64,000 bases of DNA, from assembly GCF_964204645.1 (NCBI RefSeq), contig NC_134036.1, forward strand, positions 4,016,001 through 4,080,000, written 5' to 3'. Source of the stretch: Tubulanus polymorphus. Its lineage: Eukaryota > Nemertea > Palaeonemertea > Tubulaniformes > Tubulanidae. Shown in pieces: positions 1 to 64,000 of the stretch. The notes below the pieces were generated by a model. The model was not told the origin of the DNA. It ran no database searches and saw nothing but the letters and a program-made list of their open reading frames with translations. Each line of letters starts with the position of its first letter. Position 1 is the first letter of the stretch. The translations under genes and the position numbers were made by a program.

Positions 1-132
1 GAGGCCTGATCCGTGCCAAATTAGTTACGTGTGATCGCGGCCATGATCATCACCGCTCGGGACATGAAGTCATTCGAAACTTGCTAGACGCATTTCTTCT
101 GTTTCTTGATAACATCTGTACACACGTTTCAG

Positions 133-1318
133 AACCCGGTCCGCCCGACGCCGTCAAAGCGTCCGACATAACCGAATCCGGCGCCGAGTTGACGTGGAAG
201 CCGCCGAAAAGTCCGAACGGGAAAATCACCGGATATAAGGTATGGACGAACCTGTTAGCCACTTACTTACCTGGAAATCTGGGAAAAGTCCGGGAATTTT
301 CTTGTCTTCAAAAAAGTCCGAGAATTTTGTAAAAAAGAGCTAAGGTTCAGGGAATTTTCTTTAGAAAAAGTCAGGGAAGTCTGTGGCTGCAAGACATATA
401 TAGGGCCTTCGGTCAACAGTACACCGTCACTATTCGCATTTTGTGTATTATGAGCCGCGGTGCGGGAAGCGAAACCCTGTCGTAGGCGTCGTTGAGATTC
501 CGAGAAATATTCGCGATAGAATAAAATGATATTGTAGTTATTGTTAATCCACCTAACGTGATCACCGTGTACTTGAAATATCCTTCGTCCTTGTAAGTGC
601 TGTAACGATAATACATTCATTCATTTATTTGTTCATTTATTCATTTATTTATTTCCTGAATAATTTACATCAATGAATACCAGATTCACCAGATGACAAT
701 ATAGATAATCGATTTGTTTTGCACATACATTATATAAACGTAAACAGCAGGCCAACCAGAGAAAAGCAGAGCTTGTAATATCAGGCACCCTAAAGGAAGA
801 CATAATTCCACGTTAAGTGGAAATAAAGGAGTCTTAATAGATAGGTTTACTCGATGAGTTGATGATCTATTTCAACGTATCGACTATATCATTATGGTCA
901 TCGCCAGGTATACTGTAGATCCTGTTAAATCCGGTTTTTGACTTTCATAAGAATATAGTCGAAACGTTGTATGAATAAAGATAGATTATTAGCCCGAGGA
1001 AACGTCTCGATCCCTTCTTTCTTTCTCAGAGTTGGATTTCGCGTCATCTTAGCTCTTTTCTTTTAATTTCATTTTCCCCGTAACATCCTATATCGATATA
1101 TGGACGGTGAAAATAAAAACAGTTGGCGTGTAAACCCGTGCAAACTTTACCGGGAAAAGCGTTAGCACAGGCGGTTGGAACGCCGATCGAATTCGAACTA
1201 AATGAAATGCGGAAGGAATTAACCGAACTCGAGTCTTTTACGCAGTATGCCTGTAACGTGACAGCTAAAACCGGCAAGGGGTATGGTGAATCGGCGCAGT
1301 GGAAATTCTGGACATCAG
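133..1318 (+). CDS. PTPR exons 1-2: fibronectin type III domain
   Basis: Two exons make one FN3 module. The first (133-239) gives the start EPGPPDAVKASDI..GAELTWKPP..NGKITGYK, with the conserved PxxP start and Trp of strand B. The second (1123-1318) gives ELNEMRKELTELESFTQYA then CNVTAKTGKGYGESAQWKFWTS, with the Leu-x-x-x-Tyr core and Ser-x-x-x-Phe-Trp-Thr end. The pair is entered and left in phase 1, the usual layout for a shuffled FN3 module, and interrupted in phase 0 by an 883-bp intron. FN3 repeats in these receptors bind cell-surface or matrix ligands. Confidence 0.88.
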
Positions 1319-4300
1319 GTAGGCGTGATTGTACTGGTTTTGTATCTTGCAATGCGGACTGTCCCTCTTATAAAATTGATCTTTTGACTTTGATTTGATT
1401 CGGTGTCCCTTACAAACCCTCTATTGTACGCCAGCCTAGAGCGAAACGAAGGACCCTTCAGGGCGGATCCCTTGAAACGAATTTTGAGCGGAAGGGAGTT
1501 ATCAGTGGGATATAGTCGCAGATCCGCTTCTGTAAATAAGAAAGAAAGAAAACGAAAAACGATTTTAACTAAATGTTTACAGAGATGTATAAACAATTAT
1601 ATTATTCTTTCATCGTTGATCGTGCGATATCTCTGTAGGTCAACTCGACATTTCACCGCCCGAGGTAGTAAGAGTCACAAATTCGACCATCGACATCAAA
1701 CTGACGCCCGTGACCCAAGGCAATGTCAGGTAACGACGGCCATTTCTAAGAAATACTCTTGAGCCCGCGTTGTAGAGATGGTAGAAAAATATTAAAAACG
1801 AAAAGTCCGATATTTTTCTTCGAGCTTTTAGTTTATCTAAACTTTTCAACAATCTTGTATTTGTGAAGATGACTAAGGGTATAGTCAAAGCGAGTACTAG
1901 ATGTTACTGAGGGTCTTACTGTTGATTACTGATTAATTTGAACAGAAATATGAAAGATGTTACTGAGGGACATTGTTGATTACTGATTAATTTCAACAGA
2001 AATATGAAAGATGTTACTGAGGGTCTTACTGTTGATTACTGATTAATTTGAACAGAAATATGAAAGATGTTACTGAGGGACATTGTTGATTACTGATTAA
2101 TTTGAACAGAAATATGAAAGATGTTACTGAGGGTCTTACTGTTGATTACTGATTAATTTAAACAGAAATATGAAAGATGTTACTAAGGATCTTACTGATG
2201 AATTCTTAAATCGATTTCAGCGCGTACCACTTCGTCGTCGAGAAACAAGACGTCCCAATCGTCGGCCGCAAGAAGCGCGCTGCGGCGATCCGCGGCGAAC
2301 GTCGATACGAGAACTACGAGGAAGCGCGCCGACGCGGACTGAAGGCGTACCTGGCGGCGGTCGTCGTCGAATTGCCGATTACGGCGTTTACGATCGGCGA
2401 CGGTAAAAACTACAGCGGATTCTACAACGCGCCGCTACAGAAAGAGACGCCGTACGTCGTCATACTGGGCGTCGAAACTACCGTCGACGGGGTACGTATA
2501 GATATTTATCCCTAAAGAGTGCTTTCAGTCGCAAATCAGCAGCGACGATAATGACAGCTAATTTGGATAGATGGCGCATTGGTGTAGACTGCTGATGTCG
2601 TGATATAGTACAACAAGTGTCGATTGACATCGTATACCTCTAAGGGGTAGGGCCCCTCGCAAGGTGGGGGAGTAGGGCGCAAAACAAGGCTTAGCTAAGC
2701 ACGGGTACTATCGGACGTATTATGGATGTAAAGAAAATCTGCAATAGTGCAGTATAACAAAATAATGTTTAATGAATTTAGGTGTCATTAAGCGGTAAGA
2801 AGAGTAATGCGAATACATTTTTAAGGCTCATATATCCCTATGCTTTCCGACTAATCCTAGACCAAGAATGAAATAAATCGAGTCTGAAAAGTTTCCTCGA
2901 GTTTGTAGTTCATTTAAGATTTCGATCATCTTCGGTGTCTCCAGTATTATCTATACAATATTCTTGAAGAAGACCATCAGGATAAAGTCAAAACGTTGAA
3001 TTCGCTTAGCGGTATAGCTCAAGACTTTTGGGACTCGTGGTGGATCCAGGGTCCAATTTTATATATTTTTTTTTTCTCGTGATTTTGCAGAATGTCGACG
3101 TGACGTACACGCGCATGCAAGGCGATCCGATCTACCCTCGCGATGATCAGAGCTCGGTCTTGTTGTTGGTAGTGATAGCGGCGGCGTTACTCGTCGTGTT
3201 GTGCGCCGTCGCTGTTTTCTTGCTCGTGAGGTAACGTATATGATATTTGGCCCCTGTCCCGCTCCCAGAAACCGAGAATCGACGCCGGCGAACGATCGCG
3301 ATTTAGGTTATTTCCGAGCCACGGCGATTTTCGATCGTCCAGGCTTCAGCGCTTCACCTGAGGAGTCTTTGATTTAGAATGATTTCAAAAATCAACCAGT
3401 CATTAGACTTTTTATCAGCTCACTTTCGAAAACTGATCGCCCACACTTCACATGTGTTCAGTACTTCACCTGAGACATTTTCAATTGGAAATGAACTACA
3501 AACAGCAGACATTAGACATTTTACTTAAAAAACTGATAGTCCGCAATTCACGCTGTGTTCACTACGTCACCTAACACTTTTGATTGGAATGATTGGAAAA
3601 GAAATACAAACACCACATATTAGACTTTTTATCAGCTCACATTCAAAAACTTATCGTCCACATTTCACATCTTTCGGCGCACCTTCAAAAGATTTGTCGT
3701 CCACACTTCAAATATTGTGTTCAGTACTTCACCTGAGACTATTTATCAGTGCAATTTCCAAAACTTAACCATCCGCACGTCAGACTACAATGTGTATTGT
3801 AAACGGAAAAGTCTGCAACGATTACATTAAATATACCGCCTTCAGTGCAATCTTGTGAACTCGTTTCCCAGAAATAGAACCAAAACAGTCGAATCGTTAC
3901 GATCTGTTTATTGTACGGCGCCGATGCATATTTTCACGTTTTTTTCATCGCAGGTACAAACGGCGTCTGGTATGCCTCACGAAGCGGTCGAACGAAACGG
4001 GCGGACAGTCGGTGCCGATGCTGAACATACAAGGTCGACAACCCGCCGCCCCCGCCGCCACCTCAGGGGGTCAACCCATCTATCAGAACGTTATAAGTGA
4101 GCATTCCGTTAACAGCTTTTATCTATGAAATTCGACGTTGTACCGGCACGGCTACTGCGGCAGGCGAGGAGGATCCGCTCAGGGTGCGGAGCAGCCAACT
4201 GTTTCCAGATTTTCAGTATTCAGATTCAACTGTTCCTAATTTTCAGTCTCGGAAAATCCTTATTTCTTGTTTTTGGTTCGACTCCATTTCCAGGCCATTC

Positions 4301-4912
4301 AAAACAAGCTTACAGCGAGCTCGGCCATGCTTCAATCCTCCTTTAATGAACACCATCTGCCCGGTCCTAAAGTGTTACTATCTAAAATACATCACAATAT
4401 GTGCCAACGCGGCTAGTTAGTCATTTGGCCTTTTCAGCTCACTTACTTTGTACACAGAGGCGGATCCAGACCGTATTAGCCGTATTGCCCAATACGGTCT
4501 AGAATTTCTAAGTGCCCTTCGATATTTCACCGGCAATATTTCAGCAACCGCTAATTCCGTGTCCGGGTCGTTTATTCTGGATTGCTCTGCTAGTCTCTAG
4601 AAGCCCTCTAAAAGCCTGTAAATTGTACCATATTTTCAAAATTTTCTGGGGAGGGCCCCCATACCCCCTTCGAAGGACGTCGCACCTTCAACACTCGCAT
4701 TGACCTGGGTACTGGGTGTGCCCTAAGATCAGAAAGGTGCCCTTAAATTTCCTTCCAATACTGTCTACCCATCCCCCTGGATCCGCCCCTGGTACAGGTT
4801 TATTGATATTTGTAATATTTGCAGCTGTCCCCGTACCAGCAGTAGCAAGAGCCGCAGGCGCACCAGCTGTAGCAAAAGCCTCCACATCAGCAGCAGCGGC
4901 AACAGCGGCGGC

Positions 4913-4944
<32 letters not shown>

Positions 4945-7900
4945 GAGCCACCACTTCAGGAGCAGAAGCTGAAAACGACTTGTACGAAACGGTCGTGTTG
5001 TCCGGCGTCTCCGTTCAAGACCTTCTCGAGCACACGCTGCGTAAACTGGACGACAACATGAAGATTCTTAAAAACGAATTCGAGGTTCAATCCGACGTTC
5101 ACCTAAATTACCATTCACAATCGGCGTATTTCGTATTTCTAATCGTCATTTCTTCGATAGAGCGTTCCGAAATTGAAAGAAGGCGCCAGCGAGGTGGCAT
5201 CCAACAAAGAGAATATGAAGAAGAACCGATACCGTAACATCGTGCCCTGTAAGTGTGCTCGTCGGGGCTTTGCTTCTTCAATTCTATTCTAGACTTTTGC
5301 ATTGATTTCGTTGCTTTTTTCCCAATTCCTCCTAACTCCCGCGTGGAGTTCTCTTCCTTTTTCTGACCTTACGGCTCCTTTTGCCATGCGAAACAGTATT
5401 TTTCTGAGGCTTACTTTGACATTTCGATCTAAATCGCGGCATAGAAATACAGCGCTGTACTAAACGTTATTATCATTGTCAATGCTTACTACGTTGATCT
5501 CATTTTCACCGCGCTCAGCTCCCCTCGCCCTGATTATCGTACTTTGTCCTTCATCGTTCCAGATGATTCTTCTCGAGTCGTGCTGAAAGTGGAGCCTGGC
5601 GCTGACCCTTATAGCGACTATATCAACGCCAACTACATACAGGTAATAACGGGGTTAGGAGGGTGCGATGGGGCTTAGGGACAGATATCATACGGAGTTG
5701 CCCAACCCGTATAATAATTACAAGCGTATATATTCAATACAAATACGTATTCGTTGTTGAACTTGCAGGGCTTCGTACAGGGAGAAGGCCACATCGCTTG
5801 TCAAGGTATTTATGTGCATTCTTCGTCGTTTTTGGTAAAGCAATGGCGATCGGCTTTGTCTTGTTTTGAAAATGCAAAAACTTTTGAACCTTGCAGTTTT
5901 TTTTATAGTTTTTTTTCTATTGAAAATCTTCGAATATGCGGAGTATATTCGACCGATCGCCGGTGCGAGTGACTCTTGCTGAACCTCGCAAACATCGGGC
6001 ATAAACGTTTTAGTAGCACACTTCACGAGAAAAAAAAACCTGATCGTACTCGATGAACGAGTGTTCAGGATTTCACCTGAAACATATCGATCGAAATTGA
6101 ATGATGAACACCTGATATTAGACACGATGCCCGAACGCGACGGACGGCTCCGGGTCGTGGACTGATACTGTCATTGTACGTTTTCAGCGCCGCTGGAGTC
6201 GACCATCGAAGACCACTGGCGGATGGTGTGGCAGCTGAAGTGTCCGTGTATCGTTATACTAACCGAACTCGCCGAGGGCGGCAAAGGAGGAAAGGTAGTT
6301 GACGCGTATATTGCGGCGGGGAATATTGTTCATAAATGATGCGTAAATACTGGGTCCAAATAATAGCTACCTATTTATTATATGCGTTTATTAATGCTTT
6401 ACTCGCATTCAGGCTTATAAAACGTGGTGATCAATGAGACCCAATCGCTTCGAAAGATCCTCTGATGAAATCTACGAAATTTCCCCCCGTTAAAAATACC
6501 TTACACCCTCGGAATGAGGATCTCCGGAACGTGAAATTCTTTGGAAACAATAGGGTGTTATTCGATTTCAGGTAAAATGCACGCTGTACTGGCCGACGAA
6601 AGCGCCGAGAACGTACGGGAATTTGACCGTGTCGATTCGCAAGAAAACGAAAATATACAACGATCCGGTGGTTTACTGTCACTACCTGACGATATCGAAG
6701 GTATATATAGATCTTTCGTGTTCTCGCAAATCGAAAAATCCTATACTTACGGCAAAAAAGGATCGTCCGCTCTATTCGCGAAATTTTTTAGTCAAAATCA
6801 TTCGGTTTCTTTCAAATAATAATTCGATATCGTAAATGAAAAATATATCAATCGCTGAGTAGGAAAAAAATTGGTCGATGTTAATCTGGTAGGTCGTGCG
6901 TTGATTTATGGATTAAAGAGTCTAAAAATCAAGTTGATCGATGATTATGAACTTTCCGACAATGTAAGACTGCGTGCTCGTCTAGTGGGATAGTTCGTAT
7001 TGCAGTTTCCCGTTTCTGATGATTCTAGTTTTTCCCTCATATATAACCCTTTTCATTCACACAGCCAAACTGCGATAGCCACGATCTGGTGATATTCCAA
7101 TACAAGGGTTGGCCCGATCACGGGGTTCCGTTCCCCGCTTCGGAGGTCATCACTTTGCAAAAGTTCATCAAGGAACGCATGGCCGGCATCCCTGGACCGG
7201 TGGTCGTCCACTGCAGGTAAGTTTTCAAACCATCCGCGCAACGCCAATGTCACATCACTTCATTAAACATTTTAAATTGAAAAAGAACTACAAACATCAG
7301 AGATTAGACATTTTATCAGCGCACTTTCAAAAACTGATTGTCCACACTTCACATGTTTTCACTGCTTCACCCGAGACATTTTTAATTGAAAATGAACTAC
7401 AAACACCAGACATTAGACATTTTATCAGCAAACTTCAAAATTTCAAAACTGATCATCCACACTTCACACGTATGATCACATGTGTTCACTGCTTCACCTG
7501 AGACATTTTTAATTGACAATGAACTACAAACACCAGACATTAGACATTTCATCAGCACACTTCAAAATAAAAAAAAACTGATCATGTCGATTTCTCTATA
7601 TTTGAAGCGCCGGATGTGGACGGACGGGCAGCTACTTGGCGGCCGAGTATTTGATGAACGAAATCGCTCGCTGCGGTAAAGCGAGCATTTTCTCCATATA
7701 CAAACGGATGCGGGATAGCAGGCCGGAGATGATCCAAAATCTGGTACGGAAAAAATCGGGGATTACTCAGGGAGTTTGACAAGTTTGACCAAACACCTGG
7801 TAAACTCTGGAAATTCGGATAATGATATTGACCACGTGTTTCTTTATTAATACGTTGTTCAATCAAAAATGAATGAATTGTAACATTTTAAACCTGGAAA

Positions 7901-10900
7901 TTTCTTCGATTCACTCAGGGGGAATTTTATGTAATCACATGGCAGGGAATCTTTTTATCTTTAACCCGGGGGTTAACTCAATTGAAAATGAATTGAGTTA
8001 GCCCCCGGGTTACAGTTAATACCAGTCTATAAAACCAGCCAGGGGATTTGAAAACGGGTGGAAAGTGGCCAGCCTCATTTGTCGTTCCCTGTCGATACTG
8101 ACTCGTGGTTTGTTTCTTCTCGATTTCAGAAACAGTACCTGCTCGTGCACCAGATTTTACTGGAGCAGCTGGTGTTGGGCGTATCGCGGCATCCGGTCGC
8201 CGGATTCGAACAGTCGTACCGCGGACTGCTCGATTCGACCGATGTCGTCTCGTCGCGTTCGTTGCGGATCTCCGACAAAATCGAGGAGCAATTCTTGGTA
8301 CGTATACACGAACAACTTTGTGAATACGTGTATCTTATCAGCGCACTTTCGAAAAACTGATCGTCCTCACTTCACATGTGTTCAGTGCTTCATATGAGAC
8401 ATTTTCAATTGAAAATGAGCTACAAAAAACCAGACATTAGATATTTCATTAACTCACTTTCAAAAACTGATCGTCCACACTTCACATGTGTTCAATGTTT
8501 CACCTGAGACATTTCTAATTGAAAATGAACTATAATCACCAGACATTAGACATTTTATCAGCACGCTTTCGAAAAACTGATCGTCCACATTTAACGTGTG
8601 TTCAGTGCTTCACCTGAGACATTTTCAATTGAAAATGCACTACAAACACCAGATATTAGACATTTTAATCTGCACAGTTTCAAAAACTGATCGACCGCAC
8701 TTCACATTTGTTCAATATTTCACCTGAGACATTTCTAATTGAAAATGAACTATAAACACCAAACATTAGACATTTTACATAAGCACATTTTCAAAAACTG
8801 ATCGTCCACATTTAACGTGTGTTCAGTGCTTCACCTGAGACATTTTCAATTGAAAATGCACTACAAACACCAGATAATAGACATTTTATCTGCACACTCT
8901 CAAAATCTGATTGTCTACTTTGCATAAGTGACTGCCTGTCGAATAGGGGCCGGATCGATATGTTCCTTAAAGCTGCGAACTTCGTATTTGAATATAACCG
9001 AAAATCTGTTTGAATTCACGGTGTTGTTTTACAGGTTTACAAGGCGTCGACAGTCGTTCAAAGTCAAAAATCGATCGCGTACGCCAAGTCGGCGAATATA
9101 GCCACCAAATCGCGACACCCCGATATCATACCCGAAGAGCAACATTTAGTTCCGTTACCGTCGATGAACAAATTTGCCGCCGACCCGGTGAAAAACCCGA
9201 CCTTCGTCAACGCGACCTTTATACACGTGAGTAGAAACATTCATTACATAAACAGGTGTCTCGACAAAAAGGTTCTCGGTGAACCTACTCTCCTCACACA
9301 GCTGTAGCGGTAGAGCAGCGAGTAGAACAGACGCGATAGGTTCTCGGTGAACCCCCTCTCCTCACAGCGGTAGCGGGAGAGCAGCGAGTAGAACAGACGC
9401 GATAGGTTCTCGGTGAACCCCCTCTCCTCACAGCTGTAGCGGGAGAGCAGCGAGTAGAACAGACGCAATAGGTTCTCGGTGAACCCCCCCCCTCCTCACA
9501 GCTGTAGCGGGAAAGCAGCGAGTTGAAGACATTTTTCGTAGTAATAGACTCGCGTTGATAAAATCATTTGTTCACAGACTTCAACTCGAGACGACGTGTT
9601 TATCGCCACTCAGACGCCGCTGCCGTCAACCGCCAACGAATTCTGGTGCACGGTTTTCGATCACGGATGCGAGATACTCGTCATGATGCATCGAGAGTAT
9701 CAAAATGACCGGGTGAGTACGCAGGAGACAAATGACAGATGTTGTTCAAAGGGTGGTTAACGATAACTGGCCGATTAGTACCGTAGTAACAATGGAATTC
9801 TAATTGTCACTATTTCAACTATCAACTCGTTAAACCCTAAACAACTTTTGAGCATCCTTGATATTATATTTTCATATACAGACTTATTGCGACTACTGGC
9901 CGAGCGACGCGCCGACCATTTACGGATTGTTCACCGTCACGCCACGAGGAGGCAGGAGCGTCGTCCCCAACTCCACAGTGGTCAGCCGGGAATTCGAGGT
10001 CGTAAAGAAAGGCAGCGTAAGTTCATTTTCTTCATCGGCGGTGTTTCGTGCTAACTATCTTCAATGATAGCAAGCGTTTCCCCTCAAAGATAAAGTACTC
10101 AAATGTTGCTAAGGGTGCTCAATGATACCCAAAGGCATATTTAATGGTATCCTTGCATTGTAAGGCGGCTTAAGGGACTCTTGTTATTCAAGCTGGAAGT
10201 GTGCGCATTGTTCTTGTAGGCGGCAAAACACGTGCGCCAATTCCAGTTCACGGAATGGGACGCCAATCAACTGCTTCCGAGTAAAGAGGCGTTGTTTTCG
10301 CTCGTCAACATCGTCATCAACGAACGCAAAACCAGCCCGATTCTAGTACATTGCATGTAAGTATAACTTACTGAATCGTTGAAGTTATCGAGAATGAGAA
10401 AGTCGCCATTAGTAACTAATCATAATTTTACTGAATCGTTGAAGTTATCGAGAATGAGAAAGTCGTCATTAGTAACTAATCATAATTTTACTGAATTGTT
10501 AAAGTCGTTTAGAATGGGGTAGGCCGTTTTCAGTAACAAATCGAGATTTTGTTTTCGTGGTTTCATAGGGATGGCGCGACGCGGACTGGTTTGTTTTGCG
10601 GAGCCTACGATTTAGTGAGCAGAGCGGCGTCTGACGATACGATCGACATCTACAACGAACTGCAGTACATGAGGAGAACACGCGCCCAATTCATCCCCGA
10701 CTGCGTGAGTATCTGTGATAATTTTGATTGGAGAGAATCTCTAATACCACGCAGTACACTGTCGTGGCGCTTACTCGGTCTATTAGTATCATAGGTCCAA
10801 AAACTTGGAACAATATTCCACTTGATATAAGGAATAAGTCCTCTGTTCAATCTTTCAAATTTCACTATAAGCGCCTCCTCTTGTCTCAATATTGATGTAC

Positions 10901-11834
10901 TATAATTACTCTTCTGCGTTGCCTTTTGTGTTCTCTAATCATTGTAATAGGGTGTAATCACTTTATGTCACCATCGCCACTATATATACTTGTAAACTCA
11001 CATACGTAAAGATGTATATTTCTTACCTTATTTACTTGGTGAACAACTGTTTAATTTTCTTATGTTCGGGGATTCAACTGGACAATCCTAACGGATTTTT
11101 TGAATCCCCTGACAAACGTATGTTATAACGTTATAACCTGTTGTCTTTGTATTATAAATTATCATAGGTTTGTCAAATAAATGAAATGAAAATGAAATGA
11201 AATGAAGTTAATTTGAAACAGCAGCCAAACTTGGAAAGCGGCCTCTGTCATATTAGGAGACACCGTCCTGACTGGTAAAAGACTGATCTCCTCAGGGCGG
11301 CCCATTACCTGGAAATCCCGGAGAAATCAGGGAATATCTTTTCTTTACAAAAGTCAGGGAATTTAGTAAAAAAAAGCTTAAGATCGGCCAAAAGTCGGTT
11401 AGATTTGTTGCGATTGTTAGATCGCGCATAGAATCAAACAGTTTCCGTCTATGTCTTACGCCTATTTGACTGCGTAAATAGATCGGATTCTTAGCAGATT
11501 TAGTCCCGGAAAATAACGTGCATGTCGGGGAATAGTCAGAAAAATAGCAAGTGAAATCAAATCAAAACACCCCGCTTGTACCTACGCGGTAGGAAACGCC
11601 ATCCAGACGGGAAAGTTGTCTCCTGTGCGCTTAAGGCGACGCACCATCCAGATTGGCGAAGTTGTTCCCAGCTTCCTGCGTATGAGCAGGGAAGTGTGAT
11701 GAGCACTTCCCTGGTATGAGAGAGTCTTAAGTACTACGTACTTTTATCGTTTGTTTCAGGCTCAATTTCGAATTCTGCACGAAATTCTCGTCATGTACTT
11801 CCGCGATTTCGACACGTACGCCAACTTCAGGTAG
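133..11834 (+). CDS. Receptor-type protein tyrosine phosphatase, 3' 21 exons (5' partial)
   Basis: Single-pass receptor that dephosphorylates phosphotyrosine on cytoplasmic targets. Exons: 133-239, 1123-1318, 1639-1729, 2221-2491, 3091-3230, 3954-4096, 4825-5084, 5161-5248, 5563-5642, 5769-5805, 6188-6294, 6572-6700, 7065-7216, 7608-7743, 8130-8297, 9035-9226, 9578-9712, 9882-10016, 10220-10356, 10569-10704, 11760-11834 (stop TAG). Every junction has GT/AG ends and matching phase, giving about 970 residues. Order: FN3, membrane-proximal domain with a furin-type site, TM helix, juxtamembrane segment, D1 with intact catalytic motifs, D2 with degraded motifs. The membrane-proximal block (FTIGDGKNYSGFYNAPL) resembles that of LAR-type and MAM-type (R2A/R2B) receptors, so the subfamily is unresolved. 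The start codon and N-terminal domains lie left of the window. Confidence 0.93.
600..845 (-). mobile_element. Probable LINE 3' end with ATTTATTC-type tail (minus orientation)
   Basis: At 611-655 the plus strand has repeats of catttatt/cattcatt. Read on the minus strand this is an (AAATGAAT)n tail, preceded by AT-rich sequence with no ORF. A retroposon 3' UTR plus simple tail inside PTPR intron 1 is the simplest reading; no coding part is left to name the clade. Confidence 0.4.
1639..2491 (+). CDS. PTPR exons 3-4: membrane-proximal FN3-like domain with RKKR cleavage site
   Basis: Exons 1639-1729 and 2221-2491 encode the extracellular domain next to the membrane. It contains AYHFVVEKQ, then RKKR (codons 2267-2278), then the FTIGDGKNYSGFYNAPL block. 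In LAR- and MAM-type receptor phosphatases this domain carries a furin site that splits the receptor into two non-covalently held subunits; RKKR fits the R-x-K/R-R consensus. The intron between the exons is nearly filled by a 56-bp minisatellite that runs almost to the acceptor at 2219-2220. Confidence 0.85.
1900..2210 (+). repeat. 56-bp minisatellite, array 1 (PTPR intron 3)
   Basis: About 5.5 copies of a unit containing gttgattactgattaattt, agaaatatgaaagatgttac and tgagggtctt. The same unit forms a longer array at 58740-59375 in a different gene. Some copies have a shortened ending (gggacatt). Confidence 0.92.
3091..3230 (+). CDS. PTPR exon 5: transmembrane helix
   Basis: 140-nt exon. An extracellular acidic stretch (YPRDDQSS) leads into about 24 uninterrupted hydrophobic residues, coded from about 3157 to 3228 and rich in L, V and A. 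Arg at the exon junction and the next exon's YKRRLVCLTKRS follow as the cytoplasmic stop-transfer signal. Confidence 0.92.
3354..3780 (+). repeat. 109-bp dispersed/tandem repeat, block in PTPR intron 5
   Basis: About four diverged copies of a unit with the order cttcacatgtgttcagtgct, cacctgagacattt, aattgaaaatgaactacaaa, caccagacattagacatttt, atcagcacactttcaaaaac, tgatcgtccac. Other blocks lie at 7240-7590, 8330-8930, 13850-14065 (reverse), 40848-41045, 49345-49535, 52545-52660 (reverse), 55055-55370 and 59960-60560. Confidence 0.88.
3954..5084 (+). CDS. PTPR exons 6-7: juxtamembrane region with polyalanine tract
   Basis: Exon 6 (3954-4096) carries the basic stop-transfer cluster and a Pro/Ala/Gly-rich linker ending QPIYQNVI. 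Exon 7 (4825-5084) opens with an Ala-rich stretch made by a GCA repeat at about 4893-4942, then runs into ENDLYETVVLSGVSVQDLLE and the helical lead-in to D1 (KILKNEFE). The phase-1 junction fits the acceptor at 4823-4824. A second acceptor (cttcag, ending 4959) keeps the same phase and would remove the whole Ala tract. The donor after 5084 (gttcaa) is weak. Whether the Ala tract is in the mature protein is uncertain. Confidence 0.75.
5161..8297 (+). CDS. PTPR D1: catalytically competent tyrosine phosphatase domain
   Basis: Exons 8-15. Motifs in order: NRYRNIVPYDSSRV, DPYSDYINANYIQGF, EDHWRMVWQ, VKCTLYWP, WPDHGVP (acid Asp codon 7116-7118), HCSAGCGRTG (nucleophile Cys codon 7212-7214; P-loop Arg codon 7621-7623), and the MIQNLKQYLLVHQ Q-loop region. 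All residues needed for the Cys-phosphate mechanism are present. The P-loop has Cys where most family members have Val (GVG to GCG), and the usual ATQGP segment reads ACQAP. The Cys codon and the rest of the P-loop are separated by the intron 7217-7607. Confidence 0.95.
7240..7590 (+). repeat. 109-bp repeat block in PTPR intron 13
   Basis: About three copies of the cttcacatgtgttcagtgct-family unit, ending about 18 bp before the exon 14 acceptor. It fills nearly the whole intron that separates the catalytic Cys codon from the rest of the P-loop. Confidence 0.88.
7962..8012. repeat. Near-perfect 22-bp inverted repeat (hairpin) in PTPR intron 14
   Basis: Arms taacccgggggttaactc-aatt and aattgagttagcccccgggtta are separated by seven bases, with one mismatch. 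It lies about 120 bp before the exon 15 acceptor and would form a very stable stem in the pre-mRNA. Confidence 0.85.
8330..8930 (+). repeat. 109-bp repeat block in PTPR intron 15
   Basis: The cleanest array of this family: about five to six copies in tandem, same orientation as the gene. Alternate copies share variants (acgtgtgttcag against acatgtgttcaa), which suggests growth by duplication of a two-unit block. Confidence 0.9.
9035..11834 (+). CDS. PTPR D2: degenerate second phosphatase domain and C-terminus
   Basis: Exons 16-21. The fold is recognisable from FVNATFI, FIATQTPLP, NEFWCTVFDHGCEILVMM, YWP and EFQ-like QFQFTEWD. The catalytic motifs are altered: the WPD loop reads TEWDAN, and the P-loop reads HCMDGATRTG, with the Cys kept (codon 10352-10354) but Ser-Ala replaced by Met-Asp. 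D2 domains of receptor PTPs usually have little or no activity and serve regulation or docking; this one is probably inactive. Translation ends YANFR at TAG 11832-11834. Confidence 0.9.
9247..9530. repeat. ~61-bp minisatellite in PTPR intron 16
   Basis: About four copies of a unit containing aggttctcggtgaaccccct, cctcacagctgtagcggg and agagcagcgagtagaacag. It lies just after exon 16 and nearly fills the intron. The minus-strand ORF across it is a by-product of the repeat. Confidence 0.88.
10365..10550 (+). repeat. 60-bp minisatellite, locus 1 (PTPR intron 19)
   Basis: Three copies of ttactgaatcgttgaagtta, tcgagaatgagaaagtcgtc, attagtaactaatcataatt. The same unit occurs at 33172-33425 (reverse) and 56035-56300. 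Confidence 0.9.
10745..11210 (+). mobile_element. 5'-truncated non-LTR retrotransposon 3' end in PTPR intron 20
   Basis: One frame reads ALTRSISIIGPKTWNNIP then LDIRNKSSVQSFKFHYKRLL, ending in a stop near 10893. The GPKxWNxIP..FKxxxK pattern is the usual C-terminal end of LINE reverse transcriptase ORFs. About 300 bp of 3' UTR follow, then a TGAAA-type short repeat tail near 11175-11205. The rest of the element is absent, as in a dead 5'-truncated copy. Confidence 0.75.
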
Positions 11835-12600
11835 AGGCGCGGTTTTGAAATGGATAACGCTTCGTCAGGTTGACTGGACTGCGTGTTTTTTTTGCGCACC
11901 ACACTGAAACGTATGCAGCAGGTGGCGACGTACTTATAAAGGAACGGTTTATTATAGGTTACATGTAAATCCAGATTTCGAATCGAAAATCACGGTTAAA
12001 GCATTTACTTTTTTTTTCTGTTAACTGAATCGGTTTGTCTTGTATCGATTGAAATGATTGAAGCGTATTTTCATCAATTGAAACATTACTGTTTGATTGA
12101 ATCACATTTTTTAAATTTAAAGGTATTTTGTTGATCTTTCGTTAAAAACGAATTTTGTTAATGTTGATAGTTTTCTGGCTTTAATCGTTGAAATATCTTT
12201 TGTACGTTTTTTTGGTGTAAATCTTTACAATTTTCTTCTTCTTCTTTTTTCACGCTTCTTCAGGTTGACTGGACTATGTGTTTTTTTTTGCGCACGACAC
12301 CGAGGCGGTTTATTATAGGTTACATATAAATCCAGATTTCGAATCGAAAATCACGGTTAAAGCATTTACTTTTTTTTTCTGTTAACTGAATCGGTTTGTC
12401 TTGTATCGATTGAAATGATTGAAGCGTATTTTTATCAATTGAAACATTACTGTTTGATTGAATCACATTTTGTAAATTTAAAGGTATTTTGTTGATCTTT
12501 CGTTAAAAACGAATTTTGTTAATGTTGATAGTTTTCTGGCTTTAATCGTTGAAATATCTTTTGTACGTTTTTTTGGTGTAAATCTTTACAATTTTTTTTT
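11835..12600 (+). repeat. PTPR 3' flank/UTR with a near-identical tandem duplication
   Basis: About 375 bp starting tcaggttgactggact at 11865 recur from 12260 to about 12600 with few differences. A block of about 35 bp (including gcagcaggtggcgacg) is present only in the first copy. This lies directly after the stop codon, so it is probably 3' UTR. The high identity suggests a recent duplication. Confidence 0.8.
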
Positions 12601-13720
12601 TTGGGGGGGAAGGGTTGGGTCAATCACCCATGACAATGTTTCGGGGGTTTATCATTACGATATTTTGTAAATGAAATCGACTGATTCAATCGCGTTAATC
12701 AATTGTGCAATATCAGATAATCGAGAATTCAGTAAATGTAGAGAGATTATCTATTATACCGTCTACATTTCAAGATTATTGTTCTTCGCATAACTTTGTT
12801 AATTGAAACATGTTTTGTTACTCGTAGCGATTTTTTGTGGATACTCATCGCAATTTTTTGGCGGCTAATCATAACATTTTTTTTAGGTCGATCATTACGG
12901 TTATTTGGAGTAGATCTTAAAAATTTTTGTATCAAAATCGACTGATTAAAGTCATGTTAATTAATTGGGTAATTAGGTAACCGAGAACTAAACGAATGTC
13001 GAGAGATTATTCGAGATGATTGTTCTTTGCATAATTTTTGTTAATTGAAACATATTGTTTGTTACTAAATCAAACTGATTTTTGCATTTTTTCTTTACGA
13101 ATTTTCGTGTTGATCATTACGATTTTTTGGTGTTTAACTTACGGCTTTTTGTCTTAATCATCTCAATTTTTTCGGGAATAAGAATCATGACGATCTGGTT
13201 GTAAAAGTGACTGACATTTGAATAATCGAGAATTTAGTTGAATGTAGAGAAATTTCCTATGATGACTTCTACATTCCAAAGATAATTGTTCTTTGCATAT
13301 TTTTGTTAATTGTAACATATTGTTTGTGAATCAGCATGATTTTTGCATTTAATCTTTACTATTTTTGGTGTTAATGATTTGCGATTATTTGGTGTTAATG
13401 ATCACGAATTTTAATCTAAACTTTTTTTGTCTTAACCATCGAAATTTTTTGGAGTAGATCACAACGATTTTTTGATAAAAGTGACTGATTCATTCATTTT
13501 GATAATCGAGAATTGGGTAAATGTAGGAAGATTATCTATTATATTTCTACATTTCAAGGTGATATAGTTCTTCGCATAATTTTAATCATAATTGTCATAA
13601 TCATAATTTTGTCGACACTCATTACGATTTTTTGGGTTAATCATTAATATATTTGGGATTCGTTTTTACGAGTTTTGTGGGTGAAATCGATTCGCAAATT
13701 TTCTAAGAAAAAAAACCTTA
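12601..13720 (+). repeat. AT-rich degenerate ~260-bp repeats downstream of PTPR
   Basis: Four diverged copies near 12717, 12977, 13220 and 13500 share the order ataatcgagaatt, tgtagagagattat, tctacatttcaag, ttgttctt(c/t)gcata, ttgttaattgaaaca. Between them runs a looser motif, atcattacgattttttg. No gene is seen. It may be part of the PTPR 3' UTR; an ATTAAA lies at 12945 and an AATAAA at 14483, neither decisive. Confidence 0.65.
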
Positions 13721-13849
13721 CTGATCTTTTACGTATCTGAAGCCAATATTTGTTTTTTTTAAAACAAATCTACTCCTTTGCTACCCGAAAAACCATCCCC
13801 TTAAGACATTTACCGTTGCGGTATTAAATAATTTCTTGGAAGTGTACTG

Positions 13850-14065
13850 ATAAAATATCTAATGCCTGGTGTTTGTAATTGGTTTTCGATTAAGAATGTT
13901 TCAAGTGAAGCTCTGAACACGTTTGAAGTGTGGACGATCAATTTTTGAAAGTGTGCTGATAAAATGTCTAATGTCTGGTGTTTGTAGTTTATTTTTGATA
14001 AAAAAATGTCTCAGCCGAAGCACTGAACACATGTGGAACGTGGACAATCAGTTTTTCTCCGGTAA
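13850..14065 (-). repeat. 109-bp repeat block, reverse orientation, downstream of PTPR
   Basis: Two copies read on the minus strand (plus strand: gataaaatgtctaatgtctg, gtttgtagtt, gaagtgtggac). It abuts the palindromic element at 14119-14424. Confidence 0.85.
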
Positions 14066-14118
14066 AGTACTGAACACAAAACAACAAATAGCAGCACGAT
14101 GTAGTTCACGTATCATTA

Positions 14119-14424
14119 GGGAGCGTTCACAAATTACGTACCTCAAAATCTCCCGTTTTTCTGACCCCCCTCCCCCTTGTACCACCTTTGTACCAAATTC
14201 ACTGACCTCCCTCTTAGGTACGTACCATCGCACCCATGATCACCCCCCCCCCCCAATTATATTGATGCAAAGAACACAAATCAAAAAAAAAAAAATATAA
14301 ATACCTGATTTCATTAATGATGTAACAAAAGAATTAAGCAAGTATTGTTGTTTATTGATTTTATATACCGGGTACTAAAAGCCCCCTCCCCCCCAATGGA
14401 GGTACGTAATTTATGAACGCTCCC
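14119..14424. mobile_element. MITE-like palindromic element (gggagcgttcacaaattacg ends)
   Basis: About 306 bp with terminal inverted repeats of about 25 bp: gggagcgttcacaaattacg at the left and its complement ending ttatgaacgctccc at the right. Inside are C-rich and A-rich runs and no ORF of note. The tacgtacc/ggtacgta part of the ends resembles the family at 35624, so they may be related. Confidence 0.8.
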
Positions 14425-15774
14425 GTAGATTGTCCATCCAGGCGACAGATTGTGATGATAATTCATCTATATTTTAATTCAGAATAAAGAATATCATTAT
14501 ATATAAATATATCTTTGTGTCACTGTCATTTCTACGTTTGATGTCGTCATAGGTGGATTCATATTCAGGCAGTTGTATTTTCTGGATGGGGCGAATTGAT
14601 GCACCAATTCCTTTCCGTTGCCATATCGCTAGACCTTCTGGAATTGTTTTCAAAGGGTGACCGCTATTCTCGATGCCGTCAATGGTGATGATGTCATAGG
14701 GGGATTTACGCAGCGGCCATTATTCACTATATTTTCAATATATGTCGACACGTAATAATGGTTTTGATCGCATTGAAGCGTTGACTTACAGCCGCATAAG
14801 CTATTGACCGGGTCACTGACCACGCCACATTACAACTCTATTCGTACGTACATTAAATATAGCAATCTTATTAATGGTGGATATGCGTCTGGCATATACG
14901 GGTTTCCCCACTACCAGTGGAACCTCATTACAAACAAACTCGGATACGACGATTCATCGGATTTAACAAATATAGAATTTCGACCCAAGTAGGAAAATCT
15001 GATTTAATTTCACCCTGGATATAACGAAATGTCGGTTATAACGAACATGTTTTCTGGTCCCGTGAAGTTCGCTGGGACGAGGTTCCACTGACCTATTAGT
15101 CGTTAGTGGTGAGCTTTTCTCATCAGATGGACTTGAATTCGATCGTGAAAACTAAAGCATATAACTCGAGTTCTATGGATGACTAAACCAAAACCACAGG
15201 CAGATTGCTGACAGGTTTCGTTACGTTTGAAGACAGTGTATAATCGTCGAGGATATCTTCGCCTTTAAACAGTGCACGGACGGTTCAAATCGCGAGAAAA
15301 TCGGATTATCAACAATATTACTGTGTTTGATTGAGGAACGCGTGTTTTCGGGAGGATAGAATAAGTGTCAACAAGACAAATGGAACTTGGGAATGCATCT
15401 CAGTTGAAGATGGTTTTGCGATACGACTTAATATAAATAAAGGTGAGAAGTTAATTGTCAGAATTCCCTTTTAATGTATGCGGGTGCTGTAGTGGTTTAT
15501 ATTTGTTGTTTGACTTTTTCGATCTAACGTATATGTGTACATACGTGTACATATAAAGATATTCACTACAATCATCTAGAAACACATAATGATAAATTGG
15601 CTCACTTAGTAAACCGATTATTGAAACTGGAAACTCTGGATTCGAAACTGGATAAAATCCTATGTAAACCCGGTAATCAACATTCCGGACCTCTCGGAAT
15701 CAGTATCGGTCATTACTGGGTTCGCGAGCCCGGACCTCCGTGCTCATCTTTTATTCAGCGCCAGGACCACAGTC

Positions 15775-15893
15775 ATCCATCCTCCCTCTGCAGGGACTCG
15801 AACCTAATGGTATCGCTACACTCAGCCACGGCACGAACCGTGCCGTGGCAATCTCGATGCCATCAGGTTCGAATACCTGCCGGGGGAGGATGC
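15775..15893. mobile_element. Palindromic element whose ends carry a tRNA B-box-like sequence
   Basis: Left arm catcctccctctgcagggac then tcgaacctaatggtatcg; right arm is its complement (gatgccatcaggttcgaata then cctgccgggggaggatg). The centre is a perfect 9-bp palindrome pair, ccacggcac/gtgccgtgg. The 143-aa ORF that crosses it is a by-product. Confidence 0.8.
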
Positions 15894-16109
15894 AGTCATC
15901 CTTGTATGGCGGTGCAGTTTCAGTCAGAAGCAGCGGGCGGTCCGCGTTCGCTTTTTCTAACAACCGTATCTAACGAAAAAAATCGACCAAGTATCGAATT
16001 TGAATCAAATTGTTATGTATTGATGTAATCGGGGAAATTTACGGAATTTACGATATATCTATAGAATCGATGGTCAGTATCTAATTCCTAAGTAGTATAG
16101 GACACAGGG

Positions 16110-16263
16110 TTCGTATCAGAGTTGCAAATTCTGTAAAAATAATAATCTGTTAATCCAATGCCTATAGTGTATATATGAAATAACTAATATATTACTTTAT
16201 ATATGTTATAGACATTTGATTAACATTATCGTTTTTAGATTGATCTACAACTCTGATACGAGC
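16110..16263. mobile_element. Small MITE-like element (tcgtatcagagttg ends)
   Basis: Perfect 14-bp inverted ends tcgtatcagagttg / caactctgatacga bracket about 125 bp of AT-rich sequence. Single copy in this window. Confidence 0.65.
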
Positions 16264-16560
16264 CGGCCTGGACATCGTAAATCGACAAAAAAAAAAAACG
16301 ATTAAAATGCCAAAAATGTCAAATATCATAATAGTCAGGTTGAATTTATGAACTGATTGATTTGGGATTAATTGCTTAGTATTGTCGACGATAGATTATA
16401 TAAAATAAATCATATAAAATCAAGGATCGTTGAAGTTATTTTTGATTTGAATATAATCAGTATTTCATATATGTTCCGAGGCTTTGACCACCGGTGACGT
16501 CACCACTTTTGTTCAGTCGCGGCCGACGAATTTGTTCGAATGTTTACCGGTCACAATCGG

Positions 16561-16640
16561 GCGGACCGGATGGCTTAGTCGGTCGGCGACTAGCGTGTCA
16601 CCGCTGTGGCCCAGGTTCGAGTCTCGGAGGAGGCGGGTCA
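16561..16640 (+). mobile_element. tRNA-derived SINE head
   Basis: A-box-like TGGCTTAGTCGG (16571-16582) and B-box-like GGTTCGAGTCT (16614-16624) lie 32 bp apart, as in a Pol III internal promoter. No acceptor stem pairs across the ends, so this is a SINE head or tRNA relic, not a working tRNA. The body probably continues to about 16740. Confidence 0.6.
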
Positions 16641-18089
16641 GGATGTGGCAATTGATCTCCGGTAAGCGGGCGAGTCGAGAGTACTGTCCTCCCTGGTATG
16701 AGGTTGCTAATGCGTGAGTCCTACAGAATATCTGGCGTGGGGTAAATTATGTTTAATTCAGTCGTTTCTGGCTGAATTATTTATTTATCCCACAATGCCG
16801 GTCCAGGTTGCGGAGTAATTCCCCCAGGGACCTTCGACTTTTTTACAATATTAGTTTGTTATTTTAAGTAGATTGGTGAGGGTTTGGGGAACTTTTTATT
16901 TTTCTTTATCCCTCAAAGAAATTGAAGAAAATCGCAGCAGGAATTCCGTAGATCTTTATGAGTAGTTCGGTGATCAATCTTCGAGTTCATTTCTCAAGTG
17001 ATGGAAAAATTTCAGTATTTTTTTTAAATTTGCCGGATTCCAATCAGAGTAGATGTGTACGCGGCGATGTCTGGTGAACGTGTGTATAAAATCGGCTAAA
17101 AACGACTATCCAATAGAGAATCACTCACTGGAGACCTGCCATACGCTCTACTACACAATAGTGCCGCTTGACTGCACAAACTTTCAAGCTAAATTATAGA
17201 TTCCTGAAGCAAAATTCTGAAAATAGTAAGATTTTGATTTTGTGATATAGTACAGAATAAACAGAATAGAGAGGAAATCTACACTTAAGTTTGTTGGATA
17301 GTTTAGATGGAATTTCAGTATGAAACTTAAAGCTAAAATCGTCGCATTCGATATTTTATCGATAACAATATGTGTCTCTATGAATAGTCGAATTAAACTC
17401 GACGACCTGTAATCTCCATAGAAAATGCGTGGCACGAATTGAATGATTCTCGAGGATTAGCGTCACGGACTCGGGTCTGTCACAGGAATGCGCGATCGAG
17501 CCTTCCGATTGATCCATTCCGGTCGCATCGATGATGCAACGTCGCTGATTGGTCGACGTAGGTATTAGAAGCGCGGTTCGAGCCACCCGGTGCCAGTTCG
17601 AGAACTGCTGTCCTGATGTGAAAGTCGAGCTATAAGATCTCTCCAACAAGGCGTGAAGAACATGTTGCTTCAAGCGAACAACTTTGCTGGTCCTGGTCCT
17701 GGTCCTGATGATAGCGGAGGAGTTCCGAGACACCTGACATAAACTGCTGATTCCCCTGCAGCTGGTACTGATGTAGTTTTCCAGGCTAGAAGAGATTTGC
17801 TGATGAGGGCGAGTTTTGATGAGGTTCGTATTTTACTAGACTTTGATGATGAGTTTCAAAATGAGACTTGAACCAGTTCTAGTTAGAACCAATTTTGACG
17901 TGGTTTTATTTGAACAACTTATCCGAAATTTTACGTTTGGAATCTTATTCTTGGTTAATTTATTGGCTCTCTGTATTAATTCCAATTCGATTTAAAAATA
18001 TCTAGACTAAAAGATAGCGAATCTCGTCGGCCTTGATTGACATTCAGTTTATTCTATTTTTTAGAAGCAGACTTTTTAGACTTGCATCG

Positions 18090-18740
18090 TTTGGCAGCAT
18101 CTCTCGAGACGCAGACTCTACTCCGACTCGAACCTCGAGACGCAGACTCTACTCCGACTACCATCTTCAAACCTCGAGACGCAGACTCTACTCCGACTAC
18201 CATCTTCAAACCTCGAGACGCAGACTCTACTCCGACTCGAACCTTGAGACGTAGACTCTACTTAGACTACCATCTTCAAACCTCCAACTTCAAACCTCGA
18301 GACGCAGACTCTACTCCGACTACCATCTTCAAACCTCGAGACGCAGACTCTACTCCGACTACCACCTTCAAACCTCGAGACGCAGACTCTACTCCGACTC
18401 GAACCTCGAGACGTAGACTCTACTTAGACTACCATCTTCAAACCTCCAACTTCAAACCTCGAGACGCAGACTCTACTCCGACTACCATCTTCAAACCTCG
18501 AGACGCAGACTCTACTCCGACTACCATCTTCAAACCTCGAGACGCAGACTCTACTCCGACTACCATCTTCAAACCTCGAGACGTAGACTCTACTTAGACT
18601 ACCATCTTCAAACCTCCAACTTCAAACCTCGAGACGCAGACTCTACTCCGACTACCATCTTCAAACCTCGAGACGCAGACTCTACTCCGACTACCATCTT
18701 CAAACCTCGAGACGTAGACTCTACTCCGACTTCCTGGTGT
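18090..18740. repeat. 39-bp minisatellite (cctcgagacgcagactctac)
   Basis: About 15 units of cctcgagacgcagactctac, tccgactaccatcttcaaa, with a shorter variant (tccgactcgaa) and an aacctccaacttcaaa spacer. Unit lengths are multiples of three, so long repetitive ORFs run through it on both strands. These have no recognisable domain or splice context. Confidence 0.9.
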
Positions 18741-18829
18741 TTTGCTGCATGTAAATAAGACGTAAATAAAAAAGCGTAAATTAAATTGCTCGACTTTATT
18801 GAAATCTCTTTTGCCCCGAAAAGGACTCT

Positions 18830-19010
18830 TCCGCTCACTCTCTTGTCTCCTTTTCCTCTTCCGCTCTCAACTTCACACTAGCTCAAAGGAAAGGACTCTT
18901 CCGCTCTCAACTCACACTAGCTCAAAGGAAAAGACCCGCTCTCAACTTCACACTGTTCGTTCAAAAGCACAAAGTCAAAGGAAAGGACAAACGCAAAGAA
19001 ATACAAATCA
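18830..19010. repeat. Short tandem repeat of cgctctcaacttcacact
   Basis: Three to four units with aaaggactcttccgctctca and cacactagctcaaaggaaa, diverged, next to the 39-bp satellite. Confidence 0.7.
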
Positions 19011-19130
19011 GTGACTTTTATTGAGGAAGAAACATCCGGAATTCACAAATTCAATTAACAATTTGTTTCAGTTTGTTTGCAAAAGTCAAATTCAACATTT
19101 TATTGATTCAACAACCAATAATAAAATAAA

Positions 19131-19200
19131 TTTATGGGATTTGAACCACTAACCATTCGACTAGCAGTCCAGCACCCTACCAACTACGCTACGGAGGCGC
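19131..19200 (-). mobile_element. tRNA-like sequence (Ser-type anticodon arm), SINE or pseudo-tRNA
   Basis: On the minus strand: A box TAGCGTAGTTGG (19180-19191), an anticodon-arm-like ggactgctagtc, and B box GGTTCAAATCC (19138-19148). The first seven and last seven bases do not pair into an acceptor stem, which argues against a functional gene. Confidence 0.6.
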
Positions 19201-19785
19201 ATATGCGACCTGTAGGGGAACTCCTATTTACCCATTGCTTAAGCACATTTGCTTAAAAAAAATGATGCCACCTAGCGGGTGAGACAGGAACTAAGTCCTT
19301 ATCTCAACCCGGTAGGCGGCATAAAGATAAGAGAAGAGATGGCCGAATCTTGTTCATGTTCATTCATGCGTGACGGTCGAGATGTCGGGTGGTTTGACGG
19401 CTCTTCACCAGTTCGACTATAATGAGAGGAATAAGTTATTATAAGTTATTGACAGTGACAAGAAATCGAGAGGAATTTTGAGGGAGGAGTGCGGACACAC
19501 CGAAGCAGACACCGGGAAGATTTGGAAAACCTGATGCTCAAATGACATAATTGCCTCTATGCGCCCGAAGATCTGAGGCCTACATTTTGAAAAAGTTGTT
19601 ATGAGTTCAAAACGTGAGAGGTAGACAAACGTTTTTTTTTGCGAGGGGTACGTTCACCCAAAACCCCCACGCTACCGGGCCTGTTCGAAAACCCTCCGAA
19701 ATCATTACGAAACGGACCGAACGATATTTGTTTACGGCATAGAATAGAAATATAGAATAAAAATCAGATAATGTTAATATTTCAG

Positions 19786-19941
19786 TTTACAGTGCGCCTT
19801 ACTCGGACAAACGAAATCATCATTTTTCCGTTGAATTCTTCCTAATGTATTTCTGGTCCTTATCTCGGATTTCGCTTGCTTAAGTCCGACCAATTTTGTC
19901 AGTCCCAGTTTGTCCCCGAGTAAGGCGCGAGGTTTACTGTA
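19786..19941. mobile_element. Small MITE-like element (tttacagtgcgccttactcg ends)
   Basis: Inverted ends gtttacagtgcgccttactc / gagtaaggcgc-ttactgta with a short indel, about 155 bp, no ORF. Single copy in this window. Confidence 0.68.
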
Positions 19942-22027
19942 ATGAATATTATGCTTATGGCCTGTGCATGTTCATTTCATATTTCATTGAATCAATGCGT
20001 TATAGCTGTCCGAGCTGGAACCAGAGACCTGGTATTTGAGTATGCAACCATGACACGGCTACATGAACCGGTACTTTAAACCTGTTTTCTAGATCCTTTT
20101 GGTCAAAAATCGAAACTCTTCGCGATTCGCTTCGGGGGGTTTAGGTGCCTTTTATTATTTTATAGATTTTGATAATATCTAGAAGAAGACCCTGAGGTAC
20201 GGCCTCTGAAGATTTAGGGGTCCCCCAAAAAACATAAATTTCTGATTTTGATGCCTCGGATCCAAAAGCAACTTCAAGTCCGATCACAGGCGTGGAATCC
20301 ATTACACCCAACAATACAAATGTGCAAATCTACGTTTTAGAGGTTCAGCCATAATGGCTTGTCCCGTGACCGACATTAAGTCGATATACGTTCAAGGAGA
20401 TAACAAAGCTTATCTTATCAAAGATTTTAATTGAGACTTAGACATAGTTGATGTACCTGTTTATCCTTCTCCTGGCCTAACTTTCAATCTAGTAAAAATG
20501 AGATAAATCGATTACGATTGTATATTTAAGTCACCTAGTTATATAATCTATATATGTCCTTAAATTATTCATGCGATTTTTTGTGTGCAGACGACCCCCT
20601 TTTTTCAATCCAAGTTCCGCATAATTTCTAAGGACCAATATCCAGAAACCTTATAAATATTTCGCAAGAAACGCCCCTATCAAGGTTCTATTTTCAAAAA
20701 TTATTAAATTCGAGCAATTCTAAGGATTCAGAAATGCTCTTTGACTTCGGGGTTCGGCGGATATTGTGCAAAGTATGGCATGTAGTTTTCACGCTTGTAT
20801 TAAATTCTGGTTTCCGCATAAAATATCCTAGTGATGTCCCTAATTATCAGTATCAAATTAGTTCATACTCTTAAAGAATGATGATCATAAATAATTATGA
20901 TGATAACTAAGAAATTGAGACACACATTTTTAAGCCGCAATCATTTGCCTGAATATAGCAATATTAGACCTATTGGATGTCGCGTGTGAAAATATCTACA
21001 CGTATATAAACTATATTCAAGCATAGTTCTCAAATCAATTGATTTGAGTTCTATGATTCAAGCAACGCTCAGAATGCGACCAGCCGGGAACGAGACTTTG
21101 GGTTCGAATCCCAATTATTGCATGGCAGCGCGGTAACGTTTGTTGTAGGGATTTCTTTTATTCCCAACCCTTAGAAACCATAATTGTAAAAGCGTTCATT
21201 TAAAAACAACCTGAGAGATATGTAATAAGTGACGACTGAAAATTTGAACCCTTCTGAAATAAGCTCCTGTAGGATATTGAAGGAACTGAACTCTGTCTGG
21301 TAAAAAAGAAAATCCGATTGACCACGAACCAAACCGGGAAAGATATTTTGGGTTCGAGCCCCAAGTATTTTTCCCGAGAAGTGTGCATACATTGTTTTCG
21401 TCTAAAGTCCAAATCTGGTACAAACCATCACAAAAAATCAATGAACCTCGATTTATCTTTGGACCCGCAGTTTATCTTTTCATTTTGCCAAATATAGTAA
21501 AAATCCTTTGCAATGCCACTGACTCATTCACCTGATGAAGCTTCTATTCATTAGAAGCGAAAGCTCGTGCGTCAGCGTTATAAACGATGTTTTATTTCAG
21601 AGTAGAACGATAACCACACTCGAACTCGGTGAATTTCTAGGGTGAGATCGAAACGTCGTGTATTTTAATTATTCTATCTAGATTGTTCGAATAAATAAAT
21701 TCTTGGTTTTAAAATTCTTTTAATCTGTAGATAGTGGGTTAATTTATCGTATCAATGTTATTTCAATTAAATTCGAATTGAGTTGAGCGAATAAAAAAAA
21801 TGTTGACGCGTTTAAGAGAGCAGTGACATTAAAAAGGATGACGTTATAGCGAACTTCGACTGTATATCTGTTAGACAAAAATGAATTTCTACTCTTAACT
21901 TATCTACGGATAGGATCTCGCTTTAAACTATAGGCTTAAGTGTTACGAACATTCTCACTAACTATAAGACTTTGGTGTAACAAAACCATTCCTCGACTTT
22001 TATAAGATTATTTTTTGCCTAAGTGCG

Positions 22028-22316
22028 GCATGCTCCTCCGCCAAGGATTCGAACCCGATGGCATCGCTACGCCACGAAACGAAACCCTGCCACACTGGGT
22101 GCGAAAACTTGCGGCACCAATCAGATTAATCGTTGTATGATCGCCGAGGCAGATTTCGCGCAAGAACTTTAAATAGTAACACCCGGGCTAAAATAAAACG
22201 GGATATCTGATTGGCTTAAATGACGTCATCGAAGCGCACTCGGTCTAGTGCGGCGAGTTTCGTACGGTGGCGAGTCTCGATGCCATCGGGTTCGAATCCC
22301 TGCCAAGGGTTGATGC
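22028..22316. mobile_element. Palindromic element with ggttcgaatcc ends (long form)
   Basis: Left end gcatgctcctccgccaagga then ttcgaacccgatggcatcg; right end gatgccatcgggttcgaatc then cctgccaagg. The interior holds cgggatatctgattgg and ccaatcagattaatcg, themselves facing. About 289 bp. A second, truncated inverted copy lies at 58144-58372. Confidence 0.78.
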
Positions 22317-23578
22317 CTATGCGAGGTCGCAATTTCAAATACTAAATTTTGAAGATAAACATAAAGCCTATCTTTTCGCTAACACTACTGCGTAATTACT
22401 ATACACTATACTATTAGCCTACCAGTACTGGTGGTACACGTAACAGTCACCTGAACTTCCTATTGTCATATCTACTTAAAGTTGGGATAGATTCTTGATT
22501 TCCTTAACATACTAGCCTAATTCCAAAAAGCTATCGTTTGAATTTGAAAAACCAATCTAAAAAACTCCGATAAGGACTTAAAAAGTTGATGCTTACCTTT
22601 TGTGTTGGACAGTAAGTTGTCCACACCTTTGACTATACATTCCGAACACCAAGTCTGATATCTCCTAACATTCGAATTCTGGAGGGAAAGCCTTCGATAC
22701 CGTTGTCTTAAAACATTTTTAGTCCCATTTCTGCACTGAAACTCCTACATAGATCTCCCAGCGTATGTCCTCGGCATTCGGCGCCATTGTCTTATTTTCG
22801 AAAGAGTTTTTATACGTTTTTTAAGTGTCCGTTTTACCAAACACACCCAGAACGATCCGTTGCCGGCGGTACACGTCTCATGGTCAGGGGCTATGTGCGG
22901 TTATGTAAACTGGTCTCATTCAACGTTTAAGTGAACTAGAGCGTTCAACTCGATCACCAGTGACGCGTAGAATTGAAATTTCGCATATACGCCCGCGCCG
23001 AGCATTTTTGAGGGCAGTTCTTTTCTCGAAAAAAGGCATTTAGTTTTTACAACGAAAAGGGGCACTTTCCTATTGTAAATGGACTGATCATTATGAAGTG
23101 CCCTGGGACCTCAATAAATCATCGAAAACACATACTTTTTAAATTCAAAATAAAATAAATGAAATTGTATCCGAATTTCGATAAATCTGGACCCATTTTT
23201 AAAGGCACTTTGAAAATTTTAGGAGGTTCGTTCGCTACCCCCGAACCTCCCCTCGGCACGGGCCTGGCAGTCAACCTTGCTCAAAATCGTTTACAAATGC
23301 TCATTCCGTATGGTCCCGCCAGTCCACGCTCTGTATAAATAAATTGGCGACGTCAAATGTCTTTAAAATTCTGCGTCTTAACTCAGGCACTGATGCCATT
23401 CGAGGACCAAACAACATTTTAAGCCCATTCCATGATACTCAACTGGGCTTCAATTGACCTAATTCCCATTTCAAAACTCAGAAGGACCATCTAGGTCTGC
23501 TAGGACCCTGCATTGTCATGGAAGTTGAAAGACGGATGGACAGTACGAAAACAATCCAGAGAACCATCAATTACAATA

Positions 23579-23932
23579 TAGGCTAAACAAAAATGATACC
23601 TTGTTTCTCCTAACAGGCCGCGTCATTTTGTTAACTGCAATTTAATTCATATAATCAGTCAATTTCTTATAGCTACCAGCTCTGTGTAGGGTTAGCATGA
23701 AAACAAGCAATGAACAGGGTAGACCGGGTCGACTTACAAACTCAGCATAAAAATTGAGAAACCAGGGGCCAGTTGCACAGTCGTGACTTAAGTCGAAAAA
23801 GTGGTCTTAAATCTGAAGACCAGTCTTAAGTTGTTAGATTGGCTATAGAACTAAGTTGGTCTTAGACACTTGTCTTAAGTCTAAGCCAAGACTATGCAAC
23901 CGGCCCCAGGTATCAATTTCTTTAGCCTAATT
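23579..23932. mobile_element. MITE family B copy containing another inserted MITE
   Basis: Outer ends taggctaaacaaaaatgata (then ccttgtttctcc) and ggtatcaatttctttagcct, about 354 bp including the insert. Inside, 23765-23907 is a separate 143-bp element with ends ggggccagttgcacagtc / gactatgcaaccggcccc, flanked by a short AG or CAG repeat. Another B copy lies at about 42335-42541. Confidence 0.82.
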
Positions 23933-25229
23933 TCCATTCATCTCCAGGATTTTGAGGACTGATGGTATGAAACAGGACCTGCTCCTATCCAAACAGAAGA
24001 CAGCTACAACGATAAACAAATCAAATTACTTATGAATATATTTTATTGGCTAGGACGTACGTACACCAGAATTAGCAAATATTATGATATATATATATAT
24101 AATAATAATTCTTTCGAAAAAGTCACCTGAAAATGACGACCTTTAACCGTCATCGTTTAATTCATATTATTATTATTATTTTATCTTCTTTTTTTCATTA
24201 CGGTACTACAAACACACATCGAATAAGAATGATAATAATTAACTTAAAATTTAGTTCCCGCTGTTGGCTATCCGCGCCTACGACTACTGGATAAGATAAC
24301 GGCGGCCAAAACCACCAAAACTGAGACCGCGTCCGAACATCTGGATTTTCTCTCACCCCCAAAACACTGATTTAACCAAAGTTTTGAAATGAAAAAATAT
24401 CGAATTATTTAGCGAACTCAAAAAATCGGACAAGACACAGACAGCGGAGAGAGTGAGATCGGTCCCGTTCGAGGTCGAATACTCGCTTCAAAAGACAGCC
24501 ATATAATCGCTAAATAGCCAACAGACGAAAACCGAACTAAGAGTCATGAAATAGCCGTTTCAGTAGTGTACGGTATATATATACACACGCGCGTGAAATA
24601 CCCGCTGTAAATAAAATCATGTCATCTTTTGTCCGAGTAAATAAAATCCAATACACTACGATATACGAATATAGGGGTCTAATTGGAAATCAACGCAGGA
24701 GAGGGACGAGAGGGAAAAACAGTTTTCATGTCATTTCAGAGAAATTCGACTTTTTTGTTGTTGTTGACGACGTAACCGCAAATTAGCAAATAACCCGATC
24801 CTATTCACAGTAAGTATGGTAAATACTGAATAAATGATGGTGTATGTCAAACAGGGCGTAGGTCGGCCTTGGATATGGGCGAGCGGGTCAACTGCGATGG
24901 CTTAAAGTCGACAATTCACGATGGCGGTCGCAAGCCCAACCTACCCCTCATAGGCCCCTAAAACTCATAAATAATTCAAACCAAAAAGCCCTAAAACGCG
25001 CACACAGAACCATCGGTAATTGTTCCCCGCGCGCCTGTGAGTGCCAAGTATTACAACCAAGTATATATTCTGTTTGAGGCGCTCGTGCGTATCCGGGGTT
25101 CCTACTAACACACCCACGACGTAGCCGGCGTCTTACAAAACTGTTTTCAAGTCGACAAAGATCGGCAATGATGTAATGTAAATCTGAGGTCTGCTAAACT
25201 GAAAAACTAAATTTTGACGACGCTTTAAA

Positions 25230-25999
25230 GCATTATCTTCAGGTCTACTACTGTATCTCTAGGTATTCCTGAAGATGACTATATAAGCGAATAGTTGAAA
25301 TGGCGAAGATGGCTCGAGACTAAACATTCTAATAGTCATCTTCAGGTAAACTGTATCTACGGTATTCCTAAAGATGATTATTAGAACTTAGTCGAAACCG
25401 GTAATAAACTACTAGCACGAGACCATATTCTAATAGTCATCTTCAGGTAAACTGTATATCCGGAATTCCTAAAGATGACTATTAGAACTAAGTCGAAACC
25501 GGTAATAAACTACTAGCACGAGACTATATTCTAATAGTCATCTTCAGGTAAACTGTATATACGGAATTCCTAAAGATGACCATAAGAACTTGGTCGAAAC
25601 CGGTAATAAACTACTAGCACGAGACTATATTCTAATCGTCATCTTCAGGTAAACTGTATCTACGGAATTCCTAAAGATGACCATAAGAACTTAGTCGAAA
25701 CCGGTAATAAACTACTAGCACGAGACTATATTCTAATCGTCATCTTCAGGTAAACTGTATCTACGGAATTCCTAAAGATGACCATAAGAACTTAGTCGAA
25801 ACCGGTAATAAACTACTAGCACGAGACTATATTCTAATCGTCATCTTCAGGTAAACTGTATCTACGGTATTCCTAAAGATGACTAGTAGAACTTAGTCGA
25901 AACCGGTAATAAACTACTAGCACGAGACTATATTCTAGTAGTCATCTTCAGGTAAAATGTACATGCATTATACCCGAAGATGACTACCAGAACATAGTC
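25230..25999 (+). repeat. ~101-bp satellite built from a palindromic retroelement-like motif
   Basis: Seven units of tagtcatcttcaggtaaact, gtatctacggaattcc, taaagatgaccataagaact, tagtcgaaaccggtaataaa, ctactagcacgagac. Each unit contains the motif ctgaagatgacta and its partial reverse complement. Single palindromes of the same type lie at about 850-980, 2920-3000 and 28515-28640. Confidence 0.85.
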
Positions 26000-28514
26000 G
26001 AAAAGTCTAATAATTTACTACTAGAGTCAAGGCAACATTTTTCGACTTTAACATTATAATTTTTTCTCGTTATTACAATCGTTGGGATTCCCCACAACAC
26101 GCGTGAAAACGGCGCAGGAACCCCGGCGAGCGCGAGCGAACCAACGACGAACGAAAACCAGAAATTACAAACGTCGAAATAAGTGACACGACAAAAAAGA
26201 AGGCCAAGAAGGTCGCGACGCACTACTGAAATTCAAGGAGCGGTCGATTACACTCGTAGAGGTGGAGGATTGGAGCGTCCGGCTCCGCGCGCCGCGCCGT
26301 GAAAAAAGAAAAACTTTCAGCCAATACATATATATATATATACATATAATATAAATAGTATACAGATTACACGATATAATTTCACGCCTTGCAATTCTTT
26401 TAATTCTTATCCCCATTTTTTTTTTTTTTGGTATTCAACCGATTTTCTATCCCGTGCGGATAATATTTACAAGGTTTAATAAGGTAGGTAATAATAATAA
26501 TCATAATAATCGTTCCGGGACCGGTCCGGTGACCAGCGCGGTGACGGGTGCGGTCGTCGCGCTGGTCCGCTCCGCCGGTCGCCATCAGTTTGTACCATGT
26601 TATCTCTATATATCTCATCACGCTGATCGGCGCCAGTTTCGGTTTTTTTTCGAACTAGGCGCTTACAGTAAATATCGTTGCGTTCGTCTTTCGGGATAAA
26701 CATTTTCGTTTTTTATTTTCATTTCCATTTCCCCCCCAAAAAAATTTTCTAGCCTTAAATTGATTCAATTATGACTATGATTGACGGATCGTGGGCAGAG
26801 CTTGATTGCCGCGGGCACGTTTTAAAACGACTTCAATTTTTTCGCGAGAATTCAAATATCTAAATTTCAAATTGGAATTTGCTCGAAAGTTACCCGTTGG
26901 AGTTGTATAGGCCTATAGAAAAAAATTCTTTTTTTAATGTTTCACAAAAGTCAAACGCAACAATATTTTTTTTGACATTTTTTTTTGGTTCTACAAACCC
27001 GCTTTTTGAAAAGTCAAATTTTTGAAAAGTCCAAAACGACACAAATCAGAAAATCGCAACAGACGAATTAACGATACATCAATCAGAAGCGGGAGTGTAG
27101 ATTTTTAAGAACTTTTTTTTATACATTTTTTTGGTTAGGATTTTTATTCTAATTCCGAAGAATTACAATCTTTTTTTTTTCTCCTGGTCGGGTACGTGTC
27201 CAGCCTTCAAACAAAGAGTTACGTCGTTACTTCTCGTTTCTCGTATCAGCAACAAAGGCAACAATGCCGGTCGACACGGACGAAGACGCCGAGCGGGACC
27301 GGGCTCATTTCGAATATTCGGGGTCCGCAGTTGTTCAAACGTCGTTCGCGAGTGGATAGTCGAAGCATAGCGACTATTAAAAGTCCATCGTTACGATGGC
27401 ACTTACCTGCGATCTTTAAACAACCTTTGATCAACTGCGGCCCCTGAATAGGAATTCGAAATGAGTCCGACGAGACCGCCTCTATAAACAACGCGTTTAA
27501 GAAATTAAGACCGATTTCGCAATGTACTCTACGCTCCAATTACCCCCGCCCCCCAGGTGGAAAAAAGCTTCGAAAACCTCACAAAAGCGGGTGGATATCT
27601 TTAATTTCTTCGGCGATTATCGTTTTCATAATACTCAAAGACTAAAGACTGCTAGTTCAAGGCTACTACTTTTACCGTCCAACCCGGATATCGCTGCTAA
27701 GTCTTCTACTGAAAGATCCCTTCAAATTAATCATCGAATCAACAAAGGATTCTTCTCGGTAAAACACAATGTCTACGACACCCGAACTCGACGAGGTCAG
27801 ATAAACTGGTTTTAATACGCAGATATGACTATTCCGCGATGTAGATAATTCAGATATGAAATCAGTTATCGGTAGTTGGAATGCGGCTTAATATCTAGGT
27901 CGTCCTTTATTCGACATGGATATGCGCATATTAAAATACGCGCATTAAAATATGATTCAACAGCTACAACTACGCAGTTCCGTAATTATTGCGTGGGTAT
28001 CTCATCCTAACATTCTAAATGTCAAGGCCGTCTGTTACAAAACCGCATATTTGATACTAAATGTACCACGCGTCGTCATCCGGATTTAAATTGAAAACCC
28101 GGGCCGCATTGTTTCCGCATAACGCTATGATAATTTCCCGATAATAAATTGAACCTCTAGTTTGTCCGCGAAAAAGACCTTCTTCACGCATGGCAGGCAG
28201 AATATAACTAAATCGAACATTTTCAAAAATATCGAATTTTTTCGCGGTTAAATTCACGATCGCGAGGCACCGTTTCGTTCGAGCTATCTTACACACGCAC
28301 GCACGCAAACACCAAACCCGGGAAAATATAGCCGCAAAAATTAGGAAATTCCAAATTTTAGACTAAGCGCTTTCTTTAATTGTTCTTATATCGGCCTAAA
28401 ACGACGAATAACCGTTGATAAAACGCTATATCCGCGTATGATATAAAGGGAATCCGCACGATCATTACGAGAAAAAATAGACGAAGTCCGAAAATGTTTC
28501 CTTGAGCAGCGTTA

Positions 28515-28640
28515 GAAGTAGTTTATTCGACGTTTCGACTATATCCTAAAAATCATCCTCAGGTATACCGTATGTTCGGTATTCCCGAAGAAGATGATTA
28601 TTAGGATCTAGTCGAAACGTCGAATTAACTACTAGAGTAA
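28515..28640. repeat. Single palindrome related to the 25.2-kb satellite
   Basis: Left arm ttcgacgtttcgactatatc then ctaaaaatcatcctcaggta; right arm is the near complement (gaagatgattattaggatct then agtcgaaacgtcgaatt). It may be the ancestral form of the satellite unit. Confidence 0.75.
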
Positions 28641-29173
28641 CCGAAGCGGAAACATTTTCGGGGGTTTATATTTCGGTCGCTATCGTCGCGAGGCGATTTG
28701 GTAAAAAGAAGGGGGCGAATGTCCGAAGGGCCGCAGAGGTTATGGGCCACGGATCGATATTTTTGAACTTCCAAATCTTTTAAATTGAACCGATGAACTT
28801 TGATTATTCCCCGGGTCGGTGAAAACTACATTCTCGCATTCAATCGTACTGTTGTTGTTGTTGCTGTTTTTGTGCTGCTGCTGCTGTCGTCATGACAACT
28901 GCTCGACGACGCTACCTACCGCCTCCATCCGGAAGACGTAAGATAAAGCGTCGGTTTTTCCTCTAAAAAACGGACCGCGTCCATTTTAATTCGAGGGTTC
29001 CTCGCTTCGCGCGAATGCGAGGGCAGGCGCCGGAGCCCGGGTCGCCACCGCCAACCCGTGCGCGATGCGACCCGGCGATCCCCAGACGCCCCGCGCACCC
29101 CCTAGAACGCGTCCCGAGCCAGCCGCGGCGTCGGCGCGTACGCGCGAGCCGGCCGAAACGCGATCTATATCAT

Positions 29174-29175
<2 letters not shown>

Positions 29176-29215
<40 letters not shown>
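29176..29215. repeat. (CAT)n microsatellite
   Basis: About 13 CAT units next to a GC-rich block (29015-29160). It would code poly-His or poly-Ile in shadow frames, with no supporting gene. Confidence 0.95.
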
Positions 29216-29389
29216 TTCATTGCGAAGGAAACGCGCGCGACCCACTCTGAGTACTGCTCGACTACCTGATGTCCCTCATAGTCGCTTTTTGGCGACAAAA
29301 ATGAAAGTTAATTCAAATTCGGCAATGCAAGTAAATCAATAGAGGGGGTAGTCAATCGAAAATAAACTAGGAGTGATCTTCTAAATCCA

Positions 29390-29540
29390 GTTCCACAGTG
29401 GTCACGAGTTTAGACTCGACTTGAGTTGGTTAACTCATTGAAAACTAACTCGAACTTAAGAGTTAACTTCATTTTCAATGAGTTAGACTCTCAGACTAAG
29501 AGTTAACTCTATACTCGCACAACCGCGGAACTGGGTGATC
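29390..29540. mobile_element. MITE family D copy in the OAZ downstream region
   Basis: Ends atccagttccacagtgg and caaccgcggaactgggtgat. The interior contains ttaactcattgaaaactaac facing its complement ttttcaatgagtta, so most of the element can fold on itself. Confidence 0.7.
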
Positions 29541-29969
29541 CCGAGTGTATTTCCGAGTGTATTCGACGGTAATTCGATTTTCTCGCGAGTTTTGAGCCGT
29601 TAACTCGTCAATTGCGAGGTCAGACCGCGACGCGACGAACTCGTCCGAGCTCGGAGACCACTATTCCAAAATCTTCTATATATCCCGATTCATCGAGCCT
29701 TTCAGCAAGAAAGCGAGGAGCAGTGTCCCGATACGCATCTCGAGACCTACTCCTCGCCTATTCATATCGTGGTCTCGTGTCGACATAACTCGAGGAGTTA
29801 ACCGTTACAAGTCCCGCGAAGTGCGGAACCCGGAGTCAGTCGCGGGTCGACGCGGCTTCCGATCGAGCAATGGTTACGCGATTCAACAGCGCGAAACTAC
29901 TGACGAACTCGGCCACCGGGGGGCGAGCCGTCGTGTAGCACGCGGCTGAATTGAATCGATTCGAACGAT

Positions 29970-29975
29970 TTTATT
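29970..29975 (-). terminator. OAZ1: Candidate OAZ polyadenylation signal AATAAA
   Basis: First canonical AATAAA (minus) that I find downstream of the OAZ stop, implying a 3' UTR of about 1.4 kb. An upstream variant signal may be the real one. Confidence 0.3.
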
Positions 29976-31351
29976 CGAGTTTTTCAAAACGAAAATCGCG
30001 TTTAAAAAAAAGGAATGGAGCCGAGATTTCCCCAATGACGAAAACAAAATTTCGAGGCGTAAAAAGCGGCGAGGGACAAAAAACAGTCGTTTTTCGTCCC
30101 CCCGCCCTTCATCTGGGCCTGGTTTCATAGACTGAGTATCAAAGTTAACCCTAGGGGTAAATCCTCAATCTGGGTAACAACCACCATGGTTACAATGAGA
30201 AACTATGGCAATAACTGACAAATTTTGAAATGTTCCCAGAGACTATTTTTCTTCCACATCTATGAAACCCTGCCCTGGTGTTTAAAACTGAAATAGTCGA
30301 CCGACAATCACTCACGAAATGCCGGGCGGATGATCGATAGAAAAACTGAAATAACGACAAAAATTTAGGGAAATCTGGCGTTCGTATGAAAAAAGATGAA
30401 TTTTTTTTTTGATGAGAGCGCGCGCGCCTAAACGCGCTCTCATAACACACGCACGCTTGACATTCACACCCGAAATGCTGGATCCTCGGGGAAAAAATCC
30501 CCCGAATTTGAGAGACGCTTTCCAAAACGAACGGCGCCCCGCGACAGTTATCGATACCAAAATCTAGGATATAGTCATTGAGGCATTTGTTTGATTTGTT
30601 CGACCTTCGAACAGTTTGACCCAATTCAACGCATTTCCGAAGATACCATCGCTCTTCAAATTCGCGAAGATTAAACCAGTCTATCTATCAGTCGATCGCG
30701 TGGGTAGACTTTGAACAGGTCGGAAAATTACCAGATATTGAGAAATATTTACCGGGACAGGGCGTCGTGTATATTGCGAAATCGGTCTACGTATATACTA
30801 TATACTGGTGATATGAATAATTCTCGGAAACCTATCTTACCGACAAAATTTTCGAAATACGTACAATGTAGTCTTAAAACATTACACCATCAACTCGTGA
30901 ACTTATCTTGAATTGACAAAATTTCCGCGCGGTAAATTATGATATCGGGACTTTCGAACTTCATAATAACTTACCGTCGAAAACTTTAAATACTAACGAA
31001 AATCGTCTTCGCGTTTTAGAAGATTTGACATTTTTTTCCGAAAAATATCTTTCCGATGAAAATTTCGTATCTTTTTAGAGAATTATCTCGAACTTATCTT
31101 GGCGACGAATTTAAGCGAGACTCCACTTTTTTCCAAAAAATTTAGTCCACGATGACGTCAGCCACCGCGTTTACGGCGGTCAGTCCGATAAACACGATCC
31201 GTGAATTCTCCATATCCGATATGCTGCGTTGTTAATATCTAAACACGCGTAGGCGGTTTCATCTTAGTTTTCGGTTACGTCTTCATCCGGTAGAGGGCGT
31301 TGTTGTTTCGTTTCGCCGTCGCGACGGTTTACGTCTAACCGGGCGGCGCGG

Positions 31352-33809
31352 CTACTCGATCGCGTACGACATGAACATCACGTCGTTCGAACGCGGCACG
31401 AGCGGGTTGCCGGGCGCGACCGGGGCGAAGCCCAAGAACATAAACATTCGCACCAGCGACGCTGAAAATGGAGAGACGATGATGGTTGAATTCGAAACGA
31501 GCTTCGATTTCGTAAATTCGGCGATGAATATCGACGACTCACCTCGATCACTTCGATCTTTCTTGAAACAGACGACAACGTGGTCACACTTCAGCTCATC
31601 TTCGGCGTACTCCAACAGAGTAACAAAGCTAGAAAACATGACGAAAACGTATTAACAACTCGCGGCGACCTTTATTTGACTTGTCTATTCCCTGACATGC
31701 ACACGTTCAGAGTTTCCAGCGGTAAGGCCAGGGTAAAAAGAAGTACTAGGAAGATCTTTTTCGACACTTTTAGACCCAAAAGGAGGGACTTTTTGACTTG
31801 GAAAGATGTAATGAGTGCCCATAAGCAAGCATTTTCGCAATGCCTTTGCCCGAATACTAGTCATGTAGACCAGTCATATATTTCAGGGTAATTCCATAAC
31901 ACACTTTCCTGTAGATTCGATCTTACTGATAATTGAATAACCAGGCCTGAGTAATGAAATAAAGTCAAAAAGAAGGACAAAGATGATGTTTGTCCAAACT
32001 TTTTTTCAAAAAAGAAGAAGGACTTGCAAGGACTGCTGGAAACCCTGATGTCGTTGCTTTCCCCGACTCGATCTGCTAAGAATACGATCAATTAACCCAG
32101 TCAAATACGCGTAAGACACTAGATGGAAACTGTTTGATTTTACGCGCCATCTCATCAAATATTTCGCTGATATAGGCCTATCCAGCTCATGATTTTTAGC
32201 ATTTCCACAAAAATTCCCCGATTTTTCTAGAAAAGATAGGAACGAAAATCCCCTGATTTGCGGGATCTCGTTCGACAGTTCTGGATCCAGCTCCACAGTT
32301 ACGGCTAGTTAAGTACAGTTGTTACCGTTAGGCTAATTCTAACTCACTACTGTGTAACCGGGCCTCAAAGTTAGAGTTAAAATTGGTTCATTTTCAATAA
32401 TCATTTAGCCTACTCTCACAACTGAGGAATCATTCTCAATATTCTATCTTTTACTGACAACTGTGGAACTGGATCCAGTAACTTGCTACCTTGAAGGGGT
32501 TCCGATAGATGAATAACCCACCCTTTATAGTTGGAATTTCTACGCTAGGCCTACCTTTCTTTGGAGCCTTCCGGTAGGATACCGTTGGGTATCTCGACGA
32601 ACAGACGTCCGTCGATCAGGTAGGTCGTCCAAGTGACGGTCACGTTATCGGTTAAAGTGATCGAAACGCACAACTTCGAGGCGCGTTGCGCGTTGTTCAC
32701 CAAGGCCGCCGAGCCGACGGCGGGTGGCGCCGCGTCGACGACGCCGCCGCCGCCCGAGGCTCGGCCGCTGTTATTATAGTTGCCATTGGTGCTGACAGGG
32801 GGCGCTTTTAAAACCCCCACGCCGTTGCCCTCTGTCGAAGACGACACGTAGACGGCATGGGGAACATCAGGAACACTGCCGAGGCCCTGTGCCGAGGTGT
32901 ATGTTATACACCGGGCTGGATAACCTGAAAAAAAAAAGAATTTAAAAATTTTCACTCGAGGCGTTAAAGAGTTCTGGGGCCAGACTCATCAGAATGGAAG
33001 ATGGTCAGTTGCTCGAAGGTGGGACATAGATGGGCTAACCGATGGATAAATACCATGGGAACAATGAACTTTCAATCATGATCGATATCAGCTATCCACG
33101 GGTTAACATTAACCAACATTTGTGCAAACTGCAGTCCCTTAATTTCGTATTGGAACCGGTCACAAAGTAACTTCAACAGTCCAGTAAAATTATGATAGGC
33201 CTAAGTTTCTAACAATGAGCTTCTCGTTCTCAATAACGTTCAGTAAAATTATGATTAGTTACTAATGGCGACCTTCTCATTCTCAATAACTTCAACAATT
33301 CAGTAAAATTATGATTAGTTACTAATGACGACCTTCTCATTCTCGATAACATCAACTAATCAGTAAAATTATGATTAGTTACTAGGCCTAATGATGACCT
33401 TCTCATTCTCAATAACTTCGAGAAACCTAAATTAAGAGCGATAACAAAGCGGAACAGATAATTCCCGACCCATGGCCATGACGCCTGATGCCGGACTGGT
33501 GTAAAGAAAGAATTTCAAAGCTGGCCAATTTGGGGGTTAACTTTAAGTTCCTAACTATACCAACTTGACATAGGCCTATGTCTAATAATCTACTTCAAAT
33601 TCATAGAACTCAATTCATATCCGTATAATTTCAAATCTTAAAGCTCGGATTATATCATTTTACGAAGTCAAAGTAGTCGGAACAGACTGTAAATAAAAAT
33701 GTACTTACATGGTACAAACTGATGGCATAATTTCTTCCGTCGTTTTTTCTTTCGGGCCGAAATTTTCTATGGTATGTGGAATAATTGCCTTACAGGCACT
33801 AACGACCAT
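31352..33809 (-). CDS. OAZ1: Ornithine decarboxylase antizyme, complete, with +1 frameshift
   Basis: Antizyme binds ornithine decarboxylase, delivers it to the proteasome and lowers polyamine uptake. Coding exons (minus): 33809-33709, 32924-32555, 31628-31543, 31461-31352. ORF1 begins MVVSACKAIIPHTIENFG and ends LGTGPRQCS at TGA 32869-32867. The main domain is in the +1 frame: DVPHAVYVSS, a Gly/Ala/Ser-rich linker, TVTWTTYLIDGRLFVEIP, GILPEGSKESFVTLLEYAED, DHVVVCFKKDRSDR, MFMFLGFAPVAPGNPLVP, FMSYAIE-stop. About 221 residues in total, normal for the family. An in-frame TAG lies upstream of the first ATG; further Met codons at 28 and 34 echo the dual starts of vertebrate OAZ1. Confidence 0.95.
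32281..32478. mobile_element. MITE family D copy (ctggatccag..ccacagtt ends) in OAZ intron 2
   Basis: Inverted ends ctggatccagctccacagtt and aactgtggaactggatccag, about 198 bp, AT-rich middle with no ORF. Related copies: 29390-29540 and 36306-36402; partial tandem copies at 50228-50443. Confidence 0.82.
32866..32872 (-). promoter_or_regulatory. OAZ1: Programmed +1 ribosomal frameshift site (TCC TGA T)
   Basis: In the ORF1 frame the minus strand reads TGT TCC TGA TGT (Cys-Ser-stop). Skipping the T of TGA at 32869 gives GAT GTT CCC CAT (DVPH), the start of the conserved antizyme domain. UCC-UGA-U is the classical animal antizyme shift site. Polyamines raise shifting and close a feedback loop on ornithine decarboxylase. 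I did not fold the downstream RNA for a stimulatory pseudoknot. Confidence 0.95.
33008..33133. mobile_element. MITE family A, diverged copy in OAZ intron 1
   Basis: Ends cagttgctcgaaggtggg and caacatttgtgcaaactgcag, centre ataccatgggaacaatgaac. About 125 bp. Confidence 0.7.
33172..33425 (-). repeat. 60-bp minisatellite, locus 2 (OAZ intron 1)
   Basis: About four reverse-oriented copies of the unit at 10365. Two copies differ from their siblings by containing TAGGCCTA (33196-33203 and 33383-33390). Confidence 0.9.
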
Positions 33810-34303
33810 CAGGCTGGATTTGTGCTCTTCCTAACTGGCTCCGGTTCGGTGTCGATTCCGCCTGAAAAATTGCTTTTTCGGCTTAGAAGAGTGAACTCTA
33901 GAGAATGAACTGCGAAACGTCGCAGAAACAGAAACAAAATGGCGTCATTTTCAGTGCCGCCACCTGGTTTCCATTATGGAGGCGTTACTCTTTTCCCTCG
34001 TAAAGTCAATAAAGTCTCATTTCGTATACCGTTTTACTAATTCTATTGTGTTTGATATGTTTTCTTAGAAGCAATAAAGATATCAGTTCAAGATATCGAC
34101 TAAGTCTAAGTATTTAGGGCAACTTCACGTTCGGAAATGAGTGGGTTAAATTTTTTTGCACAACCCGATTATTAACGTCACTCGGAATGTTCGAGCTTTA
34201 TTATCACCCGATTCGGGATGATTATAAATCATAAATATTGAACTATCGAGATAATATAGGTTACGAAAACGGCTAAATATCATCACTATCTGTATTACTC
34301 ATT

Positions 34304-34316
34304 CGCCATCTAGCGG
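34304..34316 (-). promoter_or_regulatory. CTCF-like motif 1 (OAZ-DCTN6 intergenic)
   Basis: Minus strand CCGCTAGATGGCG fits the CTCF core CCASYAGRKGGC except for one position. A second site with the same orientation lies 208 bp away. Confidence 0.4.
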
Positions 34317-34511
34317 CTCGATCATGCGAAAGTCATACTGGGCGATTAATCATATTTTCGTCGAAATAAGCACATTAAATAATGAATGAGGTTGGAAATG
34401 GTTCCCAGAAAAAAAATTATTCGAGAACGAAAAATTTCGATTAAACGCGGAAAAGGGTGATCAAAGAGGTCAAGGTTGTGATATAATCATGTCACAATTT
34501 GAATACCCGTT

Positions 34512-34524
34512 CGCCATCTAGTGG
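34512..34524 (-). promoter_or_regulatory. CTCF-like motif 2 (OAZ-DCTN6 intergenic)
   Basis: Minus strand CCACTAGATGGCG fits the CTCF core exactly. It lies between the DCTN6 poly(A) signal and the OAZ start region. Confidence 0.45.
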
Positions 34525-34682
34525 TTGGGCTATTAAACACTACATTTATGTGGGTACACCTGAATTAGAAAGAACTACGTACGAACCTCTAAAAATTTAC
34601 CCAAGAAGCACCAGCGAACCATAAAAATAACAAAAAACAAAACATTTTGCTTTCAGTTTGGAAATAATAATAATTTACGTAC

Positions 34683-34688
34683 TTTATT
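34683..34688 (-). terminator. DCTN6: DCTN6 polyadenylation signal AATAAA
   Basis: TTTATT on the plus strand is AATAAA in the DCTN6 sense, about 253 bp after the stop codon, with AT-rich sequence beyond. Confidence 0.65.
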
Positions 34689-34940
34689 TACAGAAATGCA
34701 CAGTTATGCAAATATATATATATGTTCCATATGCAAGTCAAACATTCACCATAATCATGGATTTTCAAAGAATTATTTTGGCAACATTTCAACAGAAAAC
34801 ATGATGAAACCATAACAAGAGGCAACTTATTTCCCTCTCAAGCTCTTTATAACTTGTCATCAAGGACACAATTCCAAGAAAGTGAATTGCTGATAAAAGA
34901 ATTATCTCAAACAAGTTTGATGACATTATTAACAGGATCA

Positions 34941-37900
34941 TTATCTATGGGCGACCGCGGCACTTTTCGCTTTCTTCAAGTGATGATAATTGGGTAGAAT
35001 TTTCGTCAGGAAATCGAGCTGTAACGTTTGCGGCTGAAATGAGATGAGAGAAAGGCAAAAAGCTATATAACCCAAGTCTGCAAGGGAGGAATGTGGTAGG
35101 GTCTCACGATGCCATCAGGTTAAAATCCGTGCGAGGGAGGAATGTGGCAGAGTTTTATGATGCCATCAGGTTCGAATCTCCGCGAGCGAGGAACGTGGCA
35201 GTCTCGGAATGCCATCAGGTTCAGATCCCAGCGAGGGAGAACGGGGCAGAGTTTCACGATCCCATCAGATTCGAATCCGATCTCCAAGAGAACGGGCGAA
35301 TCGTGTTAAACCCACTTACCGCGGGACGCTCAGCTTGTATTCGCCTGCCGCAGTCAGCTCCGTAGACGACGGTGTTTTCGACCAACGTTTCTGGACTAGT
35401 TACTTCGCACATCGCGCCGATAATGCAGCCGTTCGACAGTCGAGTTTTCGGACCAACAACAGCTACAAATATATACGATACAAATTTCCGAAAAATACTA
35501 AAATAATTCGTTCCTCGCTTGATATCAACTACGAACGTTCGTAATCAGAAATGGAGAGCGCGATGACAAACAACGGATATTAGCCATTTCATCAGGGAGC
35601 CAAATCTGGCCGATTCTGATATTGGGGTCATTCATTTATTACGTACGCATTAGGGTAGGGGGAGGGGTCAGTGCAATTGCGTACTGTAATGCTTAATGTA
35701 TATGAAATAATGGCCAATTTTGCGTACAGAGGGGGAGGAGGGGGGTTGAAAAATTCAAATTTTATGCGTACGTAATAAATGAATGATCCCATTTTTACAA
35801 AAACGTTTTGAGGCGTTCTTCGAAACAGGCTAAAAGATTCTAAAAACCTTCTTGGTTCGGAATAAGTAAGGCTGAAAAGCAGGTGACAGCACCAGCTGAT
35901 TAAAGCAAAACTCAAGCTGGGACTGAGCTATCCGTCTGCAGGCAGTTATTCTACACTAGAGACACTGATTCATCCGACCCTAAACACCAGGCGCCAGTTG
36001 CTCAAAAGTTGGTTGAAGATAACCAACAGATAAATACCATAGTAAGGCTAAAAAAAATTGATACCTTGTTTTTCCGCTCTGCTGAGCTTAAATGTTGACC
36101 TTAGAAATGAACTGTTTACATATTTTATCAAATTTTACAAAAACCGGCCGCTGCGGAGAAACAAGGTATCATTTTTGTTTAACCTAACAATGAACTTTTC
36201 GTCAGTACGTCAGCTATCCACTGGTTAACTCTAACCAACTATTGAGCAACTGAGGCCGGGGGTCAGAACTTAACCAGAGACATTTTCGATTGAAGATTAA
36301 CTACGCAGTTCCACAGTTCGGAGTGAAGATTTAACTCACGAGTTATATCAATGACTCAATGATTCAACTAAGAATTAACTCGCAACAACTGTGGAAATGG
36401 GTCCAGAAATATAAAATTTCGGCAAAAAAAATGCTCCGTCGCGCGCTACAATGCGCAGTTGAATCAGAACGGCCGAGGGGGTGGTTACACAATGCAGCTT
36501 GACATCCGAATGATCTACGCGAGACTTTAGTTGCGTCTTTTACCTTTAGCTTCTAAAACGTTGTTATCGCCGAACATCAGCGCCTGCGTACCTGGTTCTA
36601 ATTGTCAAGGTTTTTTTTTTTGTCCCGAAATTTTCAAAATTCGATCGAAAACGTGTTTTTCTTCGTAAAAAAAAGGATACAACTCCCGACTTCGAACACG
36701 TTGTTGTTGCCGATAACCATCGTGACGATCTCATTGTTTTCCGACTTTCTGGAAAAGAGAGTAATGACACGTTCGTTACATTCTTCTATCCTTCACGCGG
36801 AACAGACAGAATCTTTCAATTGTCCAAAAAGTATTATACCGGTACTACTGTCGGGGAGAAGGAGGGTTTTTCATTTTGGGATAGACCTACCGGTACATAC
36901 TTTTTAAATGCTCCCATCAGGGGTCATTCATTTTTAACGTACGCATTAGGGGAGGGGGGAGGGGTCAGTGCAATTGCGTACTGTAATGCTTAATGTATAT
37001 GAAAAAATGGCAGATTTTGCGTACAGAGGGGGAGGGGGGGTTGAAAAAATCAAATTTTATGCGTACGTAATAAATGAATGATCCCTCATGCTTACGTCTA
37101 TTTCAAATCAGAGAGGATGTGGGGTGGCCTAGCTCTGCCAGTTTTGGGCGGCGATGTAGGTCTTAATAGGACCACCACAGTCGAAATAATACGTCTACTC
37201 TCGATACATTTAACGTTGTATCGAGGGATTACCGATAAAGACTTCTTTAAATGGGGTCGAAAGAATGACTCCATAATTTGACTGCGTAACAATACATTTC
37301 TACGCCGACATACGATAATTTTGATGATTTGCAAAAATGTTCAGTTGGTATGGGTAGGAGTGGAAACATAAAGTTAAACATTCAAATTATTGAGTCACTT
37401 CTGTCTATTCGAGCCCTTCCGACGGAGATTTTTTTTGGCAATCCTTAAGTACAGCGCGAAATGGATTACAAATCAACGTTTTACATCAGCCGGCCGTCTT
37501 TGCTGGGCTTAAAACTGACATAACTACTAAAACTGACCAAGTTAGGCCACCCAACGTCCTCTCACGCAAAATTGAAACATTAAACATGAAGCTGGAACGA
37601 AGACAAAATTAGAAGGTGGGGCACCTAGCCCCATATGATCTGTCCCCGAGGATTAGGTGTTTTTTTAGAAACTAACTTGTTGATGATTTCGACTTGTTCC
37701 TCGATGAGATTGCTTTCACCGATGATAATCGGGCCTCCTTCGGCGATGATACGAGCTTTCGGATGAACGACCGTCCGTGAGCCTGAAATGAGAGTCGAGT
37801 TAATCACGTTAGTCTTCAACTTTTAAGAATCGTTTCGTCTAAGGCGAGGAGGGTAGATCGAGGGGGTCGACCGGGAGGTCTAGTTCACCCAGACCTAACT

Positions 37901-39440
37901 ACCGGCCGATATCTCTTGTTGTATCAAGTCAAGTACCACTCATTCATGCCAATGATTCGATATCATTTTATGAAAATTACATGTTTAACCCTCTCACAGT
38001 GCTGACTAATTAATACCCTATAGTGCTGGAGATAATTTGAAAATTTTTAAAAATTCCACCCTATTGTGTTGAATAACGGCTAATACCACTGTAGTACGTG
38101 CCTACACCGCGCCGCGGTGTATCATTAGTTACAAGTATTTCACTATGTTTGACAGGTGCTGCCATTTTTCAAGGGAGATAATTACTAATTACATTAATAT
38201 ACCGCAGTGCGGCGTACTAGCAAAAATCTATCACTGATTTATACACCGCACTGCGGTGTAGACGCACTGAAAGGGTTAAAGCATTGTGTTTCGCAATCCT
38301 CATCTCTTACCTATGGTTATTTCTCCTCTGAGTTCACATTCTGTACAGACAACCGCCCCTTGCGCGATCTTCAAACTGAAATTCAACGCAGCACAAATTT
38401 TAACTCATAGAATTTCGCAGTCGAAAAAATTGCGTATACAAAAATCAGGGGCTGCAGTTGCTCAAAAGTTGGTTCGAGATAACTAGCAGATTAATACCAT
38501 CATAGGCCTAACAATTGTCACAGTGTCAACTATCCACTGGTTAATTCTAACAGCTTTTCAGCAACTGGCCCCACACAGAAGGCAATATGAAACTAAGTGG
38601 CGAGTGATGACTTCTTCGATTCGAATGCGACACCTTTCTGACTGATGACGACCGAGGACAGAGTCGCAACAAACCGAGATAAACTGTATTTGGTCGCTTA
38701 GCTGACTGACGACAAATTTTTTTACTATATATTGCCTCACCCTGAACTAACCTAACCCTAATCCTAACCCCTCACTCACCTTAGGGGTCATTCATTTATT
38801 ACGTGCTCATTAGAAGAGAGGGGAGGGGTCAGTGCAATTGCGTATTGTAATGCTTAATGTATATGAAAAATGGCTGATTTTGCGTACAAAAGAGGGGAGG
38901 GGGGTTGAAAAATTTAAATTTCATGGCTTTGGCGTACGTAATAAATGAATGATCCCTTACCTTAATCCTAATCCTTACCCTAATCCTAATGCTTTAGACC
39001 CTGTAAACCTAATACCCTAACCCTCTGAACCGAACCCTCTAGATAGAGTAGCTACGATTCAAAAAGCCGCCATTTTGTATCGACGATCTAGACTGGGATC
39101 TACCACAATTCCGCCGTTGTCAGTTTAGATGGGACTCGTAAGTTAAAACATAGGAAAATGAACTAAAAGATCCAGTTAATGAAGAAATTCAATCATGAGT
39201 TTAGGCCGCCGGGAGTTTGATATATATATGACAAAAAATGACTCAAAAATATCCATCGCCATCAGAAAATTGACGTTAATTCGTCTTAGTTCAGCGCGAT
39301 TCAACTTTCAAACTTTCGAGATTCCACCTTAAAACGGTCGAATCGTTAATGCAACAGCTTAAACTAAGTTTCTGCGGGTAAAATCGAATGGAAATTCGCG
39401 TCGCTCACCTCGAAGCGGAGTTTCTATTGGGCGTCGCCAT
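34941..39440 (-). CDS. DCTN6: Dynactin subunit 6 (p27), complete
   Basis: Pointed-end-complex subunit of dynactin, which links dynein to cargo; cytoplasmic. Seven coding exons (minus): 39440-39409, 38375-38311, 37782-37677, 36748-36681, 36591-36544, 35462-35320, 35033-34941; all phases match. Product about 184 residues (human about 190). Start [11 protein letters not shown], then [103 protein letters not shown] and [17 protein letters not shown]. The hexapeptide pattern is that of a left-handed beta-helix. The exon 4 donor could also lie four bases earlier (gttgta); I chose gtatcc because it restores the usual spacing before GDNN. Confidence 0.95.
35083..35290 (+). repeat. ~51-bp B-box-like satellite in DCTN6 intron 6
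   Basis: Four units with variant cores (aggttaaaatcc, ggttcgaatctc, ggttcagatcc, agattcgaatcc), filling most of the 286-bp intron between exons 6 and 7. Confidence 0.87.
35624..35790. mobile_element. MITE family C, copy 1 (DCTN6 intron 5)
   Basis: About 167 bp with inverted ends ggggtcattcatttattacg / taataaatgaatgatccc, an inner gtacgca/tgcgtac and no coding capacity. Flanked by ATT on both sides. Further copies: 36920-37085, 38784-38956, 44864-45028, 53395-53557. Confidence 0.88.
35996..36256. mobile_element. MITE family A copy interrupted by a nested family B copy
   Basis: Outer element: ends agttgctcaaaagttggttg and accaactattgagcaact, with an inner ataaccaac/ggttaact. At accatagtaa it is split by a 139-bp element (about 36047-36185) with its own inverted ends (ggctaaaaaaaattgatacc / ggtatcatttttgtttaacc), after which aacaatgaac continues the outer element. 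TAA is duplicated at the junction. Other A copies: 33008-33133, 38456-38575, 45050-45175 and a worn one near 9745-9855. Confidence 0.85.
36920..37085. mobile_element. MITE family C, copy 2 (DCTN6 intron 3)
   Basis: Same ends and length as copy 1, about 1.1 kb away in the same gene. Flanked by TCA direct repeats. Confidence 0.88.
37987..38278. mobile_element. Palindrome-rich element family E (gcagtgcggtgta), DCTN6 intron 2
   Basis: Contains several facing copies of acaccgcagtgcggtgta, the segment gacaggtgctgccat, and the end cactgaaagggtta. Related copies: 43208-43762, 52725-52945, 56778-57270, 59808-59950, 62296-62460. No ORF. Confidence 0.72.
38456..38575. mobile_element. MITE family A, copy in DCTN6 intron 1
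   Basis: Ends gttgctcaaaagttggtt and cagcttttcagcaactgg, about 120 bp. Where siblings read agtaacaatg it reads TAGGCCTAACAAT, six bases longer. Confidence 0.83.
38784..38956. mobile_element. MITE family C, copy 3 (DCTN6 intron 1)
   Basis: Same ends, flanked by TTA direct repeats. It sits inside a run of CCTAAC-like short repeats (38745-39030), which it splits. Confidence 0.88.
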
Positions 39441-40847
39441 TTTGACTCGCTTACCGCAGTTACTTTCAATTCAACGCAATTCTAATTTATTGACAAAAAT
39501 CATATTCCCAATATACATGAACCCAATGTAACCTGACAGGGGCTTATCAGTGAAATATAGAACTTTTCATTTTTGGCCGAATTTATTGCGCGATTTCTCT
39601 CGTTATTTATCATACACGGTTATTGCGTATCTTCTCGTCACATTCCACTGGTTGGTTGTCAAGTAGCTGAATCTTGACTTCATATCACTACTTCCGCAAA
39701 AAGGCGGAAAATCTTCGACTTAAACATAAATGAAAAGAGCCGTATCTTTTGGAAATCATATCTTACATTAATTTATTCGTCATCGTATTAATTACATTAT
39801 ATACAATATATACTCTACGTAGCTACATTATACCGAACAGTAAACCTACCCCCTACCCGGGCGGGTCCGCAACCCCCCCTACCTGGAACTCCGGACATTC
39901 TGTGTAGAATTCACACTGTGTTCAGGACCCCAACCCCACCTGGAGTCCAGTTTCGTGTTCACAGGTTCAAGTTCACACAGGAAACTGGCCAGGCTAATGT
40001 CTATTTCAACCTGACTTGCGAGAGAGCATTCCTGGTTGCCTAGCTCAGTTAGTTTTGGTAGTACATACCTGATAGAAGTCTTATTAGGACCAGAATGCAT
40101 TGGCAGCTGAACTAAAATATCGTTTTTTAATCCACTTTAAATTGTATTAATTGCATGGAGTCACTTCTTGTCATTTAACCCCTTTCAGTGAAGACTTTTT
40201 GGATATCCTTCAATACAGTTTCGAATGGATTAAAAAATGATGATTTAGGTCGACTGCCAGTCCTTTCCGGTCCTATTAAGACCTTTGTCAGATATGTACT
40301 ACCAAAAATTAGCAAGCTAGGCCACCCAGAATGCTCTCAAGTCAGGTAGAAATAGACATTAGTACCGAGTACATGTGATGTAATCTATTGCACAACAACG
40401 CTAATTAATCGTCGCATTTGAATTTCATCCGGTGGAAGTATCAAACTCGGAATAACAATAATAATACACAGTGCATCGTTACAATCATCTCGTTACTAAC
40501 TAATTGCTTGAGGGTTTAGTTTTTCACGGATCTATACACACACTCAACATCGACGATTCTATATCACAAAAAGTCTACTCTAGATTCAGGTTCAGTACAT
40601 ATACATTATTACATGTATGATAACACTTAATAGTCAATCTGACAAAGTGAATACAGTGATGCAGGTATCGATTTGCAGCCCGGACCCTGACGCTGCCCCC
40701 CTCACGACATTCGACATCTAGATCATCACCAAACGCCTCAAATATAATCATTCTGAATCATATAGAATTATTCAATGTTGGCTTCGTTATCGTGGGATTT
40801 CTCTCGTCCTCATCATCGCATTCATTCATCCTATATCTGATCAGCTA

Positions 40848-41045
40848 TATCCGATCACCTGAGACATTTCTGATTGAAAATCAACCACCGACACTAGACA
40901 TCGAGCGTGCTGATAAAATGTCTGCCAGACATTAGACGCTTTATCGGCACACTTTGAAAAACTGATTGTCCATACTTCACATGTGTTGAGCGCTTCGCCT
41001 GAGACATTTTCGATTGAAAATGAACCACGAATGTCAGATGTTTTA
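40848..41045 (+). repeat. 109-bp repeat block between DCTN6 and LYSMD genes
   Basis: Two diverged copies with the hallmark segments cacctgagacatttc, gattgaaaatcaaccac, agacattagac and cttcacatgtgtt. The first copy looks internally rearranged: an inverted gataaaatgtct piece lies at about 40913. Confidence 0.8.
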
Positions 41046-42081
41046 CATATACCCATTTCACGAAAATGTATACAATGACGAAATGTCTAAAGAGGGTGGT
41101 TCTTTACTGCAGATTGATACCTATGAGTATGGGGGGTCCATTTATCATTCTACACACATACAGCTATATCTTCTAAGGTATATTGCCAAGATTCAACTAT
41201 AAAACTGCAACAATCAGTCCTACAGTGTTAAAGTTTAAAGCATTGAAAACAAACTCACAGATAACTGCTAAACTGGATCTGGGTTATCACGTGTCTTGAA
41301 ATATAAACAGAACTACTAAAGACCAACAACAAGCATTGATAAGAAAACAAAACGCTAAAATAAACTCAATCTATCAAACTAAACAAAATTCGCAGAAACC
41401 ACCGCAAGTCGTAAAGCATGAATCCTCGAAATTAACTGACTACGAAAATAACTACAAAACTACAAAATACGTTGAGGGGCCAGTCGCTAAAAAATTGGAC
41501 GTCAACTATTGTTCCGTTAACTTTAGCCAACTTTCGAACGACTAGCCCCAAGGCTGGTCTAATATCGTTTAAGTTTTACAAATCCTGAGACGAACGAATT
41601 TCAACACTCTGTAGGGTCGAATATTAACGTTTGAACTCTGGAACTGGAGATGTACAGGCCGGGTTGGGCTGGACGTCGATTTGTACTCCTACCGAAAACG
41701 AAAATATTTTCGATACACTAATTCTTTTTAATTACAAAATAAAAAATAATTCTCGTGAGATCAAGATTCGTGCGGTAAACGATAATGAAATCGATACATA
41801 ACCGAATGGGCAGCCGCATCACTACTGTGGCAGGTGAGTATTCCGCACGTGGCAGGCGAGGATCCGCCAGGTGTCGCTAGCAGAAATACTCGGTCTTCCG
41901 CGTGGCGATTTCTTCTACATTTATTTCAAAAAAAACGAATTTTCTCTTCAATGAATCAATTATTATGAAAACTATACCGATATCCAAGTAGAAGAATAAA
42001 TTCATTGTCTTTTTGGTAGGTGTTGCAAAGTTTTCATTGAAAATGAACTAATTTCGACAACGGAAGACCTACTGCTTTTCA

Positions 42082-42094
42082 CGCCATCTGGTGG
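42082..42094 (-). promoter_or_regulatory. CTCF-like motif 3 (LYSMD-DCTN6 intergenic)
   Basis: Minus strand CCACCAGATGGCG fits the CTCF core exactly. It lies just past the LYSMD poly(A) signal. Confidence 0.42.
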
Positions 42095-42141
42095 GATAGC
42101 CCGATGTCGCGAGTTCCCCGTATTGTCGCAATTTCGAGCAC

Positions 42142-42147
42142 TTTATT
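42142..42147 (-). terminator. LYSMD1/LYSMD2: LYSMD polyadenylation signal AATAAA
   Basis: AATAAA on the minus strand about 786 bp after the stop. A CTCF-like motif lies just beyond it at 42082-42094. Confidence 0.5.
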
Positions 42148-42334
42148 ACAATTATACACAAAAAACAAAATCAGTGACTAGAGTTCATGCCCCGATAGTG
42201 TAGTGCCCCGAAAATGCCCCGATAGTGCTAACGAATCGGTCGGGTAGGGAGCGCGACCTAATCACAATTCACTGCATATACATGTACACATAGACAATTG
42301 ATGATGATAGAATGATATGGTTAACCTCGCCCAA

Positions 42335-42541
42335 GGCTTGAAAGAAATGATACCTTGTTTCTCCTAATCGGCCGGGTCACTTTTCTAAACCGCAATAGGA
42401 TTTTTAATCAGTTCATTTCTATAACTATCGCGCCTGTTACGGTTAGATCATGATTTTTCAAAAAGGTTATGTACAGGGTAGATAGGCGGCGGGCTCAGCC
42501 GTAAAATATTGGAAATAAGGTATCGATTTTTGTTTAGCCTA
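42335..42541. mobile_element. MITE family B copy downstream of LYSMD gene
   Basis: Contains gaaatgataccttgtttctc at left and aaataaggtatcgatttttg then tttagcctaac at right, about 200 bp. The outermost left bases are worn. Confidence 0.75.
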
Positions 42542-42932
42542 ACTCCATTTGATCATCACACTTTCATCAAAAGTGACTTTCCAGGCTTCGCACACTATAG
42601 TCAATGGTGAATGTGTAAACTTTGAATGCGGTTGCAACTTGCAGTGTTCGCCATATGCTGGAATTCTAAATTTTAGCTTAAATTTGGTGTGATCTTTTTT
42701 TCTCATTATAGCGCATTATATTACAACGCAATTATCGGCGTTGATAGAATATTGAAATCCACTACTAATAGGGGCAGCAGATATTTCAGTAGAGATATTT
42801 CAGTCAGGCGGGGTCCAGGCTGATCGGATTGACGATATCACTTCGATTTTAAAATCTTTTCTCGAAACGCGCGATAATACACTTATTGCTCTCGGCTAAT
42901 TTCGAAACAGTTCGTTAGTTCCGGCGCGTTCG

Positions 42933-45919
42933 TTACAACTGGAACAACTGTTCGTGCGCCGGTTCGAACCGCGCGACCGACTTGTTGATCTGCTGCGAGC
43001 GCACCTTCGACTTGATGACGAGTTCCGGCGACGACGTCGACGACGACGTGCCTGCCGCGTCGCTGTTGTGTTGACTGTCGAGGCTGTGTCCGCGCGGACG
43101 ACGCACGTAGCGCGACGTCTTCGCCGACAAGTGGTTCAACGGGTTGCGCTCGTCCGTGACCGAAAATCTAGAAAATAGAAACAAAAATATGACGCCCCGG
43201 AAAAACGTTATTAACCCTGTCGGTGCCGGAGATGATTTGAAAATTTAAGAAAATTCAACCCCAGCGTATTTAGGATAATGGGCATACCACTATCATGTCT
43301 ACACTGCGGTGCCGTGCATTGTTAGTTATTGATATTCAATTATGTACTTCGATTTTAAAAATATTCTTCTAACTCGACCGCCGATCACACATCTATATAT
43401 GTACTTTGATTTCCGATTTCAACATCAAACCCTGTTTCGCTCCCGGCAGGTGTGGTGGGTCTGTTAGGGACACTCAATCGAAAAATCAAACAAAATTTAC
43501 CAGCCAAATAAATAAATAATGGGGACAATCCCTATTTTAAGATTTAAAAAAAAAACATAAAAAAAAAAATTAATTAATTTAAAAAAAAATAAAAGTTATT
43601 GATATTCAACAGTGCTTGACAGGTGCTGCCATCTTTTATTAAAGACAATTACTAATTAGATCAATACACCGCGGCGTAATGTAGACATAATATAGCGGTA
43701 TGGCCGCTATTAAGCCCATCGCTGATTTATACACCGCACTGCGGTGTAGACACACTGAAAATGAGAAAGTAGGCTAAATCTTTATCCCTTCGATGACATA
43801 GTCGAATTGATGTCGTTCTACCCACTGAGTCAGACCGATCGAGAAATGATGGCTGCTTGCGTATATTTCCCTACGACATCATTTAATCGATGTGGTCGCA
43901 CGTAAATACTTCCAAAAAGATGGGTGACTTAACGAATCTCCCTACGACATCATCGAATTAATATCCATCCTTTTGGAAAGATTGTTGCCTTCACGAGTCT
44001 GCCTATGACATCATACAATTTATGTGACATCATCAAATTGACGTGGGTATAGTAAGGAACCCTTTCTGAAAAGATGGCTGCTTACGTCAAAATCCCCCTA
44101 TGACATCATGGAGTGGTTATGAACCCTTCCGAAACAATCAAATCAAACTTACTCCGTTTTTTGCTCCATCGCTTTCACGTCTTTTTTAATCTTCGCTAAA
44201 TTCACGTCGAACTTACTGAGAAAGTCTCGCGCCGATATCTCGACGGGCGGCGCCACCGCTGCGCCGCCGTCTTCCGTGCGCGAACGATTAGTCCTGTTTT
44301 TAGCGTTACTGTCACGACTATTAGATTTCGTATCGACCGCTGCCGCCGTCGTCGTGCAAATAACGGTGTCATTGTTGCCGACGCTACGACGCGGGCTATT
44401 CCGCGGACTAGATGCGGCGCGATGCCCCCTGGAGGTGAAACCCGTTGAAAAATTATGCTGCGCGAAATTCTCGCCACCATCGGCATTCGTCGAGTCTCCG
44501 TTTTGACCTTGGAAGGTCGCGTGTTCCGACGTGTGTACGAGCGGTATGAGCAGTTCGTCTCGTAGGTATAAACTGTCGTTCGTCCAAATTTTGTTCGCGC
44601 GTTTGATATGTTCCATCTGCAAGTGAGAGAACACAAGAGATCAGAGGAACAGGCAGGAAGGTATGATTTAGAAAGTGGAACTTTTACGATGACCAGCCTG
44701 CTTCTTGGGCGGACGGGTGGCTGGCTGTCCGAGGATGCATAGACCTTGGCTGAATAAATGACTCGAGCCAGTGGCGGCTGTGTTGTAGGCCTACAATAGT
44801 AGTACAGACCATCCACAAGGCGTCTAAATCTTCCGTGCTCAATCTTTACACGTCATAGCCAAAGGGATCATTCATTAATTACGTACGCATAAAATTTGAA
44901 TTTTTCAATCCCCTTCCCCCGCTGTACGCAAAATTGGCCATTTTTTCTTATACACTAAGCATTACAGTACGCGATTGCACTGACCCCTCCCCCCTCCCCT
45001 AATGCGTACGTAATAAATGAATGACCCCAAATGGAAAATGCCGGGCCCGGTTGCTCAAAAGTTGGTAAAAGATAACCAGTGGATAGATACCGTAGTAACG
45101 ATGAACTTTTAATTGTCACTATGTCAACAATCCACACTGGTTAACTCTAACCAACCTTTGAGCAACTGGCCCCAGGCAGGTATCTTTAGTTCTAGTTCTA
45201 CCTATTACTGGCCAATTTCAACATCTTGAAGATTTTTGCCAGGTACGGACTTTTGTTGTTAAATCAGTGAGTCGACGAGCACTGATATGTGTCCTGCCTG
45301 AATAGCAGGTTTCACTAGGATTCGAACCCTCAACCTCTCGGTTGTGAGTCAAACACCTTATCCACCATGACACACAGGACAGGACAATCTTTTATCTGGG
45401 ACCAGGCTCGATGCACAGCTAAGGACCGGACCAAGCGGAAGAAGTTTGTAACGGGCTTATGTCCCAGAAGGGAAGGGATGAGGAGGATTAAGAGAGAAAT
45501 GGAAAATGGATAAATGTTCCTTTCCCGTTCAATGGTCGGATCGGAAGGGTCGGTCGGTCCAAGCAACAAGTTGTTAGGCGACTTTTATTGATCTTATTGA
45601 TGAGAAATCGATCATTGATTGTTGTTTATATCGAAGAGAGTAGTTGCAGTTTCATTTCTTCCAATCAATCCTCCTCCTCAAACTGACTCCCCAGCCACTC
45701 ACCGAGCCATCGAGATGTCTGACTGGAGAATTTTGTTCTTACCGTTACGCCGTATTTCAGCGCGATTCCTTGCAACGTTTCGTCCTTCTCGACTTTGTGG
45801 TGGATATAGGTTTCAGTACGGGATATAGCCGCCCGCTTAGTCGTGCCGTAGTGGCCGTGAGATCGGGCCATTTTACCGAAAGAAGCCTTCTCTCCCGATC
45901 CACCGCCTCCGGTCGCCAT
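42933..45919 (-). CDS. LYSMD1/LYSMD2: LysM domain-containing protein, LYSMD1/2 type, complete
   Basis: Eukaryotic intracellular LysM protein; the cellular role of the family is poorly known. Coding exons (minus): 45919-45743, 44616-44153, 43167-42933. Product about 291 residues, longer than human LYSMD1 or LYSMD2 because of a Ser/Asn/Arg-rich middle. The LysM domain (about residues 39-84) reads YIHHKVEKDETLQGIALKYG, VT|MEHIKRANKIWTNDSLYL, RDELLIPL, split by intron 1 in phase 0. A second conserved block, ISARDFLSKFDVNLAKIKKD, precedes exon 3; LYSMD1/2 proteins share this SARDFLxxxD motif. The C-terminus ends EQLFQL, like LYSMD1. No signal peptide or TM segment, unlike LYSMD3/4. No other in-frame start lies nearby in the reading. 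Confidence 0.94.
43208..43762. mobile_element. Element family E, long copy in LYSMD intron 2
   Basis: Starts ccctgtcggtgccggagatg and ends gcactgcggtgtagacacac. It carries gacaggtgctgccat and an extra A/T-rich insert (about 43490-43610) with poly-A runs, which may be a separate insertion. Confidence 0.65.
43785..44125. repeat. Degenerate ~90-bp repeats in LYSMD intron 2
   Basis: Four diverged units sharing ctacgacatcat, aattgatgt, aagatggctgcttacgt. A similar tgatgtcatagggggattta occurs alone near 14690. Confidence 0.6.
44864..45028. mobile_element. MITE family C, copy 4 (LYSMD intron 1, inverted)
   Basis: Reverse-oriented copy (gggatcattcattaattacg at left, aatgacccc at right), flanked by AAA direct repeats. 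A family A copy follows 22 bp later. Confidence 0.87.
45050..45175. mobile_element. MITE family A, copy in LYSMD intron 1
   Basis: Well-kept uninterrupted copy: ends ggttgctcaaaagttggt and accaacctttgagcaactgg, centre gtagtaacgatgaactttt. Useful as the reference for interrupted copies. Confidence 0.85.
45240..45375 (-). mobile_element. tRNA-derived SINE in LYSMD intron 1
   Basis: Minus strand: A-box-like tggtggataagg near 45370-45356, gactcacaaccgagaggttg, B box GGGTTCGAATCC (45318-45329), then a non-tRNA body (cctgctattcaggcaggaca). Confidence 0.6.
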
Positions 45920-46564
45920 TTTGCGGGAGAACTGTCAAATAAATTTTTGAATTGAATTTACGAAAAAGGGGTCTTGACGGTGGCGCCATCTTGCTCATTT
46001 TGACCTCTTTTTAATGAGAATATGGTTATAAAATGTCCTGATTGCGTATTTTGTATGTTTCAAATATGTACCAGCATGTTAGTTTTACCTTTCCTAAAAT
46101 ACATTTGAATTTGAACATTTTTTGCGCATGTACGCCGCCGGATCACATGACCACCCATACTGGACAAAATGTCCGCGCCCATGAAATTGAAATAAAATCG
46201 AATATGCCTCTGAGAGGGCGATTTCTAGTCCTCGAATAACCACGAAATATCGACGATCTTAACATTTTAAAGAAGAATCATCGGTTATCCACGTGATGTC
46301 GTCATTTTACGCTAACTCTAGCCAACCGTAGAATACCGAATAAATGGAATAAATCGGGCTCGAACCGAAGCCACATTCAATATTCTGCGCGCGCCGCGTC
46401 ATCCAATGACGTCATTGTGCAGCGTTGACAGTTGGCTGTCGCCTTGCGTCTAGCACCAACCATTCCAGTACTATTGAGTTGTGGTGTTTACGTTGTCGTT
46501 ATTACTCGCAGTATTTTGGATTAAGTTAAGCCGTAATTCGACGGTTTTCGCAGTCTCTGTAAAC
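45920..46564. promoter_or_regulatory. Bidirectional promoter region between LYSMD and the FAS1 gene
   Basis: 645 bp separate the divergent start codons. CCAAT (46403-46407) overlaps a perfect CRE palindrome TGACGTCA (46407-46414), right after a CpG-rich ctgcgcgcgccgcgtc (46384-46399). CCAAT and CRE elements are common near bidirectional housekeeping promoters. No TATA box was seen at a convincing distance on either side. Confidence 0.6.
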
Positions 46565-49500
46565 ATGGATTTATTCGGTAGCGTTTTGTTGCTTATGTCG
46601 GTGATGTTGATGACCGCGACGGTCACCGGTCAACAAACGCTGACCGAGTGGATGGCGTCCCAGGGCGATCTCAGTCAGGTAGGTCGTGTCCTAGTTTCAC
46701 AATGTCAATAAATATCTCCAATCTGTCAAAACTACTAAGGATTTGTTCGATTTTAAATCCGTCAATTTCACTTTCAAATTTGTTTTGAATTTTGAATATC
46801 GATGTAGTTGGTTTTTGTATAGCCGTCAAAATGGCTATATCATTGTCTTTTCTACTGCTGATAAAACAAGTCTCAGATTTTTTTTGATTTGTGAAAAATG
46901 GGTGTTTCCTTCTCAGCAGGGCTTACTGTCAAAAATGAATTTCTTTGATTTAGGTAAATTTAAAAAATGGTTACCCAATAATGCTTCGATCGCTTTTAGT
47001 TAAACTTTTGATCTTGAATTTGTAAACAGTGTATTTTTAAGCATTTGTTTGAAATTGATTAATCGATTTTGAAATTAGTTATAGAATAAATTTTTAGATT
47101 AAAAAAAAGGTTTTTCTTCAGACAGAAGTTAGTTGCAAAATATAATGTTCAAAACTATCGGAAATGATTGAGACATTTGTCCATAGCAAGTTTTTTAAAA
47201 ACTTTTTCGAATTTGTTGCATCTGACAAGCAAGGTTCCATACATTATCATCACAGGAGGACTCACAAATATAAACATTGAATTGAATTTTCTACTGATGA
47301 TTGTTGGATTAAATAGGTTATTATTCAAAGAAAAAAGTCATTTCAATTTTGATTAAGATTTAGTCTTTAGAGGAAATCAAACGCAAAGACCAACTTACTA
47401 TTTAGCGAATATGGCGAATTCAGTGGAATCCTCGATTGCAACGGTATCCTACAATTTCAGGTTTATCGAATTGGAATTGAAAATTAGCAATTTTTTTCAT
47501 ACTTCAACCATTTCCAGCTTCCATGGTTTATGGAGAGAGAGAGTCCTATAATATATACGTATTTACAAAATGACTGAAAATATTAACTTTTCATGGAATA
47601 GGGCCAATGTGCTATTTACAGTATCGGAGTGATCTAGGCCTATATTCATCTAAGCCTATTTTTTGATGTATTATGCTAACTGGGTTGTCGGATTTTGTTG
47701 AACCAAAATTGTTGGGATGTCTTTACGTAAGACACGTCATCTGGTGGCACGAGTCTTTGAAATACATTAAGATAAAGATTAAGATCAGATAAAACCGAGT
47801 TAGCGCAAAAATTCGACGAGTGCAAATCTGTTTAGAACGTATTGGATAAGAATTGATATTTTCTGCCGGCACTGAGAAAGCAAGCATACATCGGTATTAG
47901 CGCAGGTCTGACTGAAATAGAGAGAGAGCTCTTGATCCAGTTGAAATTCAACTAGAATAACATCGCCTTATTTCCGAGTACCGTACGAGTGATCTTTATT
48001 TGTGAATTGAAACGATTTCGCGAAATATTTTCTTTTCGATTGCACGATGAGACCGTTTCAGCCGAGGCCTATTAGCCTGACCTGAACCTCCGTAAATCTT
48101 CGAACCAGTCTAGCCCTTTTTTACTGTCAGTCAGTGTCGATAGGGACCCAACAGGATGAATGCTACCGTGGCGCAATTGATAATTCGAACTGCAACTAAA
48201 GGAGTGCTGGAAATTTTCTGGCCTGCTCGCAAGGACATTTTCTGTCTGGTTTTGCATTTCGAAATCTGTTGCTCTGTTTGTGTGAAAATTATTTGTCCTG
48301 TTTTCATGACATTTGGACATGTCCTGTGTTTGCATGGACAAATTACATTTTTGTCCTGTTTTCATGGACATTTTTTGTCGACTGCTGCAAATTTTGCATA
48401 GGAGTAACGTTGAACCCAAATGGACTACGCGAAATGCGAAAATCATGCTGAACCAGGGGCCTAGGACTCTTGATTCCTTAAAACCTCCTTCAAAACAGAA
48501 AATCCTTCGAGGATGATAATTACCTACACAGTTTACGGAGATAAACAGTACCGATTTAGGAGGAGTCTACTGTAATTGGGATATGAAAGTGATGCAGACG
48601 CTTCCTCGAAATTTGAAATCTTTTCTTTAGAAACTCCTTATATCCAGGAATAACCGATCTGTAGTAGGGACCTTGCATAGGCCTAGTTATCTGTAATCGA
48701 ACTAGGGTTCTTCTTCTCTGGCCTATTCCGAAACCTAGGCTTCGTTTTCGCGATCTCGAGTAATGGCCGCGGATTCGTGAAAAATCTCGCCGAGCACATA
48801 GGTGCCCCGATCGATTCTGCCCTGGACAGAGTGGATCTTTTAAACGAATTCACATTTGACACAGTTAGTTAACGCGTAGATGTCTCTCATTTGAATTGAA
48901 TGAGCATTAAATTCTAATCGTTAGTGTGTAATATCGTGTACATGTTCGCCTATTCATATATGCGTGCACAGGTAGGCCTTCGAGCCTAGTAGTAAAGTAG
49001 ACCTACAAGCGGCACATAGCAAATTCCGCACGTAGGCCTATACCACCGCGTAATAACCCGAATCGGGACGCGTTTGGTTTTTAAGGAGAAAGACAATCGA
49101 GTGTTTTCGACAATATGCGAAACGAAATGGCTGAAGGCGCACAATACAAAAACGTGTCCTCGTTCGTCTAAATATAGTCGGTCTCTCTCTCTCGCGAAGA
49201 ACGGGTTTGATTTCAACGGGCGTTTCCGGGCGGTTTTGTCGCTCTTGAAAGTTTTGATTTATCGGCATCGTTTCTTTCTAATTGCGCGCCGCGAATTCCT
49301 ATACGCGTATATGGTTTTTTTTTAGCAGGGCTACCTATACAGACATTAGTTCAGAACTTCACCTGAGACGTTTTAAATCGAAAATGAACTACAAACACCA
49401 GGCATTAGACATTTTATCAGCGCGCTTTCAAAAACTGATCTTGCACACTTCGCATGTGTTCAGTGCTTCACCTGAGACATTTCTAATTCAAAATCAACTA

Positions 49501-49860
49501 CAGACACCAGATATTAAAACATTCACGATTGTATTTGTCATTTTGAAACCGAATTGCCAATATCAATGACATAGTGCACATCGACTCGCACAGAACCCCT
49601 TTATTAACGCATAGTAGGTAACTATATATATATATATATATATTATATATATTTATATTAGAAACATTATTGTAACGGTTTTTACGGGCGTCAAAAATAT
49701 CTCGTTATCCGGTGGTGGTATTTCGCGTCAGGTCAGGCTGTTTTAGTTACGGTTCGTCGTAATCAAATATATTCGTGTCGAGTTAAGAATACAAATATTT
49801 GTAACTCGTTTATCAAGATTTTCACATGCGGTTCAAATATATCTCTTTTCGACGAAAAGT

Positions 49861-49933
<73 letters not shown>

Positions 49934-52900
49934 GAGTCCATGTGCTCCATTGCACTATGTGTGCCTGTGAACCAGACGACGCTTGTTAAGAATTGTCGAG
50001 GGTCTCAACACGACATTTTTCTCAATGATTCGAGGTGTTTTGAGGTTACGCAAATTTGTTCAACGTCGACGGTAAGCGGAATGCTCTTGCACTCTTACGG
50101 AGACCTGTAGACCCATTTATTTATGAAGAGACCCATTTATTTACGAAGATCGTATGTTTGCAATTTTTTTATCAGGCCAGGGTTTTGTGTTATTCTGGTT
50201 TTTTTTTAGGGTGGCGATTGATTTGATTCTGGATCCAGTTCCACAGTTGTGCGGGTTTAATTTGACTCTGGATCTGCCCAGTTCCACAGTTGTGTGGGTT
50301 TAACCAGACTCGGGATCTGCCAATTATTGCATTTGTGTGGTATAATAGTGGACCCAGTTCCACACTTTGTGGGTTTAATTTGACTGTGGAACCAGATCCA
50401 CAGTTGTGTAGACCGTAAGATTAGACTATGGATCCAGTTCCTTTTCTCGAAACCCCGCAGATCTCCACCAGTCTTCGAAATGTTCAAGAAATTCCCTGAT
50501 GCTGACTCAAATCAATATTTCAAAAAAAATCTAAAAATGAAAATACTGTCTTCATACTTGAATATTTAAATAGCGTAGGTATATAAAAGTGCCTCTGTTG
50601 ACACAGTTGTAGGTAAAGTACAAACGTGTTAGTACTATTTTTTCGATCGTGGTTTTATCGATATTCGTGGTTACGAGGGCCGTGTTTGTCTGTGTCTACG
50701 TCGTTCGGCCTTGCGGTGCGGTGCGGTGCGCGATGTATTTTTTTGCAGCGTATCGAGTAGCGTTGATATGTAATATGTATATATATATATCATCGGAAAC
50801 TCGGTGTTTGTATTGTCTGATTTCGAATTCGTGTATTTGCTTAAAAACGACAGTGGACAAATAAAACTTTAGACTTGTCAGATTCGAAAATATATAGGAA
50901 TCTTATAAGCAGATGCCATCACGAGTCCAGAAGCTTATTTTATCGGACCAAGATATGAATGGTTCAAAATAGAATGGTTCTGAGAGTTACTTTCAGTTAG
51001 CACATGGTGGCACAAATTGTAACCACTGGATGCACACAGCGGATATTTTGTCAATAGATGGAAAATAGATGGTGGAATTGATATGGCCGGTTTCGTCCAT
51101 CAGCTCAAAGCTGTTTGGAAGTACTGGGAGAAAATGCGCAAGATTTCAATAAATTTTTTCCCATTCTACTAAATCGATGCTTGACCTAGTTTTATGACAT
51201 CACAGGGAAAGCCCTTCAGAAGGGCATCATCACTTGGAAATCCCTCTAGAAGGGCTTTCCCAGTGACATCATTATGGAGAACTGTTCTACCATGTACTTG
51301 TGACTTATAGGGGAAACCCATTACCATGTATATCAGTTGAACATGCTTACTACACAGTCTACGATGATTTCATCTTTATCAGCTCTTTATACGTAATTGC
51401 AAATCCAAGAACAAATCGATTTTTGTGCTCAAAACTAAAACGTACTCAGTTGATCCTACTGAACCCATGGTCCTTTATTAGCTATAGTGGCCATCTAGTT
51501 CGAATGCCTGCTATATCTTAAGACTATCATTGACTCCCATGATGTCGTCATCAGGTGCCAGCTTCGAAATCCCCGTGACGGAGGATGGCGGTTTGTACCA
51601 TCGCAGGGTGACATCAGGTTTGAATCTCTGGTAGGGAGGAACGTGGTACTGTAGAGTCTCACGATGCCATCAGGTTCGAATCCCTGCGAGGGAGGAACGT
51701 GGTAGAGTCTCTGGATGGATGCCATCAGGTTCGAATCCCTGGGAGGAAGGAACGTGGCAGAGTCTCACGATGCCATCAGGTTCGAATCCCTGCCAGTGAG
51801 GAGTGTGGCATAGTCTCGCGATGCCATCATGTTCAAATCCCTGCGAGGACGGAACATGGCAGAGTCTCTAGGTGCCATCCTGTGTATTATATTTTACTTC
51901 CCTAAACCAAATGTAAATTGATATCGACCGATCTGAATAGAAAGAGAAAATGACTCATTCAGCTGAGCAGATTTATTATCGACCTATATAGGCCTATATA
52001 ATACTGGTACAGACAAATATTGAAATAAGTAACATCAGTTTCTATTAAAAAAAAAAAAGAAAAACTAATCGATTTTTTTTCGCATTAACGGAATGTTAAA
52101 TCGAATTTTCGATTCAATATACATCGTCTACAGATAATTAATCATAATAGATACTCATTTCCGATAACGCTGAATGTGAGGGCTATATCAGCTTGCGCAG
52201 CTGCTGACTGCGTGTTTTTCCTATACGCAAAGCTGCTGCATTCGGGCCTGTAAATACTGCTGCGCAAAAATGTCATTCATCGCAGTGTAAAATAGACGAC
52301 TAGAAAAGGGAAAAATGCACGACAGGAAAAATTACTTAGTCAAACACGAGGTTAATTACGATATGTTCATATTTTCGCCGGCTGCTTGTCAGAATACGCA
52401 CTTCGATTTGTGTGCTTAGCTGGCTTTCTTCGATGCAAATAGGCCTTTGTCAATCTGCAGGCTCTAGAACCACTACCACCACCTTCCTTTCAGACATTCA
52501 TTCAATTACTGATGAAGTGGGATGTGCGGTTTGAAAGTGATAAAATGATACCGATAAAATGTCTAATATCTTGTGTTTGTAGTTGATTTTCAATTAGAAA
52601 TGTCTCCTGTGATGCGGTGAACTCATGTGAAGTGTGGACGATCAGTTTTTGAAAATCAGTCGATCGGATACTCGCGAATAAAGGACAGACTCCAGTCTGA
52701 TTTTTATGGGATCCAGTATTTAAGACCTTTCAGTGCGTCTACACCGCAGTGCGATGTATAGATAGGTGAAGGACATTGCTAGTACACCGCATGGCGCTGT
52801 ATTGATGTTAATAAAAAGTAATTAGTTTCTATACCCTATATTGATAGATGCCAGCACCTGTCAAACATAGTGAAATATTAGTTACTAATGATACACTGCA

Positions 52901-55900
52901 CTGCAGTGTAGACACACCTTAGCGGTATGCCTGTTATTCAACGCACTGGGGTGCACGTTTCGGAAAATGTCAAATCATCGTCAGCACTTTCGGGTATTGA
53001 TTAGTCAACGGTGAAAGCGTAAACGCCCTTTTTTGCGTAACGCGGGAAAAATTGATAATTCTAATTCGATATAGATATTGCAGTTATATTCGACCGAGCG
53101 CTAGACAAACATTAACACGTATAGCGTAGTAGATCGGGAGCCTCTATTCGTACATACACGCGGTGACACTGCCACTTCAAAGCTGTGCGTGAATTTTTTT
53201 TTAGGCGCACTGCTATCGACTTGATTGTATAGTTCTAAGCGGTTGAGGACGTATAATGAGCTGGAATTAATGCAGTCGACGACAGGTTGTTTTTCGAAAG
53301 CGAAATCAATTCGTCAATTTCCTGTATATGATATTAGAGAGCGTACCGGTTTTTATCGGACGGATACGTCGGTGCGATCTACACAGACTATTAAGGGGTC
53401 ATTCATTTATTACGTACCCATTAGGGGAGAGGGAGGGGTCAGTGCAATTGCATACTGTAATGCTTACTGTATATGAAAAAATGGCCGATTTTGCGTACAG
53501 AGGGGGGGGGGGTTGAAAATTTCAAATTCTAGGCGTACGTAATAAATAAATGATCCCTAAGATAATCGCCGGTCTTAGGTGTGAGGATGTTGCATTCGCA
53601 AACAGTGTCGAGTAGTAATAAGCAGGTTCGAGTCCTACCGGAGCTGCTTACTGCGTGCGGGCAACTCCTCAAAAGCCGCGGTCCTGTCGTGAGGTTAGAT
53701 GAACAATCCAATGAGGGCGGTCTTCGTAAACGAGAATCATTCAGTACCCAGTAAGGTTCGAGTCCCGCTGGAAGATGCTCTGACGGCGTGTGGGCTTCAA
53801 AGTGTCTAGAAGTCGAGAAGATCTAAACTATGCTAAGCAAAACAAAAACAATCATTCAATTCAATCGATTTTGATTGATTGATTGATTTTATTTTCATAG
53901 AACATAGTTTAGTATAATAATTTATCTTACAAAATACCACAATGAACTATGAAGCCCCGGTGACTATGAAATGGATGATGACAATGATACAATGTCAATA
54001 TTATAAGGCTTATCTATGGTAAGCTATTTTCAAAACAACATACAACATACAATGGTAATACTACAAAAACTATTATATAACATAAACATACCATGATAGA
54101 ATATTTCGATGATATGATAAGGAAGGTTTAGAAGGCAGCCTGCCTTAAAAGAAGGTTCCCTGACTATATATAAGCTATATACAAGATGATGTCATAGGTA
54201 GATTGCGAAGGCATCCATCTTATATCTATCCGTTATCATCGACCGGTCGTTCAGGTATACATCTTATTGTCATCGCAATGAACTAAACAATTACTTTAAA
54301 AAAAAAACAAACCGCGATGTCATTTTCGTACACGTGTCGACCGAACGAGACGCGTTCGAAAGCTCTTGTTTTATTCGACGATAAACGCAGAAGTAGTCGA
54401 TCGACTCGGTATTTTATGTTCGAGATCGCGGAGATGTCGGAGCCACCAGATGTTTGCGTCGTCGAAGCCCCTACCTCTATGTACACGTATATAAACCTAT
54501 CTATCTATATATCGACTATATTCTATTACCGCTGCTGCTGTAGATCGTACCTATTTGCGAAACGGTTTTCGTCGACAGCTGTTTTTTCGCCGCGACGTTA
54601 TCGCCATCGCAGATATTTCTAATCGGTGCCCAGCACCTCGCGTGTCGTCGTTCGATTTCGCGATGATTATCGCGATTTCGATTATATCTCCGTTGGTATC
54701 TATCGATCGTCGGGTGCAGACCTGCCTCCTCGCGATATGTTCAATTCGTCCAACCCCCTGATATCTCATAAACGGGAAACTATAGCAGTTGGTCCGCGCC
54801 GAATTTGGCACGGCTCGAAAAACGCTTGTGACATCGCCGCTTATATCATAACGCCTGGTTCGCGGCAGTATGGCAAAACGGTAAAGGCCCATCTAGTTGG
54901 GCTCACTGTTTAAGGCGCCATGCTGGTCGAATGGCAGAATTCGGTCATCTTTGGTAGAGTCGCATTGTAGGGTTAATCGGATCATACAAATATGTATTTT
55001 AAGCCAATGGTCTCAATGATGAAACGACCCGCTACAGATTTAAGATTAGTAGTATTCACCTGGGACATTTTCTCACGTGTTCACTACTTTACCTAAGATG
55101 ATTTTAATCGAAAATGAACTACAAACACCAGACATTAGACATTTTATCAGCGCGCTTTCAAAAACTGATCGTCCACACTTCACATGCGTTCAGTGCTTCA
55201 CCTGAGATGTTTTTGATTGGAAATGAACTACAAACACCTAATATTAGACATCTTTATCAGTACACTTGCAAAAACTGATCGTCCACACTTCACGTGTTCG
55301 CAGGACATTAATTTCAGACATTTTTCATCGAAAATGAAGTGACAAACACCGGATACAAGACATTCTATCAGGAACGGTCTGAGTGAGGCCTCGACAAAAC
55401 GAGGAGTTTTCCGGTTGGGACTTTACTGCGTCTATCGGTAAAGATAGGTTAAGCGACGAATAAGGAACGACTAAGAATCGAACGAGTTATTAAAGCGTTT
55501 TTAGAGAGACGACAAGAAGCGCGCAGCTAAATTAATTACTCGCGCGCCAGCTGCGACACGACCGCGAATACAGTAACACCTGCGTTTATAGACCAACACC
55601 TAACATCAGCTCATATCATCGTATATGATAATATGTATACAATATAGATTATAGATTGAATACAGTGTTCGTCTGCGTTCATCTTCTTATTGTGTTAGAG
55701 CTAATAGATTTGTTAACTGCATACAACTTCCATATTGAGTCGGGATTTGCGGGGTTTCGCAAATCCGTTAAGAATGCGAAGGTGGTCACAATCATCATTG
55801 TAGTTTTGAATACTCCGCGGTCGCAAGATGTCTTAACATCTATCGAAGCGGAGCTCGGAGATTTCTATATTATGTTTCTTTATCCTGTAATTTCAAATAT

Positions 55901-58900
55901 TCTATTTTCTAAACTGACCAGTCCCCCACCTGACTCCAGTGGTTGTGATTTAGTTTGTTATGGAGCTTTCTGCAACCGGCCGCTCAGCTTTTACCGCAAA
56001 TAAACTTAAGATAGAAAAAAAATAATAATAATAATTGTACTGAATCATTGAAGTCATTGAGAATGAGAAGTTCGTCATTAGTAACAAATCAAAATCTTAC
56101 TGAATTGTTGTTGAGAATGAGAAGGTCGTCGTCAGTAACCGATCATAATTTTGCTGAATCGTTGAAGTTATCGAGAATGAGAAGATTGCCATTAATAACT
56201 AATCATAATTTTACTGAATTGCTGAAGTTATCGAGAATGAGAAGGTCGTCATTAGTAACTAATCATAATTTTACTGAATCGTTGAAGTTATTGTTCTTAT
56301 CTGCGTGGATTCATGGATTTCCTTGAAACTCGCTCGCAGAGAATTGAGACGGGTTTATCTTTTCCGCACTTGTACCGAAAATTCTTGCGGAGCCAATGAA
56401 CTATTTGGTGAGCTTCGAAATTTTCATTTCGAAGAGCGGCGCTAAACCTCACAGCGCGACTGTTCAGGTATCCATTTCGACAATTGAATATTACGACATG
56501 TTATTTTCGTTATATATTTTCAGTGGAATGCGTTGTTGAACGCGAACCCGCAGAAAGCGGCGTTGTTGGCGATGAAAGGATTCGTCGTGCCGACGAACCA
56601 GGCGCTGACGACGTTCAACTATCGATACAACCAGACGCTGGATCCGAAAGATCTCGTCGCGCAATACACGACCGGTAAGTCGAATACGCGCACGGCCTCG
56701 CCATCCGGTGAGAGCATTCGTAATAAGTCGGGCATTGATACAGCGTAATGTGGGGGGCAGGGTTAATCTTTTTGTAGTGCGTCTACACGGCAGTGCGTAG
56801 TTTTTTAAGTGGTATTCTAGATAGAGCCTTAGCCCTTACAGCGCTTTAACACTGTAGTGCGGTGTATGAATTATTTGCTAGTACACCGCATCGCGGAGTT
56901 ACGTTGTAAGTAATTAGTTTTTTAAAGCGGTATTCTCAATAGGCCTTATAGCCCTTACAGCGCTTTTACACTGCAGTGCGGTGTATGAATTAGTAATAGT
57001 ATTTGCTAGTACACCGCATCGCGGAGTAATGTTGTGAGTAATCAATTTTTTAAGCAGTATTCTCAATAGGCCTTATAGCCCTTACTGCGCTTTTACACGG
57101 CAGTGTGGTGTATAAATTAGCGATAGTGTCTGCTAGTACACCGCATCGCGTAGTAATTATGTTATTAAGTAATAAGTGTTTTTCTCGATTGAAAGATGGC
57201 AGCGCCTGTCAAACATAGCGCGATATTAGTAACTAACTATACACCGCACTGAAATGTAGTTGCACTTAAGCGATATGCCCGAAAGGTTTTTCCTCGTTTG
57301 AGGAGACGGTGAAACCGATCATAAATTCAGTCACGCAACGGGCCTCTCCGAGTACGCTTCACTGCAGGGAAAATGCGGGGAACTTGTACAGGAAAGTGGC
57401 GCCACCTTGAACTATGAATCCCGACGCACCGCTCTTATTACATGATATCTCTCGATCGATGTCAATTTTAGGTTCATATACAACATTGGACACGGCGACG
57501 ACCACGATGTCCGACGAGAGAGACACGGCTGATGGTACTCATATGTACATCCGGAAAGTGAATAACGTAAGTGTTCGTTTCATTAGTACGTTGCACGATC
57601 GGTAGACCGGATGTCGTCTCTGTTATTTCAAGTCGACGACGAGTGTTCCCACAATAATAGTAATGATCAGATAGTGTGTCTTCCTTAGCGAAGCTGCTCA
57701 GAGCGCTTTACATTTTTCAGTATTATTACCCCAGCTATAGGCGCTCAGGAGTCAGCAGGCCAGGTGCCAATTTACTCCTGGGTGGAGTGAGGCAATGAGG
57801 ATTGATTTAGTGTCTTGCGCGAGGACACTACGGTAATGTACGGGGTTCGAACCCACGACTTGGCTTCCGAGAGCCGAAAGCTCTAACCACTTCGCCGCGC
57901 CGCCCTACAACAATGGGGGTACCAGCGATGCTACCGTAACGACAGAGGACACTGCGATGATCCGCCATGTGTCGCTAATAGTTAGCGGGTTACTGCGCTT
58001 CAATTTTCGTACCCAACATTTCGATTACCGGTAAATTCGAATCGACTTCTTATATCTATCCGATGACTCCTTCCATAATTTTCATATTTTTGGAAGCCTA
58101 AAAATCATGTAGTAAACAGTGCGGATTTATGAGTGTTCACCCTGCCACACTAGACCAAGTGCGATCATTATCAGCCAATCAGATATCCCGTTTTATTTTA
58201 ACCCGGGTTTTCCCGTTTATAGTTCTTCCGTGAAATTTACCTCAGCGATTATACAACGAGCAATCTGATTGGTGCCGCAAGTTTTCGTGCGGCAAAGCTG
58301 CGCATGTATCCGCCCAACCGGTCTGTGGTAGAGGGTCTAGCGATGCCATCATGTTCGAATCCCCGCTGTGTGAGGATGCTCATATCCAGGAAGGACCGAT
58401 CTTTAGGGACCTTAAACGAATTAACTGTCGTGTGATTTTTTTTCTTTTTCGGTATTTTCGTATAGGTGCTGAGAGTGAATGGCGGCGCCGTGGTGCGCGA
58501 GCAAGTACTTGCCAATCAGGCAAAGGCGTTCGTCGTCGATGCCGTCATGTCCTCCAAAATGAGCGATCTGCAAACTATATTGGCCTCTCCAAAGTTCTCG
58601 TGAGTATCTCCTGCTCTTAAAACCAAGATGCCAACTTTTCACATGCTTGTTAGGCTGACAGTTGACCCGTACAGCTCCCATCTGGTTTATGGTGACCCGT
58701 ACAGCTCCCATCTGGTTTATGGTGACCCGTACAGCTCCCATCTGATTACTGATTAATTTGAACAGAAATATGAAAGAGGTTACTCAGGGTCTTACTGTTG
58801 ATTACTGATTAATTTGAACAGAAATATGAAAGATGTTACTGAGGGTCTTACTGTTGATAACTGATTAATTTAAACAGAAATATGAAAGATGTTACTGAGG

Positions 58901-61900
58901 GTCTTACTGTTGATTAACTTATTAATTTGAACAGAAATATGAAAGATGTTACTGAGGGTCTTACTGTTGATTACTGATTAATTTGAGCAGAAATATGAAA
59001 GATGTTACTTAGGGTCTTACTGTTGATTACTGATTGATTTAAACAGAAATATGAAAGATGTTACTGAGGGTCTCACTGTTGATAACTGATTAATTCAAAC
59101 AGAAATATGAAAGATGTTACTGAGGGTCTTACTGTTGATTACTGATTGATTTGAACAGAAATATGAAAGATGTTACTGAGGGTCTTACTGTTGATTACTG
59201 ATTAATTTGAACAGAAATATGAAAGATGTTACTGAGGATCTTACTTTTGATTACTGATTAATTTGAGCAGAAATATGAAAGATGTTACCGAGGGTCTCAC
59301 TGTTGATTACTGATTAATTTGAACAGAAATATGAAAGATGTTACCGAGGTTCTCACTGTTGATTACTGATTAGGCCTAATTTAAACATTTTCTTTCATAT
59401 TTCGATGAAACATTACTGAAACAAAAATTCAATTTGTTACTGATAGTACATTTCAGAGGTTGGCAACCCTGTGAATCTTAAGTTTGACGGTCTAGTAACT
59501 AGGGCCTGTAGACATGTATTAGCTTTAATGCATTCAATAGTGCTACTAATTTATCAGCCGCTGAAGGTAGAAGTCCCGTCGTTCCATTCGCGTTGTTTGG
59601 TTTTTACCGTATACGGCGGTCGTTTCAGGAAATTCTCTACGCTCCTGAAAGACGCCGACAAAACGCTGTACGACGCGGTGCAGATGAGCCTCACGTTCAA
59701 GATGAAGACCGTGTTTCTGCCGACGAACGAAGCGATGAGTAAAATCCCGCCGGCGAAAGATCCGGCAGCCAGTCCTATGAAGAAAGCCGTGAGTATCTTC
59801 CTTACCCATTCAAGCGCGTCTACATTGCATCGCGGTGTAGCCTATTGATGTTACTAGTTTATCTCCATTGAAAGACGGCAGCACCTGTCGAACAAAGTGA
59901 AATATTAGTAACTAGTGATACATCGCAATGCGGTGTAGACACACTATAGCGGTTTTGTCATTAGTTCAGCGAACTGGGATGTTTCTAATTGAAAATGAAC
60001 TACAAACACCTGATATTAGACATTTTATCAGCTCACTTTCAAAAGCTGATCGTCCACACTTCACATGTGTCCATCGAATATCATCGAATTCCCAAAACCT
60101 GATCGTCAACACAACACATGGGCTTAGTACTACAGTACTTAGTACTACTAATACTAGTAGTACTAAGTACTGTAACAGTACTTAGTACTACTAATACTAG
60201 TAGTACTAAGTACTGTAACAGTACTTAGTACTACAGTACTTAGTACATTAGACATTTTATCAGCACACTTTCAAAAACTGATCATTTACACTTCACATGT
60301 GTTCAGTGCTTTCAATTGAAAATGAACTACTGACACCAGACATTACACAGTTTATCAGCACACTTTCAATAATTGATCCTTCACACTTCACATGTGTTCA
60401 GTGCTTCACCTAAGACATTTCTAATCAAAAAAGAAATACAAACACCAGATATTAGACTTGTTATCATCGAATTCCCAAAACCCGATCGTCAACACAACAC
60501 ATGGGCTTAGTACTTCACCTGAGACATTTCTAATTGAAAATATATTAAAAACACTAGATATAAGACTTTCACCATCTCCGCAGCAGTCTTTAGTGTAAGG
60601 ACCAGCGCGAGCGGTTTAACCTGTCAGTTGCATCGTTGTTTCCGCGATGTTTTTCAGATCGTCGACAGCCATTTCCTGGACGCTCTTTTCTTCGAAAGCG
60701 ACCTCGCGCCGAATCAGGAGCTTACGTCGACCAAGCAGAATGCGTGCAAGCCAAAAATTCTCACCGAACCGGACGGCAAATGTACGTATAGAATTTTCCG
60801 TAGTCGAATACCTAAAATGTAAAGATAGATATTTATTCGAAGGTTTAACCCATTAGCGCTCAAGCCGCCTGGCCCGTTATCCCTCAAGCCGCTGCACAAA
60901 AATGGTTACAGCGGGATTTGAACCCAATAGCTTCGGATAAACTAGACATCCAAGATGTCAAAATTCCTATTCGAAATTCTGTATAGTATTTGCAGTATGA
61001 ATATGACAGATTTTAGCACTCGCTTATATCTTAAGTAAGTCTGGATGAATTTCTGGGAGGGGGGACTAAATGTCGGGACATCATTGGGCAGGGAATAGTC
61101 GGGGGAAAAGAAAGTCGATTAAAAGTTGTCACCCTGTACTCCGTCGACCCGTAAAATGTTATTTCTTTCTCGGCAGTGCTGGTCGAATGCGGTCTGGTGA
61201 CGGCGCGAATCACGTCCGCGATACTGCTCACGAAAATGGTCGCCGTGTACGAGATCGACCGCCTGTTGAACTACGTTTATGAATCGGCGTACGACCAGAT
61301 TCAAGCTAACAGCAACCTCGGGTAAAACTCTCTCTCTCTTTCGCTGACGTATGCCGTCCTAGGCTGGGATTCAAACCTGTTGACACCGCGGCGCTCTGCC
61401 ATTTTCCTACCTCACAGGGATTTGAACAGGGATGCCATCATGAGCTGCCAAATTCCTCCCTAGCTCAGATTCGAACCTGACGTTCCTCCCTCGCAGCGAT
61501 TCAAATCGCATGGCATCGTGAAACTGCCAAAATCCTACCTAGGCAGGGATTCGAACCTGATGACATCATGAGACTGCCACCTTCCCCCCCCGCAGGCGAT
61601 TCGAACCTGATGACATTCCAAGGACATGGCAGAGTCTCGCGAAGCCTGCCATGTCCTTAAAATGCCCCGAACGATGCTCAGTGGGCTGAGGGGAAAACGA
61701 AACCTCAAATCTATACCAAAAGTACCCTGAGTGGCACTGTTAAATAGAGGGCAAGAATAAACCTCAAACCTGCTGAGTGAATTGACGGGGGGAAAGAAAC
61801 CCAAGATCTAATAATTATTTCCTCGGCGGGTTTACGGAAAAGTTACCCATTCAAAGAAACTTGAACTTTATAGAATCTGTAAATTTTTGTTGCAGTGAAT

Positions 61901-62040
61901 TCAAGAAGCTGCTCTCGAGAGTAACGGGAGACACGACGATCAGGGCCATGTTGGAGAGCGGCCAACAAACGACGGTTTTCGCGCCGATAAACAGCGCGTT
62001 CATCGGCGTCGACCTGAATCAACAGGCTGATCTGGTCAAG
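46565..62040 (+). CDS. Secreted fasciclin (FAS1) repeat protein, 3' partial
   Basis: Extracellular adhesion/matrix protein of the FAS1 superfamily. Exons: 46565-46678, 56524-56674, 57472-57566, 58466-58599, 59629-59788, 60658-60781, 61177-61321, 61896-62040; all phases agree, about 356 residues so far. Signal peptide MDLFGSVLLLMSVMLMTATV then TGQQTLTEW. FAS1-1 about residues 25-160, FAS1-2 about 160-305, FAS1-3 begins at EFKKLLSRVTGDTTIRAM and leaves the window. Intron 1 is 9.8 kb, the others 0.6-1.0 kb. The start was chosen because it opens directly into the signal peptide; the upstream in-frame extension has no ATG. It could be a TGFBI/periostin-like or other multi-FAS1 protein. Confidence 0.92.
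49345..49535 (+). repeat. 109-bp repeat block in FAS1 intron 1
   Basis: About 1.7 copies of the family unit (cacctgagacgttttaaatc, aacaccaggcattagac, aaaactgatcttgcac), same orientation as the host gene. Confidence 0.85.
49864..49933. repeat. (TA)n microsatellite
   Basis: About 70 bp of nearly pure TA in FAS1 intron 1. A shorter TA run lies at 49621-49650. Confidence 0.97.
50228..50443. repeat. Tandem fragments of MITE family D ends (FAS1 intron 1)
   Basis: Four to five repeats of gatccagttccacagttgtg / gggtttaattt(g)actctgg, about 55 bp apart. The end sequence of a palindromic element has here become a short satellite. Confidence 0.75.
51570..51885 (+). repeat. ~51-bp satellite with a B-box-like core (FAS1 intron 1)
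   Basis: Six units of gatgccatcaggttcgaatc, cctgcgagggaggaacgtgg, cagagtctcac. The core ggttcgaatcc equals the Pol III B-box consensus. Sister arrays: 35083-35290 (DCTN6 intron 6), 61345-61650 (mostly reverse, FAS1 intron 7), 63740-64000 (FAS1 intron 8); single units near 63425. Confidence 0.9.
52545..52660 (-). repeat. 109-bp repeat, single reverse copy in FAS1 intron 1
   Basis: One copy read on the minus strand, between gataaaatgtctaatatctt and aagtgtggacgatcag. It is the only intronic block antisense to its host gene. Confidence 0.8.
52725..52945. mobile_element. Element family E copy in FAS1 intron 1
   Basis: Ends cagtgcgtctacaccgcagt and cactgcagtgtagacacac, with gatgccagcacctgtcaaac in the middle. 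Reasonably intact at about 220 bp. Confidence 0.75.
53395..53557. mobile_element. MITE family C, copy 5 (FAS1 intron 1)
   Basis: Same ends, flanked by TAA direct repeats. Internal sequence is very close to the DCTN6 copies. Confidence 0.88.
53860..54280 (-). mobile_element. Probable retroposon 3' end with (TCAA)n tail, FAS1 intron 1
   Basis: Minus strand: AT-rich 3'-UTR-like sequence ending aaaataaaatcaatcaatca, then tcaatc repeats to about 53860. No reverse transcriptase coding is kept, so the clade is unknown. Confidence 0.4.
55055..55370 (+). repeat. 109-bp repeat block in FAS1 intron 1 (second)
   Basis: About three copies with the standard order of hallmark segments, sense to the gene, decaying toward 55370. 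Confidence 0.85.
56035..56300 (+). repeat. 60-bp minisatellite, locus 3 (FAS1 intron 1)
   Basis: Four to five copies of the unit at 10365, ending about 220 bp before FAS1 exon 2. One copy has a shortened middle. Confidence 0.9.
56524..58599 (+). CDS. FAS1 domain 1 (exons 2-4)
   Basis: Exon 2 carries WNALLNANPQKAALL and the H1-box-like GFVVPTNQALTTFNYRYN, where most FAS1 domains read TVFAPTNxAF. NQT is an N-glycosylation sequon. Exon 4 carries the H2-like end VLRVNGGAVVREQVLANQAK then AFVVDAVM. Exon 3 is the more variable middle (phase 1 to 0). The Phe-Ala to Val-Val change in the H1 box is unusual. Confidence 0.85.
56778..57270. mobile_element. Element family E copy with internal tandem expansion (FAS1 intron 2)
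   Basis: The left half is repeated three times at about 130-bp spacing (each with gtattct, ggccttatagcccttac, gcagtgcggtgtatgaatta, tagtacaccgcatcgcg). Then a single right half (gcgcctgtcaaacatag, acaccgcactg) closes it. Confidence 0.78.
57680..57906 (-). mobile_element. tRNA-headed SINE in FAS1 intron 3
   Basis: Minus strand: head ggcggcgcggcgaagtggtt (A box), gctttcggctctcggaagcc, B box GGGTTCGAACCC (57843-57854). The body contains gacactaaatcaatcctcat and gcctcactccacccaggagt, then cagagcgctttaca. Full-length SINE layout; I do not assign a family name. Confidence 0.7.
58144..58372. mobile_element. Second copy of the ggttcgaatcc-ended palindromic element (FAS1 intron 3)
   Basis: Shares cactagaccaagtgcg, gccaatcagatatcccgttt, tattttaacccgggtt and gcgatgccatcatgttcgaa with the element at 22028, in inverted order. 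The left end is missing. Confidence 0.72.
58740..59375 (+). repeat. 56-bp minisatellite, array 2 (FAS1 gene intron 4)
   Basis: About 11 copies of the unit also present at 1900-2210, in the same orientation. The last copy near 59371 carries an extra six bases making TAGGCCTA. Three copies of a short unit ending gctcccatctggtttat precede it at about 58668-58743. Confidence 0.92.
59629..61321 (+). CDS. FAS1 domain 2 (exons 5-7)
   Basis: FSTLLKDADKTLYDAVQMSL, then the H1-like KTVFLPTNEAMSKIPPAKD, SHFLDALFFESDL in exon 6, and TKMVAVYEIDRLLNYVY as the H2/last-strand equivalent in exon 7. Two cysteines (NACKPK, VECGLV) may pair. Confidence 0.88.
59808..59950. mobile_element. Element family E, short copy in FAS1 intron 5
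   Basis: Shows aagcgcgtctacattgcatc, gcagcacctgtcgaac and gcggtgtagacacac; internally deleted compared with the 220-bp copies. Confidence 0.7.
59960..60560 (+). repeat. 109-bp repeat block in FAS1 intron 5, interrupted by palindromes
   Basis: About four copies. Between about 60122 and 60246 the array is broken by stacked AGTACT/TACTAGTA palindromes, after which it resumes in phase with acattagacattttatcag. Confidence 0.85.
60122..60246. repeat. Stacked palindromes of TTAGTACT/ACTAGTA
   Basis: Units such as cagtacttagtactacta followed by mirror complement atactagtagtactaagtac occur twice, then cttagtactacagtacttag. The block can fold into two or three hairpins with almost fully paired arms. 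It lies inside a 109-bp repeat array. Confidence 0.85.
61345..61650 (-). repeat. ~51-bp B-box-like satellite in FAS1 intron 7
   Basis: Units read on the minus strand (plus: gcagggattcgaacctgatg, acatcatgagactgccac). One forward unit at the right end makes the array a terminal hairpin. Confidence 0.85.
61896..62040 (+). CDS. FAS1 domain 3, start (exon 8)
   Basis: EFKKLLSRVTGDTTIRAMLE, then the canonical H1 box TTVFAPINSAFIGVDLNQQA. Donor gtaagc at 62041. The remainder lies right of the window. Confidence 0.9.
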
Positions 62041-62295
62041 GTAAGCAGATTCGCAGTAAGCGGGTGAAAAAAATCGAAGTACTGGTATTCGTTTCCCGAG
62101 TTCGATTTAAACTCTTTTCTTTTCGAAGAGAAATTTAAGCTCCTTTAGTTTCTTTCGGTAAGAATCTAGAACTCGCTTGAAGAGAAATTTAAATGCTCTT
62201 AGTTTCTGAGAGAAATTGAAACACGTTTATATTCTAAGAGTAATTAGAACTCTTCCGATCGAGAAGAGTTTCTGTATAAAAAATCACTGAACCTT

Positions 62296-62460
62296 TCAGT
62301 GCATTTACACCGCAGTGCGAAGTATGAATCAGTGATGGATGTTGCTAGTGCATCGCATCGCGGCGTCTTGATGTTATTAGCAATTAGTTTTTATATCTAA
62401 TAAAAGATGGCAGCACCTGTCGAACGCAGTTATATATTAGTTACTAACGATACATAGGAA
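62296..62460. mobile_element. Element family E copy in FAS1 intron 8
   Basis: Shows tttcagtgcatttacaccgc, tagtgcatcgcatcgcgg and gcagcacctgtcgaac; the right end is lost after gatacatagg. Confidence 0.7.
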
Positions 62461-62984
62461 ACACCGTTTTTTTCTTGCGCAATCCGTATCAAACTACTCT
62501 TCTTTTGCTCATCCGCAAATTTGTGCACCGCAGTACGATTCACGGGCAGGGTGTGGGCGTGACGGGCAGGTTGTGCGCGTGACGGAGAGGTCGTGGGCGT
62601 CACGAGCAGGGCGTGACGGTCACGGGAGGGTGCGTGGGGATGGTGGCTTTCATTTCAAAAGCACGATGCGCGGACCTTTTCGATGATGGCACCGTTTCTA
62701 ATGTCAACACAACACGCGGTTCTTAATTCGGGAGGTTAGTATTCGACACGATTCGTCCTTTTTACCTCATCAACCGCGGGTTACAGAATTCCTTCCTCTC
62801 GGCGGGGCGCCGAATTGTGATTCAAACCTCTGATGGCATCGCGAGATATAAAAGAAAAAAGCCCTACTTCAGACTCTTGTACTGTGGTACTCTGTCTGTT
62901 TTGTACTCTTGTACTGGATGAAATTGATCATAACTCCTTGTATACTACAGAACACTCCTCTCAAGTCGAATCAAAGACTTGAAA

Positions 62985-63310
62985 GTGATATCCTTGTTTG
63001 ACAACACTTGACTCCGCTTGAGTCAGTTCTCGTTGATCTTTTGACTTGGGAGTGATATCAGAGTTGGATGATACAGTAGACTCCGCTATAGTCTGATCTT
63101 TTGACTTGGGAGTGATATCAGAGTTGGATGATACAGTAGACTCCGCTATAGTCTGATCTTTTGACTTGGGAGTGATATCAGAGTTGGATGATACAGTAGA
63201 CTCCGCTATAGTCTGATCTTTTGACTTGGGAGTGATATCAGAGTTGGATGATACAGTAGACTCCGCTATAGTCTGATCTTTTGACTTGGGAGTGATATCT
63301 GAGTTGGTCG
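62985..63310. repeat. 60-bp minisatellite, near-identical copies (FAS1 intron 8)
   Basis: Five units of tcttttgacttgggagtgat, atcagagttggatgatacag, tagactccgctatagtctga. The inner copies are identical or nearly so, so expansion is recent. A 60-bp unit keeps a minus-strand ORF open (SNSDITPKSKDQTIAESTVS repeats), but it lies inside an intron with no supporting splice pattern. Confidence 0.92.
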
Positions 63311-63664
63311 GTAGGCCTACAGCATTTTTTCGACTAGAAATCATCAACATGAGAACAGCAAAATTCGTGACGCTTTGCCGTGCACGGGGTTGACTTTGTT
63401 GGGGGTTTGTTACGTCGGTAGTCAGGCGATGCCATCCGGTTCGAATCTCTGCCAGGGAGGATGGTCTCGTGTTTTTTTGTTGTTGTTCCGTAGTCCACGT
63501 TACGGATCGAAGCCCTGATTTGTTGTCCTCGTTTATTTTGATTTCCGTCCTCGCTTATTTCAGTTTTGATTTTAGTTGTAGAGAGCAGTTTTTTTATTTT
63601 GTCTCCTCCGAATTAGAAAGTTGGTCGCGGCGATTTTTGACGAAACCCCAGCCTCAGTAGATGT

Positions 63665-64000
63665 CCCATTTTCCATCCCGGTGACCGGGACCTGATTGCA
63701 TCGGAAGACTCTGCCCTGCCCTTATAGATATCTTCCCTGGCGATGTCATCACGTTCAAATTCCCGATTCAGAGGGAAGTCTCGTGATACCATCGGGTTTG
63801 AATCCCTGCTGCGAGGGAGGAACATGGCAGTCAAATGATGCCATCAGGTTCGAATCCCTGCAAAGGAGGAACGTGATAGAGTCTGGTGAAGCCATCGGGT
63901 TCGAATCCCTGCGAGGGAGGAACGTGATAGAGTCTCGCGATGCCATCAGGTTCGAATCCCTGCGAGGAAAGAGTCACGCGGCAGAGTCTGGCAACGTCAT
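63665..64000 (+). repeat. ~51-bp B-box-like satellite at the right edge (FAS1 intron 8)
   Basis: At least five units (gatgccatcaggttcgaatc, cctgcgagggaggaacgtg), continuing past the window edge. The minus-strand ORFs across it are repeat by-products. Confidence 0.87.

Follow-up and report, generated by a model that had tools for sequence, protein, structure and literature searches.

A GGCC-containing palindrome as a possible excision scar at duplicated TA sites in the genome of Tubulanus polymorphus

The palindrome TAGGCCTA is strongly over-represented in this genome, and in repeats in which a copy having it can be compared with siblings in an empty state, it corresponds to the change of a TA into TA-GGCC-TA, a gain of 6 bp by which the TA is duplicated. 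On balance, we favor the interpretation that TAGGCCTA is the scar left at the TA target of a cut-and-paste DNA element with duplication of TA and with ends starting with GG (probably GGC).

Abundance of the palindrome and its presence in repeats

In the window, which is the whole stretch of 64,000 nucleotides analyzed here, there are 14 exact matches of TAGGCCTA, as compared with a mean of 0.43 and a maximum of 2 after dinucleotide shuffling, and all of them are where the first-pass annotation had placed them. Ten are found at 26908..26915, 32173..32180, 32546..32553, 33571..33578, 44786..44793, 47635..47642, 48678..48685, 49033..49040, 51989..51996 (in a short TA-rich run), and 63312..63319, and the other four, which are inside repeats, are described below. 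It is also correct that there is no copy to the left of position 26,908. This is a post hoc observation, and it is not caused by a shortage of targets, because 1,924 of the 4,520 TA dinucleotides of the window are in this left 26.9 kb.

The genome-wide count against a Markov background that the first-pass annotation had proposed as a check shows an approximately 10-fold excess, with 21,017 copies in 268 Mb and about 2,016 expected from a second-order model (42,034 and 4,032, respectively, when both strands are counted), being an excess of about 19,000 copies. The Markov expectation fits the reversed-word controls, and the reversed word of TAGGCCTA occurs 3,365 times. The window, with its 14 copies, is denser than the genome average of 5.0 per 64 kb obtained from the genome count; four copies are present in eight random 10-kb stretches.

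An empty sibling is found for only six TAGGCCTA sites, when considering the sibling scans of the window and loci L001–L034 and then of 48 sites in L029–L083 (the sites of L084–L120 were left out). In four of these, the gain of 6 bp at a TA is clean, three being in tandem arrays (33383, 59371, and L015:315) and one in a dispersed MITE (L078:251). The duplication had been described before for three repeats of the window, and two of these, the copy of the 60-bp minisatellite (33383..33390) and the copy at the end of the 56-bp minisatellite (59371..59378), are indeed clean conversions of TA into TA-GGCC-TA, both in a TAA context. The third, inside a MITE-A copy (38503..38510), is not clean, as its flanks have diverged and the change from agTAacaat into caTAGGCCTAacaat fits a gain of 6 bp at TA only if there were also two substitutions to its left and, independently, a loss of about 10 bp to its right. 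The proposed duplication recurs outside the window at L015:315, where the context before the event is TAT (TAC in some siblings), and at L078:251, where it is TAC. The latter scar sits in a copy of MITE family B, of which the sibling at 42335..42539 (plus strand, with CAA as its left and TAA as its right flank) is without a scar. The sixth site (33196..33203) also requires changes in the flanks: this diverged unit of the 60-bp minisatellite has 6 bp more than its siblings, most of which have TT, and one TC, at the position of the would-be target TA.

Proposed excision mechanism and the search for a donor

In the mechanism that we favor, an element would insert at a TA, generating TA...TA, its transposase would later make cuts within the element, a few bases from either end, and through end joining two bases of each element end would be retained. 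Cuts of the mariner type, located three bases into the element, would generate 3' overhangs GGC on both flanks, and because the GC within these overhangs is self-complementary, annealing of two bases followed by fill-in would give exactly GGCC. If all three bases paired, including a mismatched G-G, the product would be TAGGCTA/TAGCCTA. Excision with 3-nt 3' overhangs, and footprints formed by end joining, are described for Sleeping Beauty and mariner (PMC7827188). As an argument against a Sleeping Beauty-type joining reaction as the origin, TAGGCTA/TAGCCTA should be the main product, but it is only about 2-fold enriched (19 distinct places versus 10.0 expected, whereas for TAGGCCTA the same comparison gives 13 versus 1.1). 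If a few copies hop conservatively, scars would become numerous while donors stay rare.

No convincing TA-flanked GG...CC element is found in the scanned DNA, which is a small part of the 268-Mb genome. The ends that were read for six elements or families are not TA-flanked GG...CC ends, and clustering of 22- to 24-mers starting with TAGG gives no candidate ends. A scan for TAGG...CCTA in the window and in L001–L083 gives six hits, none of which is convincing as a donor: in three of them, the scar sites themselves serve as the ends, whereas the others belong to a longer palindrome (L055:119-171), lie within a longer inverted repeat (40085-40275 of the window), or span the left end of a Harbinger copy (L038:596-1328). 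At L080, TA-flanked inverted arms starting with AAGTCTGTC are seen, but these are inside a larger inverted repeat.

Matches to transposase models of the Tc1/mariner and pogo groups are present, and the TA-flanked elements with ends that could be read start with CA or AG. The ends of the mariner copies L099–L102 (CAGGGTG) and of the pogo-like L105 and L106 (CAGTCAAATC) do not match the scar. For the pogo-like L090/L091, with ends AG...CT, the predicted scar TAAGCTTA is found 0 times, with 1.5 expected. The Harbinger copies L038/L039 have TAA/TAG duplications, and ISL2EU has AT as target, its predicted scar word ATGGCCAT being near background (7,022 versus 6,030, both strands). At the transposase loci L029–L034, L081–L083, L103, L104, and L107–L113, clear TA-flanked ends were not recognized. 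The six contig-end stretches that were read contain no telomere repeat.

It is conceivable, but in our view improbable, that GGCC is added and TA is duplicated at once, by repair or by a side reaction of a transposase, in a direct micro-insertion that involves no element. This is in agreement with the uniform product and with the 144 kb (window and random DNA) in which 18 scars yield no convincing donor; however, we know of no enzyme that adds GGCC while duplicating TA, which counts against it, and inverted-repeat ends at a TA target already yield a duplicated TA around a palindrome.

MITE family B and the sequence context of the scars

The first-pass annotation had suggested MITE family B as the source. 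The ends of this family are GGC...GCC, as it had stated, and the PIF/Harbinger-like family is common in the genome (1,065 candidates at first look, 40 of which were scored). The TA flank reported at 23579 is that of one copy, which has ATA to its left and TAA to its right (23581..23927, plus strand, GGCTAAACAAAAATGATACC...TTTAGCC); another MITE is nested in this copy, of which the right end was placed by eye. The role as the source is unsupported. The target duplication of family B is TAA, as shown by the copy nested in MITE A, where a 3-bp duplication is formed by TAA on each side (36046..36184), and by the single TAA at 45087 in the empty MITE-A sibling (45050..45175, plus strand, site gtagTAAcgatg). 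The L115 copy also has TAA on both sides, and the flanks of the remaining copies differ by at least one base.

We regard an excision of family B by which one A is lost and TAGGCCTA is left as unlikely. One coincidence in its favor is found in MITE A, the only repeat of which the paralogues show three states, being empty (45087), filled by family B with duplicated TAA (36046), and carrying the scar (38503) at exactly the site filled by B. Among the clean sites, 33383 and 59371 are in a TAA context, but the other two (L015:315 and L078:251) are not, and TAA/TTA contexts are depleted rather than enriched at the scars, being seen in 29 of 93 contexts (left from 107 occurrences after removal of near-duplicates) versus 51.5% (p = 1e-4). 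The word expected from direct excision of family B, TAAGGCCTAA, occurs 717 times versus 315 expected from the Markov model (2.3-fold), but its reversed control is more frequent (932), and the excess of about 400 compares with that of about 19,000 for TAGGCCTA. The scored B copies have 71 to 84% identity to the queried copy, except for a 31-base piece at 94%, and thus they appear to be older than the scars.

Beyond position +3, the flanks of 86 distinct TAGGCCTA sites (86 of 100 contexts, kept after the same removal of near-duplicates) are approximately at background, and nearer to the palindrome there is a weak symmetric preference: Y is favored at +1 (p = 3.5e-5), as is T at +3 (p = 0.005, which loses significance when corrected for 15 positions). 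Among the first 100 matches listed, from the start of contig C1, 12 of 90 gaps between scars are shorter than 1 kb, with 2.9 expected, whereas for TACCGGTA, these numbers are 4 of 94 and 3.4; nine TAGGCCTA and five TACCGGTA positions, being from duplicated loci or from one array, were removed. Local hopping or regional differences could be the cause of this clustering. Tandem scars, TAGGCCTAGGCCTA, are found 123 times versus 5 for the control word; with the genome-wide rate of about 0.00095 applied to every TA, about 40 would be expected. In (TTA)n arrays, there is one scar versus about 18 expected at the average rate, a result at odds with a uniform rate of insertion. Part of this shortfall may be due to turnover of the arrays and to the preference seen in the flanks.

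The transition neighbor TAGGTCTA is at only 1.28 times its expectation, whereas TACCGGTA is about 4-fold enriched and TACATGTA is enriched too, and therefore something more general may underlie part of the TAGGCCTA excess. The sharpness of the motif and the enrichment of TACCGGTA would also fit a functional palindrome, such as a protein-binding site, that is kept and multiplied by selection. This possibility is likewise doubtful, as selection does not explain the duplication of TA, there are clean 6-bp events in minisatellites and a MITE, and the flanks are close to background. It is very unlikely that the donors are gone because TA-bounded GG...CC elements are removed by programmed developmental excision from the sequenced (somatic) DNA, the approximately 19,000 TAGGCCTA copies being the joints, or, in a milder form, because an extinct or very rare element has made conservative hops by the tens of thousands. 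Chance, low complexity, or an assembly artefact, with nothing in favor except that duplicated loci share some TAGGCCTA copies, is refuted by the 10-fold genome-wide excess with controls near expectation.

Implications and comparison with known systems

TAGGCCTA may also be frequent in marine animals other than this one. As a one-word signature, it is easily counted in any animal genome. The titles and abstract beginnings of the literature matches listed include no publication on TAGGCCTA as a motif. If the copies are excision scars, cut-and-paste jumps can be counted in the genome, at about one per thousand TAs, independently of surviving copies. A single assembly would then show at which rate elements excise, which targets they choose, and how they hop locally. 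They would also pose the question of what has happened to the donor.

The footprints of Tc1/mariner elements (Sleeping Beauty and Tc1) resemble TAGGCCTA in having a TA target that is duplicated, with a few end bases between the two TAs, and in a symmetric target preference such as that of the TAGGCCTA flanks. The target preference of Sleeping Beauty is ANNTANNT. In the Sleeping Beauty footprint, the 3-nt overhang is kept, giving TA+3+TA, according to PMC7827188, whereas here it is mainly TA+4+TA, and no convincing donor is found in the scanned DNA. The PIF/Harbinger-type family B of the window shares with the scar the GGC...GCC ends, the many copies, and one site, but it differs by its 3-bp TAA duplication, the scar duplication being 2 bp; a TWA duplication is the hallmark of the PIF/Harbinger group (PMC4482050). 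ISL2EU, with young copies in this genome (L035–L037), has GG...CC ends and a 2-bp duplication, but AT is duplicated within A|AT|T, as described before (PMC4482050) and as seen here in two of the three copies. The TA-bounded internal eliminated sequences of ciliates are similar in that marks, but no donors, would remain of elements that are missing from the sequenced somatic DNA. Their excision is scarless and re-forms one TA, unlike the duplicated TA of TAGGCCTA.

Abundance of the palindrome

The 14 copies of the palindrome TAGGCCTA (TA-GGCC-TA) reported in the window by the first-pass annotation are all in place, where 0.43 are expected, and the sequence left of 26,908 is indeed free of it. 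When distinct places are counted in the window and 14 loci, it has the top excess score among 8-mers. The proposed genome-wide count gives 21,017 copies in the 268-Mb genome, compared with 3,365 copies of the reversed word (the same letters backwards) and with ~2,016 expected from a second-order Markov model built from the window and eight random 10-kb stretches. This model predicts reversed-word controls well (observed versus expected on both strands: 6,730 versus 6,990; 7,022 versus 6,030; 11,362 versus 9,850; 932 versus 822), and the excess is therefore about tenfold, which amounts to some 19,000 surplus copies set against ~20.0 million TA dinucleotides. With 14 copies versus 5.0 for the genome average, the window is enriched. 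The transition neighbor TAGGTCTA occurs 7,078 times, versus 5,521 expected, and therefore at most ~4% of the scars per site have been altered by transition; this low surplus suggests that the scar-making process has been fairly recent on average.

Two other words are also enriched, TACCGGTA about fourfold genome-wide (11,967 versus ~2,960) and TACATGTA with 10 distinct places versus 2.7 expected. Both results count against the scar reading; the words could have been left by other TA elements, or they may point to a general cause behind the excess of TA palindromes. The sibling scan of the window and of the genome stretches L001-L034 found no empty sibling for TACCGGTA, which is present in the window at 36837, 36888, and 58026. 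At L068:251 (TAGGCCTACCGGTA), TAGGCCTA and TACCGGTA have a TA in common, as would result if the TA of one palindrome had been hit by the event that made the other.

Sequence change at the scar sites

Sibling scans, covering the window, L001-L034, and 48 sites in L029-L083, identify six TAGGCCTA sites with a motif-free sibling, four of which are clean. The conversion of TA into TA-GGCC-TA, earlier proposed for three repeats, holds at 33383 (60-bp minisatellite) and 59371 (56-bp minisatellite); at 38503, in MITE A, the insertion fits only with two adjoining substitutions and a right-side deletion. The other clean sites are L015:315, where the minisatellite unit measures about 31 bp by eye, and L078:251, within a dispersed family B MITE, where TATG-TAGGCCTA-CATGG aligns with TATG-TA-CAGGG of the sibling at 42335; the sibling at 23581 has AA in place of this TA. 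At 33196, which is not clean, the siblings show TT or TC instead of TA. In the remaining sibling sets seen, the copies bear TAGGCCTA or its point mutant (L081, TAGGCCCA), as expected if the event preceded the duplication.

After removal of near-duplicates, 86 of 100 contexts were kept, and their flanks are near background composition except at +1 and +3, where Y (p = 3.5e-5) and T (p = 0.005, uncorrected), respectively, are preferred symmetrically on both sides. This preference is of the sort produced by a TA-targeting transposase. The SB target consensus is ANNTANNT. Among the first 100 places of each word, TAGGCCTA is clustered, with 12 of 90 gaps below 1 kb versus 2.9 expected, and TACCGGTA is not (4 of 94 versus 3.4). 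Double scars number 123, versus five for the control word; re-hitting at the average rate would give about 40 by our own arithmetic. A further result against the scar reading is that (TTA)n arrays, with 19,137 empty-word places on both strands, have one scar versus ~18 expected at the mean rate. TAGGCCTA is a genome-wide insertion-type scar at TA, and its origin by excision is likely but unproven.

Candidate donors and the excision reading

Family B, the donor proposed earlier, has the described GGC...GCC ends, and the 38503 scar shares its exact MITE-A site with the family B insertion at 36046. However, the family B target duplication is TAA, not TA: the copy at 36046-36184 inside MITE A has TAA on either side (the empty MITE-A sibling at 45087 reads GTAGTAACG), and the L115 copy is flanked TAA/TAA. 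Apart from L120, whose flanks are ambiguous, the other two-ended copies have flanks differing by at least one base (42335, CAA/TAA; L116, TCA/TAA; L119, TAA/CAA; 23581, ATA/TAA). A TWA duplication is the hallmark of PIF/Harbinger (PMC4482050). Moreover, the scars avoid TAA/TTA contexts (29/93 versus 51.5%), and the direct family B scar TAAGGCCTAA, with 717 copies versus 315 expected, is rarer than its reversed control (932). Family B is therefore not supported as the donor and is very unlikely to be the source.

The genome has scored matches to the transposase models DDE_Tnp_4 (150), DDE_1 (75), and DDE_3 (8). GG at TA is in none of the element ends read, and these candidates were rejected: ISL2EU (AT duplication in two of three copies), Harbinger (duplications TAA and TAG), a pogo-like family (TA duplication but ends AGGTAACG), two further pogo-like copies (TA duplication, ends CAGTCAAATC), and mariner (ends CAGGGTG, TA on each side in three of four copies). 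Scans for TAGG...CCTA inverted repeats in a small part of the genome gave no convincing element, the six hits of one scan included; a rare donor is possible.

Excision of an element with inverted ends starting with GG, seated between two TAs, would account for both the TA duplication and the GGCC palindrome if two bases of each end are left behind. In mariner-type excision, as outlined in PMC7827188, the cut is three bases inside the element end. Such a cut would leave a GGC-3' overhang on each flank, and annealing via the self-complementary GC, followed by fill-in, would give GGCC. Pairing of the three-base overhangs would instead give TAGGCTA/TAGCCTA, found at 19 distinct places versus 10.0 expected.

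Other mobile elements and repeats

Three transposon families were also seen. The young ISL2EU family (L035-L037 and L084-L086; contigs C3, C8, and C7) has 12 genome matches with equal HMM score and 400-aa frames. Its shared parts are 100% identical among three copies (about 5.0, 5.55, and 5.55 kb), with AT duplicated within A|AT|T in two of the three; L036 has a YqaJ domain (E 1.1e-13), about 595 bp of this region is missing from L035, and the element contains two TAGGCCTA. The young pogo-like family (L090-L092; C8 and C5) has TA duplications and ends AGGTAACGTGGGGTGACTTGGCC; its seven genome matches have a single HMM score, six have open frames of 741-775 aa, and two copies are 99.95% identical across 4.2 kb. 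In the Tc1/mariner-like family (L099-L102; C1, C4, C10, and C6), the copies measure about 1.44 kb and have CAGGGTGTCCCATTAATTAC ends; three of the four are flanked by TA on each side, and two matches lie within 360-aa open frames.

The window is rich in words from a 110-bp minisatellite family (ACTACAAACACCAG and ATTAGACATTTT; at 7267-8915, 13.9 kb, 49.4-52.6 kb, and 60.4 kb). None of the eight random stretches contains them, and the window repeats may therefore be regionally peculiar. A short MITE at 23763-23909, nested within a family B copy, has CAG at each side, which agrees with the CWG target that PMC4482050 gives for NuwaI elements.
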